Below, in pieces: positions 1-55,414 of a stretch of 55,414 nt of DNA. The DNA lies in contig WHTI01000005.1 in assembly GCA_009377815.1 (NCBI GenBank), positions 1 through 55,414 of the forward strand, given 5' to 3'. This DNA is from Actinomycetota bacterium. Lineage in GTDB: Bacteria > Actinomycetota > CADDZG01 > WHSQ01. A program made the position numbers and the translations under genes. Under the pieces are notes generated by a model. That model was not told the DNA's origin. It saw only the letters and a program-made list of their open reading frames with translations, and made no database searches. Position 1 is the first letter of the stretch; every line of letters starts with the position of its first letter.

Positions 1-22
1 ACCGTCATAGCATCGGGTGGCA

Positions 23-85
23 AGGGGCTCCTCCTTTTCGTTCGGCTGCTCACACAACCGAGCGTGGAGGGGCTCCTACCTTTTC
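23..85. repeat. Imperfect direct repeat upstream of phnD
   Basis: A 17-bp word at 23-39 (aggggctcctccttttc) recurs at 68-85 with one inserted base, 45 bp apart. It lies in the leader of the phnDCE operon. It could be a regulator-binding repeat, or simply part of an upstream gene cut by the window edge. No recognisable gene was found in 1-107. Confidence 0.3.
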
Positions 86-272
86 AGCCGGATTTCACCG
101 GAGCTGATCCGGCATTCATCCCACGTTTTCGCGGAGTCTCGGGAAGCTTTCCCTTCCGATACTGATCCTGTTCCTCGTCGTCGCAGTCAGTTGCGGCGGG
201 GCCGGCTCGGGCCCGACATCGGGTTCCGCCGAGGGAGCTTCGAACGAGAGATGGAACAGTTCTGAACCCCTG

Positions 273-1076
273 ATGATCGGGGCGATCCCAGACCAGGAGC
301 CCCAAGAACTCCAACGCCTCTACGGGGCGGTGGCAGAGTACCTGAGCGAGTCGATCGGAGTACCCGTCGAGTATCTTCCGGTCACCGACTACACCGCTTC
401 GGTAAGCCTCTTCGGGCTGGGCGATCTCGACTTGGTGTGGTACGGGGGGCTCACCGGTGTGCAAGCACGTTTGCAGGTCGATAACGCCAAGGCCATCGTT
501 CAGCGCGACATCGATGAAGCCTTCCATTCGGTGTTCATCGCCAACACCTCCGCCGGTCTCGCGCCATTCGATGACGCCCTGGGATTGAGCGATCTCGAGG
601 GGACGCGGTTCACGTTCGGCAGCGAGTCCTCCACGTCCGGGCGTCTCATGCCCCAGTTCTTCTTGGCGGAGGCGGGTCTCGGTCTGGACAGCTTCGAGGG
701 CGAGGTCGGCTTCTCCGGCGACCACGACAAGACGATCGACCTGGTCGAGGCGGGCACTTACGAGGCGGGCGTATTGAACGAACAGGTGTGGGATGCGCGG
801 GTGGAGGAAGGCGACGTAGATACCGACAAAGTAGTCGAGCTGGTCCGGACTCCCCCGTACCACGACTACCACTGGGTGATCCACCCCGAAGTCGAGGAAC
901 TTTACGGAGAAGGCTTCATCGGCGTAGTAGTCGACGCTCTGATCGCGCTCGACCGCTCCGTGCCGGAGCAGAAGGAGATCCTCGACCTGTTCGGCGCGGG
1001 AACGTTCATCGAAACAACGAACGAAAACTATCGACAGATCGAGGAGGTAGCACGTTCCTCGGGGCTGATCGAGTGA
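273..1076 (+). CDS. phnD: PhnD-like phosphonate-family substrate-binding lipoprotein (start unresolved)
   Basis: Periplasmic/extracellular solute-binding protein of the PhnD family (phosphonate, phosphite or related anions), inferred from the fold-typical core (LVWYGGLTGVQARLQ, TFGSESSTSGRLMPQ, HDKTIDLVEAGTYEAGVLN) and from phnC and phnE immediately downstream. The first ATG, at 273, begins inside the mature protein. The same frame is open from 108 and encodes a lipoprotein signal with hydrophobic core LPILILFLVVAVSC (lipobox AVSC), followed by a Gly/Ser-rich linker. After the in-frame TGA at 105 there is no ATG, GTG or TTG before that signal; only rare ATT (114) or CTG (162) are available. 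Either a non-canonical start is used or a base is wrong upstream. The gene overlaps phnC by 4 bp (GTGA). No C-P lyase genes are present, so the ligand is unproven. Confidence 0.8.
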   Translation: MIGAIPDQEPQELQRLYGAVAEYLSESIGVPVEYLPVTDYTASVSLFGLGDLDLVWYGGLTGVQARLQVDNAKAIVQRDIDEAFHSVFIANTSAGLAPFDDALGLSDLEGTRFTFGSESSTSGRLMPQFFLAEAGLGLDSFEGEVGFSGDHDKTIDLVEAGTYEAGVLNEQVWDARVEEGDVDTDKVVELVRTPPYHDYHWVIHPEVEELYGEGFIGVVVDALIALDRSVPEQKEILDLFGAGTFIETTNENYRQIEEVARSSGLIE

Positions 1077-1855
1077 CAGATCTGGGATCAGGGAGGCGGG
1101 TCGACCCGCCTCCCTTTCGTCTCCGCTCCGCTGGTGTGCGCTTCGCGGACCTCCACGCACTGAGAGAGATCGACCTCACCGTGGCCCACGGAGAGCGCGT
1201 CGCCTTGATCGGTCCCAGTGGGGCGGGGAAATCGACCTTGATACATCTCCTCAACGCGACCCAACGTCCCACCTCGGGCACCGTCGAGATCTTCGGTACG
1301 GCCCCGACCGAACAACGCCAGCGTGCCCTCCGGACGATCCAGGGCAGGATTGGAACCATCCACCAAGGATTCGATCTCATCGGGCCCCTCAGAGTGATAC
1401 ATAACGTGAACGCAGGACACCTCAGCCGCTGGGGAATCGCGCGGGCCGCGTATTCGCTTGTGTCGCCGCTCGAGCTGCCGGCGGCGAGGCATGCGCTCGA
1501 ACGCGTCGGCATCGGCGACAAGATCTTCGAGCGGACCGACCGTCTGTCCGGTGGGCAACAACAGCGAGTTGCCCTCGCGCGGGTCCTCGCCCAGGACCCC
1601 GAGGTGATCCTTGCCGACGAACCCATCTCCAACCTCGACCCCGTCCGAAGCCGGGAGATCATGGATCTGTTGCGAGATCTCTCAACCTCGGACGGTCGTA
1701 CGTTGGTGGTTAGCGTGCATGACTACTCCTACGCGCTCAGCCATTGCACCCGCGTTGTGGGACTACGCGATGGAACCGTTCGCTTCGACCGGAACCCTGA
1801 GGAGATCGATCGCGCCACGATCGACCGCCTCTACGCGATGGAGAGCGGGGAATGA
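1073..1855 (+). CDS. phnC: PhnC-like ABC transporter ATP-binding protein
   Basis: Cytoplasmic ATPase of the phosphonate-type importer, 260 aa, normal for PhnC. Walker A GPSGAGKS is at about residues 47-54, the signature LSGGQQQR near 158, Walker B VILADEPISNLDP near 178, and the switch His lies in VSVHDYSYAL near 212. The GTG at 1073 is chosen as start because it overlaps the phnD stop (GTGA) and places the beta-strand RLRSAGVRF at the usual distance before Walker A. The open frame continues upstream to 788 but there it only shadows phnD. The end overlaps phnE by 4 bp (ATGA), so phnD, phnC and phnE are probably translationally coupled. Confidence 0.9.
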   Translation: MTDLGSGRRVDPPPFRLRSAGVRFADLHALREIDLTVAHGERVALIGPSGAGKSTLIHLLNATQRPTSGTVEIFGTAPTEQRQRALRTIQGRIGTIHQGFDLIGPLRVIHNVNAGHLSRWGIARAAYSLVSPLELPAARHALERVGIGDKIFERTDRLSGGQQQRVALARVLAQDPEVILADEPISNLDPVRSREIMDLLRDLSTSDGRTLVVSVHDYSYALSHCTRVVGLRDGTVRFDRNPEEIDRATIDRLYAMESGE

Positions 1856-3507
1856 GCATCGCCCGCGGCGGACTCGAGACCGAGCTTCTCGAAGCCAGGA
1901 AGCATCTCGGTCCTGCGGCCGGCTCCCGGAGCGCCCGGCGAGTGTGGACTCTCCTCCTGCTCGCGATCCCTATATCGAGCCTCGCCATGGCAACCATAGG
2001 CAAGCCCGTGGTGAACGCCGCCGGACTGCCTCAGATGTACGAGTTCTGGAGGGCAGCCGCATCACCCGAGCTGGGCACATCGTTCTTGCGGGTGACCTTT
2101 TCGGCAGCACTGACCACGCTGGCTTACGCGATCCTGGGATCGATGCTGAGCATCTTGATCGGCCTCGCCGGAGGCTCGATCGCCGCGCGCTCGTCGTGGG
2201 CGACATTACGAAAGCCTCTCAGATGGTCGGTCGTGGGCGGGACGCGCGGCCTACTCAGCCTCCCTCGCGGGGTCCATGAGGTCGTGTGGGGGCTCATCCT
2301 CATCAACGTGCTTGGCGCCGATCCATTGGTGGGGATCCTAGCGATCGGTATCCCCTACGGGGCGATCACGGCAAAGGTATTCGCGGAGATCCTCGACGAG
2401 GCCCATCAACAGCCCTACCTAGCCTTGCGAGGCGCCGGAGCCGGACGAGCTCGTGCGATGCTCTATGGGCTCTTCCCGGTCGCTTCCGGCGACATGATCT
2501 CCTATGTCTTCTATCGATTCGAGTGTTCGATCCGAGCCGCAGCGATCCTTGGGCTGATTGGCGCGGGCGGACTAGGTTACGAGCTTGCCCTTAGCTTCCG
2601 GACACTTCGTTACGACGAGATGTGGACTCTGATCTATGCGTTGATCGTCCTAAGCGGTTTAGTCGACCTCTGGAGTTCATCTCTACGGAAGCGTCTCTCC
2701 GTGACCAGCGAGAAGCCACCCCGAAACTTCCCCACAGCATCCGCTCTTGTATGGCTTGGGCTTTGCGTGGTCTCGGCGATTCACCTCCAGGTGTCGCTAT
2801 CCAATCTTGTGTCAGATCGAGCCCGCGACGGATTCCGGCTGATAGCCGGCGGACTCTGGCCGCCCTCCCTCCCCGCCGAGACCTGGCCGGCGCTGATCCG
2901 GGCGAGCATCGACACCCTGGAAATGTCCGTAATAGCGACGGCGATCGCGGCGACCCTCGGCGCCATCACCAGTGTCTTGCTGTCCGGAGGTTCGCATCGA
3001 CCCAGCCGCGCCGGCCGGGTAGCGGCGTCCGCACCACGGATCGCCGCAAAGGGGCTGCTGCTCTTGTGCCGCGCTATACCTCCGCCGGTGTGGGCTCTGT
3101 TGCTGCTCTTCGTGCTTCTTCCGGGCGTGCTCCCCGGAGCCCTGGCTCTCGGCATATACAACTTTGGGATCCTCGGAAGGCTGATGTCTGAAGCGACGGA
3201 GAATCTCGAGCCGGCCCCTCGGAGCGCGCTGCTTGCCTCCGGTGCCTCTGGGCCGGGGAGCTTCCTCTATGGGTCCGCACCCCGCCTCGCTTCCCGCTAT
3301 GTGGCGCTCTCGCTATACCGTTGGGAGGTCACGACAAGGGAAACAGTCATCGTCGGTCTCGTTGGAGCCGGGGGCCTCGGCAGACTCTTGACGGGGAACC
3401 TGGCCGCCTTCGACTTCGCCCGGGTATCTGGGGTGCTGATCACCTTGATCGCGATCACTCTGCTCGTCGATGCAGTGAGTGCCGCGGCGCGACAGGCTTT
3501 CCGCTAG
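1852..3507 (+). CDS. phnE: PhnE-like ABC permease, two permease domains fused
   Basis: Membrane component of the PhnDC importer. At 551 aa it is about twice a standard PhnE (around 270 aa). It contains two BPD-transporter domains, each ending in the same conserved block: GAGGLGYELALSFRTLRYDE near residue 236 and GAGGLGRLLTGNLAAFDFAR near residue 504, each followed by a last hydrophobic helix. The linker lies around residues 275-330. A single chain therefore supplies both halves of the channel that are normally formed by a PhnE dimer. It ends 5 bp from the convergent MFS gene at 3513, with no intrinsic terminator visible between them. Confidence 0.9.
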   Translation: MSIARGGLETELLEARKHLGPAAGSRSARRVWTLLLLAIPISSLAMATIGKPVVNAAGLPQMYEFWRAAASPELGTSFLRVTFSAALTTLAYAILGSMLSILIGLAGGSIAARSSWATLRKPLRWSVVGGTRGLLSLPRGVHEVVWGLILINVLGADPLVGILAIGIPYGAITAKVFAEILDEAHQQPYLALRGAGAGRARAMLYGLFPVASGDMISYVFYRFECSIRAAAILGLIGAGGLGYELALSFRTLRYDEMWTLIYALIVLSGLVDLWSSSLRKRLSVTSEKPPRNFPTASALVWLGLCVVSAIHLQVSLSNLVSDRARDGFRLIAGGLWPPSLPAETWPALIRASIDTLEMSVIATAIAATLGAITSVLLSGGSHRPSRAGRVAASAPRIAAKGLLLLCRAIPPPVWALLLLFVLLPGVLPGALALGIYNFGILGRLMSEATENLEPAPRSALLASGASGPGSFLYGSAPRLASRYVALSLYRWEVTTRETVIVGLVGAGGLGRLLTGNLAAFDFARVSGVLITLIAITLLVDAVSAAARQAFR

Positions 3508-3512
3508 GCCCT

Positions 3513-4838
3513 TCATCCATCTTTACGCGGGTTGGTTCTGCCCGAACCAGGATCGTCTCCGCGCCGGAAGCGCCTGAGCTCCGGATATCTCCACCCGATC
3601 ATGGCCGTGATCGCCAGGCAGGCCAGGCCGCCGAACACGATCGATCCTCGAAGTCCGATCAGGGCAGCGGCGGTCCCGGCCTCCACGTCACCGAGCGGGG
3701 GTCCTCCAACCGTCGCCATTGTGCTGACGGACGTAACTCTGCCCCGTAGCCCATCCGGCGTGCTTTGCTGGAGAAGTGTCACGCGAAACACGGCGCTGAA
3801 AACGTCGGCGGCTCCGGCCGCTGAAAGGAGGATCAGTGTCAGGATCAGGTGGGGAAGAGCCAGCCCCGCCGCGGTTACCGCGATCCCCCACACTCCGACG
3901 GACACGAAGATCGCGATCCCTTGCCTGGAGACACCGTTCACCCATCCGCTCAACATCGCTCCCAAGAAAGCGCCGGCGGCGGGCGCGGCATAGAGAAGCC
4001 CCACGCCACTCGCCCCGATGCCGAAGACATCCACGGCGAGCTCCGGGAACAGGGCGCGAGGCATCCCGAACACCATGGCCGCTAGGTCGACAAGGAAGAG
4101 GGACCGCAGAAGGCGTTGTCCCAAGGCAAAGCGGAGCCCTTCCTTGATCGCATCGAGGCGGGAAACGTGTTTCGTCTGGGCGGGGACAAGAGACGGCACG
4201 AAGCCGAGCGTAAAGATAGAAACCATGAACAGAGCGGCATCCACCAGATAGACGGCCGCGACCGAGAAGGCTCCGATCAGGATGCCTCCCAGGGCCGGGC
4301 CGATGATCTGTGAGATCTGCATGAGGATCTGCCTCAAGGCGAACGCCGGCGCGATCCCATCCCAGTCGACCAAGGAGGGCACGATTGCCACTCTAACTGG
4401 CCCATCGAACGCGTCGGAGGCGGCGGCCATGGCCGAGAGAGCGTAGATCGCGAGAAGCGGCGGGCTGCCCGAGATCGTCAGGATGGCAAGGGCAAGCGAC
4501 ACCGCAACCTGCGCGGCCTGAGACCAGCGCATGATCCGCTTTCGATCGTGTGTGTCGGCGAGCGTTCCGGCGAAACTGGAGAACGCGATCAGCGGCACGA
4601 CCTCGGTGAGCCCGAGCATCCCCACCGCGACCGACGAGCCGGTTATCGAGTAGATCTGCCATCCAAGGGCAACGACCCTCATGTGCTTCCCGAACCAACC
4701 GATCGATTGACCGGCGAGGAAGAACCTGAAGGCGGGGAACTTCCTTAGGGGCGATACATCAACGGTGATGCCACTGAGTCTTGACAGCACGGACAGGACC
4801 TTGCTGTAGCGGCCTTGGTCTGCAGACGGTCTGTTCAA
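3513..4838 (-). CDS. MFS transporter, EntS-like (MFS_3) family
   Basis: Predicted inner-membrane exporter of 441 aa with about 12 hydrophobic segments. The N-terminal signature FRFFLAGQSIGWFGKHM and the loop-2 motif GTLADTHDRKRIM are typical of the EntS/MFS_3 subgroup that exports siderophores and small drugs. Other hallmarks are the helix-5 region LMQISQIIGPALGGIL and RGRVTSVSTMATVGGPPLG in the second half. The TTG at 4838 has no clear Shine-Dalgarno sequence; GTG at 4790 is an alternative that removes 16 residues. It stands alone between two importer operons and its substrate cannot be predicted. The 141 bp upstream (4839-4979) hold nothing recognisable. Confidence 0.8.
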   Translation of the reverse strand: MNRPSADQGRYSKVLSVLSRLSGITVDVSPLRKFPAFRFFLAGQSIGWFGKHMRVVALGWQIYSITGSSVAVGMLGLTEVVPLIAFSSFAGTLADTHDRKRIMRWSQAAQVAVSLALAILTISGSPPLLAIYALSAMAAASDAFDGPVRVAIVPSLVDWDGIAPAFALRQILMQISQIIGPALGGILIGAFSVAAVYLVDAALFMVSIFTLGFVPSLVPAQTKHVSRLDAIKEGLRFALGQRLLRSLFLVDLAAMVFGMPRALFPELAVDVFGIGASGVGLLYAAPAAGAFLGAMLSGWVNGVSRQGIAIFVSVGVWGIAVTAAGLALPHLILTLILLSAAGAADVFSAVFRVTLLQQSTPDGLRGRVTSVSTMATVGGPPLGDVEAGTAAALIGLRGSIVFGGLACLAITAMIGWRYPELRRFRRGDDPGSGRTNPRKDG

Positions 4839-4979
4839 TCTGTGGACCGGGGAGAGAATCGATGATCCCCCGTCGTCCTCTTTTGTTGGTTCACCCCATG
4901 AGGTTGAAAGGTGATGCGGCCAGAGGGACTGTCCTCCGTAAGATCAAGGGAGGGTGTCCGCGCTCGCTGCACGTAGACC

Positions 4980-5732
4980 CTACTCCCGCTCTCCGCCCGC
5001 CACATGGCTCGAGCCTCCCAGGTACACCTCTGCCAACTGTTCGTTCTTTAATAGGTCCCGACCAGAACCCTCCATACGGATATGTCCCAGGTCCAGAACA
5101 CATCCGCGGTCGGCGATCTGAAGGGCGCTCCTGACGTTCTGCTCGACCAAGAGCAAAGCCTTACCAAGTTCCCGAAGAGCCCGGATCTCCTCGAAGACCT
5201 TTTTGAAGGCGCGCGGCTCCAGACCACACGAGGGCTCATCGAGTAACAGGACAAGGGGATCCAAAACCATCGCACGGGCAAGCTCGACCATCTTCTGTTG
5301 TCCGCCAGAGAGGAGACCCGCGAGATCCATCCACCGTTCGTCTACGACCGGGAACAGTTCGCGGACCCGCCCGACACGCTGTCTGAGCAGGCTCTTACTG
5401 CGAATCTTATAGCCGCCCATCTCCACATTATCGCCGACGGTCATCTCAGGGAAAACGCTGTGTCCTTGCATCACGTGTGCGACCCCGTAGTCTAGGAGTT
5501 GGTGTGCGGGAAGTCCTGTGACATCCTGACCGTTGACCATGACCTTCCCGGCCTTTGGAGAGAGGAGCCCGGAGAGCACCTTCAGCACCGTTGACTTTCC
5601 GGCCCCGTTGGGTCCCACGAGACACACGATCTCGTGTGATCGGACAGTTAACGACACGCCTTTGAGAACTAACTCAGCCTGCCCGTATCCGGCCTTCAGG
5701 CCAGAAACCTCGAGAACCACTTCATCCGCCAA
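4980..5732 (-). CDS. livF: LivF-like branched-chain/amide ABC importer ATPase
   Basis: Second ATP-binding subunit of a HAAT-family (Liv/Urt/Ami) importer, 250 aa. Walker A GPNGAGKS is at residues 40-47, followed by signature LSGGQQKMVELARAM, Walker B LVLLLDEPSCGLEP and switch His-equivalent LVEQNV (Gln/Asn as usual in LivF). The TTG at 5732 is chosen because GAGG lies 6 nt upstream; GTG at 5720 is the alternative. The frame is open further upstream to 5858 but there it shadows livG. It overlaps the livG stop by 11 bp and is the last gene of the livJ-H-M-G-F operon. Confidence 0.88.
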   Translation of the reverse strand: MADEVVLEVSGLKAGYGQAELVLKGVSLTVRSHEIVCLVGPNGAGKSTVLKVLSGLLSPKAGKVMVNGQDVTGLPAHQLLDYGVAHVMQGHSVFPEMTVGDNVEMGGYKIRSKSLLRQRVGRVRELFPVVDERWMDLAGLLSGGQQKMVELARAMVLDPLVLLLDEPSCGLEPRAFKKVFEEIRALRELGKALLLVEQNVRSALQIADRGCVLDLGHIRMEGSGRDLLKNEQLAEVYLGGSSHVAGGERE

Positions 5733-6453
5733 GGTATGCCTCGATGACCTTCGGATCATCTCTGATGACGTCGGGGGTGCCCTTCGCAATCGGGATCCCG
5801 GCATCGAAGACGACAACATGGTCACAGAGATCCATGACCAGGGGCATGTTGTGCTCAACGATAAAGAATGTGGTGCCCTCGGAGTTCAGCTCTCTTACCA
5901 ACCCCGAGATCCGCTGAATCATGACTGGATTTACTCCCCCGGCAGGCTCATCCAGAAGTACGAGCTCAGGCTCAGACATCATGAGCGATGCCAGCTCGAG
6001 TAACTTCTGCTGCCCGTACGACAGATTGGCAGCCGGCTCGCCCTGAAGTTTCGTCAAGCCAACGCGATCGAGCCACAGCATCGCCCGCGCTGCCTCGGAG
6101 CCACCAACCGCGTCCTTCAGAAGCTCCCTGACACCGAACCGCCTGACGGGGACCAGCATGTTCTCTAAAACCGTCATCTCCCTGAAGAGGCGCGTGATCT
6201 GAAAGGTCCGCCCCACCCCGCGCAATGCGACCTGGTGCGGTTTCAATCCACCGATACTCGAACCTTTGAAGAGCACCTTTCCAGCGTCCGCGGTGATCAT
6301 CCCGGTGACCAGGTTGAAGAAGGTCGTCTTCCCGGATCCGTTGGGACCGATTAGGGCGCTGATCTTTCCCTGCTCTATCTCGACCGTCGCATCGTTGACC
6401 GCCCGTACGCCTCCAAAGCTCCGGGACAACGAGTAGGTGGAGAAATAGGTCAT
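5722..6453 (-). CDS. livG: LivG-like branched-chain/amide ABC importer ATPase
   Basis: First ATP-binding subunit of the Liv-type importer, 243 aa. Walker A GPNGSGKTT is followed by the LivG-typical Q-loop region GVGRTFQITRLFREMTVLEN, signature LSYGQQKLLELA, Walker B LVLLDEPAGGVNP and switch His in FIVEHNM. The ATG at 6453 overlaps the livM stop (ATGA); the longer frame up to 6792 only shadows livM. The substrate is set by the binding protein at 8393-9631 rather than by this subunit. Confidence 0.9.
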   Translation of the reverse strand: MTYFSTYSLSRSFGGVRAVNDATVEIEQGKISALIGPNGSGKTTFFNLVTGMITADAGKVLFKGSSIGGLKPHQVALRGVGRTFQITRLFREMTVLENMLVPVRRFGVRELLKDAVGGSEAARAMLWLDRVGLTKLQGEPAANLSYGQQKLLELASLMMSEPELVLLDEPAGGVNPVMIQRISGLVRELNSEGTTFFIVEHNMPLVMDLCDHVVVFDAGIPIAKGTPDVIRDDPKVIEAYLGG

Positions 6454-7490
6454 CTTCCGACTCCTTCGGCGACCTCGTCGGATTCCGTGCAGGTTGCAGC
6501 GCTTGAGGCACCGGACGAGGCGCTCCAGAGATGAGCAGCGGCACTCCTCAACGAGGGGATGATCCCCATTGGAAGGACCATCACGATGGCCCCGAGCAAC
6601 AGCCCGGTCAGGACGACGTGGAGTTGGGTGCTTCCGTACTCGCCGATCAGATACTGGGTGCCCGGAACGAGCAGGAGGGCGCCGAGGGCAGGTCCGAACA
6701 AAGATCTGGTACCACCGAGAAGCGCCATCAGAATCATGTTCACCCCGATGGTGATACTGAAAACAAAGAAGGGCTCGATATAGGAGAACCAATACACGTA
6801 GATTCCGCCACCGATGCCGGTAAAACCGGCGCTCAGTACGAAGGCAATCAACTTGTAGAGATCGGTGTTGACTCCGAGAGCAGCAGCCTTGTCTTCGTCA
6901 CCTCGGATCGCTACGAGTCCCATGCCAAACTTGGAACGACCAATCCACCACGTTGTGAATAGCACCACAGCCAACAGGATGAGGAACGCGAAGTAGAAAG
7001 GTACATGAGCGTCTTCGCGGCCAATCCCCTCCATCCTGGGCAAGCTCAGACCAGATGAGCCGCCAGTCAATCCACGCCAACCCTGCGCCAATAACAACAT
7101 GATGTAAACAAGGGCAAGAGTGACTATCACGAAGCTTGCATCTCTGGTTCGCAGCGCGAGCCATCCGATCACAATCGCGAAGAGTCCCACGAAAACACCC
7201 GCTGCTGCCACCATGGCGAACGGCGGCATGTCGAACCGCACGATCATGATTCCCGTGAAGTAGGCCCCGACACCGAAGAATGCCGAATGTCCCAAGGAGA
7301 CGTATCCGGTATTGCCCGCCATCAGATTCCAAGACGTAGCCAGCCCCATGTACATGACTGTCATGACGCCCACGAATCTCAGATATGGGTTGGGAAAGAG
7401 CCACGGATAAGCAAGGGCTAAGCAGACGAGGAGAAGGAGAGTTCCCCACTTGACAAACCTCCCTATCGCCTCCTTAGAACCGCTCAGCAA
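6450..7490 (-). CDS. livM: LivM-like ABC importer permease
   Basis: Integral membrane permease of 346 aa with about 10 hydrophobic segments. Family blocks are visible: SWNLMAGNTGYVSLGHSAFF near residue 53, LALRTRDASFVIVTLA near 110, the ATPase-coupling loop AIRGDEDKAAALGVN near 195, and MALLGGTRSLFGPALGA near 255. The C-terminal 35 residues are Ala/Ser-rich and variable. It overlaps livH by 17 bp and livG by 4 bp, so the five liv genes form one transcription unit. Confidence 0.9.
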   Translation of the reverse strand: MLSGSKEAIGRFVKWGTLLLLVCLALAYPWLFPNPYLRFVGVMTVMYMGLATSWNLMAGNTGYVSLGHSAFFGVGAYFTGIMIVRFDMPPFAMVAAAGVFVGLFAIVIGWLALRTRDASFVIVTLALVYIMLLLAQGWRGLTGGSSGLSLPRMEGIGREDAHVPFYFAFLILLAVVLFTTWWIGRSKFGMGLVAIRGDEDKAAALGVNTDLYKLIAFVLSAGFTGIGGGIYVYWFSYIEPFFVFSITIGVNMILMALLGGTRSLFGPALGALLLVPGTQYLIGEYGSTQLHVVLTGLLLGAIVMVLPMGIIPSLRSAAAHLWSASSGASSAATCTESDEVAEGVGR

Positions 7491-8355
7491 GACGGCCTCC
7501 GAAGAACCCGTGAGGGCGGAAGACGAGAGTTCCCGCCAACACCAGATAGAAAATCATCCCAGCCCAGACGGGACTAAGGGTCACCAGGACGACGGACTCG
7601 ATAACGCCCATAAGCAACGCCGCCAGGGCTGCCCCCGTCACGCTACCGAGCCCCCCCAACACGATAATCGCCATGATGCGGGCGATCCAGGCCCAGTGCG
7701 TTGCCGGAAAGAACGGGTGGATTAGGCCTAAGATTAGGCCGCCGACGGCCGCCGTAGCGAGGCCTAGGCCGAACCCGATCCCTTGGATCGTAGTCGTCTT
7801 GATACCCAACAAACTGGCTGCGTCGGGATTCTGGATCGTCGCGCGGAGAGCCTTTCCATATCTCGAGTGGCGAAGCAGCATGAAGAGGGCGAAGAACGTC
7901 AGGGCTGCCAAGACGAATCCGATCACCTGATCCGAAGGGAAACTGATGCCCGCTAATGAGAACGAACTGGTCGAATAGGAAATCTCGATACCTCGATGAG
8001 ACCCTGTCCAGAGCATCCCTAGAGAGCCTTCGATGGTGATGGCCAGTGCCGTGGTAAGCAACACCGACATCATGGTCACATGGTCCCTCAAGCGCGCCAG
8101 CAGAAGTCTCTGGATCAATACCCCTACAACGAAGAAAGCTGGGACGGTGGCGAAAAGCGACAAAAGGGGATCTATGCCAAGTTCCGTGTAGGCGAACCAA
8201 GACAGGTACGCCGACAGGACCAAGAACGCCGCGTGAGCGATGTTGACTACCCTCATCACTCCGAAGATCAATGTCAGACCAGCCGACCACAGCGAATACA
8301 CGCCTCCGGTGAGCACACCGAGAACGACAGCTTGTAGGAGGAGGTGACTCGACAT
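7474..8355 (-). CDS. livH: LivH-like ABC importer permease
   Basis: Integral membrane permease of 293 aa. The N-terminal block GVLTGGVYSLWSAGLTLIFG and VMRVVNIAHAAFLVLSAY are LivH signatures. The coupling loop SRYGKALRATIQNPDAASLL is near residue 165 and the C-terminal GLGSVTGAALAALLMGVIES near 235. It pairs with LivM to form the translocation channel. It starts 37 bp after the binding-protein gene and is followed directly by livM. Confidence 0.9.
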   Translation of the reverse strand: MSSHLLLQAVVLGVLTGGVYSLWSAGLTLIFGVMRVVNIAHAAFLVLSAYLSWFAYTELGIDPLLSLFATVPAFFVVGVLIQRLLLARLRDHVTMMSVLLTTALAITIEGSLGMLWTGSHRGIEISYSTSSFSLAGISFPSDQVIGFVLAALTFFALFMLLRHSRYGKALRATIQNPDAASLLGIKTTTIQGIGFGLGLATAAVGGLILGLIHPFFPATHWAWIARIMAIIVLGGLGSVTGAALAALLMGVIESVVLVTLSPVWAGMIFYLVLAGTLVFRPHGFFGGRLAERF

Positions 8356-8392
8356 CAGCTACTCGTCACTTGCCCCACTATTTCAGGACCAG

Positions 8393-9631
8393 CTACCACT
8401 CAGGCTTCGGGTAGACCGGAGTACCCGTGGCGACATCCTCCGGAAGTAAGTACACGATCTCTCCGTCTTGATACTGGAGGATGATGTAACCGCCACCGCT
8501 AGGAGCACCGGTGTCATCAAACGATAGGGTGCCCTCAATCGTCTCGAACGAGTTAGCGCGCAAGTAATCGCGAATCGCATCCTGGTCATCGGTGGACCCC
8601 ACAGCCTCGACGGCCGCTGCCATTACCTGGCCTGTCGTGTATCCCTGGGCTGCGTCCTCGGCGGGCTCTGAGCCGAACATCTCCGTGTACGTCTCAACAA
8701 ACTCGGCGTTTCCTGGAGTGGTTAGGCTCGATGCCCACGAGGAAGGACCATAGATTCCCTCGACAGCGTCTCCCAATGCGTCTTTAAAGCCAGGAGTGGT
8801 AGCGGGCGCGGTGTTCAGGAACACCGCCTTCGGCTGGTAGTCGAGTTCCTGCATCGAGCGGACCAACCCAACAGCGTCTTCGAAGATCGTTCCGCCCACG
8901 ACGATCTCGGCTTCGCTATCGGCGATCTTGGCGGCGATGGGTCCGAAGTTCGTCTGTTCCGGTGGATATATCTCTCGGTAGACCGTTTCGATACCACCGG
9001 CCTCGAGGATCTCGCGGATCCCGTCGGCTGCGGCTCCAGCGAAGGGGTCGTCCACAATCGGGTAAGCAGCGGTCGTGGGACGCTCCCCCTCCGGGAGACT
9101 TACAACCCATTCGGCCCAGTAATTACCTTGATCCTGGGCGACCGCCGTGGACGCATAGAAGAGGTACTGAAGGCCCCGGTTGAATACGTCGGGGGCCGAA
9201 CCGGCTGGCTCTACGAAGACCATCTCGTACTTCTCGGCAACCTCGGAAGACGGGATGGTCAGGAAAGACGAGAAGGGTCCGAACAGAAGATCTACCTGAT
9301 CGACGGTGATAAGCCGTTCATAGTCGGCAACCACGGTGTTTGGATCGGACGCATCGTCTCGAATAACCAACTCAACAGGGCGACCCAACAGGCCACCTGA
9401 CGCGTTGACGTGCTCCTTCCATACCTCGTATCCATTCTGTACACCTTTGCCCGGCTCAGAGAAGTCACCAGACAAGGGCAAAGATGCACCGATTAAGATG
9501 GGCTCATCGCTTACCTCATCGGTGGTGTCGGTCGAGTCTTCAGAAGAAGGGTCATCACCTCCGCACGCGGCGGCAAGCACTATAAGGGCGACCAGAAGTC
9601 CGAACAGCCTCATTAGACGTGAGCCCCTCAT
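8393..9631 (-). CDS. livJ: Liv/amide-type ABC substrate-binding lipoprotein
   Basis: Extracytoplasmic type-I periplasmic-binding-fold protein (Peripla_BP_6), 412 aa. The signal LLVALIVLAAACGG is a lipobox with Cys near residue 23, followed by an acidic Ser/Asp/Thr linker. GASLPLSGDFSEPGKGVQNG is the characteristic first ligand-binding strand. The ATG at 9631 is preceded by a strong purine-rich ribosome site (GGGGAGGAGAGGGG). Ligands of the family include branched-chain amino acids, short amides, urea and aromatic acids. Given the upstream amidohydrolase genes, an amide or cyclic ureide is plausible but unproven. Confidence 0.9.
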   Translation of the reverse strand: MRGSRLMRLFGLLVALIVLAAACGGDDPSSEDSTDTTDEVSDEPILIGASLPLSGDFSEPGKGVQNGYEVWKEHVNASGGLLGRPVELVIRDDASDPNTVVADYERLITVDQVDLLFGPFSSFLTIPSSEVAEKYEMVFVEPAGSAPDVFNRGLQYLFYASTAVAQDQGNYWAEWVVSLPEGERPTTAAYPIVDDPFAGAAADGIREILEAGGIETVYREIYPPEQTNFGPIAAKIADSEAEIVVGGTIFEDAVGLVRSMQELDYQPKAVFLNTAPATTPGFKDALGDAVEGIYGPSSWASSLTTPGNAEFVETYTEMFGSEPAEDAAQGYTTGQVMAAAVEAVGSTDDQDAIRDYLRANSFETIEGTLSFDDTGAPSGGGYIILQYQDGEIVYLLPEDVATGTPVYPKPEW

Positions 9632-9664
9632 GCCCCTCTCCTCCCCTAAATCTCCACCAAGTTC

Positions 9665-9697
9665 TATAGTCTATATACTACGCACCCCGGAATACAA
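9665..9697 (-). promoter_or_regulatory. Candidate liv-operon promoter with overlapping palindromic operator
   Basis: On the minus strand a -35-like TTGTAT (9692-9697) and a -10-like TATAGA (9670-9675) are 16 bp apart, about 40 bp before the livJ ATG. The plus-strand word TATAGTCTATATA (9665-9677) overlaps the -10 and extends to a near-palindrome TAGTcTATAtACTA (9667-9680). The same 13-bp word, with one change, lies in the divergent region at 17135-17147. A repressor site shared by both promoters is inferred. Confidence 0.45.
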
Positions 9698-9752
9698 GCC
9701 CTCTCTTGCGCCCTAAACGTTTCTTTGGGTGCCCGAAGTTGCCACCGTTGCC

Positions 9753-10151
9753 CTATCGATCGTTCCGATCGATAACCGCAACCGCTTCGATCTCCACAGA
9801 CAGATCCGGGGGGATGAGCCTCTTCACCACGAACGCAGAGCTGGCCGGCGCATCCTCTGGAAAGAACTCTCGACGCACCCGATCCATCACGGGATAATCG
9901 AGTGGATCTGTCAGATAGATAGTCACCTTCACAACATCATCAAGACTGCCGCCCGCTGACTCTAGAATCGAGGCGATGTTCCTAAATGTTTGTCGGGTCT
10001 GGTCCTCAATGCCTCCGTCTCCGGCCACGTTTCCGTGAAGATCCCATCCCACGTGACCCGAAACGAACAGCAGATCGCCCGCTCTGGTCGCCGGCGAGTA
10101 CGCTCCTATCGGGGCGACCACCTGGTCAGAAACCACTACTTCTCTGGGCAT
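9753..10151 (-). CDS. RidA/YjgF-family protein lacking the canonical arginine
   Basis: Small cytoplasmic Rid-superfamily protein, 132 aa, normal length. The family core GAYSPATRAGDLLFVSGHVG, TFRNIASILESAGGSLDDVVK and SVEIEAVAVI is visible. RidA imine deaminases have an essential Arg in the motif PARS (Arg105 in E. coli); here the aligned motif is PASS, with Ser104, so enamine/imine hydrolysis as in RidA is not expected. Rid subfamilies without this Arg are commonly tied to catabolic operons and may act on other intermediates. It is the last gene of the run from 17069 and lies 13 bp after the MBL-fold gene. Confidence 0.85.
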   Translation of the reverse strand: MPREVVVSDQVVAPIGAYSPATRAGDLLFVSGHVGWDLHGNVAGDGGIEDQTRQTFRNIASILESAGGSLDDVVKVTIYLTDPLDYPVMDRVRREFFPEDAPASSAFVVKRLIPPDLSVEIEAVAVIDRNDR

Positions 10152-10163
10152 GCCTACCCCCTC

Positions 10164-11015
10164 TTAAGCTTGAGACGCTCGATGAGTGACGACCTGATCG
10201 TAGAGACGCTTGGCGAACACCTCGTGAAGTTCATCAGCGCGAGGCGCATGCTCCTTCTCGATCGGCCATCCCCCCAGGTACCCGAGGGCATCCGCGATGC
10301 CATCTCGCGGGATCCCCTTGTCGATCGCCTGAGAAACGCCGTTCATCGCCCCCTGGACGATACGGCTCATCTCGTCAAGGATCTCAGGACCTACAGGTTC
10401 ACCGTGGCCAGGAATAATCGTCTCGATTTCCATTGATCGAAAGACATCGAGCGTCTCCAGCCACAGGTAGGGGTCGGCCTCGTGGAACCAGACCATCGTT
10501 CCGTTAAAGACGTTATCGCCAGCAAAAAGGATTCGCTCTCCGCGAAGGTACACGGCAGTCGCAGCCGAGACATGTCCTGGCAGGGCTAGCAGATCTATTT
10601 GTAGCTCGCCAAAGGATAGCGTCATCGACCCATCGAAAATGATCTCCGGAACTCTCGGCTTATAGTCATCTGCCAGATCTTCCGCGCCGTGTTCTATGGT
10701 CGATATGTAGGCGGCAGGATCGTGGAGGGGGTTGCGACCTAGAACGCTGTCCTCCCAAAACAGCGAGGCCGTCACCCTGCTGGCGACCACCGTCCCTGGT
10801 AAGAACCCATTCCCGAACACATGGTCGATATGGTGCTCTGTGTTGATCAAGTATTCGACGGAGCCTAAGGAAGCAACCTCGCTCCGCCACCTCAGTGCGC
10901 GGCTCGGCTGTTTCGGTGTGTCCACCAAGACCACCCCGTGAACAGTCTCTATAGCTCCCACGGTGCAGCCCCCCAGGTCAGGATCGATGTGAACCCCTGG
11001 CGCTACTTGCTGCAT
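10164..11015 (-). CDS. Metallo-beta-lactamase-fold hydrolase
   Basis: Predicted cytoplasmic hydrolase of 283 aa with the MBL fold. The metal motif reads NTEHHIDH (residues 58-65): the usual HxHxDH has Glu60 in place of the first His, followed by His62, Asp64 and His65. Further ligands are the His of LPGHVSAAT, the Asp of LFAGDNVFNG and the His of IIPGHGEPVG. The ATG at 11015 is preferred over 11054 because AGGGGAAGGG lies just upstream and the longer form would overlap the previous gene. It could hydrolyse a thioester, lactone or cyclic amide. It sits between an amidohydrolase and the RidA-like gene in one operon. Confidence 0.82.
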   Translation of the reverse strand: MQQVAPGVHIDPDLGGCTVGAIETVHGVVLVDTPKQPSRALRWRSEVASLGSVEYLINTEHHIDHVFGNGFLPGTVVASRVTASLFWEDSVLGRNPLHDPAAYISTIEHGAEDLADDYKPRVPEIIFDGSMTLSFGELQIDLLALPGHVSAATAVYLRGERILFAGDNVFNGTMVWFHEADPYLWLETLDVFRSMEIETIIPGHGEPVGPEILDEMSRIVQGAMNGVSQAIDKGIPRDGIADALGYLGGWPIEKEHAPRADELHEVFAKRLYDQVVTHRASQA

Positions 11016-11028
11016 AGATTCCCTTCCC

Positions 11029-12021
11029 CTACAGGCGGAACAGCGACCGAGCATTGGTCCGCTCTATCGCCGTCACCAATTCGGGGGGCAGATCAGCCCC
11101 CGCGAGCGTCTTCCATGCCGTGTCGATCGAGAAGTACGGGGCATCCGTGCCCCACATGATCCGGTCTGGCTGGAAGAGTTCTGCCGCCAGCCGGAGCGCT
11201 AGCGGCGAGGCACACACTGTGTCGGTGTACAGCCGACCCACATAGTAGCTCGGAGGATGTGCTCCATCCGACGTCCCCGACGGAAGCCGGTCCATATCGA
11301 AGAACTCGTCCAGTCTTCCAGCTAGATACGGGATCAAGCTTCCTGTATGCCCGAGAAACAACTTCAGGGAGGGGTGCCGCTCGAAGACACCACTGAAGAT
11401 CAACCGAAGGGCGGCGAGCGTAGTGTCGAACAAGAAGCCAACAACTGGCAACATCCCGTAGACGTCCACCTGCTTCGAGTTAACCGGATGATTGGGATGG
11501 ATGAACAAGGGCGCATCGACACCAGCAGCGCTTTCGAAGACCGGGCGGAACTCGGGATCGTCCAGCGGTCGTCCGGCCACATTGGATTCGAGGATCGCGC
11601 CCTTCAGGCCAAGGCCAGAGACGCGCTCCAGTTCGCCCGCAGCGAAATCTGGGTTCTGCATAGGGATTAGGGCCATGGCTCCGATCTGGTCCGGATGCGT
11701 CTTGATCATCTCTATAAGTTCGTCGTTCACGTTCTGGGATATGGCCATCGCATCAGCGGCCGAGAAGAGATCCAATCGCGCGGTTGCAACGCTGAGTACG
11801 GCGTAGCCGATGCCTCCCTTCTTCATGTTGGTGAGCTTGACATCAAGGCTAAGGGTCTCTGGGAACACAGGAACCCTCACCCCCGGCGTGAACTCCAACA
11901 GTTTGAGGCCGTTGGCATTCTCCAGAATGCGAGGAGGTTCAGTCCTCTTCTGGAGGATCTCAACCATCGAGCTTGGGAACAGGTGCGTATGGACATCGAT
12001 AATCCCTGCATCATTCGTCAT
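11029..12021 (-). CDS. Amidohydrolase-2 family metal-dependent hydrolase/decarboxylase (ACMSD-like)
   Basis: TIM-barrel enzyme of the ACMSD/amidohydrolase-2 family, 330 aa. Metal ligands are visible in order: DVHTHLFP near residue 9, FIHPNHP near 173, LGHTGSLIPYLAGR near 225, and GTDAPYFS near 295. Family members decarboxylate or hydrolyse aromatic or dicarboxylic acids. Its closest relative in the window is the gene at 42987-43982, which shares the layout VHxHxFPSSM. It lies 13 bp before the MBL-fold gene in the minus-strand catabolic run. Confidence 0.85.
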   Translation of the reverse strand: MTNDAGIIDVHTHLFPSSMVEILQKRTEPPRILENANGLKLLEFTPGVRVPVFPETLSLDVKLTNMKKGGIGYAVLSVATARLDLFSAADAMAISQNVNDELIEMIKTHPDQIGAMALIPMQNPDFAAGELERVSGLGLKGAILESNVAGRPLDDPEFRPVFESAAGVDAPLFIHPNHPVNSKQVDVYGMLPVVGFLFDTTLAALRLIFSGVFERHPSLKLFLGHTGSLIPYLAGRLDEFFDMDRLPSGTSDGAHPPSYYVGRLYTDTVCASPLALRLAAELFQPDRIMWGTDAPYFSIDTAWKTLAGADLPPELVTAIERTNARSLFRL

Positions 12022-12066
12022 CTCTCCTCCAATTTCGAATCACGGGTTACGGCGATTCGAGATCTT

Positions 12067-13482
12067 TCATAGACGTCCCCTCGCCTGAGGCCAGAACTTC
12101 TGATCCCACTCACGGCTAAGTTGCACGAATGGCGCGACTTTGCCCTGCATCTCGCGCAAGAGCCATTGCTCATCGATGGTCAAGATGCAAGAATCTTCGA
12201 CGACGATTCTCCCGTCGACGATGACTAGGTCGACGCTGCTGCCTGTTGATGAATAGACAAGATTGCTGATCAGATTGTCCTCGTGCCAAGGCACCCACTC
12301 CGGCCGCATCAGATCCAAAGCGATGAGATCCGCCTTCTTGCCCACCTCGAGCGAGCCAATCTCGTCCGCCATCAGAACGGCCTTGGCAGACCCGTGGGTT
12401 GCCATCTTCAGCGCCTGATACGGCGAAATGAGCGTGTGGTCCAGACGGGCCTCCTTATGAGCCGTAGCGGCCAGGTAGACCTCTCGAAACATGTCGTGGT
12501 AGCAACTCGCCGCGGGACCATCGGTACCAAGACCAACCGTGACTTCTTCTTGAAGCAACTCGGGGAACTTGCCTTTCGAGATTGCGCCGTATCCCCCCTT
12601 CATCGACGCACTCGGGCAATGCACCGCAGAAGCACCGCTGTCCCGGAGTAGCTGGACCTCGAGATCGCTAAGCCACCCCATATGAGTGCCAAGAAACCGT
12701 TCATTCAAGATCCCCAGTTTGTGAAACCTCTCGATGGGTCGGAGGCCGAATAGCGTGTGATGGTTTGCGATGTCCTCCCGGTCCACGTTGGAGTGGATTG
12801 CGAAACCGACGTCGTACTTCTGAGCAATCTCCATGGCCCCCAACGCGAGATCATCTGAAACAGAACTCACTTGGATCGGGCACACCCAAGCTCGGATACG
12901 ACCGTCCCCCGATTGATCAAACTCCTTTACATACGCCTCGGTCTCCCGCAGGTTCTGTTCGGTATCCATGCCCGGCCTGTCGAGGAACTCTGCAAGATCG
13001 TCCTGGATGTCGGCCATTGTCCTGGAAAGCATCGCCCGTGAACCGGCCTCAACCACTCCGCGCACCGCGCTTTCCTCAAGACCCTGACACGTACCGCAAT
13101 CCACGAAGGTCGTCGTACCGGTCTTGAGCATGTCAAGACAGCCCATCAGGGTAGATAGATAGTAGGTCTCCTCGTTGAGCCCCTTGGAGGTTAGGTAGAA
13201 CTTCTTCTGGATCCATGGCGTGAAGCTCAGGTCATTGACCAGACCCCTTGTGAATGGCCCAAAGAGATGCGTGTGGGTGTTGACGAGGCCAGGCATGACC
13301 AGGTGATCGCCTGCATCGATCACGCGGTCTGCATCGAAATCACCGTGCACTGAGGAACGGTCGCCGACCGCAACGATGCGATCTGCAAGGACGGCTACCG
13401 AGCCTCCCAAGAGGATCCTCTCCTCTGCATCCATCGTCAGCACTACCTCGGCATCGACGAGCAGGTCAGCGCGCTGCTTCAC
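12067..13482 (-). CDS. TrzA/AtzA-type amidohydrolase (deaminase or chlorohydrolase family)
   Basis: Metal-dependent hydrolase of 471 aa in the SsnA/TrzA/guanine-deaminase branch. VMPGLVNTHTHLFGPFTRGL carries the HxH metal pair near residue 70, FAIHSNVDRED the third His, GTHMGWLSDLEV the fourth, and LGTDGPAAS the catalytic Asp. The C-terminal beta-sandwich ends with GSLEVGKKADLIALDL. The GTG at 13482 has GGGAG 6 nt upstream. Members deaminate or dechlorinate N-heterocycles, which fits the neighbouring cytosine-deaminase-like gene. The substrate is not determinable. Confidence 0.87.
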   Translation of the reverse strand: MKQRADLLVDAEVVLTMDAEERILLGGSVAVLADRIVAVGDRSSVHGDFDADRVIDAGDHLVMPGLVNTHTHLFGPFTRGLVNDLSFTPWIQKKFYLTSKGLNEETYYLSTLMGCLDMLKTGTTTFVDCGTCQGLEESAVRGVVEAGSRAMLSRTMADIQDDLAEFLDRPGMDTEQNLRETEAYVKEFDQSGDGRIRAWVCPIQVSSVSDDLALGAMEIAQKYDVGFAIHSNVDREDIANHHTLFGLRPIERFHKLGILNERFLGTHMGWLSDLEVQLLRDSGASAVHCPSASMKGGYGAISKGKFPELLQEEVTVGLGTDGPAASCYHDMFREVYLAATAHKEARLDHTLISPYQALKMATHGSAKAVLMADEIGSLEVGKKADLIALDLMRPEWVPWHEDNLISNLVYSSTGSSVDLVIVDGRIVVEDSCILTIDEQWLLREMQGKVAPFVQLSREWDQKFWPQARGRL

Positions 13483-13552
13483 AGACTGCTCCCTTCGAGT
13501 AAATCCTCCGCCACTGCGTTACCGGTGCAGGACTGCTGGGGTCGATCCATGC

Positions 13553-14866
13553 CTATTCGAGACCTACGTGCGAAACGACATCGTGTCGCGCCACGATCCG
13601 ACCGGCTCTCACGACCGCCCGCCGGGGCGCCTGCCGACGCATCGCCTCTCGGAGATGCATCCCACGCAGTACCACCAGGTCGGCGACGTTCCCCGTCTCC
13701 AGCCCGTAGTCAGAGAGACCCATGGCGCGGGCGGCATTGACGGTGACCATATCGAGGCAGTTTCGTAGACCCGGTCCATCGGTGAGCTGCGCGACGTGTG
13801 CCATGAAGCTCATCACTTCCAGTTGATCCCCTCTTCCAAACGGATAGTAGGGATCGTCGATATCGTCCTGTCCAGAGGCAACGTTCACGCCAGCCCCCAA
13901 TAGTTCAGTTACCCTGGTAATCCCCCGCCGCACCAGGCCCCGGTCCCGCAAGCCATCGAGCACCAACGAGATATGAGGGTTGGAAACGATGGTGATATCC
14001 GCCGATCTCACAAGATCGATTACGCGAGCCGCCTGGGTGTGATCGTAGGCGGCGAGGGCTCCACAATGGCTTGCACTCACCCGACCGTGCCATCCGCGCT
14101 CGATCGTCTGAACGGCGAGGTATTCGAGCGTCCTCGAGGTTGGGTCGTCAGTATCGTCGCAGAGCATGTGAACGTCCCGGTCCAATTCCTGGGCGAGGTC
14201 CATGCAAGCGTCGATGTGTCGCCGGGCCAACTCGTCCGAGTACTCGAACCAGGGCATCCCCCCGACAACATCTGCCCCGGCGGCCATCGCCTCGCGCAAC
14301 AGCCCGATGTCCCCTCCCGGCCGGAATAAGCCCTCCTGAGGGAAAGCGACCACCTGAACCGCTACGACCTCCTGCAATCGCTCTTTCATCTCGAGGAGAC
14401 CCTCGACCGGCTTCAGACCACCGATAGTGTCCACATCCGCGAATGCCCGAACGGCCGTCGACCCAGCCGCCACGCACTCCAAGACGGCACGTCTGGAACG
14501 CTCGGCGATTTCCTGTACCGTCCCTTCCTCTTTGAAACGCCAAGTGAAGCGGACCGCTTCTTCGAGGCTATGCCCGCTCCTGGGCAAGCTGTCTCCGAGC
14601 AGGGACTTGTCGGGGTGAAGATGGGGATTCACGAACCCCGAAACGACGAGGTTCCCCTCCGCGTCAATGGTCTCGACAGCTTTGAGTTCCAACGGAACGC
14701 CGATGTTGCGGATGCGCCCGTCCGATATGTCGATACTCACGTTTCCGGGCAAGTCGAGGACGAGGGCATTGTCGATCCGCAGGTCTACAGAATCTATAAA
14801 ATGCACGTCCCGCAGTCTAGGGAGCCACCCGACCGGAGTCAACGAGCGGAACCACCGGTCACGCAT
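13553..14866 (-). CDS. Cytosine-deaminase-like amidohydrolase with altered metal site
   Basis: Amidohydrolase of the CodA family, about 437 aa. The substrate-binding block QVVAFPQEG, the HxH pair (His82, His84 in FVNPHLHPDK), the His of VSASHCGALAAYD and the Asp of GQDDIDDPYYPFG all match CodA. The CodA motif HCDE (metal His214, catalytic Glu217) is LCDD here (Leu235, Asp238), with a His two residues earlier (VHMLCDDTDDP). The metal centre or reaction may therefore differ from cytosine deaminase. The ATG at 14866 overlaps the end of the previous gene by 8 bp; GTG at 14806 is a shorter alternative. Confidence 0.83.
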   Translation of the reverse strand: MRDRWFRSLTPVGWLPRLRDVHFIDSVDLRIDNALVLDLPGNVSIDISDGRIRNIGVPLELKAVETIDAEGNLVVSGFVNPHLHPDKSLLGDSLPRSGHSLEEAVRFTWRFKEEGTVQEIAERSRRAVLECVAAGSTAVRAFADVDTIGGLKPVEGLLEMKERLQEVVAVQVVAFPQEGLFRPGGDIGLLREAMAAGADVVGGMPWFEYSDELARRHIDACMDLAQELDRDVHMLCDDTDDPTSRTLEYLAVQTIERGWHGRVSASHCGALAAYDHTQAARVIDLVRSADITIVSNPHISLVLDGLRDRGLVRRGITRVTELLGAGVNVASGQDDIDDPYYPFGRGDQLEVMSFMAHVAQLTDGPGLRNCLDMVTVNAARAMGLSDYGLETGNVADLVVLRGMHLREAMRRQAPRRAVVRAGRIVARHDVVSHVGLE

Positions 14867-16043
14867 ACCCCCTCGCACCGGGGTTCCCCAATCGGGGCGA
14901 CTCGGTAACGAGGGACCGGCCCAGCGAGTGGACGTCGGGAACACCAATGAGTGCGAGCGTCGTTTCAAGTTCCGAGTTGAGTTGAGTCACTGCTGCCGTT
15001 ACCCCGGCCCGACCGGCGACGGCCAATCCATACATGTACGGCCGTCCGATGAGGACTGCGTCGGCTCCCAAGGCCAGGGCTTTGACCACATCGGTTCCTC
15101 TGCGGACGCCGCTATCCATGAGAACGGTTGCGTTGTCGCCCAGGGCGGCTCGTATCTCCACCAACGCATCGAGTGACGACACCACTCCATCGAGCTGGCG
15201 GCCACCGTGGTTAGACACGATCACACCGCCCATCCCCACATCCAAGGCGATGGTCGCATCCTCCGCCGTCAGCACCCCCTTCGCCAGGATGGGCAACGAG
15301 GTTCTCTCGCGCAGCCACGCGATCTCGTCCCAGGTGACGTGGGAGTGAGGAAAGATGCTCGCCACCTCTTTGCGCACAGCGTTCAGATCGGCTTCCGGCG
15401 AGTGCCTCAACCGGCGCCGGAACGCGGGGTCGCTGACATATTGAGCGAGTCCTGCACCCGCCATAGACGGCGAAAAAGCATTACGCACGTCGCGATCCCT
15501 CTGTCCCATGACGACCGTGTCCACGGTCAGAACGATCGCTGCACATCCGGACTCCGCAGCTCGAGACACGAAACTCTCGACCACATCGAGATCGTTGACC
15601 CAATAGAGTTGAAACCAACGAGGACGATCGCCCATCTCCCCCGCTATCTCCTCCACTGTGAAAGACGATGCCGTGCTGATGATCAAAGGGACCTCCAGTT
15701 CCGCCGCGGCGCCCGCGGTGGCGAGCTCTCCGTCCGGATGTACTACCGTCTGCCCACCGATCGGTGCCAGGAGAAACGGAACGGGGGACGAGGTTCCCAA
15801 GATGTTTATGGACATCTCGCGCTCCTTGATGCCGGACAGCATCCGTGGTCGCAGCCTCCACCGCTCGAACGCTCTGCGGTTGGCAACAAGGGTCCATTCC
15901 TCGCCGGCTCCCCCGGCGAGCCAGTCGAAGATCGCCGGGGGTAAGACCTCGGCAGCACGCCTAGCCCATCCCTCAGCTCCGACAGGCCAGGGGATCTCCC
16001 CTACCCGGTAACGTTCGTCCTGCGATCGGCGTTCCACGGACAT
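14859..16043 (-). CDS. FMN-dependent alpha-hydroxy-acid oxidase/monooxygenase (lactate 2-monooxygenase-like)
   Basis: FMN TIM-barrel enzyme of 394 aa that oxidises 2-hydroxy acids at the alpha carbon. The N-terminal AIFDWLAGGAGEEWTL, phosphate-binding STASSFTVEEIA, active-site RWFQLYWVND, TVDTVVMGQRDRDVRN and LAKGVLTAEDA are in family order. The catalytic base and carboxylate Arg lie in VSNHGGRQLDG near residue 278. The arrangement is closest to lactate 2-monooxygenase/mandelate-type oxidases. It lies 3 bp after a 2-hydroxyacid dehydrogenase gene, so two enzymes acting on hydroxy acids of opposite or different types head this operon. Confidence 0.87.
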   Translation of the reverse strand: MSVERRSQDERYRVGEIPWPVGAEGWARRAAEVLPPAIFDWLAGGAGEEWTLVANRRAFERWRLRPRMLSGIKEREMSINILGTSSPVPFLLAPIGGQTVVHPDGELATAGAAAELEVPLIISTASSFTVEEIAGEMGDRPRWFQLYWVNDLDVVESFVSRAAESGCAAIVLTVDTVVMGQRDRDVRNAFSPSMAGAGLAQYVSDPAFRRRLRHSPEADLNAVRKEVASIFPHSHVTWDEIAWLRERTSLPILAKGVLTAEDATIALDVGMGGVIVSNHGGRQLDGVVSSLDALVEIRAALGDNATVLMDSGVRRGTDVVKALALGADAVLIGRPYMYGLAVAGRAGVTAAVTQLNSELETTLALIGVPDVHSLGRSLVTESPRLGNPGARGYA

Positions 16044-16046
16044 CGC

Positions 16047-17069
16047 TTACGCCTCCTGGGAACCGAAGACCGCCACCCAACGAGTTATCACCTCTGGATT
16101 GACGACGTTCTCGGGGACGACGCCGGACAGCGCGGCCTCGACGTTGCCGAGGCAGACGCGAAGGTTCGCCTTTCTACCTCTCTCACTGTGCCCCACGATG
16201 TGCGGCGTCATGATCAACCGGTCCGGGGGGATGCTGCGCAGCGGGCTGTCCAGGGGAAGTGGTTCTTGGAGGTAGGTGTCCAGAGCCGCGCCCGCGATCC
16301 GACACTCGTCGAGCGCTTCGGCGAGAGCGAGCTCGTCGACGAGCTCCCCCCTGGCGACGTTGATGAGAAAAGCCGTCGGCTTCATCAGGGCGAGCTCTTC
16401 TCTCCCAATGATGCCTCTCGTCTCGTCGGTTGCGACGGCATGGAGAGACAGCACGTCCGACTCCGCACAGAGCGTCGTCAGGTCGACCATCCTCACCCCG
16501 AGGCGGTCGGCTTCTTCGACCGAGACGTAGGGGTCGTGCGCGATCAGGTGCACGCCCCATCCCTGCATGCGAGCGACGATCATCCGGCCGATCCGCCCCA
16601 AGCCGAGCAGGCCGACGGTTCTGTCCCACAGGAGATCTCCGCGGTCCTCTCGTACTCCCCACCCGCCGCCGCGCAACTTGGCTTCGTTGTGGCGCAACCT
16701 CTTCATCAAGGCCACCATCAAACCGACGGTCGCCTCCGCCATCCCTCGAGCGTTCTCCTCCGACGGGCTGTTGGCGACCAGGATCGACAACTCGGTCGCA
16801 GCCACGACGTCCACTTGATCGGATCCGATGAATGGCCCGGTCACGATCCGCAGATGTTCGGCCTGGGCCAGAACGGCTCGCGAGACGGTGTCCGCGGTCG
16901 AATAGACGAAGGCATCGGCCGCTCGACAGAGCTCGCCCAGTTCCTTCTCGGTATAGGGACGCTCGAGGCATTCGGCGAAGGACCGGCCGAAGACCACGTC
17001 GTAACCAGGGCGCGCGAGAACCTCGTACTCGTCTCGAGGACCCAAGAATCCATCGACGAAAACCCTCAC
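16047..17069 (-). CDS. D-isomer-specific 2-hydroxyacid dehydrogenase
   Basis: NAD(P)-dependent dehydrogenase of about 340 aa, catalysing 2-keto acid/2-hydroxy acid interconversion. The Rossmann motif GLLGLGRIGRMIVARMQGWG is near residue 155. The catalytic triad is visible as Arg in INVARGELVDE, Glu in LDTYLQEPLP and His in MTPHIVGHSERG. The GTG at 17069 is preferred because VRVFVDGFLG is the usual first strand and GGAGG lies upstream; the frame continues to GTG at 17114. It is the first gene of the minus-strand run, starting from the divergent region shared with the amidohydrolase at 17201. Confidence 0.85.
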   Translation of the reverse strand: MRVFVDGFLGPRDEYEVLARPGYDVVFGRSFAECLERPYTEKELGELCRAADAFVYSTADTVSRAVLAQAEHLRIVTGPFIGSDQVDVVAATELSILVANSPSEENARGMAEATVGLMVALMKRLRHNEAKLRGGGWGVREDRGDLLWDRTVGLLGLGRIGRMIVARMQGWGVHLIAHDPYVSVEEADRLGVRMVDLTTLCAESDVLSLHAVATDETRGIIGREELALMKPTAFLINVARGELVDELALAEALDECRIAGAALDTYLQEPLPLDSPLRSIPPDRLIMTPHIVGHSERGRKANLRVCLGNVEAALSGVVPENVVNPEVITRWVAVFGSQEA

Positions 17070-17134
17070 GGTCGACGATCCTCCGCCACCTTCGCCTGAC
17101 AACCGCCCGCCCACGTGCTGCGTACGAACATTCC

Positions 17135-17147
17135 TATAGTGTATATA
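17135..17147. promoter_or_regulatory. Second copy of the TATAGTsTATATA element in a divergent promoter region
   Basis: TATAGTGTATATA at 17135-17147 matches 12 of 13 bases of the element at 9665-9677, including the preceding ttc. It lies 66 bp before the 2-hydroxyacid dehydrogenase start (minus) and 54 bp before the amidohydrolase start (plus). It may serve as -10 region, operator, or both. The AT-rich match stands out in GC-rich surroundings. Confidence 0.4.
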
Positions 17148-17183
17148 AAACGTCGTTCGGGCCCCCTAGCGGGCTCACACCAC

Positions 17184-17191
17184 GGGGAGGG
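17184..17191 (+). promoter_or_regulatory. Ribosome site pointing to a CTG start
   Basis: GGGGAGGG lies 9-10 nt before CTG at 17201. It is the only good ribosome site at the 5' end of this amidohydrolase, and no ATG, GTG or TTG lies in frame near it. Confidence 0.4.
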
Positions 17192-17200
17192 AAGAGCGCG

Positions 17201-18703
17201 CTGGAGAAGGAACGTTTCGTAATCCGCGATGTCCTGATCGCGTCAACCGACAACCAACCGGCCACGGTCGACATCCTCGTGGGCGGGGGCCTCATCGAGG
17301 ACGTGGGCCCCTCGTTGGACGCCGATGGGACACCCGAGATCGATGGCAAGAACCGTCTCGCGGTGCCTGGATTCGTCAACGCTCATATGCACTCCGGAGA
17401 AAACCTGAACCCCGGCCTCTTTGAGAATCTGCCCCTGGATATCTGGTTCGTTCACTCTCATCAGGTGACGAGACATGTGCCCCCCACCCCCGAAGCCATC
17501 TACACGCGCACGGCGCTGGGTGCGATGCAGATGATGAGGACCGGCACGACTACCGCCATCGACTTCCTATACGAAGCTCCTTACATCTCCATGGAGACAC
17601 TCGATGCCGTGGCTCGCGCCTACAGGGACATCGGCATGAGGGTAACGATCTCGCTCGGCTTCGCAGATCGACCTTATCTGGAGTCTCTACCACTGGGACC
17701 CGAGGCGGCATCACTTGTATCGTCCGAGGCACCACCGGCCCGTGCTGACGCGATGCTGGAGCTCGCCGGCGAAGCGGTCGGCAAGTGGCACTCTGCCGGA
17801 GGAATGATCGACATCGGCATGGCCCCGTCGGCTCCACAAAGGTGTACTCCTGAGTTCCTGAGCAGCACCCATGGGTTCGCTATGGAACACCATCTGACGT
17901 GGCATACGCATGCGCTCGAAACGAAATCTCAAGCGTTAACCGCGCAACGCTGGCTGGGGCGTTCCTTCATAGAACAGATGCACGATATGCGGCTTCTTGG
18001 CGAACATTCATCCGTAGTTCACGCGGTCTGGTTGAGCGATCGGGACATCGAGATCCTTGCCGAGACGGGCACGACGATGATCCACTGCCTGCTCAGCAAC
18101 CTTCGCCTCGGTGACGGCATCGCCCCCCTGCCCGAACTACTTCGCCACGGCGTGCGGGTGGCACTCGGAACCGATGGGCGAGGCTGTGACGAAACCTTGG
18201 ACATGATCGAGCTCGCCAAGATGACTGCACTCATCCATAAGGTCCACGGCGAACCCCATGAGGGGTGGGTGCGAGCGAGCCAATCACTGGACATGATCAC
18301 GGCGAATGCAGCCGTGCCCGCCGGGCGTAAAGACCACATCGGAAAGATCCAGCCGGGCTACGCAGCAGACCTAGTTCTGTTCGACACCTCATCGATCCCC
18401 TTCACCCCCCTCAACGATCCCGTCCGGCAGGTGGTTTACGGCTCGGCTTCGGGTGAAGTCGCGACCGTGATCATCGACGGGAAGATCACCTACGACGCGG
18501 GTCGATTCACCCAGATCGACGGTCCCGAGATCATCAAGGCCACCGCAGGGTACGCGAGCGAAGAGGCCTCCGCTTCAGGCGACCCACAGGGCGCAGCAGC
18601 ACTCGAAGTGGCCGTTCGCAAGATGCTCGGTGAAGCAGAAGGAGCGAACCTCGGGATCGATAGCTACATCGGCCGCCGGAGCGATTCAGCCTCTAGCGAC
18701 TGA
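17201..18703 (+). CDS. TrzA/AtzA-type amidohydrolase, probable CTG start
   Basis: Metal-dependent hydrolase of about 500 aa in the TrzA/guanine-deaminase branch. VPGFVNAHMHSGENL carries the HxH pair, TWHTHALETK the third His, VVHAVWLSDRDIE the fourth, LGTDGRGCDETLDM the catalytic Asp, and IGKIQPGYAADLVLFD closes the composite beta domain. The natural N-terminus appears to be EKERFVIRDVLIASTD, placed right after an in-frame CTG at 17201; the frame is open back to 16832 but there it shadows the divergent dehydrogenase. It has an unusually long C-terminal tail of about 60 residues. It is a paralog of the gene at 12067 and faces the cupin gene at 18744 convergently. Confidence 0.82.
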   Translation: MEKERFVIRDVLIASTDNQPATVDILVGGGLIEDVGPSLDADGTPEIDGKNRLAVPGFVNAHMHSGENLNPGLFENLPLDIWFVHSHQVTRHVPPTPEAIYTRTALGAMQMMRTGTTTAIDFLYEAPYISMETLDAVARAYRDIGMRVTISLGFADRPYLESLPLGPEAASLVSSEAPPARADAMLELAGEAVGKWHSAGGMIDIGMAPSAPQRCTPEFLSSTHGFAMEHHLTWHTHALETKSQALTAQRWLGRSFIEQMHDMRLLGEHSSVVHAVWLSDRDIEILAETGTTMIHCLLSNLRLGDGIAPLPELLRHGVRVALGTDGRGCDETLDMIELAKMTALIHKVHGEPHEGWVRASQSLDMITANAAVPAGRKDHIGKIQPGYAADLVLFDTSSIPFTPLNDPVRQVVYGSASGEVATVIIDGKITYDAGRFTQIDGPEIIKATAGYASEEASASGDPQGAAALEVAVRKMLGEAEGANLGIDSYIGRRSDSASSD

Positions 18704-18743
18704 TCGATGTGATGGCGCCCGAAGCAAACAGTTGGGAACTCGA

Positions 18744-19127
18744 CTACCACTCGAGCCCGAAGTTCTTGTAGAAGGCGATATCGGCCGGAGAAGGGCCTCC
18801 GACATTGACCAGGCGCGTGTCGGCTCTTACCTGATGGATGGTCCCCGGGTCGACGATGACAACGCTGCCGGGCTCGATCGCCTGTTCTTCGTGACGCCCG
18901 TCGGTGGTATCGACCATCGAACCGGACCCCTCGATGATGTAGAAGACATCTTGAGAGAACGGGTGAGCATGCGCGACCGAGGCCTGGCCCGCCTCGTAGG
19001 CGACGTAGTGCATCACGCCCAAGTAACCATTGGTCCCGGGCCACGCGACCGCCTTCGCCTTGACGCCTCCCTCCAAGAGGGGTATCTCGACGTAATCCCG
19101 ATCTACATGAAGAACCCTGATGCCCAT
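18744..19127 (-). CDS. Single-domain cupin protein (VGGPxPAD subfamily)
   Basis: Small cytoplasmic beta-barrel protein of 127 aa. The metal-type cupin motif 1 is VAHAHPFSQDVFYIIEGSG and motif 2 is PGSVVIVDPGTIHQVRAD. The C-terminal tail VGGPSPADIAFYKNFG closely matches the tails of the cupins at 44029 and 44769, so the three form a paralog family. Function is unknown; members could be isomerases, dioxygenases or binding proteins. It is convergent with the upstream amidohydrolase (40 bp apart) and divergent from the TauE gene. Confidence 0.8.
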   Translation of the reverse strand: MGIRVLHVDRDYVEIPLLEGGVKAKAVAWPGTNGYLGVMHYVAYEAGQASVAHAHPFSQDVFYIIEGSGSMVDTTDGRHEEQAIEPGSVVIVDPGTIHQVRADTRLVNVGGPSPADIAFYKNFGLEW

Positions 19128-19402
19128 CAGAAAAACTCCCTTCGTTGGTCGCTACGGTCGGTTTCGCAGGGTCAGCCTCACGATGGCGCGAGCCTCGTCC
19201 GGCGATGTGCCATCCAGGTGCAGCCGACGCGGCCACTCGATCTCATCTCGACGGCATTCTCCTTTCATCGAAGATATAAGATATTTCAGAGGTGGCCCGA
19301 TCACAAGTGTCGGTGCGGGACCCTCCGTGACGAGCGACATCGCCTGTCGGTGCCGATCATGAAAGGGCGGTAACGGATGAGGCTTAACGAGCGCCGCTCG
19401 CG
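19128..19402. other. 275-bp divergent intergenic region
   Basis: It lies between the cupin (minus) and TauE (plus) genes. No gene was recognised. An AT-rich stretch around 19273-19290 (gatataagatatttcag) is a candidate promoter or operator for the cupin gene. Confidence 0.3.
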
Positions 19403-20140
19403 GTGAGTGAACCGGCCGCCATCGGGCTGGTCATGGCGAGCCTTGTCTTGGGCGCGCTGTCCAGCGGCATCGTCGGATTGGGTTTTCCCATCGTAGTGAT
19501 CCCCGCGATGGCATTGGGCTTCGGTCTCGAGATCGCCGTCGTCGTCTCTGCGCTTCCAGCGCTTGCGATCGATCTGGCCAACCTTCTTGAAACCTGGAAC
19601 GAGCGCCATGACGCTCGCGGCTTGGTGCCGTTCGGAGCGATCGCTGCCGCCAGCGGCGCCGTAGGGGCTCTCACCAGATCCGGGATAGATGAGAAGATCC
19701 TGATCGTCGTCCTGGTGATAGCGGTCGGAGGATTCGTCGTGAATGAGTTCCTCCCGAAGGCGATGCCGTCACGCCGGGGCGGGAAAGCTACTTCCGTTGT
19801 CGCTCCGGTGCTGGGTGGTCTCCTGCAGTCAACCGTGGGGATCAGCTCACCGGTTACGGGTACGTACTTCCTCAACCGAACCAACACGAGAGATGCGTTC
19901 ATCTTCCATCTGACATCGACCTTCGTTGTGGTCGGAATCGTGCGCCTATTCTTGTTAGTCGCGATCGGATCGTTCACCTACGACCGATGGCTGGCAAGCA
20001 TCGGACTGATCGTGCTCGGCCTCGCGGGGCGGGCGATCGGATCCAGGGTTGGCAGGCGCCTCGACCGCACGCATTTCAGGAGGATCGTCGTGGGTGTTCT
20101 CGCCACATCATTGATCCCGCTGACGCTGCAGGCGTTCTAG
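19403..20140 (+). CDS. TauE/SafE-family membrane permease
   Basis: Predicted inner-membrane anion exporter/permease of 245 aa with about 8 hydrophobic segments. The two inverted TauE repeats are visible as SSGIVGLGFPIVVIPAM near residue 20 and GGLLQSTVGISSPVTGTYF near 145. Family members move sulfite, sulfoacetate or other organic acids. The gene at 47085 encodes a paralog of identical length with the same blocks. The GTG at 19403 is the first available start, with only a weak ribosome site. Confidence 0.82.
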   Translation: MSEPAAIGLVMASLVLGALSSGIVGLGFPIVVIPAMALGFGLEIAVVVSALPALAIDLANLLETWNERHDARGLVPFGAIAAASGAVGALTRSGIDEKILIVVLVIAVGGFVVNEFLPKAMPSRRGGKATSVVAPVLGGLLQSTVGISSPVTGTYFLNRTNTRDAFIFHLTSTFVVVGIVRLFLLVAIGSFTYDRWLASIGLIVLGLAGRAIGSRVGRRLDRTHFRRIVVGVLATSLIPLTLQAF

Positions 20141-20183
20141 ATGAAGGGTCGGACTGCTGCTCGAGCGGTTACGTCGGATGGGA

Positions 20184-20211
20184 TTGATTCGGATTCAAGC
20201 TCGTTTACACT
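20184..20211 (+). promoter_or_regulatory. Candidate promoter of coxG
   Basis: TTGATT (20184-20189) and TACACT (20206-20211) are separated by 16 bp and lie about 30 bp before the coxG GTG, which has AGGAGGGG just upstream. The spacing and hexamers fit a housekeeping sigma promoter. Confidence 0.35.
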
Positions 20212-20240
20212 AATTGAACTAACGCTCTAGGAGGGGAATC

Positions 20241-20807
20241 GTGCCGCAGATCCAAGAGGGTTTCACCGTCGAGCAACCCGTCGACGTGGTGTGGTCATTC
20301 TTCCAAGATGTCACCACTGTGGCGCAGTGCATGCCGGGCGTTGAGCTCTTGGATGCCGTGAACGACACCACCTATAACGGGAAGATGAAGATCAAGCTCG
20401 GCCCGATCTCGGCCCAGTTCCAGGGAACCGCAACGGTCGAGAAACTCGATCAGGCCACCCACACCGGCCTGATCTCCGCGAAGGGCGCGGACCGGCAGGG
20501 CGGCAGCCGGGCCTCGGCCAAGGTCGAGTACCTGCTCACCGACGGCGGCACCTCGACAGACGTTCAGATCGTCGCCGACATCACATTGCAGGGCTCGATG
20601 GCACAATTCGGTCGTACCGGCCTCATCCAGGAGGTTTCGTCCCAGCTCACTAAGGAGTTCGCCGCCTGCATCGAATCCAAACTGGGGGCGGCGACGCCGG
20701 AGGCCGCCGCCGAGGTGCAAGCCGGCGAAGTCAAAGGCTTGAGTGTCTTCTTCAAGGGACTGTGGAGCTGGCTGAAGGGTCTGTTCAAGCGTAAGGACAA
20801 GGACTAG
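20241..20807 (+). CDS. coxG: CoxG-like SRPBCC protein
   Basis: Carbon-monoxide-dehydrogenase subunit G family (SRPBCC/START-like fold), 188 aa. The family pattern FTVEQPVDVVWSFFQDVTTV, CMPGVELLD, MKIKLGPISAQFQGTA and DITLQGSMAQFGRTGLIQEV is clear. In Oligotropha CoxG helps anchor the Mo-hydroxylase to the membrane. The tail here has an aromatic/basic amphipathic stretch (FFKGLWSWLKGLFKRKDKD) suited to membrane binding. It lies away from the coxMLS operon at 30-40 kb but probably serves it. The GTG start has a strong AGGAGGGG ribosome site. Confidence 0.87.
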   Translation: MPQIQEGFTVEQPVDVVWSFFQDVTTVAQCMPGVELLDAVNDTTYNGKMKIKLGPISAQFQGTATVEKLDQATHTGLISAKGADRQGGSRASAKVEYLLTDGGTSTDVQIVADITLQGSMAQFGRTGLIQEVSSQLTKEFAACIESKLGAATPEAAAEVQAGEVKGLSVFFKGLWSWLKGLFKRKDKD

Positions 20808-20822
20808 CTCGACAAGGATCCC

Positions 20823-21730
20823 TCATAGAGAGACGAGTGCCGTTCCGGCAACGATGCCAACTCCCGCCAGGACGATGGAGGCATGAAGTAGTTCAAGTCT
20901 CCGCAGCAGGATCCTGGAGAGAAAGAAGACTGCGAGAGGCTGCGTAGCAACTATAGGACTCACCACCGTGATATCACCCACTCTTAGAGCGGTGAATAGG
21001 TTCACGATCGCCAGTCCCGCCAGGAAACCGCTGAGGATAAGCCAGCCGTAGTCCTCACCAACCCTTACCTGCTTCCTTACCCCCGAAATCGCAAGCGCCG
21101 CGAGCCACGTGCAGAGGGCGGTTGCACCTCCGATCAAAGCCCCGAAGCGAGCGTCATCGAGATGGACGAGAGCGCCCTTCGTAACGACGTCTTGAGTCGC
21201 GTAGGCGAGGGCAGCAAGGAGGGGGAAGACCAGGCCGCGACGGAACACCTTGCGAGGGATCGCCTCTGTCGGACCCTCTTGATATTCGCCTGCCGTCTCC
21301 ACCGAGCGAGAGCGCGACAATCGCCAACCCCCCGCGACGATCAAGCCGAGCCCAAGAGCTTCTCGCCAGGTAAGTCTCTCGCCGAGGAGCACCGTTCCGC
21401 CGAGCACCGCCGGACCGGACGAGCACCCTGTGTGATGGAACCAGAGATCGATGGTCCAAGGCGATGGGTACCGTTGTTGGTGGCCCATCTCGAGATCCCG
21501 GGCGAGGCCAAGTCTGCAGCAGCGAAGAGAGCCACCCCCGTTCCATTCAGGCTTTCCGGCGGGTCCAACAGCACGAAGAGGAGGATCACAAAGAAAGCGG
21601 CTGCCAATGTGATCAGGACCGAGGCGACCACAGAAGTTCGAACCAACCCCCTGCGAAGGGTGACCTGGCTTCCCGCGAAAAACAGCGACGCGATGATCGC
21701 GTACACCTCTGCCGTCAAACCTTCGACCAA
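20823..21730 (-). pseudogene. EamA-family (DMT) transporter, frameshifted
   Basis: Two reading frames together encode one EamA/DMT permease of about 300 aa. The N-terminal half starts at TTG 21730 (EVYAIIASLFFAGSQVTLRR to RLGPSISGSIT) and the C-terminal half continues in another frame from about 21420 to 20823 (LGGTVLLGERLTWREALG to AGVGIVAGTALVSL). The junction lies within about 21410-21440. One missing base restores the reading frame and gives the spacing between GSI and LLGE expected for the family. It could be a true pseudogene or a sequencing error in the GGTCCGGTCCGGCGG tract. It is the last gene of the operon from 30354. Confidence 0.72.
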
Positions 21731-21845
21731 TCCCAGGCACCCCCACGCTCGTCATCTCACCTCGCATCGTTCACCTCGAAACAGGCCTACTACTCGGCCT
21801 GAGCTGGACGACCTTGCCTCTAACGACACCTTGCGCTGAAGAGAA

Positions 21846-23082
21846 CTAAGGTGCCCCCTCGCCTGGTTCCGCGGCCCCAACCAACGCCACGCGGTTGCCG
21901 AAGACTTCGAGGCCCTTCTCCATGTCCGCGTGTGCCCGACCGATATCCTCGAAGGCGTAGATCTTGCCGAGGCAGGGATCGATCTTGCCCTCGTGTAGAA
22001 GTCGGTTGTAGGCGATCGCCTGCTCGTCATTCGTACCGTGGGAACCCTGGAGCCTCTTCTGACGCACCCAGTGGTAGCGAAGGTCGACCACCGCGCTATA
22101 CCCAGTCGTGCCCGCGCAGATCACAACCATCCCGCCTGCTTCACACAGGAAGATGCTTGTTGGGATCGTGGCCTCTCCGGGGTGCTCGAAGACGATGTTG
22201 GGATTTCGCCGGGTTCCAAGGATGGTCCAGATCTCCTTGCCGAAAGAGCGCGCCCCTGCCGTCCACGCCTTCTGTCCCCCGGCATCATCGAACGCCGGAG
22301 GTTCACCCCAGTGGTCAAAGCGAGACCGATCTATGTAACCCTCCGCCCCCTTCTTCACGCTGTACTCACCGCGTTCGGTGTCGGAGACGACCGCGATCGG
22401 GATCCCGCCAAAGGAACGCGTGAGTTGAATCGCCTGAGTGCCAAGACCCCCTGACCCTCCCCACACCAGAACAACATCGTCCTTTCGGACCGTGTTGCCC
22501 TCCCAGCCGAACAGCATCCGATAGGCGGTGGTCCCCACAAGCGTCGAAGCGGCGGCCTCCTCCCAGGTCAAGTCCGGCGGTTTCGGCAGGATCTGGTGCT
22601 CCTGGGCCACGCAGAATTGCCCGAAGGAGCCGAAGTTGGTGTTGTAGCCCCAGATGGCAGCCGAGTTTGAGAACATGGGGTCACCGGACTTAGTGGTTGG
22701 ATCCTCTGGATCCCAGTGACCCGGATGGATAACCACTTCGTCGCCGACGGACACGTTGGCCACTCCGGTGCCTATCGCGTACACCACGCCCGAAGCATCG
22801 CTGCCTCCAACGTGGAAGTCATAGGGCTCACCTGCCTTCTGGCGAGCGGCGATGACGTCGATTGGAAAACCCCGGCGCCGCCCACACGTTGTTGTAGTTG
22901 ATGCCGGCCGCCATGACTCCGACCAGCACCTCCCCCGGTTTGAGGGAGGGCACCTCGATCTCTTCTATCTGGAAGGCCTCCAGCGGATCGCCGAACCGCG
23001 GGCTCCGCACGACCTGAGCGAACATCTGCTCCGGTACGCTGCCGACCTCGGGCAGAGGCGTCACTTGTCTTCCTAGGTTCAT
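21846..23082 (-). pseudogene. ccr: Crotonyl-CoA carboxylase/reductase, one frameshift
   Basis: Ccr reductively carboxylates crotonyl-CoA to ethylmalonyl-CoA (NADPH, CO2). The first frame from ATG 23082 gives [20 protein letters not shown] and [18 protein letters not shown]. The second resumes with [19 protein letters not shown] and GGSDASGVVYAIG and runs to 21846 through GGSGGLGTQAIQL and NIVFEHPGEATIPTS, all Ccr blocks. A single extra base in the minus-strand GGGGTTTT tract (plus strand about 22866-22873) breaks the frame. No other lesion is seen, so a homopolymer sequencing error or a very recent mutation is likely. It is adjacent to the MFS gene (stop codon then ATG). Confidence 0.82.
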
Positions 23083-24366
23083 CTACGGGCTCCTCTCGAT
23101 CTCTCCAAGAACCTGCTGTTCGGGGGGGACTGGAACGCGCCGTCCTTCCCCGACCCGTCCGTCGATCTCTTCCTGTTCGCCTCGCACCCTCCGCGACATG
23201 AGGCGGAACACCAAGAAAGCTCCAATCAGCGTGGGGACCGTCATCAGAAGACCGGCGAAACGCAGGCTGACAAGGGTCGCCGCGATGCCGTCGACCAGGC
23301 TGGCGAAAGGCCGGATACCGAGGTAGGCGACGGTCCACAGCGCCATGACCCGGCCACGATGGGCATCGTCCACCGTGGTCTGAACGATGATCGTTGCCGA
23401 CGACTGGGACAGAAGGAAACCGATGCCGGCCAGGAAAAGGAACGCTATCCCGAATCCAGGGTCCGACGACAGCGAGAACGCGATCATCATCGCGGCGAAG
23501 AAACAGAGGGTCCCGATCATCCAGAGGTAGGACGATCGCCACACCGTCGCCAATACGAATGCGCCCGCAACCGCGCCTGCGCCGAAGGCCCCGATCAGGA
23601 ATCCGGTGAATGTATCCATGCGGTCGAAGATCTCTGTCGCGAACCCCGGAGTGAGGGTGTTGATGGGGTCAACGGTGAGGGAGATCAACGCCACGAGGAT
23701 GATCATCGTCTTCAACTCCGGCCCGCTATTGATCACCCTCAGGGTGTCTCGTAGTTTCGCCTGTACGACGATCACCTGAGCGCGAGGTTTCACGAAAAGG
23801 ACCCCGGCGATCATCACGAGGAAGGACAGAGAGTTGAGGAAGAAGGCCGTGCCGATCCCCCAGTGGGTGATCACGATGACTCCGATCACGGGGCCAAGGG
23901 CCCGAGAGAAGTTGAAGGTGACGGTGTTCAGCGCCACCGCGGCGGGAACATCCTCTTCAGAAACGAGCATCGGAACCATCGCCTGCATCGCCGGAAGCGA
24001 CAAGGCTGTTGTCGCACCTACTCCGAAGGCGAAAAGGATAGCCACCAAGGTCGTGATGTGACCGGTCCACGTCAACACCGCAAGAGGCAAGGTAAGGGCA
24101 GAGGCCCCGAGATGAGTAGCGATGATCAGCTTCCTGCGATCGAAGCGATCCGCGGCCACCCCCGACAAGGGGCTCAGCAACAGGATCGCAGCGAACTGCG
24201 CGAAGTTGATGACCCCTACCATGAAGGTCGAGTCCGTGAGCCGGTAGACGAGCAGGGATTGAGCGATGTTCTGGAACCAGGTTCCCGAATAGGAGATGAG
24301 GCTCCCGACGAAGTAGGGCCCGAAGTTGCGCTGTAGGAGGACCCCTGCACCCCGGCGGTTAGACAA
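23083..24366 (-). CDS. MFS transporter, EntS-like (MFS_3) family
   Basis: Predicted 12-helix inner-membrane exporter of 427 aa. The N-terminal block RNFGPYFVGSLISYSGTWFQNIAQ, the loop motif SGVAADRFDRRKLII and AVALNTVTFNFSRALGPVIG define the EntS/MFS_3 subgroup, as for the gene at 3513. The C-terminal 35 residues are hydrophilic. The TTG at 24366 is the only start near the expected N-terminus; GGAG lies rather close to it. It sits between the crotonase and ccr genes of one operon and could export a pathway by-product or give tolerance to it. Confidence 0.82.
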   Translation of the reverse strand: MSNRRGAGVLLQRNFGPYFVGSLISYSGTWFQNIAQSLLVYRLTDSTFMVGVINFAQFAAILLLSPLSGVAADRFDRRKLIIATHLGASALTLPLAVLTWTGHITTLVAILFAFGVGATTALSLPAMQAMVPMLVSEEDVPAAVALNTVTFNFSRALGPVIGVIVITHWGIGTAFFLNSLSFLVMIAGVLFVKPRAQVIVVQAKLRDTLRVINSGPELKTMIILVALISLTVDPINTLTPGFATEIFDRMDTFTGFLIGAFGAGAVAGAFVLATVWRSSYLWMIGTLCFFAAMMIAFSLSSDPGFGIAFLFLAGIGFLLSQSSATIIVQTTVDDAHRGRVMALWTVAYLGIRPFASLVDGIAATLVSLRFAGLLMTVPTLIGAFLVFRLMSRRVRGEQEEIDGRVGEGRRVPVPPEQQVLGEIERSP

Positions 24367-24411
24367 TTCTCCGACTCGAACCCGCCGAAGAGCCCGCTCC
24401 TTCTTGCTGTG

Positions 24412-25227
24412 TCACGAGCCCTCGTCCGCGTACCGCTGGTCCCGCCACTTGAACGCAGCCGCCATGCCCTGTTCCGCACCCACCCGCTTGAACTCCGCGC
24501 GCTCCTCGGAATCGGTAAGCATCGTGAGCACGAACACCTCGCCGGACAGATCCACCCCGGCCTTCAGGCCTCCGGCCTCATAACTGCGGTTGATCCCCGC
24601 CTTGTTGAAGGCCATTGCACCCTGAGGCATCTTCGCGAGCTTGTCCGCGAGCTTTTGGGTGATATCGGCTAGGTCTTCATCCGGCACGACTCTCGTTGCG
24701 AGCCCGATGCGGACAGCCTCCTCCGCGCTGAACTTATCGCCGGTCAGGAGGATCTCCTTCGTCCTCTTCATCCCAACCACCCAGGGCATGATGTTGAAGG
24801 GTGACGAGGACTGGAACTGGATCTCCGGCTCGCCGAACTGCGCCGATTGGGCGGCGACCGTGAAATCGCAAACCATTGACAGATCGCATGCCCCGCCGAG
24901 GCAATAGCCGTTCACCATCGCGATGTACGGCATCCGGCTGCGCCAGATCCTCCACCAGGTATCGGTACCTACCTTGATATGAGCCGACCAACTCTCGACC
25001 GAGTCGAGCGCTTTGTCCTTGGGGCCGATATCGAATCCGGCGGAGAAGGCTCTGCCCTCGCCCGTGATTACGACCGCGCGCAGTTTCATGTCATCCTCGA
25101 AATCATCCATCACGTGCTGCAGTTCGAGAAGCATCTCGGTCGTGATGGCGTTCAGCTTCTCCGGCCGGTTCAGAGTGATCCGTCCTACCGACCCGACGCG
25201 CTCGATCTTGATCGCCTTGTACTTCAC
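24412..25227 (-). CDS. Enoyl-CoA hydratase/isomerase (crotonase) family
   Basis: Crotonase-fold enzyme of 271 aa acting on an acyl-CoA. CoA-binding/oxyanion blocks RAFSAGFDI and VNGYCLGGACDLSMVCDF are visible, with FGEPEIQF carrying the second catalytic position. The first catalytic Glu of true hydratases (GGGCEL) is Asp here (GGACDL), so it may be an isomerase, hydrolase or decarboxylase of the superfamily rather than a standard hydratase. The GTG at 25227 has GGAGGG about 10 nt upstream. It lies between the acyl-CoA synthetase and MFS genes. Confidence 0.87.
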   Translation of the reverse strand: MKYKAIKIERVGSVGRITLNRPEKLNAITTEMLLELQHVMDDFEDDMKLRAVVITGEGRAFSAGFDIGPKDKALDSVESWSAHIKVGTDTWWRIWRSRMPYIAMVNGYCLGGACDLSMVCDFTVAAQSAQFGEPEIQFQSSSPFNIMPWVVGMKRTKEILLTGDKFSAEEAVRIGLATRVVPDEDLADITQKLADKLAKMPQGAMAFNKAGINRSYEAGGLKAGVDLSGEVFVLTMLTDSEERAEFKRVGAEQGMAAAFKWRDQRYADEGS

Positions 25228-25256
25228 TAGCCATTGCCCTCCATAGTCGCTGTTCC

Positions 25257-27410
25257 TTACGCCTTGAGAATCACCAGAGCATCCAGGACCCGCACGCCTC
25301 TCCCGGCGGCGAGAACGCTTACGGGATTGAGATCCAACTCTTCTATCAGGTCACCTACGTCCGACAGGAGGTGACCGACGCTGAGAAGCAGATCCTCGAG
25401 AGCCCCCCTATCCGCCGGCGGCACACCTCTGTAACCCGCGAGCAGCTTCCCCAGGGGAGTCTCGTCGACGAGAGCCGACAGTGACTGCTTGCTCGCCGGA
25501 ATCAAAGCGATTGCTGCGCTGTCCAGCAGCTCCACCAGGATGCCCCCAGGCCCTACTACCATCGTGCTCCCGAACAGGTCACTGCGGCGCGAGCCCACGA
25601 TCGCCTCGACCCCGCCGGAGACCATCGGCTGCACGAGGTAACCGTCGATCTTCTCACCGGGTACTGCGCGCTGGACGTCATCCTTCATCTGCGAGTGGGC
25701 CGCACGGAGCGAATCTTCATCACCGATATCGGTGATGACTCCTCCCACCTCGGTCTTGTGAAGGATGCCGGACGACTCCACTTTCAGGACCACCGGGTAC
25801 CCGATGCGTCCCGCCGCCTCTACGGCTTGATCGGCATCTGTGACAACCGTCCCACGAAGGATCTCGATCCCATAGACACCGAACAACTTGGCGGCCTCCG
25901 CGGCCGGCAAGATGCCCTCGTTCCGAGAGAGCAGCGAGCGGATCTCTTTGCGGGTTGCTTCGTCGACGGGGCTGGCCGAGGGACCCGGGGGGGTCTCTAC
26001 TCCGGCGCGAACGATACGTGCGTACTCACCCAGGTGCTTGATGGCCAAAAGGCCTTCGTGCGTCCCCTGTAGCACGGGGATGCCGGCTGCTCTCAGGATG
26101 TCCGCTGCCGGATCGAAAACACTGCCTCCTACGTTAGTGATCAAGAAGATCGGCTTATCGAACCTCGTCGCGGCGTCAACCACCGTTCTCGCAACTCGTC
26201 TTGCGGTCTCGATGTGAACGGGGTCGAGGCCGGCCGGCATGTCTTGTGACACGCCGACGAGGTTCACTCCTGGGTCCGCGGCGATCGCTTCGAGAGCTCC
26301 TGTGTACATCTCCATGTCGAAGACTGCGACGCCGGTTCCGTCGAGGGGGTTGCTGATCGAAGCGTAGTCCGGAAGTACCTCCTTCAATCTCGTTCGCGTA
26401 ACATCGGCGAGGAGTGGGAAGTCAACCCCGACCTTATCGGCGACATCGCAGATCAATGCGTTGATGCCGCCGGACAGGTTCATCAAGCCGACGCCGTCCC
26501 CCGTGGGAAGCGACCGAACGCGGCGGAAGAGGTCGACCGTCTCCATCAGCTCATCGAGATCGTCGACCACGATCACTCCGTGGCCCTCGAAGAAGGCTCT
26601 GTACTCCTCGAACGGGCCGATCAACGATCCCGTGTGAGCGGCCGCAGCCTTCATGCCTTTGGACGATCGACCGATCTTCAGAACCACAACAGGCTTGTTC
26701 TTCGCCAGAGCGGCATCGGCCGCCTCTCCAAAGCCGTGTGGATCGCGGATACTCTCGGCCACAACCGCGATCACCTCGGTCGCATCGTCCCGAGATGCGT
26801 AGGCGACGTAATCGGCAGCGGTTGTCGTCGCCTCGTTGCCTGAGGAAACAACGAACGAGAAGTCGAACCGACCGGAGCAGATCATTGCGATGCATCCCGA
26901 TCCGGACTGCGAGATGACCGCGACATTCCCCGGGACCATCTCGTCGGGAAGTGCCGAGCTGTACAGAGGCATCTTCGTCGTAACGTTGAGCAGTCCGAGA
27001 CAGTTCGGCCCAACGACCTTCACATCATGCTTCGAGCACAGCAGTCGCAGATCCTCTTCGAGCTCCTTGCCGTCGGACACCTCGGAGAATCCCGAGGCGA
27101 AGATAGCGGCAGCTCGGGCCCCTGCGTTGATGGCCTGCTCCAAAGCGGGCACCACCTTTTCGCTACTCAGGGCGATCGCGACCGCGTCGACGGGCTCCGG
27201 CAAGACCTCCACCGAGGGGAAGCACGGGTAACCCTCTACCTCGGTGTGGCGCGGATGAATGGCGTAGAGAGTCCCGCCGTACTTCAATCGATTGAAGTTC
27301 TGGAGGACCGTGTTGCCCATCGCGGATTTCCGGTCGCTGGCGCCGATGACAGCGACCGACCGCGGCCGCAGCAGAAAGTCGATGGCTTCGATCGTTCCGT
27401 CCCTTTCCAT
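25257..27410 (-). CDS. ADP-forming acyl-CoA synthetase (ACD family, fused subunits)
   Basis: NDP-forming acyl-CoA ligase of 717 aa with alpha and beta parts in one chain. The CoA-binding domain is at the N-terminus (RPRSVAVIGASDRKSAMGNT), the succinyl-CoA-ligase-like domain has GPNCLGLLN and the putative phospho-His in AAAHTGSLIG near residue 257, and the C-terminal ATP-grasp domain has GYPVVLKVESSGILHKTEVG near 560. It interconverts an organic acid, CoA and ATP with acyl-CoA, ADP and Pi. In this operon it would activate the acid product for the crotonase and Ccr. Confidence 0.88.
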   Translation of the reverse strand: MERDGTIEAIDFLLRPRSVAVIGASDRKSAMGNTVLQNFNRLKYGGTLYAIHPRHTEVEGYPCFPSVEVLPEPVDAVAIALSSEKVVPALEQAINAGARAAAIFASGFSEVSDGKELEEDLRLLCSKHDVKVVGPNCLGLLNVTTKMPLYSSALPDEMVPGNVAVISQSGSGCIAMICSGRFDFSFVVSSGNEATTTAADYVAYASRDDATEVIAVVAESIRDPHGFGEAADAALAKNKPVVVLKIGRSSKGMKAAAAHTGSLIGPFEEYRAFFEGHGVIVVDDLDELMETVDLFRRVRSLPTGDGVGLMNLSGGINALICDVADKVGVDFPLLADVTRTRLKEVLPDYASISNPLDGTGVAVFDMEMYTGALEAIAADPGVNLVGVSQDMPAGLDPVHIETARRVARTVVDAATRFDKPIFLITNVGGSVFDPAADILRAAGIPVLQGTHEGLLAIKHLGEYARIVRAGVETPPGPSASPVDEATRKEIRSLLSRNEGILPAAEAAKLFGVYGIEILRGTVVTDADQAVEAAGRIGYPVVLKVESSGILHKTEVGGVITDIGDEDSLRAAHSQMKDDVQRAVPGEKIDGYLVQPMVSGGVEAIVGSRRSDLFGSTMVVGPGGILVELLDSAAIALIPASKQSLSALVDETPLGKLLAGYRGVPPADRGALEDLLLSVGHLLSDVGDLIEELDLNPVSVLAAGRGVRVLDALVILKA

Positions 27411-27495
27411 GATCGTGGGTCACCCGGCCCTGCCGGAACGGGGCCGGCGTGGAGCGAGACCCGAAGTCCCGCCCCACGCAGGTTGGCCGTAAGAC

Positions 27496-28614
27496 TCAGC
27501 AGTCCGTCGGAAGCTCGTTCGCCTGATCGATGATGGCTTGCTGATCGAAATCGTTGATCTCGTCCTTGACGTCGACCAGGAACGGGGCGGGATCGAACGC
27601 CTCTTCCAGCACTCCCGCTTCGAAGTAGATATTGATGTACTCGACCCATTGATCGACGTCGGCGACACCCCGGCCGAAGTCGTAGGTGCCATCATCATTC
27701 TGGGGTGCCGTCGTGGCCAGTAGGGATCCATCCAACGATGCTCGTCCGGCTTCCTCATCTTCGAACTCCGCCGGGATGACCTCCTTCATCACGCACACCG
27801 CTGCGTCGGGGTTCGCGAATGCGATGAGATGCCCCTTCGCGGCCGCTCGGCCCACCCGAGCCAGGACGTCGAGATCGTCCTTCCACTCCTCTGACGCCAT
27901 CAGGCCCCCGGCGGCGAGGTCGCCCACGAACTCAGGAAGGATCGAGACGGTGTCGATGCCGGTCGCCGGGAAGATCGCAGTGGTGGAGACACCGCTAGAG
28001 TAGGCAGCGATGTCGCCGCGCTCGAAGGCGACCTGGACGGTCCCTGGATTCTCGCTCACCTCGAGGAACTGGACATCCTCCTCCGGAACCAATCCGGCGT
28101 TGGAGATCAGGGCTCGCACGAGCGGCATCTCGCCTCCGGCGAGGTCGCTAACCCCGAGTGTCTCACCCTCGAGATCCGCGATCTCGCTGATTCCGCTGTC
28201 GGCAAGTACGAGGACGTCGTACGGCTCCCCATAGGTGTGAACGAAGAACGGATTAACGTTGTTGCTCTGTGACATCGCCGGGAGCATCGCCGAGAACCCG
28301 GCGGCACCGAGATCTACGGTGCCTGCGGCCAGGATCGAGGCCACCTCGGAGCTACCGCTCGTGCATTCCTGCTTGAGATCGATGCCCTCTTCCTCGAAGA
28401 AGCCTAGGGCCTCCGCGACGTGGTACCCGTAGTAGTACGGCGAGCAGGTCGACATCGCCATCGTCAAGGACACCGTCTCTTGAACGTCCCCATTATCATC
28501 GCTGCCGGAGCTTTCATTCGAGTCCGGGTCGTCTCCTCCACAAGCAGCGGCCACCAAAGCCAGAACCAACAGCAACGCTACGATCCAAACCTTCGAATCT
28601 TTGAACCCTCTCAT
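27496..28614 (-). CDS. NMT1/THI5-like ABC substrate-binding lipoprotein
   Basis: Extracytoplasmic solute-binding protein of about 372 aa in the nitrate/sulfonate/pyrimidine-precursor class. The lipoprotein signal VWIVALLLVLALVAAACGGDD is at the N-terminus and a DSNESSGSDDNGD linker follows. The core has the YYYGYHVAEALGFFEEEGID motif typical of SsuA/ThiY-like proteins. The ATG at 28614 has GGGAGAGGGG upstream; TTG at 28617 is next to it. It is followed 85 bp later by the acyl-CoA synthetase gene and preceded by its permease and ATPase genes, an SsuACB-type importer. Confidence 0.87.
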   Translation of the reverse strand: MRGFKDSKVWIVALLLVLALVAAACGGDDPDSNESSGSDDNGDVQETVSLTMAMSTCSPYYYGYHVAEALGFFEEEGIDLKQECTSGSSEVASILAAGTVDLGAAGFSAMLPAMSQSNNVNPFFVHTYGEPYDVLVLADSGISEIADLEGETLGVSDLAGGEMPLVRALISNAGLVPEEDVQFLEVSENPGTVQVAFERGDIAAYSSGVSTTAIFPATGIDTVSILPEFVGDLAAGGLMASEEWKDDLDVLARVGRAAAKGHLIAFANPDAAVCVMKEVIPAEFEDEEAGRASLDGSLLATTAPQNDDGTYDFGRGVADVDQWVEYINIYFEAGVLEEAFDPAPFLVDVKDEINDFDQQAIIDQANELPTDC

Positions 28615-28669
28615 CAACGTTCCCCTCTCCCTCCTCTAACGATCGGGGTGCGCCCCCCGAATGGACCCG

Positions 28670-29560
28670 TTACAGCTCCTGCCCCTCTTCGATGCTCCAG
28701 AAAGTGACTTTGCGCTGGATGAAGGCCATGATCCCGACCAACGAGATGCCGACCAGGGAAAGGAATGCCAGGTAGGCGAATACGTTGTCCATCCGAAGCT
28801 GGAACGACGCCGCCTTGATCAGCGACCCGACCCCTTGATCGCTGCCCAGGAGCTCGCCGAAGACCGCTCCGACCAGAGCGAAGGTAAGCGAGGCCTGGAG
28901 CCCGGCAAATATCAAGGGCATTGCATTGGGAAGCCTGAAGTACCAGAAGGTCTGGACCCTCGAGGACTGCATCGATCTCATTAGCAGTTCGGCGTTCTCG
29001 TCGACCGTTGTCAAACCCGTGACGGTGTTTGCAAGGACGGGGAAGAAACAGATAAGGACCGCCAGCGCTATCTTCGAACTCATCCCAAACCCGAACCACG
29101 CGATCAGAACGGGAGCCAGGGCGGAACGAGGGGTGGACTGGATCGAAATCAGCAGAGGATAGACCCCGGACTTTACGGGCTTCCATAGGGAGATGATGAC
29201 GCCGATAACGAAGGCGCCACCGGCGCCGATCGCGAAGGCGATGAGGGTCTCCTGTGTGGTGACCCACAGGTTCGGCCAGATCAGATCACCGGTGAGAACC
29301 GTGACGAAGGCCTGGGCGATCTCTGTCGGAGGTGGGATGATGATCCGCGGGAAGAAGCTCGGATCCAGACGGCTGAGAAGCTCCCATGCCCCGCCGAGGA
29401 TGAGGGCTGCGACCAGGGTCTGCATGATCTGCTTCGCCCACGCCTTGGCCTTGTCGGGGCTCGGAACCAACCGCCTCCTCGACACCCCCGTCCCGACGAT
29501 GAGCGGGCCACCGCCCTTGTTCTGACCCGGGGTCCCCGGTGCGCTGTCTTGAGTGGTCAT
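28670..29560 (-). CDS. SsuC/TauC-like ABC permease
   Basis: Integral membrane subunit, 296 aa, with about 6 helices and a hydrophilic 45-residue N-terminus. The coupling EAA-like loop reads SMQSSRVQTFWYFRLPNAMP, and TPRSALAPVLIAWFGFGMSSK precedes it, both characteristic of the nitrate/sulfonate/taurine permeases. The ATG at 29560 overlaps the ATPase stop (ATGA). It is followed after 55 bp by the binding-protein gene. Confidence 0.89.
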   Translation of the reverse strand: MTTQDSAPGTPGQNKGGGPLIVGTGVSRRRLVPSPDKAKAWAKQIMQTLVAALILGGAWELLSRLDPSFFPRIIIPPPTEIAQAFVTVLTGDLIWPNLWVTTQETLIAFAIGAGGAFVIGVIISLWKPVKSGVYPLLISIQSTPRSALAPVLIAWFGFGMSSKIALAVLICFFPVLANTVTGLTTVDENAELLMRSMQSSRVQTFWYFRLPNAMPLIFAGLQASLTFALVGAVFGELLGSDQGVGSLIKAASFQLRMDNVFAYLAFLSLVGISLVGIMAFIQRKVTFWSIEEGQEL

Positions 29561-30354
29561 GCCAGCCCCAACACCTTCCGTACCTCCTGGACCTTCTCTA
29601 TGAGTTCCGGAGAGGTGAACATGGACGACTCCCGTGGCCTCGGAAGATCGATGTCGATGACATCGAGAACGCGACCCGGCTCGGTTCCCATGGCAACCAC
29701 TCTGTCGGCCAGGAAAATGGCCTCGGTGATGTTATGTGTAACGAAAACCGTGGTCTTGCCTTCGAGCTCCGCGATGCGCGCCAACTCGATGTTTAGACGC
29801 TCTCGCGTGAACTCGTCGAGTGCACCAAAAGGCTCGTCCATCAACATCAGGTCGGGATCGGACACCAGAAGACGACAGAGCGCGACGCGCTGTTGCATCC
29901 CGCCAGAGAGCTGCCGCGGATAACGGTCCTGTAAGCCGGAAAGGCCGACGAGTTCGAGAACCTCCTCGACCTTGGCCGTCACGTCCACGGACTTGTCACG
30001 ATGTACCTGAAAGGGCAGCCTGATGTTGTCGAAGACCGTTCTCCAGGGGAACAGGGTCGCCGTCTGAAACATCAGGCCGATGTCCGCGCGGGTACCCTCC
30101 AGCTTCTCCCCCCCGATGGTGATGGTGCCCTCCGAACAACCGAGCAGCCCTGCGATCATCTTGAGGAGGGTCGACTTGCCGCACCCCGACGGGCCGACCA
30201 CGCTGATGAACTCCCCGGGTTCGATGTCAAGATCGACGTTCTCGAGGGCAACGTTGGTGTCTCTGCCCTTCCCGAACACCCGGCTGACACCCGCCATCCG
30301 GACACTCAACTCGCTCCCATGGATATGAGGGGTCGCTGCTTCTGCTCTTTGCAT
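29557..30354 (-). CDS. SsuB/TauB-like ABC ATPase
   Basis: Cytoplasmic ATPase of the NMT1-type importer, 265 aa. Walker A GPSGCGKSTLLKMIAGLLG, Q-loop GLMFQTATLFPWRTVFDNI, signature LSGGMQQRVALCRLL, Walker B LMLMDEPFGALDEFTRE and switch FVTHNITEAIFLADRV are all intact. The ATG at 30354 has GGGAGAG directly upstream. It is the first gene of the 30354-20823 run and is preceded by an inverted repeat at 30400-30421. Confidence 0.9.
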   Translation of the reverse strand: MQRAEAATPHIHGSELSVRMAGVSRVFGKGRDTNVALENVDLDIEPGEFISVVGPSGCGKSTLLKMIAGLLGCSEGTITIGGEKLEGTRADIGLMFQTATLFPWRTVFDNIRLPFQVHRDKSVDVTAKVEEVLELVGLSGLQDRYPRQLSGGMQQRVALCRLLVSDPDLMLMDEPFGALDEFTRERLNIELARIAELEGKTTVFVTHNITEAIFLADRVVAMGTEPGRVLDVIDIDLPRPRESSMFTSPELIEKVQEVRKVLGLA

Positions 30355-30399
30355 ACTCTCCCTTGCTCACCCGGGGGCCACCGCAGACTCTGCTGAGCC

Positions 30400-30421
30400 A
30401 GATTAAATGAAGGATTAATCT
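30400..30421. promoter_or_regulatory. Perfect 7-8-7 inverted repeat, candidate operator
   Basis: AGATTAA (30400-30406) and TTAATCT (30415-30421) are perfect reverse complements separated by 8 bp. The site lies 46 bp upstream of the ABC ATPase start, in the gap between two minus-strand operons. The AT-rich arms stand out locally. There is no T-tract, so an operator is likelier than a terminator. Confidence 0.45.
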
Positions 30422-30500
30422 CTCTCAAGGCCCTCGATGCCGTCCGACCGTGGGAGCGCCGTCCCCCTTCGACAGAGTTAGGACCAGATCGCTGGAGAGC

Positions 30501-31685
30501 TCATCCCCCGATCGCTTCAAGAGCAGCCGCGTAACCGCGCTCGTCGGACATGATCGTTTCGGAGCAGCCGGCGGACTTGGCCGACGCGAGCGACCGAACC
30601 ATCCAGTCACCGAACAGGGGCGACACCAGGTGATCCCGGTTGGTGCACGTATGCCAGCCGTCCTCGACGACCACCAACGCGCCATTCATCGTCCGGGCCG
30701 CACGCCGCGCTTCCTCGATATCCGACAGATCCTCACGGCCACCGTGAACCACCAGCGCAGACGGCTGATTGGAGGTCGGGACCTCGGTGAGATCGAGATG
30801 CTCGCGAACGTGTGCCAGCACGTCGGTGGTCTCGAGTCCGAGGCAGGAGGAGAAAGCGTGCACAACACCTTCGGGCCACGCATCGATCGAGGCCGCGTCA
30901 CAGAAGCCACCATTGCAGATCACGCCTCGGATCCGAGGGTCGCGGAGTGCAGCGTCGAGCGCCAGATAGCCGCCGAGGCTGTTCCCGAATACGCCGATCC
31001 CCCCGAGGTCGAGATCTCGATCCCCCGCTTCGAGCCAGTCGATAACCGCAGACACAGAACGGTGGAACGAGCCGAAGCGCATCGTGAGGCGTCCGTAGCG
31101 GGCCGCCAGCTCGCCCTGGCCCGGGCCATCGAACGGCACGACCGCGAGACCTCGTCTCGTGAACTGAGTGCCCCAGTGATGGAGCTCCTCCTTATTGGTG
31201 TCCGCTCCTCCGATCATCAGCACGACTTTGGGGCGCTCAACATTCCGGGGGAGCCGCAGGTAACCGGGGATCACATCACCGTCGAAGTCGATCTCGATGC
31301 GCTCGGATGGAGGCTCGAAGTAAGGCGCCCCGGCCGCGTAAAGCTCCAGGGAGGACCGGTGAGCGGTCGATCTGTCGATCCCCACCGCATAGAGCGACGC
31401 CCAGTGCGCGCACAGGGCGGAGCGCAGATACCCGTCTCCGGCGGAGGCATATCCTCCCCCGGCAAGAGCCGCGTGGGCCAGGCTGCGATGCCGTTCACTC
31501 GCTGCCATCCACATGGAGAACCATTCCGTTCTTCGAGTGATGGTATCCAGAACGCGAGAGATCTCCGAGTAATCGAGGTGTCCGGCGATCTGCATCCGGG
31601 CCAGCCGGACGAATTGGTAATTGCGCCCCAGATGCTCAGCCCCGTGCAGCCTCAGCATGACGTCGAACAGATCGGGTCCCTTCAA
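30501..31685 (-). CDS. Alpha/beta hydrolase related to 2,6-dihydroxypseudooxynicotine hydrolase / FrsA family
   Basis: Serine-type alpha/beta hydrolase of 394 aa with a helical N-terminal domain (about residues 1-130) and a core domain. The nucleophile elbow is GVFGNSLGGYLAL (Ser near 236), a candidate acid lies in GGREDLSDIEE near 316-320, and the His lies in EDGWHTCTN near 345. SLELYAAGAPYFEPPSERI and PFDGPGQGE fit the DHPON hydrolase/acetylxylan-like group that cleaves C-C or C-N bonds. The TTG at 31685 overlaps the coxE stop (TTGA). It closes the Mo-hydroxylase operon and could act after ring hydroxylation. Confidence 0.8.
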   Translation of the reverse strand: MKGPDLFDVMLRLHGAEHLGRNYQFVRLARMQIAGHLDYSEISRVLDTITRRTEWFSMWMAASERHRSLAHAALAGGGYASAGDGYLRSALCAHWASLYAVGIDRSTAHRSSLELYAAGAPYFEPPSERIEIDFDGDVIPGYLRLPRNVERPKVVLMIGGADTNKEELHHWGTQFTRRGLAVVPFDGPGQGELAARYGRLTMRFGSFHRSVSAVIDWLEAGDRDLDLGGIGVFGNSLGGYLALDAALRDPRIRGVICNGGFCDAASIDAWPEGVVHAFSSCLGLETTDVLAHVREHLDLTEVPTSNQPSALVVHGGREDLSDIEEARRAARTMNGALVVVEDGWHTCTNRDHLVSPLFGDWMVRSLASAKSAGCSETIMSDERGYAAALEAIGG

Positions 31686-32839
31686 CCGGCTCTCCTCACG
31701 CGAAGGTCCCCCAGTGCCCCTGCAAGTTCCTCCAGACTGTTCAGATCATGACCGGACATGAATCTATCGATGTAAGGAAGCGCAGCCGCCATCCCGCGCG
31801 CGAGTGGTTCGTACCCCGGCGATCCCTTGAGTGGATTCACCCAGACGATGGCGTGGGCAAGGCCCCGGAGCCTCCGCATCTGCAACGCCAGCATCTCGGG
31901 GTCACCTCGCTCCAGTCCGTCCGAGCAGATGATGACCACGGCTCCCCGGGCGACGCCGCGCCGGCCCCATCCACTGATGAAACTCGCGATGGCATCGCCG
32001 AGCCGGGTGCCTCCTTCCCAGTCGGGAACCCGCTCTCCGAATCCAGCGAGGGCAACGTCGACCGACGGAGCCCGCAGCAAGTCGGTGACTCGTGAGAGCG
32101 AGGTTCCGAAACAGAAGACCTCGGTACGGGGTTGCCGCCTACGCACGGCGTAAGCGAACTGCAGCAGCGTTCTCGAGTACCCCTTCATGGAACCGGAAAC
32201 GTCGAAGAGGAAGACCATCCTTCTCGGCTTTGGCTGTTGCTTCTGCCAGTAGCGAACCGCCGGCTCGCCTCCGAGCTTCATGGAAGCTCCCAGCATCTTG
32301 CGAAGATCCAGAGACGAACCTCTTGATGCCGCGCTCATCCGGCGAGACAATCGCACAGGCGGTTCCAGGGCAACCGATGCGATCAGACGCTTGAGCCTCT
32401 CATACTCGTCGGCAGTAAGCCGATCGAAGTTCTTGGAGCGCAGCAACTCGATCGAGCTTGCGAGCGTCACCTCAGCCGTCTCCTCCTCGGAATCCGACTG
32501 AGGCTCATCCCGGATCTCCTCGGGAGAGCCGGTCGACTCCGCGACGAGATCTCGGGGGGGATCCAGGGCATCTTCGGCCTGGGGAAGCGACTCCTCCGGC
32601 TCGCCACGGGCGAACAAGAAGAACTCCCGTTCGTAGATCTCGATCTCCTCCGGGTTGCGAACGAACGACAACCGGCCGGCCCAGTAGATGTCCTTGATGG
32701 ATAGCGCGTCGAGTTCGGCAATGGCCCTTACGAACAGCATCGTGGCGTGTGCGTCGGCGCTGAGTCCGGCCCCTCTCAGGCGGCCGGAGAAATCCGCAAC
32801 GCGGCGGCTGAGCACCCCACCGAGCTCATCCATCGGCAC
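31682..32839 (-). CDS. coxE: CoxE-like VWA-domain maturation protein
   Basis: Protein of 385 aa with a C-terminal von Willebrand A domain whose MIDAS motif is FLFDVSGSMKGYS near residue 212. YWAGRLSFVRNPEEIEIYE in the N-terminal part and an acidic central stretch are typical of CoxE. With CoxD it is required in CO-oxidisers for post-translational assembly of the Mo active site. Start is GTG 32839 or ATG 32833; both overlap the coxD end. It is placed directly after coxD, as in known cox clusters. Confidence 0.87.
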   Translation of the reverse strand: MPMDELGGVLSRRVADFSGRLRGAGLSADAHATMLFVRAIAELDALSIKDIYWAGRLSFVRNPEEIEIYEREFFLFARGEPEESLPQAEDALDPPRDLVAESTGSPEEIRDEPQSDSEEETAEVTLASSIELLRSKNFDRLTADEYERLKRLIASVALEPPVRLSRRMSAASRGSSLDLRKMLGASMKLGGEPAVRYWQKQQPKPRRMVFLFDVSGSMKGYSRTLLQFAYAVRRRQPRTEVFCFGTSLSRVTDLLRAPSVDVALAGFGERVPDWEGGTRLGDAIASFISGWGRRGVARGAVVIICSDGLERGDPEMLALQMRRLRGLAHAIVWVNPLKGSPGYEPLARGMAAALPYIDRFMSGHDLNSLEELAGALGDLRVRRAG

Positions 32840-33716
32840 CGATGATTCGAGGTAGGGCCTCGAGAGCGACGCCCAGATCCTCCTCCTGCTTGATCGCAGC
32901 TCCGATCGTGTCGCGTGCCGTTTCCGTCCGGAGATCGGTGACCCCGAGGAATGAGAGCGCCCGGGTCCAATCGATCGTCTCGGCCACGCCGGGGGACTTC
33001 GTCAAAGGAAGTTTTCGCAGCCCCGCGACCGCGCGCGCTACATCGTGAGCGAGAGATGCGGTCGCTTCTGGGACGCGCAACCGGATTATCTGCGACTCCA
33101 TCTCGAGATCCGGATGAGGGATCACGTGATAGAAGCAACGTCGCTTGAGGGCATCGTGAACCTCGCGCGTTCGGTTCGAAGTGAGGATCACCACCGGTGG
33201 AACCTGGGCCGTGATGGTTCCTACCTCGGGGATCGTGATCGAGAAGTCCGACAGGACCTCGAGGAGGAACGCCTCGAACTCATCATCGGCTCGATCCACC
33301 TCGTCGATCAGGAGCACGGAGCGCGACTCCGTCCTGATAGCGCGTAGCAACGGTCGCTCAACCAGGAACTCCCACGAGAAGAGGTCGTCCACGGAGACGT
33401 GGTGCTCCGTGCCTTCCGACGCTCTGACCGCGAGAAACTGACGGGGGTAGTTCCAGTCATAGATCGCTTGGGCGACCCCGATCCCCTCGTAGCATTGAAG
33501 CCTGATCAATTCGCTACCCAGGATGGAAGCCAGGACGTTGGCGGTCTCGGTCTTGCCCACCCCGGCTTCACCCTCAAGGAACAATGGCCGCTCCAACGAC
33601 ACGGCGAGATGGAGTGCGGTTGCCAGACCCCTATCCGCCAGATACCGGTGATCACGCAGGGAGCGCTGCAGGTCATCCACCGATGACCACGCCGCGCTCC
33701 CACGTCTCTTCGTCAT
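32826..33716 (-). CDS. coxD: CoxD-like MoxR-type AAA+ ATPase
   Basis: AAA+ chaperone ATPase of 296 aa. Walker A GEAGVGKT is at residues 49-56, Walker B VLLIDEVDRAD near 136, and sensor-1 VVILTSNRTREVHDALKRR follows. The stretch GIGVAQAIYDWNYPRQ is characteristic of CoxD-type MoxR proteins, which work with CoxE in maturation of Mo-hydroxylases. The ATG starts immediately after the cyclase stop codon, and coxE overlaps its 3' end by 14 bp. Confidence 0.9.
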   Translation of the reverse strand: MTKRRGSAAWSSVDDLQRSLRDHRYLADRGLATALHLAVSLERPLFLEGEAGVGKTETANVLASILGSELIRLQCYEGIGVAQAIYDWNYPRQFLAVRASEGTEHHVSVDDLFSWEFLVERPLLRAIRTESRSVLLIDEVDRADDEFEAFLLEVLSDFSITIPEVGTITAQVPPVVILTSNRTREVHDALKRRCFYHVIPHPDLEMESQIIRLRVPEATASLAHDVARAVAGLRKLPLTKSPGVAETIDWTRALSFLGVTDLRTETARDTIGAAIKQEEDLGVALEALPRIIGADG

Positions 33717-34526
33717 CTAAGCCAGCTCCACCTTGAGGTCGGCATCCTGGAAAGCCAGTATGCGGCAGATCGACGCTTCGCCGCCTACCAGCTTCCACGG
33801 GAAGGCACCGATCAAGCAACGCTCGTTGGCTACCTTCTCGAGATCGCCGCCGACGTTCTCGGCGTGGATGATGCCTTTGGGAAACAATCTGTAGTGGGCC
33901 GGCCAATAGGTTTCTTCCACCACGCGGCCGCTCGCGTGCGTGTATGTGAACGGCGGGAAGAACTCCTCGCAGGTCTTACCGATGCTCTTCTCGAACTGAG
34001 CTCTTAGGTCGGGGCGCATCGCCCGGATAGACGTCCACATCGGGTGATCGCCGGAGCCGCAATCCACCCCCCACCAGGACAGCTCCATGTCCATCATCCA
34101 TTCCAGAAGCTCCATGCCCGGACCGGGATGCATGTTCATGTAACGGTTGATGTCCTGCTTGGGGCCGCCCTGGTAGTAATCCTTGTAGCCGGTGAACAGG
34201 ATCAGCACGTCGTGCTTCTTCACCTCGACCTTGGAGGTGATCATCTCCGTGGTGATCACCGTCCAGTCCTCCACGTCCGCGCGCAAGTCAACGACGACGC
34301 CCTCGTGGATCAACTTATCGAGGGGTTCGGAGGCGATGTCCTTGCCGCCATCGAACCCGTGCATCTCCGCGTCGATATGCGTCCCCACGTGAAGCGCGGT
34401 CTCGATCGCCTGCGACACGATCCGCTGCGTGTGGAAGTTCTGTGTGTAGTAGAGCTTGGGTCCCGGATACCCCGTCCATCCTGGGGTGTGGATACTCCAT
34501 GGATGCGTTAGATCGACAACCTTCAT
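33717..34526 (-). CDS. Cyclase/kynurenine-formamidase-family hydrolase
   Basis: Metal-dependent hydrolase of 269 aa in the KynB/cyclase family. The signature HVGTHIDAEMH (residues 46-56) carries the metal ligands, and VDLTHPWSIHTPGWTGYPG is the usual N-terminal strand. Members hydrolyse N-formyl amides, isatin or other cyclic or linear amides. It starts by ATGA overlap with the upstream coxL gene and is followed without a gap by coxD, so it is an integral member of the Mo-hydroxylase operon and plausibly hydrolyses the oxidised product. Confidence 0.85.
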   Translation of the reverse strand: MKVVDLTHPWSIHTPGWTGYPGPKLYYTQNFHTQRIVSQAIETALHVGTHIDAEMHGFDGGKDIASEPLDKLIHEGVVVDLRADVEDWTVITTEMITSKVEVKKHDVLILFTGYKDYYQGGPKQDINRYMNMHPGPGMELLEWMMDMELSWWGVDCGSGDHPMWTSIRAMRPDLRAQFEKSIGKTCEEFFPPFTYTHASGRVVEETYWPAHYRLFPKGIIHAENVGGDLEKVANERCLIGAFPWKLVGGEASICRILAFQDADLKVELA

Positions 34527-36838
34527 CGCTCACCTTTCTCTCTAGGACTTCGTTGGATGTTGCAGATCACTTTTCGCAGACGCTCCGGTGACACGGGGAG
34601 ACGGGTAACCGCCCCGGGCGCGTCCAGGGCATCGTCGATCGCAGCCGCCACGGCCGCACCGAACGCGGTGGTACCCCCCTCCCCCGCTCCCTTGACGCCC
34701 ATGGGATTAAGCGGGGTGGGCGCATCTTCGAGCAGAAGCACATCGACCGGCGGCATCTCGGTCACGGTGGGCAGCAAGTAGTCCATGAAACTCGTCGCGA
34801 GCGGCTGCCCGTCGTCCGAGTACACGAACTCCTCGAGCAGGGCGCCACCCAACCCTTGGGCGGCTCCCCCCACGATCTGGCCCCGGACCAGCATCGGGTT
34901 CACGGCCTTCCCGATGTCGTAGGCGACTACGTATCTGAGGATCTCAACCCCGCCTGTCCACTCGTCAACCCTCACTAGAGCCGCATGCACCCCGTAGGGA
35001 TAGGTCATGTGTTCGGTGGTGAACCAGGCCTCCGCCGAAAGCGTCGGAACCATTCCGGTTCGCTTGGCTCCTGAAGGATCGAGTGAACGCGCGACCTCGG
35101 CCAACGACACCCGGCGTTCTGGAGCTCCAACCACTTCGAGGTTGCCTGCAACCATCCCGATGTCGGCCGGATCGGCTTCGAGTAGATGGGCAGCCGCTTC
35201 CCGGGCCTTGACCAGAAGCGCCCGAGCAGCCATCTGGGTTGCGGTCCCCGTCATGACCGTGACCCGGCTGGCGAAGGCGCCGAGACCGTAGTCGATCTCG
35301 TCGGTCTGTCCATGAACGACCCTGATCCCATCCACCGACACGTCGAGAACGTCTCCGCAGACCTGCGCGATCGCAGTTTCAACACCCTGCCCCATAGAGG
35401 CCGCTCCGGTTACGACCCGGATCCCACCATCGTCGTCAACGTCGATCCGAGCGCCTTCGTAGGGGCCGAGGCCGCTCTTCTCGACGAAGAACGCGAATCC
35501 CAGTCCGACCCACTCTTCGGAGGCGCGACGTTCGTCGAGTTCCGCGCACAGGCCTTTGTCATCCACGTACGCCAAGGTCTTTTCGAGGATCGACGGATAG
35601 TCGCCCGAGTCGTACTCCATCTCGGTCCCGAGGGCGCGGATCGGCCGCGCGAAGGGCATGTCCTCGTGAGCGATAAGGTTCCGTCGTCTGGTCACGATTG
35701 GGTCCTCGCCGAGTTCTGCGGCGACAGCGTCCAGCAGCCTCTCGCGCGCGAACGTGCCCTCGTAGCGACCAGGCGCTCGATAGGTTCCGGCCGGGGTCTT
35801 GTTGGTCAGCCTGATATGACCGCGGCATTCGTATGCTGGGATCACGTAAGGCCCGGGAAGCATCGCGGCCGTCAGGTTCGGTACGGTCGCGGCATGGCTT
35901 CTGACGTAGGCCCCTTGATCGAGCCAGAACTCATCCCGAACGGCGGTGATGAACCCATCTGCATCGACGGCTGCCTCGATGACATGAACCTGGTCGCGGG
36001 AGTGGTTGGTTGCCACGAGATGCTCCTTGCGATCCTCGATCCACTTGACGGGTGCGTTCAAACGGAGAGCGGCAAGGCATACGAGCACGTCTTCCGGGTA
36101 TAGCTCGCCTCGCACGCCAAAGCCACCCCCAACGTGCCCCTCGCGCAGGACCACGTCGTCGATGCCAAGTCCCAGCATCAACGCGATAGCTTGTCGATTG
36201 TAGTGAGGCACCTTGGCGGCGCCGTACATGACGATGCGGCCATGATGCTCGCGCACCGCCAGCGCTCCCCTCGTCTCCATCGGAACACCGGTGTGACGAC
36301 CGACAGACACCTCGACCGTGACCCGCCGGTGCGCAGCCGCAAAGGCTGCCTCAACATCTCCGTACGAGACGTTGACGAGCGCCGCCTCCGTGTCGCTGTC
36401 TTCGTCGAAGGGAGCAGGGTCGGCCCTGGGGTCCACCACGACATCGAGCTCGTCGAAGTCCACGAAGACGAGGTCGGCTGCATCCTCTGCCGCGTAGGGA
36501 TCGCGCGCGAAGACCGCAGCAAGCGGCTCGCCGACGTAGCGCACCTCACGCTCCGCAAGGATCGGCTGCCGGTAGGGATAGAGATCGGTGAGCCCCTCCT
36601 GCCGAAAGTCGATCGGGGGTATCTCAGCCGTGTCTCTCCCCGTCCAGATCGCGACGACGCCGGGAAGCTCAAGGGCGGCTTCCACATCGATGTGGGTTAT
36701 CCGTGCGTGCGCGACCGGGGACCGAACGATCCGCATGTGCAGCTCACCCGCCATCGTGATATCTGCCACGAAACGACCCCTTCCGGTGATGAGAGGCGGA
36801 TCCTCAACCCGAGGGATCGATCGCCCTAGCAACCTCAC
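34523..36838 (-). CDS. coxL: CoxL-like molybdenum hydroxylase large subunit
   Basis: Mo-cofactor subunit of the xanthine-dehydrogenase/CoxL superfamily, about 771 aa. The start domain has IPRVEDPPLITGRGRFVADI, then GHVGGGFGVRG, the active-site loop NKTPAGTYRAPGRYEGTF, GAASMGQGVETAIAQV and the catalytic Glu in GVKGAGEGGTTAFGAA. The loop TYRAPGR is neither AYxCSFR (form I CO dehydrogenase) nor AYRGAGR, so CO is unlikely to be the substrate. The GTG at 36838 overlaps the coxS stop (GTGA); the frame open to 36898 is shadow. It is paralogous to the gene at 40693. Confidence 0.89.
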   Translation of the reverse strand: MRLLGRSIPRVEDPPLITGRGRFVADITMAGELHMRIVRSPVAHARITHIDVEAALELPGVVAIWTGRDTAEIPPIDFRQEGLTDLYPYRQPILAEREVRYVGEPLAAVFARDPYAAEDAADLVFVDFDELDVVVDPRADPAPFDEDSDTEAALVNVSYGDVEAAFAAAHRRVTVEVSVGRHTGVPMETRGALAVREHHGRIVMYGAAKVPHYNRQAIALMLGLGIDDVVLREGHVGGGFGVRGELYPEDVLVCLAALRLNAPVKWIEDRKEHLVATNHSRDQVHVIEAAVDADGFITAVRDEFWLDQGAYVRSHAATVPNLTAAMLPGPYVIPAYECRGHIRLTNKTPAGTYRAPGRYEGTFARERLLDAVAAELGEDPIVTRRRNLIAHEDMPFARPIRALGTEMEYDSGDYPSILEKTLAYVDDKGLCAELDERRASEEWVGLGFAFFVEKSGLGPYEGARIDVDDDGGIRVVTGAASMGQGVETAIAQVCGDVLDVSVDGIRVVHGQTDEIDYGLGAFASRVTVMTGTATQMAARALLVKAREAAAHLLEADPADIGMVAGNLEVVGAPERRVSLAEVARSLDPSGAKRTGMVPTLSAEAWFTTEHMTYPYGVHAALVRVDEWTGGVEILRYVVAYDIGKAVNPMLVRGQIVGGAAQGLGGALLEEFVYSDDGQPLATSFMDYLLPTVTEMPPVDVLLLEDAPTPLNPMGVKGAGEGGTTAFGAAVAAAIDDALDAPGAVTRLPVSPERLRKVICNIQRSPREKGER

Positions 36839-37308
36839 CCCCGCATCTCCTCCGCCGCCGCCTTCACCGCGATAAGGATGTTCTGGTAACCCGTGCACCT
36901 GCAGAGATTGGAGGAAAGGACTTCGCGCAGGGCCTCGTCATCGATGTCGGGCTCCTGCTCGAGCACGCTCGTGGCCAGCATCAGGAAACCTGGAGTGCAG
37001 AAACCGCACTGTAGGCCGTGGTGCTCCCAGAATGCCTTCTGCACAGGATGGAGGTCATCGCCGTCCGCCAACCCCTCAACCGTGCGGAGCGGAACGCCGT
37101 TGCACTGAACCGCGAACATCAAACAGGACCTGACCGGCTGCCCGTCCATCAACACCGTGCACGCGCCGCACACCCCATGCTCACATCCGAGATGCGTCCC
37201 GGTTAGACCGCATTCCTCGCGGATCGCGTCTGCCAGCGTCTTCCGTGCCTCGACGAAGATCTCGTGCTCACTGCCGTTGATGTTGAGTGTCACCTGATGC
37301 TTCATCAT
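36835..37308 (-). CDS. coxS: CoxS-like [2Fe-2S] subunit
   Basis: Electron-transfer subunit of the Mo-hydroxylase, 157 aa. The plant-type [2Fe-2S] ligands are Cys42, Cys47, Cys50 and Cys62 (GCEHGVCGAC...SC), and the proximal cluster uses Cys101, Cys104, Cys136 and Cys138 (QCGFC...CRC). It is the only small subunit of this operon and is flanked by two large-subunit genes with 4-bp overlaps on each side (GTGA and ATGA), so it may be shared by both. A second, separate coxS is at 47989. Confidence 0.93.
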   Translation of the reverse strand: MMKHQVTLNINGSEHEIFVEARKTLADAIREECGLTGTHLGCEHGVCGACTVLMDGQPVRSCLMFAVQCNGVPLRTVEGLADGDDLHPVQKAFWEHHGLQCGFCTPGFLMLATSVLEQEPDIDDEALREVLSSNLCRCTGYQNILIAVKAAAEEMRG

Positions 37309-39611
37309 GCCCCCTGCGCTCGAGCTATGTGCCGACGTACACGTTCGGGTGTAGCGGGATTCTCGTTCAGGACAACACCCAGCGGGCGCAGCGCATCATT
37401 GATCGCGTTGATCACTGCGGCCGGAGCGCCGATCGCTCCACCCTCGCCCAGACCCTTGGCTCCAGTGATCGTTGCATCGGAGATCGAAACAAGATGCTCG
37501 ATCTCTATCAGTGGCATCTCCGACATGGTCGGAGGGAGATAGTCCATCAACGAAGTTGTCAGGAGGTTGCCATTCTCGTCGTAGACAAGTTCCTCGAAGA
37601 GGGCGCTCGCGATTCCTTGGGCGACCCCCCCGTGGACCTGACCGTCGGCGATCAGCGGGTTGATAAGGATCCCGGCGTCCTCGACCACGAGGAAGCGCCG
37701 TATCTGGACGGCTCCGGTTTCGAGGTCGACCTCTACAACCGCCGCGTGGCACGCGTTCGAGAAAGTGCCGTGAGGGTCGTAGGTGGCGGAGACGCTCAGG
37801 CCCGGCGTGCTTCCCAGGCTCAACTGGTTGCTCTTGTGGTAGGCGATCCGAGCGAGTTTGCTCATCTCGACCGCAACATCGGTTCCACGCACCTTGACGC
37901 TCCCTTCGGAGAACTCCATATCCTCGACCGCGGCCTCTAACTCGTTCGCCGCGATGGCGGCCAGCTTCGCTCGCATGTCGTGAGATGCCAACTTGCTTGC
38001 ACCACCTGCGAGCACAGCTGATCGGCTTGCGAACGTTCCCCATCCGTACGGAGTGCGGTCGGTATCCCCTTGCACGATGCGGACGTTCTCCGGCCTAACA
38101 CCGAGTTCGTCGGCTACCAACTGCGAGAGGCTAGTTTCGAGCCCCTGTCCGTGCGATGACGCGCCGACTCTGACCTCGACGAAGCCGGAGGGGTCCATCG
38201 TCATCTCGACAGTCTCAAAACCGGGCGTGATGTCCATGCTGCGGGCGGCGAACGCGGACGTCCCGTACCCCGTTCGTTCGGAGAAGGTCGAGAGACCGAG
38301 TCCGATGTACTTTCCCTTGGTGAGCGATTCCTCTTGCTCTTTGCGGAATCCATCGAGGTCGATCAACTCGACGGCCCGGTCGAGCGACTCGATGTACGTG
38401 GCCTGGTCATAGACAAGGCCCATCACCGACGTATACGGGAACTCCGTCACCAGATTCCTCCGACGGATCTCCACCTCGGAGACACCTATGCGGTTGGCCG
38501 CCTCGTCCATGAGCCGCTCGAGAGTCATGGTGATGACCGGGCGCGACACTCCTCGGTAGGGCGCTATCGGACATGCGTTGGTCGTCACCGCACGTGCCCT
38601 GACGGAATACTCGCGGAAGTCATACGGGCCCGGCATCTCAGCCATCGCCATCAATGCCTCGACCCCGCAGGTCACCGGATAGCAGGAAAACGCTCCGACG
38701 TTGCAACGAATGTCGGCCTCCAGTGCGACGAGCTTTCCGTCATCGTCGAACGCTCCGGTAACGAGATAGTGCTGGTCGCGTGAATGGAAGGAGGAGGTGA
38801 AGTTCTCTCGCCGGTCCTCGATCCAAGCGACCGCCATCCGGTAGCGACGCGCTGCCCACACGGCCACGACGTCCTCTACGGCGAGGCAGTACTTCTGACC
38901 GAAGCCTCCGCCCACATCAGGGGCAACCACGCGTAGATCTGCCTCCGGGATCCCCAACACATCCGCGATCGCGGTCCTGATCACGTGTGGTGCCTGGGTT
39001 CCTGCCGAAAGGGTCACCCTTCCGGTAGAGGCATCGAATGCTGCATGGCCGCCTCGGGTCTCAAGCGGCATCGCGCTCTGACGGCTCGAGCGGATATCCA
39101 CCGACACTTTGAAAGGCGCCGGCTCGAACGCTTCGGTGAAGCCGGGCGTCGTCATGTTCGAGTCGATGATCGAATTCCCCGGCACGTGCTCGTGCACCAG
39201 CGGAGCGTCGGGCGACAACGCGTTATCGAGACCCACGACCGGATCCAACGGATCGATTTCCAGGAAGACCTGGTCGGCGAAGTCCTCGGCTTCCTCGGCG
39301 GTGGGCGCGATCACCGCGGCCACCGCCTGTCCGGCGAAGTGAACCTCCGTCAGCGGCAGGACCGGCTGTTCGACTGCTATGAAGTCGTCCCGATGAAGGA
39401 GTGGCATGACCGTTCCCACACCTTCCAGATCGCGCCCCGTGATCACGCTCGCTCCCTTGGGTATCTCGATGTCCAAGATCTTGCCGCGAGCGACGGGACT
39501 CCTAACGAAACGCATCGCCGCCGACCCACTGGCAATGTCGCCGACGAAACGACCCTCGCCGCGCAGCAGCGCGGCATCCTCAAACCTACGGAGTCGTCGG
39601 CCAACCCACAT
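37305..39611 (-). CDS. coxL: CoxL-like molybdenum hydroxylase large subunit, divergent paralog
   Basis: Mo subunit of 768 aa. RRFEDAALLRGEGRFVGDI is at the start, APDVGGGFGQKYCLAVEDV follows, the active-site loop is NACPIAPYRGVSRPVITMTL, then SSHGQGLETSLSQLV and the catalytic Glu in GAKGLGEGGAIGAPAA. The loop PYRGVSRP differs from the TYRAPGR loop of the adjacent large subunit, so the two probably accept different substrates or act in sequence. The ATG at 39611 is 6 bp after the coxM stop. It shares coxM and coxS with the gene at 34523. Confidence 0.9.
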   Translation of the reverse strand: MWVGRRLRRFEDAALLRGEGRFVGDIASGSAAMRFVRSPVARGKILDIEIPKGASVITGRDLEGVGTVMPLLHRDDFIAVEQPVLPLTEVHFAGQAVAAVIAPTAEEAEDFADQVFLEIDPLDPVVGLDNALSPDAPLVHEHVPGNSIIDSNMTTPGFTEAFEPAPFKVSVDIRSSRQSAMPLETRGGHAAFDASTGRVTLSAGTQAPHVIRTAIADVLGIPEADLRVVAPDVGGGFGQKYCLAVEDVVAVWAARRYRMAVAWIEDRRENFTSSFHSRDQHYLVTGAFDDDGKLVALEADIRCNVGAFSCYPVTCGVEALMAMAEMPGPYDFREYSVRARAVTTNACPIAPYRGVSRPVITMTLERLMDEAANRIGVSEVEIRRRNLVTEFPYTSVMGLVYDQATYIESLDRAVELIDLDGFRKEQEESLTKGKYIGLGLSTFSERTGYGTSAFAARSMDITPGFETVEMTMDPSGFVEVRVGASSHGQGLETSLSQLVADELGVRPENVRIVQGDTDRTPYGWGTFASRSAVLAGGASKLASHDMRAKLAAIAANELEAAVEDMEFSEGSVKVRGTDVAVEMSKLARIAYHKSNQLSLGSTPGLSVSATYDPHGTFSNACHAAVVEVDLETGAVQIRRFLVVEDAGILINPLIADGQVHGGVAQGIASALFEELVYDENGNLLTTSLMDYLPPTMSEMPLIEIEHLVSISDATITGAKGLGEGGAIGAPAAVINAINDALRPLGVVLNENPATPERVRRHIARAQGA

Positions 39612-39617
39612 GTTTGT

Positions 39618-40475
39618 TTAGTGCTCCGTCGAAGCTTGGAGCGACCGACGCGTTAGAACCCGGACTAGATCACGTCGGTATTCGGGGGAGCCGTGGATGT
39701 CGCCCATCGGCTCGACATCGCCGGCGGCGGCCTCGCCGGCTTCGGCGAAGAGTTCGCCACTCGGAACGTTCCCCTGCAGCACTGCCTCTGCCGCCGGAGA
39801 CCGTAACGGGGTCCCACCGACACTCCCAAGGGCGATCCTTGCCGTCGAGATGCGTCCCCCTTCGACGTCCAACACGGAGGAGGCAGCCACGATGGCGAAG
39901 TCCCCGGCGCGCCGGCTGAACTCGACGAAACCGATCTTTGCCGCCGGGTTAAGTAACGGCAGTCTTGCTTCGGTAAGCAACTCGTCCGGTTCCAGAGCGG
40001 TGGAGAACACGGTCTTGAAGAAGTTGGATGCCGTGATCTCGCGTTGTCCCCTCACGCTCGATGCCACCATCGTGGCGTCGAGAAGGGTAGCGATCATGCA
40101 CCACTCTGCCGCAGGGTCCGCGTGGGCGAGGCTCCCGCCGAAGGTGCCGCGTATCCTGATCGGGCGATGTCCGACTTTGCGAGCCGCAAGAGCGAGAAGG
40201 TGTCCGAGGGGGCCGTCGGTCACCGGCCGCTCGAACCGTACGTGCCGGGCCAGCGTGCCGATCACGAGATGATCGCTCGAACTGGTTACAGAGTCGATGC
40301 CCCCGATCCCGTTGATGTCTACCAACACGGCGGGCCGGGCGAGGCGGAAGTTCATGCTGGGCACAAGGCTCTGCCCGCCCGCGAGAACCTTTCCCTCGTC
40401 TCCAACCTCGGCCAGGATGCTCAGGGCTTCCTCGAGTTCTCGAGGTGCTCGGTATTCGAATTTCGCCGGCTTCAT
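39618..40475 (-). CDS. coxM: CoxM-like FAD-binding subunit
   Basis: FAD subunit of the Mo-hydroxylase, 285 aa, normal length. Both FAD motifs are visible: LAGGQSLVPSMNFRLARP near residues 31-48 and GTFGGSLAHADPAAEW near 111-126. The C-terminal CO_deh_flav_C domain follows (FVEFSRRAGDFAIVAAS). It is the first gene of the minus-strand operon and the only CoxM in the window, so both large subunits here, and perhaps the divergent one at 40693, must use it. Confidence 0.93.
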   Translation of the reverse strand: MKPAKFEYRAPRELEEALSILAEVGDEGKVLAGGQSLVPSMNFRLARPAVLVDINGIGGIDSVTSSSDHLVIGTLARHVRFERPVTDGPLGHLLALAARKVGHRPIRIRGTFGGSLAHADPAAEWCMIATLLDATMVASSVRGQREITASNFFKTVFSTALEPDELLTEARLPLLNPAAKIGFVEFSRRAGDFAIVAASSVLDVEGGRISTARIALGSVGGTPLRSPAAEAVLQGNVPSGELFAEAGEAAAGDVEPMGDIHGSPEYRRDLVRVLTRRSLQASTEH

Positions 40476-40692
40476 CTGGTCGCCATCCTATCTGCGGGGA
40501 CTTCAAATATAGTCAAGTTCATCGAACAAGGGTGAAATCGCGGGACCCACGCAGTCGAGGAGGAAGAGTGCCACCCATGGAAACGAACCTTGCGGGCGGT
40601 GGCGTTGCTTACCCCGATGGCATCACGTGTCGTTCCGACGCCATGGATGGGGCCGGTCCCGGAAGCACGGCCTCCCATCGCGGAGGCGCACA
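40476..40692. promoter_or_regulatory. Divergent promoter region between coxM and the third coxL
   Basis: This 217-bp region is shared by the minus-strand cox operon and the plus-strand operon. AT-rich caaatatagtcaagttc (40504-40520) is the best promoter or operator candidate; its TATAGTC matches the first 7 bases of the element at 9665. On the minus strand it reads as TTGACT followed by ATATTT. No gene was recognised here. Confidence 0.35.
40682..40686 (+). promoter_or_regulatory. Ribosome site deciding a CTG start
   Basis: GGAGG lies exactly 6 nt before CTG at 40693, in the frame of the downstream coxL-like gene. The only canonical in-frame start, GTG at 40627, has no ribosome site and would add 22 basic, non-homologous residues. 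Confidence 0.5.
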
Positions 40693-42990
40693 CTGAGCAC
40701 TCCGAGGACGCGGGTCCGAATCGGCGACTCGCCGAAGAGGGTCGAAGATACACCCCTCATAACGGGCCGCGGGAGCTTCGTCGGAGACCTCCGTCTGGGG
40801 GGGCAACTGAGCGCGATGATCGTGCGTTCCCCGGTCGCCCACGGCACGATACGAAGCATAGAAACATCTGAGGCGCTCGCCCTGCCCGGAGTGGTCGGGA
40901 TCTGGACGGCCGCGGACATCATTTCCGAATTCGGCTCGGTGCCCCTGATCCAACCCCGCGTGTCCTTCGATAAGGCAGTCGTCCCCTACCTGCAGCCGGT
41001 CCTGGCGGTTGACAAGGTGAGATACGTCGGTGAACCGGTTGCACTCATCATCGCAACCGACCGCTACACCGCCGAGGATGCCGACGACCTTGTGTTCGTG
41101 GACATAGATCCGATCGATGCCTGCATCGACACTTCCACAGCGTCTCAGGGAGAGCCCCTATTCCCCGAAGGCAACGAGATCACCGTGCTGACCGGAGGAT
41201 TCGGGGACCTCGCGGTCTTCACGGAATCCCCCGTGATCATCGAAGCCGAGCTAAAGATCGGCCGGCATAGCGGCGTGCCCATGGAAACCCGGGGACTCGT
41301 CGTTCAGCACGACGCGGACTCCCTGATCGTCCACGGTTCGACCAAGGTCCCGCATGCGAACCGAGACCAGCTCGCGAAACACCTCGGGATCAGCCCCAAC
41401 AGGATCCGGATGAAGGAGACGTCGGTCGGTGGTGGCTTCGGTGTGCGGGGCGAGTTCTATCCGGAGGACTTCCTGATCCCCTGGGCCGCGCTGAAGCTCA
41501 AAGGCACGATCTCGTGGATCGAGGATCGCCGCGAGCACTTCCTCGCTGCCAATCAGGCCCGCGAACAAACACATCAGGCCACAATCGCAGGGGACTTGGA
41601 GGGCCGGATCCTCGGGCTACGCTCCGAATTCTTCAACGACATGGGCGCGTACGTGCGGACACACGGCATCCGGATCCCGGACCTGACCCTCTCGATGCTT
41701 CCCGGTCCCTATGACATCGGAGCATACGAAGGCATCGCCCACTGCGTACTAACCAACAAGACGCCGACCGCTACGTATCGAGCTCCGGGTCGCTTCGAAT
41801 CCTGTTTCGTAAGAGAACGCCTGATCGATATGTACGCGGCGAACGTCGGCATCGATCCCATCGAGGTTCGCAGGAAGAACCTGATCCGTCCCGATCAGAT
41901 GCCCTACCGACGGGCCCTGCAATCCACCGGAGAACTCGTGATCTTCAACGAGGGCAACTACGCCAAGCTCCTCGGGGACGTGAAAGCCAAGATCGATATC
42001 CCCGGGATCGTCGCTCGACGTGGGGCGGGAGAGTGGGTCGGCGTCGGCATCGCCATGTTCCTCGAGAAATCGGGTCTGGGACCTTGGGAATCGGGTTCGG
42101 TCGTTGTTTCCAACGACGGCACCATCCTGGTACGAACCGGCTGCAGTTCGGTTGGACAGGGCCTGCGCACGGTCCTCGGGCAGATTGCCGCCGAGACCTT
42201 CGACGTCGATCTCGAGAGGGTTCGTGTAGAGCTCCTCGACACCGAGCACAGCAGCTATGGAACGGGGAGCTACGCGAGCCGTTCCACAGCAACGGGTGGG
42301 AGTGCCGTGCTGCTGGCGGCGCGGCACGTGATCGATACGGCTCGTTCCTTCGCGGCTCCACATCTCGAGGTCGATCGGGACGACCTCGTCGTTCGCGATG
42401 GCGGCCTGGAGGTGGCCGGCGCTCCAGACCTCCGCTTGGGATTCGGAGAGATCGCGAGGATGCTGGGACCAACCTCCAGCCACAGGGGTACGGCCCCCCC
42501 GGGCCTGCGAGCGGAAGAGTTCTTCCACGTCAAGAAACTGACCTATCCCTATGGGTGCCATGCCGCAGTGGTGTCGGTGGACCCCGAGACGGGGCTCCCA
42601 ACGGTCGAACGACTCATACTCGGCTACGACATCGGAAGAGCGATCAACCCGAAACTCGTCGAGGGTCAACTTCACGGAGGGGCCCTGCAGGGCCTCGCCG
42701 GAGCGATCCTCGAACGTTTTTCCTACGACGAGGAGGGAAACCCCTTAGTGACTTCGTTCATGGATTATCTGATGCCAACCATAGCGGAGGCCCCCCAGAT
42801 GACGACGCTCATCACGGAGGACGCCCCGACCGAAACCAATCCCCTAGGCGTCAAGGGCACTGGTGAAGGCGGACTCACCGGCGTTGCCGCCGCGATCGCA
42901 ACTGCGATCGACGACGCTCTGCAAACCTCCGGGCTCGTCACCGAGGTGCCCGTCGACCTTCTAACCCTTACCAAGGCGGTGCGATCGTGA
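40693..42990 (+). CDS. coxL: CoxL-like molybdenum hydroxylase large subunit, probable CTG start
   Basis: Mo subunit of about 765 aa, paralogous to the product of 34523 throughout: SPKRVEDTPLITGRGSFVGD, SVGGGFGVRGEFYPEDF, active-site loop NKTPTATYRAPGRFESCF, CSSVGQGLRTVLGQIA and catalytic Glu in GVKGTGEGGLTGVAAA. A consensus GGAGG sits 6 nt before CTG 40693, whereas GTG at 40627 has no ribosome site. No coxM or coxS gene accompanies it, so it presumably borrows those of the divergent operon. It overlaps the next amidohydrolase gene by 4 bp (GTGA). Confidence 0.85.
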   Translation: MSTPRTRVRIGDSPKRVEDTPLITGRGSFVGDLRLGGQLSAMIVRSPVAHGTIRSIETSEALALPGVVGIWTAADIISEFGSVPLIQPRVSFDKAVVPYLQPVLAVDKVRYVGEPVALIIATDRYTAEDADDLVFVDIDPIDACIDTSTASQGEPLFPEGNEITVLTGGFGDLAVFTESPVIIEAELKIGRHSGVPMETRGLVVQHDADSLIVHGSTKVPHANRDQLAKHLGISPNRIRMKETSVGGGFGVRGEFYPEDFLIPWAALKLKGTISWIEDRREHFLAANQAREQTHQATIAGDLEGRILGLRSEFFNDMGAYVRTHGIRIPDLTLSMLPGPYDIGAYEGIAHCVLTNKTPTATYRAPGRFESCFVRERLIDMYAANVGIDPIEVRRKNLIRPDQMPYRRALQSTGELVIFNEGNYAKLLGDVKAKIDIPGIVARRGAGEWVGVGIAMFLEKSGLGPWESGSVVVSNDGTILVRTGCSSVGQGLRTVLGQIAAETFDVDLERVRVELLDTEHSSYGTGSYASRSTATGGSAVLLAARHVIDTARSFAAPHLEVDRDDLVVRDGGLEVAGAPDLRLGFGEIARMLGPTSSHRGTAPPGLRAEEFFHVKKLTYPYGCHAAVVSVDPETGLPTVERLILGYDIGRAINPKLVEGQLHGGALQGLAGAILERFSYDEEGNPLVTSFMDYLMPTIAEAPQMTTLITEDAPTETNPLGVKGTGEGGLTGVAAAIATAIDDALQTSGLVTEVPVDLLTLTKAVRS

Positions 42991-43982
42991 TCGATGTCCA
43001 TTCCCACTACTTCCCCTCCTCCATGCTCAAGGAGATCGCCGGACATGAATCCGGTTTAGGGGTGAGCTACACGCCGGATGAGGGGATTCTGACGTTCCCC
43101 GGGGGGCCGAGGAGACCGATCCCCGCGTCGTTGACCGACCTCGCCGGTCGCCGGGAGCTCAATCGAAGCCTCGGCATATCGCGGCAGGTTCTGTCGCCGT
43201 GGCTCGATGTCGCCGGAGACGACCTCAAGGGTTCGCAGGCGATCGCGTGGGCACGCCTCTACAACGACAGCCTGGCCCAAGAGGTCGACGGTGATCCGAA
43301 CTTCCCGCTCTTTGCCACCATCCCGGTTGGGCACAGCAACGGTAGCGCAGAGGAGCTCCGACGAGCGGTAGCGGACCTGGGTTTCGCGGGCGGTACGTTG
43401 CCGACGCACGTCACCGGCACCAACCTCGACGAAGCGGGCCTCGACCCGCTGTTCGAGGCCGCCCAAGACCTGGGCGTGCCGTTGTTCCTGCACCCCTACA
43501 GGGTCATGGCCGAGGACCGCATGAGCAAAGATTTCCTAACCAACATCTGCGGCAACCCGTTCGAGGTGACGCTCGCCGCGGTCACGCTCTTCTTCGCCGG
43601 CGTGCCTGAGCGCTACCCGCGACTGGATATCCTCCTCGCTCATTGTGGGGGGACATTGCCCCTCATCGCGGGCCGGGTGGCGCGCGGTTCCCAGAAGGCG
43701 TCCGGAGTGCGCAAGAAGCTCGAAGCCCCCGACGACATCCTCGGCTGTTACTACTACGACACCCTCATGCATGATCCCGATGCCCTGGCGTTCTCGATCC
43801 GGCGCATAGGAGCTGACAGATGCGCGGCCGGAAGCGACATCCCCTTCCCGATGTCGGTCGATGATCCGGCGGCACATATCCGGGAAGCCCTGGAGACGGC
43901 AGGGCTCTCGGAGAGCTTCGAAAGGGTCACACGGGGAACCGCTACGGAGATTCTCAAACTTGGACCTAGCCTCGAACAGTGA
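42987..43982 (+). CDS. Amidohydrolase-2 family metal-dependent hydrolase/decarboxylase
   Basis: ACMSD/amidohydrolase-2-type TIM-barrel enzyme of 331 aa. Metal ligands are seen in IDVHSHYFPSSM at the N-terminus, LFLHPYRVMAED near residue 170, LLAHCGGTLPLIAGR near 218 and AAGSDIPFPMSVDDP near 288. It is related to the product of 11029, sharing VHxHxFPSSM and GRV/GRL after the third ligand. The GTG start overlaps the coxL stop, so it is translationally coupled to the Mo-hydroxylase and plausibly acts on its product. Confidence 0.87.
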   Translation: MIDVHSHYFPSSMLKEIAGHESGLGVSYTPDEGILTFPGGPRRPIPASLTDLAGRRELNRSLGISRQVLSPWLDVAGDDLKGSQAIAWARLYNDSLAQEVDGDPNFPLFATIPVGHSNGSAEELRRAVADLGFAGGTLPTHVTGTNLDEAGLDPLFEAAQDLGVPLFLHPYRVMAEDRMSKDFLTNICGNPFEVTLAAVTLFFAGVPERYPRLDILLAHCGGTLPLIAGRVARGSQKASGVRKKLEAPDDILGCYYYDTLMHDPDALAFSIRRIGADRCAAGSDIPFPMSVDDPAAHIREALETAGLSESFERVTRGTATEILKLGPSLEQ

Positions 43983-44028
43983 ACTACATTAAAATCCTCT
44001 TGAGTTTCACATAAACCGCTAGTGAGGG

Positions 44029-44412
44029 GTGCCCGTGGAAGTGAAGGTTCAGATCGTCGATACCGATGAAAGTTGCCCCTCCCTGCCACTGGTTGATGGG
44101 GATGGCTACGCACGCGCTGTGATCTGGCCGGGGATCGGAGCCCATTTGCGATCCATGCACCTGATCCATCTGAACTCCGGGGCCCAGACCAAGGAGCAAC
44201 GCCACCCCATGGAGGCCGTGTACTACGTGATAGAGGGCGATGCGATCGCGATCGACCCCTCCAACGGATCCAGTCAGGTTGCGACTCAGGGATCCATGAT
44301 CTTCGTGGAGCCCGACACCTCCTACGAGATCCACGCTACCAGCATGACGGCCAAGATCGTGGGGGGGCCCTGCCCTCCCGATCCCCATCTCTACGAGCAT
44401 CTGAAGAGTTGA
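44029..44412 (+). CDS. Single-domain cupin protein (VGGPxPAD subfamily)
   Basis: Small cupin of 127 aa. Motif 1 is KEQRHPMEAVYYVIEGDA, with fewer His than usual, and motif 2 is SMIFVEPDTSYEIHAT. The tail VGGPCPPDPHLYEHL places it with the cupins at 18744 and 44769. The reduced His set suggests weaker or no metal binding. First of three consecutive cupin genes; it starts with GTG 46 bp after the amidohydrolase. Function unknown. Confidence 0.78.
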   Translation: MPVEVKVQIVDTDESCPSLPLVDGDGYARAVIWPGIGAHLRSMHLIHLNSGAQTKEQRHPMEAVYYVIEGDAIAIDPSNGSSQVATQGSMIFVEPDTSYEIHATSMTAKIVGGPCPPDPHLYEHLKS

Positions 44413-44765
44413 GCACCGCAGTCTCCGTTGCGCTCGACTCCCTGGAATGGGAAACAGTAGACGCGCTCGTGCAGAAGAAAGTCGTCGACGGCGCCTCCAT
44501 GACGATGACGCGCTATAGCTTCAAGCCGGGTGGGCGCTTTCCACACCACGTCCACGAACAAGAGCAGATGACGATGGTAGTCGCCGGACGCCTGACCTTC
44601 TTAGTAGATGGTGTCGACCATGTGCTCGAAGTAGGTTCCCTAGTCGTGATCCCATCCGGCGTGCCACACAGCGCGGAGGCAGGGCCGGAGGGAGCTGAAG
44701 TTGTCAGCTTCGTCTCGCCGGCTCGGACTGAAGGCCGCGGGATCTCAATGCTCGAGGAGGAGTGA
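44409..44765 (+). CDS. Single-domain cupin protein, separate subtype
   Basis: Small cupin of 118 aa. Motif 1 reads GGRFPHHVHEQEQMTMVVAG with the classic His-x-His and acidic/amide residues for a metal site, and motif 2 is GSLVVIPSGVPHSAEAG. It lacks the VGGPxPAD tail of its neighbours and is closer to general cupin_2 proteins. The TTG start overlaps the previous stop (TTGA). It is followed 3 bp later by the third cupin. It may be an isomerase or ring-cleavage-type metalloprotein; no function is assigned. Confidence 0.78.
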   Translation: MSTAVSVALDSLEWETVDALVQKKVVDGASMTMTRYSFKPGGRFPHHVHEQEQMTMVVAGRLTFLVDGVDHVLEVGSLVVIPSGVPHSAEAGPEGAEVVSFVSPARTEGRGISMLEEE

Positions 44766-44768
44766 AAT

Positions 44769-45152
44769 TTGGCCATTCGAATTTTCCACAAGGACCTACC
44801 GGACGTGAAGATACCAATGATCGCCCAGGACGCCCGCCTTGTCGTGTGGCTCGGAGCCGGCTCGCACACCGCAAACATGAACTACGTAGACATGCAGCCC
44901 GGCGAACGAAACGTCCCTCACGCCCACAATGGATCGGAAGACACCATCTTCATCCTCGACGGTTCGGGCACGGTCGAAGATCTGACCAACGATCTCACGT
45001 ATGAGGTGCGAGCCGGCCAGGTGGTTCACGTCCCGGAAGGGATCGTCCACGCCGTCCGTGCCGATAAAGGCACCCGGTTAGAGAGCGTCGGTGGGCCCGC
45101 CCCCGCGGACGAAGAGATGCTCAAGAAGATGGGGATCGAGATCAGGCGATGA
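44769..45152 (+). CDS. Single-domain cupin protein (VGGPxPAD subfamily)
   Basis: Small cupin of 127 aa. Motif 1 is NVPHAHNGSEDTIFILDGSG and motif 2 is GQVVHVPEGIVHAVRADKG. The tail VGGPAPADEEMLKKMGIEI matches the cupin at 18744, including residue spacing and total length. The TTG start has GGAGGAG 9-10 nt upstream. It overlaps the nitrilase gene by 4 bp (ATGA), so the three cupins and the amidase are probably co-translated. Confidence 0.8.
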   Translation: MAIRIFHKDLPDVKIPMIAQDARLVVWLGAGSHTANMNYVDMQPGERNVPHAHNGSEDTIFILDGSGTVEDLTNDLTYEVRAGQVVHVPEGIVHAVRADKGTRLESVGGPAPADEEMLKKMGIEIRR

Positions 45153-46003
45153 CCCACCCCCTTTCTCTCGCCCTGGCGCAGTTGTGCGCGGAGCCATATG
45201 AGGCCGCCAAGAACAGAAGCCTGACCCTGGAAGCTTCGGCGCGTGCCTTCGAGATGGGCGCGGACATCGTCGTACTCCCGGAAATGATCCTTCAGGGATA
45301 CGTGGCCGATAAGTCGCGGCTCGCTCCTCTTGCCGAGACAGTCCCGGGTCCAACGACGAAGGCCTGGCAACAACTAGCGGCCGACCACGGGAAGTACATC
45401 TGCGGCGGTCTCTGCGAAAGGGACGGCAATGACCTCTACAACACCGCCGTGCTCGTGGGTCCTTCCGGCGTCGCTCTTCACTACCGCAAGCTTCACCTCT
45501 TCGGAGACGAAAAAGTGACCTTCCGACAGGGTGACCGTGGCCTGCCGGTCGTTCATACTTCTTTCGGCACCGTCGGGATCTGCGTCTGCTACGACCTTCG
45601 CTTCGTGGAAGTAGTACGCGCTCTGACACTGAAAGGCGCCGATCTGATCCTCGTACCCACAGCGTGGCTGCCAGGCTTCGACCAGCAGCGATGGGATGCG
45701 GACGGGATGTGCCCTCAGGCATACGGCGCCTTGTTCCAATCCAATCTCTCGCAATGCTTCATCGCTTGCGCATCCCAGGTCGGAAGGCACGGCGGATCGG
45801 AATTCCTCGGCTCGAGCATCGTCGCCGACCCTTACGGCAAGCGAGCGCTCGGACCGCTGCCCATGGATGCAGAAGACATCACCGTCGTCGAACTCGACAT
45901 GGCCCAGGCCAAACTCGCTCAGGTTCGTTCCACTCTCATCGCACCTCGCGCCGATCGTCGCAGAGACGTCTACGGGATCGCTATCGACGGAGACATCCTC
46001 TAG
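45149..46003 (+). CDS. Nitrilase-superfamily carbon-nitrogen hydrolase (amidase)
   Basis: C-N hydrolase of 284 aa. The catalytic triad is Glu45 (VVLPEMILQG), Lys114 (HYRKLHLFGDEK) and Cys147 (GICVCYDLRFVE), in the usual order and spacing. It hydrolyses an amide, carbamoyl group or nitrile; the YRKLHLFGDE context resembles omega-amidase and carbamoylase branches more than true nitrilases. It is the last gene of the tightly packed run starting at 40693 and may release ammonia from a ring-opened intermediate. Confidence 0.87.
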   Translation: MTHPLSLALAQLCAEPYEAAKNRSLTLEASARAFEMGADIVVLPEMILQGYVADKSRLAPLAETVPGPTTKAWQQLAADHGKYICGGLCERDGNDLYNTAVLVGPSGVALHYRKLHLFGDEKVTFRQGDRGLPVVHTSFGTVGICVCYDLRFVEVVRALTLKGADLILVPTAWLPGFDQQRWDADGMCPQAYGALFQSNLSQCFIACASQVGRHGGSEFLGSSIVADPYGKRALGPLPMDAEDITVVELDMAQAKLAQVRSTLIAPRADRRRDVYGIAIDGDIL

Positions 46004-46450
46004 CGTCCCGGTTCAAGATGTTCCTGGGTCGCACCGAAGCGAACACCGGGCCTCCAGATTGCCCCTTGAATCATAGTGAAATTCGTTAGATGCTAGTGGA
46101 TGTTAGGCCGCCGAAGCGGCTTGCGGGAGGGAGACTTCGCCTGATGGACTGTCATCCATTTATCGTCTCACCATGCCGAGTAGACGCGCCGGCGAACATT
46201 CCCCCTTCCCTCCCAGAGCTTGCCGCTCGGCGGTCGCCCTCATGGGGGTGCAAACGGCGCCAATAGGAAGAGTGCATCCAGCCTCCACACACGAGGCCCT
46301 GATCACTCCCGTCAGGCATGCTCTCGGCCACCCCCACTCTCGGCCACCCCTTGATTGGTTCGTCGCCGCCACGCCCGACAACTTCCAGAACCATCGCATA
46401 GGGAGATAGCAAGGGCCGATGAAGGACGATCGAAAAGGAGCTGGGGAGCG
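46004..46450. other. 447-bp intergenic region
   Basis: No credible gene was found; the open frames here have no recognisable domain. It probably contains the promoter for the isochorismatase-TauE pair, with AT-rich ttgaatcatagtgaaattcg near 46066-46086. It also contains a 14-bp direct repeat at 46321-46350. Confidence 0.4.
46321..46350. repeat. 14-bp tandem direct repeat
   Basis: CTCTCGGCCACCCC occurs at 46321-46334 and again at 46337-46350, separated by 2 bp. It lies about 100 bp upstream of the isochorismatase-family start and may be a regulator site or a short slippage duplication. Confidence 0.4.
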
Positions 46451-47050
46451 ATGTCCGAGCCTTGGGACCCACGGCACTCTGCGTTGGTGATCGTGGACTA
46501 TCAGAATGATTTCTGCCACGAGGACGGGGCAGTGGCGCGGATGGGCCATGCGAGCGAGCCGTCAGCTGCAATCCAACCGCGGATCGCCGACGTGCTCGAG
46601 TCTGCTCGGGCCAGCGGTATGCCACGCATCTTCGTGAGGGTCGTGCACTCCGAATGGACCGATACCCCCGCGTGGACCGATCGCGGATCGGAAAGCTTCC
46701 ATGTGCCAGTCGTCCGGGAGGGAACCTGGGGAGCGGAGTTCTACAAGATCTCCCCGCGGCCGGACGAACTCATCATCACCAAGCATCGGTATTCCGCGTT
46801 CCTTTTCACTCCCCTGAAACTGGCGCTCGAGGCCAAGGGGGCGTCCTCGATCGTGATCGTCGGAGTTCAGACAGATGTCTGCGTCCACGCGACAGCGCGT
46901 GACGCGATGCAGGAAGGGTTTGTTCCAATCGTGGTCGAGGATTGCGTCGCCACGCGCGATCAAGAGGCTCACGACACGGCCCTCCAGGACATCAGGGTCA
47001 GGGTGGGGTTGGTCGTCAACTCGAGCGATATCCACTCCGCCTGGTCGTAG
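46451..47050 (+). CDS. Isochorismatase-family cysteine hydrolase (amidase)
   Basis: Cysteine hydrolase of 199 aa. The triad is Asp16 (LVIVDYQNDFC), Lys111 (IITKHRYSAF) and Cys144 (GVQTDVCVHATARDA), with the usual cis-peptide region before the Cys. Such enzymes hydrolyse small amides and ureides (nicotinamide, maleamate, N-carbamoylsarcosine, biuret). The ATG at 46451 follows GGGGAGCG. It is followed by a TauE permease gene. Together with the nitrilase gene it gives the locus two independent amidases. Confidence 0.86.
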   Translation: MSEPWDPRHSALVIVDYQNDFCHEDGAVARMGHASEPSAAIQPRIADVLESARASGMPRIFVRVVHSEWTDTPAWTDRGSESFHVPVVREGTWGAEFYKISPRPDELIITKHRYSAFLFTPLKLALEAKGASSIVIVGVQTDVCVHATARDAMQEGFVPIVVEDCVATRDQEAHDTALQDIRVRVGLVVNSSDIHSAWS

Positions 47051-47084
47051 ACGACGTTATCGGAAACCAGGAGCCGAGAACCGA

Positions 47085-47822
47085 TTGGACCTGAGCCTTC
47101 TAGACCTTGCCGGTGGAGCGGGAATCCTTCTAGGCGCGCTAGCAAGTGGGGTGGTGGGACTCGGCTTTCCGATCGTTGCAGTCCCGCTGATGACTCTGGC
47201 CTACGGTCTCGAGACCGCAGTGGTCGTTATGACCCTACCGACCCTGGCCATCGATTTCGTGAACCTGTGCAGCAACCGAAAGCACAGAGAGGGCACCGCC
47301 GCCACGACCTTCACTCTGTGGGCAATCGTCGGAGCGGCGGCGGGCGTACTGATCCGGAGCCATCTGGACGAAAAGATCCTCACGATCCTCCTTGGCATCG
47401 TCATCGCGCTGTACCTCGCAACCCAGACCTTCCTGACGATCGATCTGAAGCGTGCGGCGTACCATCCGGTGACACAAGTATCGGCGGGGGGGTTGGCCGG
47501 GTTGCTACAGTCCGCGATCGGGGTCTCCGGGCCCGTGGTAGCGATCTTCTTCATCAATCGCGCGGTGTCCCGAGAAGCCTTCATCTTCTCCGCGGCCGTG
47601 GTGTTCACGGTCAGTGGTTCGGTGAGGGCGACGGGCCTGGCTCTAACCGGAGACTTCACATCACAGCGCTTGGTAGCGGGCGTGCTGATCGCCGTGGTCG
47701 CACTTGCCGTCCGTACGTTCGGAGCCTTCCTGGGAGCCAGGATGGAGCCTCAAGGATTCCGGCGAGCGTTCATCGGAGTCCTTGCAATCTCCCTGTTCTT
47801 TCTCTTCCTGAAGGTCCTCTAG
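47085..47822 (+). CDS. TauE/SafE-family membrane permease, paralog of 19403
   Basis: Predicted anion permease/exporter of 245 aa, the same length as the protein at 19403. The repeats are ASGVVGLGFPIVAVPLM near residue 20 and GGLAGLLQSAIGVSGPVVAIFF near 143, with ETAVVVMTLPTLAIDFVNL after the first. The TTG at 47085 is chosen because the homologous N-terminus starts there and AGGAG lies about 11 nt upstream; the upstream frame shadows the isochorismatase gene. It is convergent with coxS at 47989. Confidence 0.82.
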   Translation: MDLSLLDLAGGAGILLGALASGVVGLGFPIVAVPLMTLAYGLETAVVVMTLPTLAIDFVNLCSNRKHREGTAATTFTLWAIVGAAAGVLIRSHLDEKILTILLGIVIALYLATQTFLTIDLKRAAYHPVTQVSAGGLAGLLQSAIGVSGPVVAIFFINRAVSREAFIFSAAVVFTVSGSVRATGLALTGDFTSQRLVAGVLIAVVALAVRTFGAFLGARMEPQGFRRAFIGVLAISLFFLFLKVL

Positions 47823-47988
47823 CACTTAAGCCTGAGACGAGTCTTTCGGCGTAACCGACCACGGCCGCCTGATCCAAGACCATGCTTCACGAAGTCAGTA
47901 AGCCAAAGTACCTGCTTGATGCTGTCGCGAGCTCTCTGTTCAATCAACCCGGGCCACGTCAAGGGATGTCGCCGAACAACCCTACTCG

Positions 47989-48462
47989 CTATAGATTTTC
48001 CTCCGCGAGGGGAGCCTCGAGAGCCTCCCTCACCTGCGGATAAGACCCGCACCGGCAAAGGTTGCCCGCTAGCGCGTCGAGGGCACCATCGAGCGTTGGG
48101 CCGTCCGTGCCATCAAGGTAGCTGCGGACGGCCAGTACCATCCCCGGGATGCAGAACGAACATTGGAATGCGTTGTTGCGGATGAACGCCTCCTGCACCG
48201 GGTCAAGATGGCCGTCGTCTCCCAGTCCCTCGGACGTGACCAGGGAAGAGTCCTGAATCAGTGCGGTGAGAGTCAGACAGGAGCTGATCGGGCGACCATC
48301 GGCGAGCACGGTGCAGGACCCACAGATACCGATACCGCAAGCACCCCTAACGCTCCGGAGACCCAGTTGGGTGAGCGCTTCGAGCAGAGCTTCATCAGTC
48401 GCAACCGTCACCTCCACGATCTGCCCATTCAGATCCAAGCTCACCTCACGCGCCGTACTCAT
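47989..48462 (-). CDS. coxS: CoxS-like [2Fe-2S] subunit, orphaned
   Basis: Small Fe-S subunit of a Mo-hydroxylase, 157 aa. Ligands Cys42, Cys47, Cys50, Cys62 and Cys101, Cys104, Cys136, Cys138 are all present (ACGIGICGSC, QCSFC, LCRC), so the protein itself looks functional. Its start overlaps the end of the large-subunit gene by 4 bp, but that gene is a pseudogene. No FAD subunit lies nearby. It may still work with another large subunit or be decaying more slowly. The 166 bp to the convergent TauE gene hold nothing recognisable. Confidence 0.88.
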   Translation of the reverse strand: MSTAREVSLDLNGQIVEVTVATDEALLEALTQLGLRSVRGACGIGICGSCTVLADGRPISSCLTLTALIQDSSLVTSEGLGDDGHLDPVQEAFIRNNAFQCSFCIPGMVLAVRSYLDGTDGPTLDGALDALAGNLCRCGSYPQVREALEAPLAEENL

Positions 48463-50146
48463 AACGATGTTGTCCCTTGTGCTCGAAGTGCTCGAAGCAC
48501 CCTCTCGGGAGTCATAGGCAGATCACGGAGCCGTATCCCTGCGGCAGCGAAAAGCGCGTTGCCGATCGCCGGCGCGATGCATGGAATTGTCATCTCGCCG
48601 ATGCCATGAATCTCGGCTTCGGGGTCGTTGCCCTCCACCGCGCTGCTCGTTAGTCGATCCGGGACGTCGAGGATCGATGGGATCATGTAGTCGGAGAGAT
48701 TCGGGTTCACAAGCTGGCCGGAGTCGTAGATCACCTCTTCGAACAGCGCTTGACCGAGCCCGAAGATGATGTTGCCCTCGTTTTGTTGACGGACTCTGCT
48801 CGGACTGACCACGCGGCCGGCATAGCTCGCACCGTGACAGTTGAGGATCCTGATACGGCCGGTCTCCAGGTCGACCTCGATCTCGACGCCGACGGCGCCC
48901 TCGTGCCAATGGACAGAAGCCACCCCCTGCCCCGTTTCCGGGTCCAAGGACGGCATGCCTCCTTCACTTTGGAAGACCCCATCCGCCTCGATACTGCTCC
49001 GGCCAGCACTTCGTAATAGTTCTTGATATGAGATCGCGTGGCGCGGAGCACCGATCAGAAAGATCGTCCCCTCAGAGAAAGCGAGATCCTCGACGGCCGC
49101 CTCCATCCGCTCGGAAGCCAGCGAAACAAGCTCTTCTCTTAGTACAACGGCAGCCTTTCGAAGGGCGGTGCCCATCGAAAACGTCGCGCGACTGGACCCC
49201 GTATACGTATCGAAGCCCGTCACAGCAGTGTCAGGGAAAGGGACGTCTACGCGTTCGATCGCAACATCCATGTACCCGGCCGTCATCTGAGCCAACGTGG
49301 TTCGAACACCTTGACCCATCCCGACGCTGCTGCAGAGCAGCGTCACACGGCCATCATCTCCAAGGCGCAGGCGCGCTTCGGAGCGAGACGAAGTCACCGT
49401 GCTCTTGATCATGAGGGCAACCCCCTTGCCCCTCACACGTCCGGGCTCAGGCGACTCTGAGCGGATCCCAGATCCGATGGCCCCCGCCACTTCGTTCAGG
49501 AGTTCGGTGAAATGCACATCGTGCATCCTCTCGCCCGTAACGTACGCGTCACCCTCACGGAGGAGATTCCGTCGACGCAGCTCGACAGGATCAATACCGA
49601 GATCCACGCCAATCTCATCCATCTGCTGCTCGCACGCCCAAGTCAACTGCGAAGTCATGGCCCCACGGAAAGCCCCAGTGGGAATGGTATTCGTGTAGGA
49701 AGCCCTCGTGTCGATCCATGCATTCGGGATGCGATAGGGCCCGGAGCCCGGGTCATCGCCTGTCCCATCTGTGAGGGACTGGAGAGGGCATAAGCGCCCG
49801 CGTTGAATACTGCCGTGACTCGCCGCGCAACGATCGTCCCGTCCATCTTGACCCCTGTACGCATGACGACATGGCAAGCGTGTTTAGCGACGGTTTGGAA
49901 AACTTCCACACGGGTCAGGGCGAGTTTCACAGGTCGCCCCACTGCTTTCGCCGCACAAGCCACGATCGGCTAGATCTTGACGCCGCCCTTAGCCCCGAAT
50001 GAACCGCCGAGATTGAACGTCCTCACCCGCACGGCCTCGTCCGGCAGAGAAAACATCTTCTTCAACGCTGTGTGTACCAAGTACGACACATCTTCACCCA
50101 AGGTCAATGTGTATGGCGCCCAGCCGCTATCGATCGGGTGACCCGC
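48459..50146 (-). pseudogene. Decayed CoxL-like Mo-hydroxylase large subunit
   Basis: Remnant of a large subunit. Recognisable sequence begins near 50146 (YTLTLGEDVSYLVHTALKK, NLGGSFGAKGG), so roughly the first quarter is missing. An in-frame TAG at about 49970 replaces the expected Glu codon (GVKI stop PIVACAAKAVG). A single-base frameshift lies near 49737-49750, between SQMGQAMTRAPG and GPYRIPNAWIDTRA. From there to 48459 the frame is open (PTGAFRGAMTSQLTW, SSVGMGQGVRTTLAQM). The catalytic region reads GIGEMTIPC, keeping Glu but losing GG. Three independent lesions make real inactivation likely. The upstream neighbour ends at 50178. Confidence 0.87.
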
Positions 50147-50177
50147 TTTGAGTGGAGCTGAATCTCTTTGATTCAAC

Positions 50178-51380
50178 TCAACGACGGTGGAGCGCGAGTG
50201 CCTCCTTGATACGAAGGCCGGCATTGAGCAGCAGGTAACGACGCGGTTTTCGCCAGCAACGCAGCGAATAGTCGCGACCGCGTTCGTAGCAAAGGTTGCA
50301 CGAGGTACAGGCAGCGGAGACAGATCTCCCTGCCTTGAGCTTCTCCACGAGGTCAGGCTCGCGGATAAAGGGCCGGGCCATCGACAGGAAGTCCACCTCG
50401 CGGGAGGAAACCAGGGACGACATCACCGGCAACGATCTGATCCCTCCCACCAGGATCACGGGTACCTCCGGAGCCTTCTTCTTGAGAGCTCGCGCGTACG
50501 GGAGGAAATACGCCTCGGGTGATTCGTCCGGTCGCACTCTCTCCAAGATCAGGTCCGCCAGCGCACGACCTTGACCTACGCCAACGAGCCTGCGAGCAGA
50601 GTCCTCTGCGCCGGCTATCAGGTTGCTCGATACCTCGATCGCGTCCACGCCCAAGCCGGCTATTTCCACCGCGCGATCGACCGCCTCGTCGAGAGATACG
50701 CCCCCGGCAGGAGCATCCCAGAACCCCAACTTCATCGTCACCGGGAATCCAGGTGGTACCGATCTCCTAACGGCGGCTGCGACTTCACAAGCGAAGCGCG
50801 TGCGGCCGGTCTGGTCCCCTCCCCATCCGTCCGTCCGCCGATTGGAGTATGGCGACGTGAAGGAACTGATGAGGTAGCCGTTCGCACCGTGGATGTGAAC
50901 ACCGTCGAACCCTGCGTCAGCGGCGCGGCGTGCCCCCTGGGCGAAAGCTTCGATGGCCACCTCTATCTCGGACTCGTCGGCAGCGCGCTCTGCCGAACGA
51001 CCTGTAAGCGGATTCGGGTGGGTGTCTGGCGACAGGAGGTCCTCGATGACCCTGGATTGGCTACCCGCATGTCCGAGCTGAGCGAAGATACGGCCGTCGT
51101 GTTGGTGCACGGCCTCGGGGAGCGTGCTCAATGAGTCGATCATCGAGTCATCATGGATACCCGGCTGCCTCCAGGCACTCCTGCCCCTCCGATGAACGAA
51201 CATGTTTCCGGTGAACATCAGGCCCACGTTATGTGACGCAAGCTCTCCATACAGAGCGGCGAGTTGAGGAGTGCAGCTGCCATCGTCGGCAGCCATCGTC
51301 TCGGCGGTGGCGGCACGGATGAACCGGTTGGGTATCGTCAAGGAGCCTATCGAGGCTGGCTGGAAGAGTGCCTCATACAC
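50178..51380 (-). CDS. Old-yellow-enzyme-type FMN oxidoreductase with Fe-S Cys motif
   Basis: FMN TIM-barrel reductase of 400 aa in the OYE/2,4-dienoyl-CoA-reductase branch. FQPASIGSLTIPNRFIRAAT is at the start, QLGHAGSQS binds flavin, DGVHIHGANGYLISSFTSP holds the active-site His pair equivalent, and DFLSMARPFIREPDLVEKL binds phosphate. A CTSCNLCYE...C cluster follows near residue 360, as in [4Fe-4S] family members, but the protein stops there and lacks the C-terminal NAD(P)H/FAD domain of FadH or trimethylamine dehydrogenase. A separate electron donor is therefore implied. Substrate unknown. Confidence 0.86.
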   Translation of the reverse strand: MYEALFQPASIGSLTIPNRFIRAATAETMAADDGSCTPQLAALYGELASHNVGLMFTGNMFVHRRGRSAWRQPGIHDDSMIDSLSTLPEAVHQHDGRIFAQLGHAGSQSRVIEDLLSPDTHPNPLTGRSAERAADESEIEVAIEAFAQGARRAADAGFDGVHIHGANGYLISSFTSPYSNRRTDGWGGDQTGRTRFACEVAAAVRRSVPPGFPVTMKLGFWDAPAGGVSLDEAVDRAVEIAGLGVDAIEVSSNLIAGAEDSARRLVGVGQGRALADLILERVRPDESPEAYFLPYARALKKKAPEVPVILVGGIRSLPVMSSLVSSREVDFLSMARPFIREPDLVEKLKAGRSVSAACTSCNLCYERGRDYSLRCWRKPRRYLLLNAGLRIKEALALHRR

Positions 51381-51458
51381 AGGATGACCTTCCTATGAAA
51401 CGACAACGGACGGAGTTCGCCCCGACAACTCCTCCGCGATGAGGATCGAACCAACCCA

Positions 51459-52067
51459 CTACCGGTCCAGATTAACCCAGACTGCTTTCACGTGTTTGCG
51501 GCCGTGGTTGATGATCTTGTGGGGCAACATTGAATCGTATGAAATGCAATCCCCCGGCTTGAGTTCATACACCTCGCCCGCGACCTCGACCTCGAGCTTC
51601 CCTTCGAGAACGATCCCGTACTCATAACCCGAATGATGAAGCAACTCCCGACCGCTCCCGGTGCCCGGCTCATACTCGTTAACAACCAGTTCCGCGCCGC
51701 GTTGGTTATCGTCCTTGGCTATCCGACGCCGGACACCGTTCGCGGTCACATACACCGGCTGATCCTCGACCCGTGTGACTGGCTCCTCGAACTTCTCGCT
51801 GATCTCCTCAAAGAGGTCGCTCATGTGCACTCCGAGCGCAGATGAGATGGCAACGAGCGTCCCGATAGACGGGCTCGTCTTGCCGCGCTCGACGAGACTG
51901 AGCATCGAAGAACTCAGCCCCGTACTTTCTGCCAGAGCCTGGAGCGTGAGGTTACCCTCACTCCTCAAAGAGCGGATGCGGGTGCCGACCTGCGCGACCG
52001 TGCCGTCTGCATCGACGACCGTGTCCGGTTCCCGTGAAACACCTCGAGCCTTGTTTTGAGCACGCAC
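51459..52067 (-). CDS. XRE-family transcriptional regulator with C-terminal cupin
   Basis: Small-molecule-responsive DNA-binding protein, about 202 aa. The helix-turn-helix lies at about residues 25-80 (RSLRSEGNLTLQALAESTGL, SSSMLSLVERGKTSPSIGTL) and the cupin sensor at 115-200 (HHSGYEYGIVLEGKLEVEVA, ELKPGDCISYDSMLPHKI). The GTG at 52067 is preferred, with AGGTGG upstream; the frame continues to 52109. It is the only dedicated transcription factor seen in the window. It is divergent from the nitroreductase gene, with 201 bp between them. Confidence 0.87.
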   Translation of the reverse strand: MRAQNKARGVSREPDTVVDADGTVAQVGTRIRSLRSEGNLTLQALAESTGLSSSMLSLVERGKTSPSIGTLVAISSALGVHMSDLFEEISEKFEEPVTRVEDQPVYVTANGVRRRIAKDDNQRGAELVVNEYEPGTGSGRELLHHSGYEYGIVLEGKLEVEVAGEVYELKPGDCISYDSMLPHKIINHGRKHVKAVWVNLDR

Positions 52068-52268
52068 GATCGATCCACCTCTCCTCTCCAGTGCTCGGCC
52101 TTTCAGCACAGCCTCCCGGAAGACCCACAGTCAAGCAAGGATAACTGCCGCTCTGCCTGCCGGATGGGAACCTGGAGCCTCTTCGTCGCTGGTTTCCTCA
52201 ACCTTTGACGCATCCTACCTATGCGACCAGAGGAAATCACGTAGTTCTTCATTGAGTATCGTCTTGCG

Positions 52269-52787
52269 ATGGAGACTCTTCAGATCATCGGCAGCAAACG
52301 CGAGGAGCGCTCCTACACGCCAGATCCGGTCCCCGAGGAAGCCGTCGAAACCATCCTTCAGGCCGGGCGTATCGCGGGAAGCGCCAAGAACCGACAGACG
52401 TGCCGCTTCACGGTAGTTGCCAGTGACTCTTCGAAGAGGTCCGCACTCGCGGATCTCGTCACGCGTCCTGACAACCTCACCGGAGCCGCTCTCCTCATAG
52501 TCGTCTCTGCACCAACGGATCAACGATGGAGCCAGTTCGATGCGGGGCGGGCGGTTCAGAACATGGTACTCGCCGCCTGGGACCTCGGCGTTGGATCGTG
52601 CCCGAACATGGTCACAGACCCCGATCGCCTACGATCCCTGCTCGATCTCAACCAGGATGAGGACCCTATGTTGATCCTCTCGCTCGGGTATCCGACGCGC
52701 CGTCGCGACCCAAGGCGCTATGAGTTCGAAGGATGGATAGAGCGCGCCGACCGGGCACCGCTCGAGGAGATCTCTCGGCGCGTGTAG
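52269..52787 (+). CDS. Nitroreductase-family FMN protein
   Basis: Small flavin reductase fold, 172 aa, at the short end of the family. SKREERSYTPDPVPEEAVETIL and AGRIAGSAKNRQTCRFTVV carry the N-terminal FMN-binding Arg/Ser region, DAGRAVQNMVLAAWDLGVGS is the dimer-interface helix, and LSLGYPTRRRDPRRYE closes the fold. Possible roles are nitro, quinone or flavin reduction, or dehalogenation. It is monocistronic, divergent from the XRE-cupin gene and possibly controlled by it. Confidence 0.85.
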   Translation: METLQIIGSKREERSYTPDPVPEEAVETILQAGRIAGSAKNRQTCRFTVVASDSSKRSALADLVTRPDNLTGAALLIVVSAPTDQRWSQFDAGRAVQNMVLAAWDLGVGSCPNMVTDPDRLRSLLDLNQDEDPMLILSLGYPTRRRDPRRYEFEGWIERADRAPLEEISRRV

Positions 52788-52879
52788 CCTCGACACATTC
52801 CTGGCCGCACCGATCGGGCCACTGCTTCCTTCGCGTCCCTACGTACTCGCCGAGGACCTAAGTAAGACCCGCAGCACTT

Positions 52880-54727
52880 ATGGTTTCTTCCATGAGCGTG
52901 ATCGGGACGGCTGGACATGTCGACCATGGGAAATCCACGCTGGTCGAGCGCCTAACGGGAATCAATCCCGATCGCTTCGAAGAGGAGAAGCGGCGGGGCC
53001 TCACGATCGATCTCGGCTTTGCGTGGCTCACGCTCCCCTCCGGTCGAGACGTTGGGATCATCGACGTTCCCGGACACGAACGGTTCATCCAGAACATGCT
53101 CGCGGGCGCGGGTGGGGTTTCGGCCTGTCTCTTCGTGGTCGCGGCCAACGAAGGGTGGATGCCCCAATCCGCCGAGCACCTTTCGGCGATCCACCTGCTC
53201 GGCGTCACCTCCTGCGTGGTGGCCCTTACTAAAGCAGACCTCGTCGGAGGATCCGAGCTGGATAACGCCCTAGCAGAGATAACGGAGCGGTTCGCGGGGA
53301 CCAACCTCGAGGGGGCGGAGGTCGTGCCGTGCTCGGCGCTGACCGGCGCGGGCCTGGACGATCTAGTGGGCGCGCTCGACCGGGCGTTGGACGCGGCACC
53401 GGAACCTCCTTCGGACGGCCGGGCGCGTATGTGGGTTGACCGGTCGTTCTCCATCCAGGGGGCGGGATCCGTCGTAACGGGCACGCTCGCTCAGGGGACT
53501 CTCAAGGTCGGAGATCAGATCTCGATGATCTCCGACCGGGCCGAGATGCCCGCCCGGGTGAGAGGCCTCCAGTCGCATAAGCAAGAGGTCGCCGAGATCG
53601 GGCCGGGCAACAGGACGGCGGTCAACCTTGCAGGCATCGACCGTGACGACATACGAAGGGGGGACGCGCTCTGTACCAGAGGTCGATGGGCGACCACAAC
53701 CCTCGTAAACGTTGTGGCGAACGTGCTTGACGCCTCTCTCTCACCCCGTCCCTACGACCTGGGGCAAAAGGGGAGCCATCTCATGTACGTCGGCTCTGCG
53801 GAAACGAGTGTGCAGATCAAACTGCTGGACGCCGACACTCTCGGGCCGGGTGAAAGCGCGGCCGCTCAGATCCGTCTAACGCGCTCCCTACCACTCCAAA
53901 GGGGCGACAGGTTTGTGCTAAGAGATGCAGGTCGCAATGTCACCTTCGGCGGTGGCGTGGTGGTCGACCCATTCCCTGAACCGGTAGCGCGCGGCAACCG
54001 CGCGGTTGCCGCGCTCGTCAGAGCGCTGGAAACTCTCGAGGACGGAGAAGCGAGTGCTCTGCTCCTGGAGAGGGCGAGGGAAATGACCATCTCAGAAGCG
54101 ATGATCCGGACCGGGTCAGCGGTTGTCCCCCGAGGCGGAACATCTCTCGGCGATCGTCTGGTTTCTGCTGCCCGGCTCAAAGAGCTCACGGACCTGCTAC
54201 TCGGGAAACTGAGCGACTACCATGCCGATTACCGGTTGGAAAGGGGAATGCCGAAGGTGAGCCTGGCCACTGCTCTGGAACTGGGAGCAGAGGCCTGCGA
54301 TGTTCTCCTGACCTTGGTGCCGGAAGTCTCGAAAGACGGTCCCTTCGTACGACTAACATCACACGTGGTCGATCTCTCACCCGAACTGGAAGAGGCTCGT
54401 GATCATCTCGTCGCCAAACTTCAAGAGAATGAGTTCTCGCCTCCTCCAACCGCTTCGCTCCCTATCGACAGGGCGCTGGTGCGCGCGCTTGAAGACGCAG
54501 GAGAGATCGAGAGGATCGCAGACTTCCATCTAACGAGGGCTCAGGTGGAATCGATGAAGGAGAAGGTTGGGACGTTGCTCGGGACTGGAGAGGGGGTGAC
54601 CATCGCCCAGATACGCGATCTTCTCGGGACCTCACGCAGGTACGCGGTTCCCCTCTGCGAGTGGATGGATGAGATCGGCTTCACACGGCGCTCCGGCGAT
54701 CTTCGGATCCTCGGCCCCAAGGCGTAA
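52880..54727 (+). CDS. selB: Selenocysteine-specific elongation factor SelB
   Basis: Translation GTPase of 615 aa that delivers Sec-tRNA to UGA codons. The G1 motif GTAGHVDHGKSTLVERL is at about residues 9-25, G3 DVPGHERFIQNM near 63 and G4 ALTKADL near 118. EF-Tu-like beta domains follow (WVDRSFSIQGAGSVVTGTLA), then winged-helix repeats to the C-terminus for SECIS RNA binding. ATG 52880 or ATG 52892 could be the start; neither has a strong ribosome site. selA, selC and selD are not in the window. The organism must decode UGA as selenocysteine somewhere. Confidence 0.92.
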   Translation: MVSSMSVIGTAGHVDHGKSTLVERLTGINPDRFEEEKRRGLTIDLGFAWLTLPSGRDVGIIDVPGHERFIQNMLAGAGGVSACLFVVAANEGWMPQSAEHLSAIHLLGVTSCVVALTKADLVGGSELDNALAEITERFAGTNLEGAEVVPCSALTGAGLDDLVGALDRALDAAPEPPSDGRARMWVDRSFSIQGAGSVVTGTLAQGTLKVGDQISMISDRAEMPARVRGLQSHKQEVAEIGPGNRTAVNLAGIDRDDIRRGDALCTRGRWATTTLVNVVANVLDASLSPRPYDLGQKGSHLMYVGSAETSVQIKLLDADTLGPGESAAAQIRLTRSLPLQRGDRFVLRDAGRNVTFGGGVVVDPFPEPVARGNRAVAALVRALETLEDGEASALLLERAREMTISEAMIRTGSAVVPRGGTSLGDRLVSAARLKELTDLLLGKLSDYHADYRLERGMPKVSLATALELGAEACDVLLTLVPEVSKDGPFVRLTSHVVDLSPELEEARDHLVAKLQENEFSPPPTASLPIDRALVRALEDAGEIERIADFHLTRAQVESMKEKVGTLLGTGEGVTIAQIRDLLGTSRRYAVPLCEWMDEIGFTRRSGDLRILGPKA

Positions 54728-55046
54728 TCGAGACACCAGGCGCATTTACGTCCGTGATCTGCGCCACCGAACCTTGCAAAGGTTATCAGCGACTCTCTCT
54801 CTCTCTCTGCACATCAATGAGCCGTTGCTGTTCCTCTTCAAGACTCCATCCTACTTGACACATCGCGGCGACGGATCAGGTAGGCAGCCGGGACGAGGAA
54901 GCACACCGCGTACGCGGTCAGCACGAAGATTCTCTGGCCCGCCCCCTGCCGATGTTCGCGGGCATCTGAGCATCGTGTATGGCCCGAAAAACAGGAAGGA
55001 ACCTGGCTGTCGAGGGAAGCGAACTCGCCTTGACTCGGCGCGTCGG
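54728..55046. other. 319-bp intergenic region with palindrome
   Basis: No credible gene was found. AACCTT-GCA-AAGGTT at 54770-54784 is a perfect 6-bp-arm palindrome 43 bp after selB, without a T-tract. A CT microsatellite follows directly downstream. Confidence 0.35.
54793..54808. repeat. (CT)8 microsatellite
   Basis: Eight uninterrupted CT units lie in the intergenic region after selB. They are outside any gene, so phase variation is unlikely. Confidence 0.7.
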
Positions 55047-55414
55047 TCATCCGCCCAAGAGCGTGCCGATGCCCCAGATGATCATGGCGACACCACCGAT
55101 CACCGAGATCGCCTCGCCCCGTCTGGCCACTTTCTCGGCAAGAACGAAGATGGCGAGCAAGGCGACCCAGAACAGATTCATCACGCCGAGCACGAACATC
55201 AGGATCATCAAGGCCCAGCAGCAGCGGAGGCACAGGGATCCGTGATGGAGACCCATCCGGAGGGCACCCGACTTGCCATCTCGCCACGAGGTCGTCAAGA
55301 AACCCATCGGCGTGCGGCACGCTCCGAGGCTCCGCCTCTTCACCGGCGAGAACTGGAAGGCCCCTGCCCCGATCAGCAACGAACCCGCCAGCCCTCTCTC
55401 GGTTACTTCTCCCA
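55047..55414 (-). CDS. DUF2182 integral membrane protein, 5' end outside the window
   Basis: C-terminal part (about 121 residues) of a DUF2182-family predicted metal-binding membrane protein. SPVKRRSLGACRTPMGFLTT, WRDGKSGALRMGLHHGSLCL and RCCWALMILMFVLGVMNL match the family's conserved Cys/His-containing core, followed by a last helix GGVAMIIWGIGTLLGG. The frame is open to the window edge at 55414, so the start lies beyond it; an internal TTG at 55379 is not the likely start. Function unknown. Confidence 0.75.
   Translation of the reverse strand, partial: GEVTERGLAGSLLIGAGAFQFSPVKRRSLGACRTPMGFLTTSWRDGKSGALRMGLHHGSLCLRCCWALMILMFVLGVMNLFWVALLAIFVLAEKVARRGEAISVIGGVAMIIWGIGTLLGG

Follow-up and report, generated by a model that had tools for sequence, protein, structure and literature searches.

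In the usual description, each molybdenum hydroxylase combines one large subunit with one medium and one small one. The locus considered here raises the question of whether a single medium (M) and a single small (S) subunit can serve several large (L) subunits, and on what kind of compound such an assembly and the hydrolases encoded around it would act. It lies within a window, i.e. the whole stretch of DNA that was analysed, of 55,414 nucleotides from an Actinomycetota genome.

Gene organization of the island

The minus-strand operon runs in the order M-L1-S-L2-cyclase-coxD-coxE-alpha/beta hydrolase. It begins with a coxM-like FAD subunit (39618..40475; Pfam FAD_binding_5 and CO_deh_flav_C), the only M of the island, followed by L1 (37305..39611), a coxS-like subunit with two [2Fe-2S] clusters (36835..37308; Fer2 and Fer2_2) and L2 (34523..36898). 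Downstream are a PF04199 'cyclase' (33717..34526), proposed to be a ring-opening metal-dependent hydrolase, a coxD-like AAA ATPase with a proposed role in Mo-site maturation (32826..33716; AAA_5), a coxE-like VWA protein (31682..32839; VWA_CoxE) and an alpha/beta hydrolase (30501..31685). Pfam and NCBIfam further identify a three-gene ABC importer on the same strand (27496..30354), consisting of an NMT1-type binding protein (27496-28617), a permease (28670-29560) and an ATPase (29557-30354). The divergent plus-strand arm has the order L3-amidohydrolase-three cupins-nitrilase-isochorismatase. L3 (40627..42990) has no M or S of its own and is followed by an amidohydrolase_2 family protein (42987..43982; PF04909) that resembles ACMSD and decarboxylases (124 bits to ACMSD in the PDB), cupin 1 (44029..44412), cupin 2 (44409..44765), cupin 3 (44769..45152; all three by Pfam), a nitrilase-superfamily amidase (45149..46003; CN_hydrolase), an isochorismatase-fold cysteine hydrolase recognised by Pfam (about 46451..47050, start approximate) and a TauE gene (about 47121-47822).

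Exact 4-bp overlaps join L1/S, L2/cyclase, coxE/hydrolase, L3/amidohydrolase, cupin 1/cupin 2 and cupin 3/nitrilase. The S/L2 overlap also measures 4 bp if L2 starts at an internal GTG (36838), which is its likely start judging from the start codons. The remaining junctions are +6, 0, -14, +46 and +3 bp, and 429 bp precede the isochorismatase domain. Every gene named in an earlier sequence-only reading corresponds to an open frame with the expected domains. This reading had passed over the ABC transporter, a CoxG/SRPBCC protein (20241..20807, plus strand; Pfam COXG), an OYE-family flavin oxidoreductase (50178..51380, minus strand; Pfam) and a PuuR-like cupin-HTH regulator (51459..52109, minus strand), homologues of each of which lie inside or adjoin the same cluster in other genomes. 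A second coxS (S2; 47989..48462, minus strand; Pfam) lies 167 bp beyond the end of the region so described and adjoins a broken fourth coxL (L4; 48459..about 50089, minus strand), of which S2 is probably the partner; the 5' part of L4 is missing, and it contains one in-frame TAG and one frame change.

Affiliation of the large subunits

L1, L2, L3, M and S match Pfam models well above cut-off for an LMS-type hydroxylase of the xanthine-oxidase family, with the L hammerhead and two Moco domains, the FAD-binding M and the S with two [2Fe-2S] clusters. Since each of the three L subunits contains all three large-subunit domains and, in the alignment, KGxGEGG with the catalytic Mo-site Glu, their earlier description as three intact large subunits is correct. 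In the tree, L1 groups with QorL and NdhL (98/99), while L2 and L3 group with KdhL (99/97), although membership of these clades does not fix the substrate. The closest PDB chain to L2 is KdhL (7dqx, 622 bits), and the island L subunits are 37-41% identical to NdhL and KdhL.

Two assignments can be set aside. Form I CO dehydrogenase is rejected by the lack of the AYXCSFR loop: L1 reads PYRGVSR and both L2 and L3 read TYRAPGR, and only the reference CoxL (8uem) displays AYACSFR in the active-site alignment. Xanthine dehydrogenase is rejected by L scores of 322-363 bits against the XdhA cut-off of 780, with every other NCBIfam xanthine dehydrogenase equivalog cut-off (XdhA/PucD set) also unreached, as well as by the clade. 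As none of the catalytic proteins of the island reaches an NCBIfam equivalog cut-off, these models give no substrate call.

Inventories of M and S genes and conservation of the operon

The order M-L1-S-L2 is kept in 12 of the 14 L1-bearing neighbourhoods, which belong to Actinomycetota and alphaproteobacteria (M was undetected in one), and the distances of M, L1, S and L2 correlate (r 0.64-0.89). Separate coxM and coxS partners for each large subunit, which would speak against sharing, were looked for in the genomes of relatives. One relative (G004) encodes four L, two M and two S; one L/M/S set is self-contained on a separate contig, so the three L of its island have one M and one S. Another (G397) has four L, three M and three S, corresponding to M-L1-S-L2 and two self-contained sets. 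No orphan S remains in the complete genome G061, where both further S genes belong to complete L/M/S sets. None of these three genomes holds separate partners elsewhere, in agreement with the earlier proposal that several L rely on one M and one S, and the remaining full S genes of G414, G470 and G630 each adjoin L sequence. The source genome totals 14 full L, 8 M and 10 full S; here, seven other M and, besides S2, eight other S could serve L3. To judge from these inventories, one M-S module probably serves L1, L2 and, in this lineage, L3 at the protein level. No precedent for one M/S pair with two different large subunits was found in the literature searched, which covered few subscription journals. 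A two-L operon with one M and one S in two phyla, and no spare partners where the genes allow a count, points to a modular enzyme whose catalytic head varies on a constant electron-transfer base, and such sharing may help to explain genomes that, like this one, have more L than M or S genes.

The same operon might instead encode one mixed complex, in which a heterodimer of L1-M-S and L2-M-S performs two successive hydroxylations and the large subunits do not compete for free M-S. Two LMS units make up a molybdenum hydroxylase of this type, and the co-inheritance of L1 and L2 across phyla in one operon with a single M and S would fit this arrangement. However, M-L1-S occurs without a nearby L2 in Embleya and G229, and the stretch read from L051 and from Neorhizobium contains an L2 but no L1. 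Neither subunit thus depends on the other in every case, and we regard the heterodimer as unlikely. Equally doubtful is its extension to the pathway, namely that M-L1-S-L2 forms one complex passing the ring from the first to the second alpha-hydroxylation, with L3 as a further exchangeable head.

The sequence-only reading had suggested a search for co-occurrence of all three L with the cupins and the cyclase, and the entire island, including cupin 2, is present in G004, with both divergent arms at 53-88% identity. The three importer genes are also found in that island (48-64%), and a CoxG homologue (64%) is located directly between L3 and M. Orthologues of the regulator (46-67%) adjoin the cluster in G004 and in alphaproteobacteria, and the OYE protein shares 45% identity with one encoded next to the cyclase in G414. 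A further possibility is that L1, L2 and L3 stem from separate small pathways that happen to lie together, the Mo operon and the amidohydrolase-cupin arm acting on different compounds. In its favour, the window contains many other catabolic genes, the genome has many L genes, and no L3, amidohydrolase, cupin 2 or isochorismatase was found next to the operons of alphaproteobacteria; a cupin-nitrilase-cyclase cluster of Rhodococcus ruber also occurs with no Mo hydroxylase in the 31 kb that were read. Yet both arms stay together in G004, and cupin 1, cupin 3 and the nitrilase, encoded on the plus arm, accompany the Mo operon in alphaproteobacteria together with CoxG and the cyclase, and we consider separate pathways unlikely.

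Hydrolytic enzymes and proposed pathway

The cyclase carries the metal motif HxGTHxDxxxH, whose residues H46, H50, D52 and H56 are invariant in an alignment of six relatives. Cupin 3 displays the full HxH...H metal motif, which is degenerate in cupin 1. AlphaFold models of the cyclase and cupin 3 (mean pLDDT 42 and 58) were of insufficient quality for fold searches and remained unused. In the nitrilase, E45, K114 and C147 align with the Glu-Lys-Cys triad of NIT from the nicotine plasmid pAO1, in keeping with a Nit-type 2-oxoglutaramate amidase. By sequence, the alpha/beta hydrolase is distantly related to 2,6-dihydroxypseudooxynicotine (DHPON) hydrolase, with 2jbw as its best PDB match (134 bits).

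Other likenesses point towards a purine- or pyrimidine-like nucleobase that would be oxidised by the Mo enzymes and opened as a ureide-type ring by cyclase and amidase. The isochorismatase resembles biuret hydrolase, its best PDB match, and ureidoacrylate hydrolase, the cupins weakly resemble ureidoglycine aminohydrolase, and a haloarchaeal relative of the cyclase (distant, 41%) sits beside Mo-hydroxylase and nucleobase genes. Nevertheless, all L fall far below the xanthine dehydrogenase cut-offs and within the QorL/NdhL and KdhL clades, and the region contains no recognisable allantoin, uricase or barbiturase gene, which makes a nucleobase an improbable substrate.

We consider it reasonably probable that the island encodes catabolism of an N-heteroaromatic compound, with a pyridine-type ring as the most likely substrate, by one M-S module for L1 and L2 and here also L3. 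An N-heterocycle pathway, as envisaged earlier, is plausible from the clades of the three L. We infer the substrate class and the order of steps, set beside a gene content, gene order, conservation and M/S inventory that are observed. The substrate would be taken up by the NMT1-type importer. The FAD-containing M and the iron-sulfur S would serve the two core subunits L1 and L2, together with L3 in this lineage, each L bringing its own Mo active site, matured by CoxD and CoxE, and its own substrate pocket. L1-M-S and L2-M-S would each hydroxylate one of the two carbons that flank the ring nitrogen, modelled on nicotine dehydrogenase (NDH) and 6-hydroxypseudooxynicotine dehydrogenase (KDH) in nicotine breakdown. 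Side chains or further positions may be handled by L3 together with the enzymes resembling DHPON hydrolase and ACMSD. The PF04199 hydrolase would then cut the ring C-N bond and the Nit-type amidase release the nitrogen as ammonia. The isonicotinate/citrazinate pathway, with two alpha-hydroxylations, hydrolytic opening and then an amidase, offers a lead, and nothing relevant on its genes was found in the literature searched. For uncultured Actinomycetota and for alphaproteobacteria, the island is a candidate route for degrading pyridine-type rings, and its cyclase a candidate ring-opening hydrolase distinct from that of nicotine degradation.

Comparison with known systems

The statement that no described pathway has this set of genes holds only in part, because pAO1 carries a similar toolbox. 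Its pyridine pathway in Paenarthrobacter nicotinovorans comprises ndhLSM, kdhLMS, DHPONH, PKC, NIT and CoxD/E/G. As in the island, one region of pAO1 combines KdhL-clade and NdhL-clade L subunits, a DHPON-hydrolase type, CoxD, CoxE and CoxG with a PF04199 hydrolase, a cupin and a Nit-superfamily amidase. The pAO1 PF04199 protein is a proposed ring opener and NIT a demonstrated amidase (PMC6214936). Identities are 27-51% for most parts: KdhL, DHPON hydrolase, CoxD (51% for the MoxR ATPase), CoxE (36% for the VWA protein) and CoxG have clear matches in the window (31-51%), and the amidase has a weak one (27%). As in pAO1, a KdhL-clade L and a DHPON-hydrolase homologue share one cluster. A direct assignment to the nicotine pathway is rejected, since the cyclase is not orthologous to PKC (24% over 137 aa, E 4e-4) and neither 2,6-dihydroxypyridine hydroxylase (DHPH) nor 6-hydroxynicotine oxidase was seen among the annotated ORFs of the window; a nicotine blue reductase equivalent was likewise not seen in the window, and no match of the pAO1 cupin to the window cupins counts as orthology. 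L3, the ACMSD-like protein and the three cupins are additional to the pAO1 set.

The cluster on the R. ruber plasmid pmega_2 (Rieske, reductase, bicupin, nitrilase, cyclase, CMD) shares the lower module, with the cyclase at 63%, the nitrilase at 43% and cupins 1 and 3 fused as one bicupin. KDH (7dqx) belongs to the clade of L2 and L3 and is the best PDB match, at about 40% identity; a Lys replaces the equatorial Gln, where KdhL has a different residue. Quinoline 2-oxidoreductase (QorLMS) and nicotine dehydrogenase fall in the clade of L1, with conserved GGGFGQK and PYRGV/AYRGV loops. Both are single LMS enzymes, and in pAO1 NDH and KDH each have an M and an S of their own, whereas L1 of the island would share its M and S with L2.

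Gene organization and conservation of the island

The window corresponds to contig C207 of the source genome G000 (3.6 Mb in 485 contigs, 96.6% complete, 2.57% contaminated), and all genes named in the sequence-only reading are present with the expected Pfam domains. The minus-strand operon encodes a CoxM-type subunit (M), two CoxL-type large subunits (L1 and L2) flanking a CoxS-type subunit (S), a PF04199 cyclase, CoxD, CoxE and an alpha/beta hydrolase; the divergent arm encodes a third large subunit (L3), an amidohydrolase, three cupins (cup1-cup3), a nitrilase and an isochorismatase. The genes are closely packed: six junctions are exact 4-bp overlaps, and use of the internal GTG at 36838 as the L2 start would make a seventh. 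L1, L2 and L3 are intact, as had been proposed, and retain the Mo-site Glu. A second CoxS gene (47989-48462), just past the end previously set for the island, adjoins a broken fourth CoxL, which is truncated at its 5' end and contains an in-frame TAG and a frame change. This pair (47989-50089) was not found in genome G004 and so reflects either lineage-specific decay or an assembly fault.

G004 (6 contigs, 95% complete) keeps the whole island with both divergent arms in matching order. Identities across the island proper range from 53 to 88%, the highest being that of the cyclase (88%), while the ABC-importer binding protein has 48%. The isochorismatase is inverted relative to the window, and the ABC importer, a regulator and CoxG are also part of this island. 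Within a sample of 396 Actinomycetota genomes, a close cyclase is limited to G000 and G004. A close L1 occurs in six of 397 genomes of the Bradyrhizobium order. All six carry M-L1-S-L2 and, within the same stretch, a cyclase (54-57%); most of the six add cup1, cup3, nitrilase, CoxG and regulator. The two-L operon is found in a different setting in G061, G014 and G181 (M undetected in the latter, on a short contig), and Embleya and G229 have M-L1-S without L2. Pairwise distances among M, L1, S and L2 are correlated (r 0.64-0.89) and the M and L1 topologies are near-identical, a pattern that joint movement of the four genes would produce.

Proposed sharing of one M and one S by several large subunits

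In this enzyme family, the Mo site resides on L, and M and S pass the electrons on. With 14 full L, 8 M and 10 full S, G000 by itself does not decide whether M and S are shared, and three further genomes are informative. Of the 4 L, 2 M and 2 S in G004, one of each form a self-contained set on contig C4, leaving the island on C2 with three L, one M and one S. The inventory of G397 (4 L, 3 M, 3 S) resolves into one M-L1-S-L2 and two self-contained sets, and in the single-contig genome G061 the two S outside the operon, out of three, belong to complete L/M/S sets. The remaining full S of G414, G470 and G630 likewise adjoin L sequence. No orphan S able to serve L2 was found in these genomes. These inventories of G004, G397 and G061 support the earlier proposal of several L on one M and one S. 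With a single M/S pair at their disposal, L1 and L2 would be expected to use it in common, either by exchange or within one mixed complex.

Predicted functions and neighboring genes

In a maximum-likelihood tree of 31 L, L1 groups with quinoline 2-oxidoreductase and the nicotine dehydrogenase of plasmid pAO1 (support 98/99), and L2 and L3 with the pAO1 6-hydroxypseudooxynicotine dehydrogenase (99/97); L3 clusters with two L of another G000 island. In relatives, the Mo oxo group is contacted by a Gln, which is present in L1 and replaced by Lys in L2 and L3. The nearest PDB entry to the alpha/beta hydrolase is DHPON hydrolase, a C-C hydrolase, with nucleophile Ser and His retained. Two alpha-hydroxylations of a pyridine-type ring would yield a 2,6-dihydroxypyridine, which, as a cyclic imide tautomer, should on chemical grounds suit a metal-dependent hydrolase like the PF04199 protein reasonably well; the nitrilase-type enzyme would then release ammonia. 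Among the clusters seen, L3, the C-C hydrolase relative and the ACMSD-like protein occur in full only in G000 and G004, a distribution that suggests a substrate with a side chain in these two genomes.

On a Rhodococcus ruber plasmid, a fused cup1-cup3, a nitrilase (43%) and a cyclase (63%) adjoin Rieske oxygenases, with no Mo hydroxylase in the plasmid stretch read, and a related Rieske oxygenase occurs in four alphaproteobacterial clusters (G414, G470, G630, G757). Cupins, nitrilase and cyclase therefore appear to form a lower module supplied by various hydroxylating systems. A 41% cyclase relative on a Halostagnicola larsenii plasmid (L039) lies amid Mo-hydroxylase L/S/M, SRPBCC, XdhC, cytosine deaminase and nucleobase transporters, neighbors that hint at a nucleobase-like substrate for the haloarchaeal cluster.

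G000 has a second island on contig C52 (L061:2297-19482, also L062) with four L, two of which group with L3, one M, one S, isochorismatase, amidohydrolase_2 and an NMT1-type ABC importer. In the window, the genes at 21846-30354 for a zinc-type oxidoreductase, an enoyl-CoA hydratase, an acetate-CoA-ligase-like protein and the ABC importer resemble, with a similar arrangement, a block on a plasmid of Variovorax sp. SRS16 that neighbors a KdhL-clade Mo hydroxylase; identity is 58% for the hydratase and 44% for the ligase. Further catabolic genes (10164-18703) encode a second ACMSD-like amidohydrolase, TrzA-like and CodA-like amidohydrolases, one further amidohydrolase, an FMN-dependent dehydrogenase and a D-2-hydroxyacid dehydrogenase. 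TauE/SafE permease genes lie at 19403-20140 and about 47121-47822, and one is near the G004 island. A SelB-type elongation factor with a SelB winged helix (52880-54727) hints at selenocysteine use in G000.

Comparison with the pAO1 nicotine cluster

The island described in the sequence-only reading is confirmed, and its interpretation as a ring-hydroxylation and amide-cleavage pathway for an N-containing compound is supported in part: the gene inventories favor a shared M/S module, and identities of about 25-50% to known enzymes make no substrate readable from sequence. The nicotine cluster of plasmid pAO1 from Paenarthrobacter nicotinovorans has counterparts to most island parts. In that pathway a PF04199 protein is proposed as the ring opener and NIT is reported as the amidase (PMC6214936). 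The pAO1 PF04199 protein, however, is no orthologue of the cyclase in the window. The island is a nicotine-pathway-like N-heterocycle toolbox, whose core is an unusual, conserved Mo hydroxylase with two or three L on one M/S.
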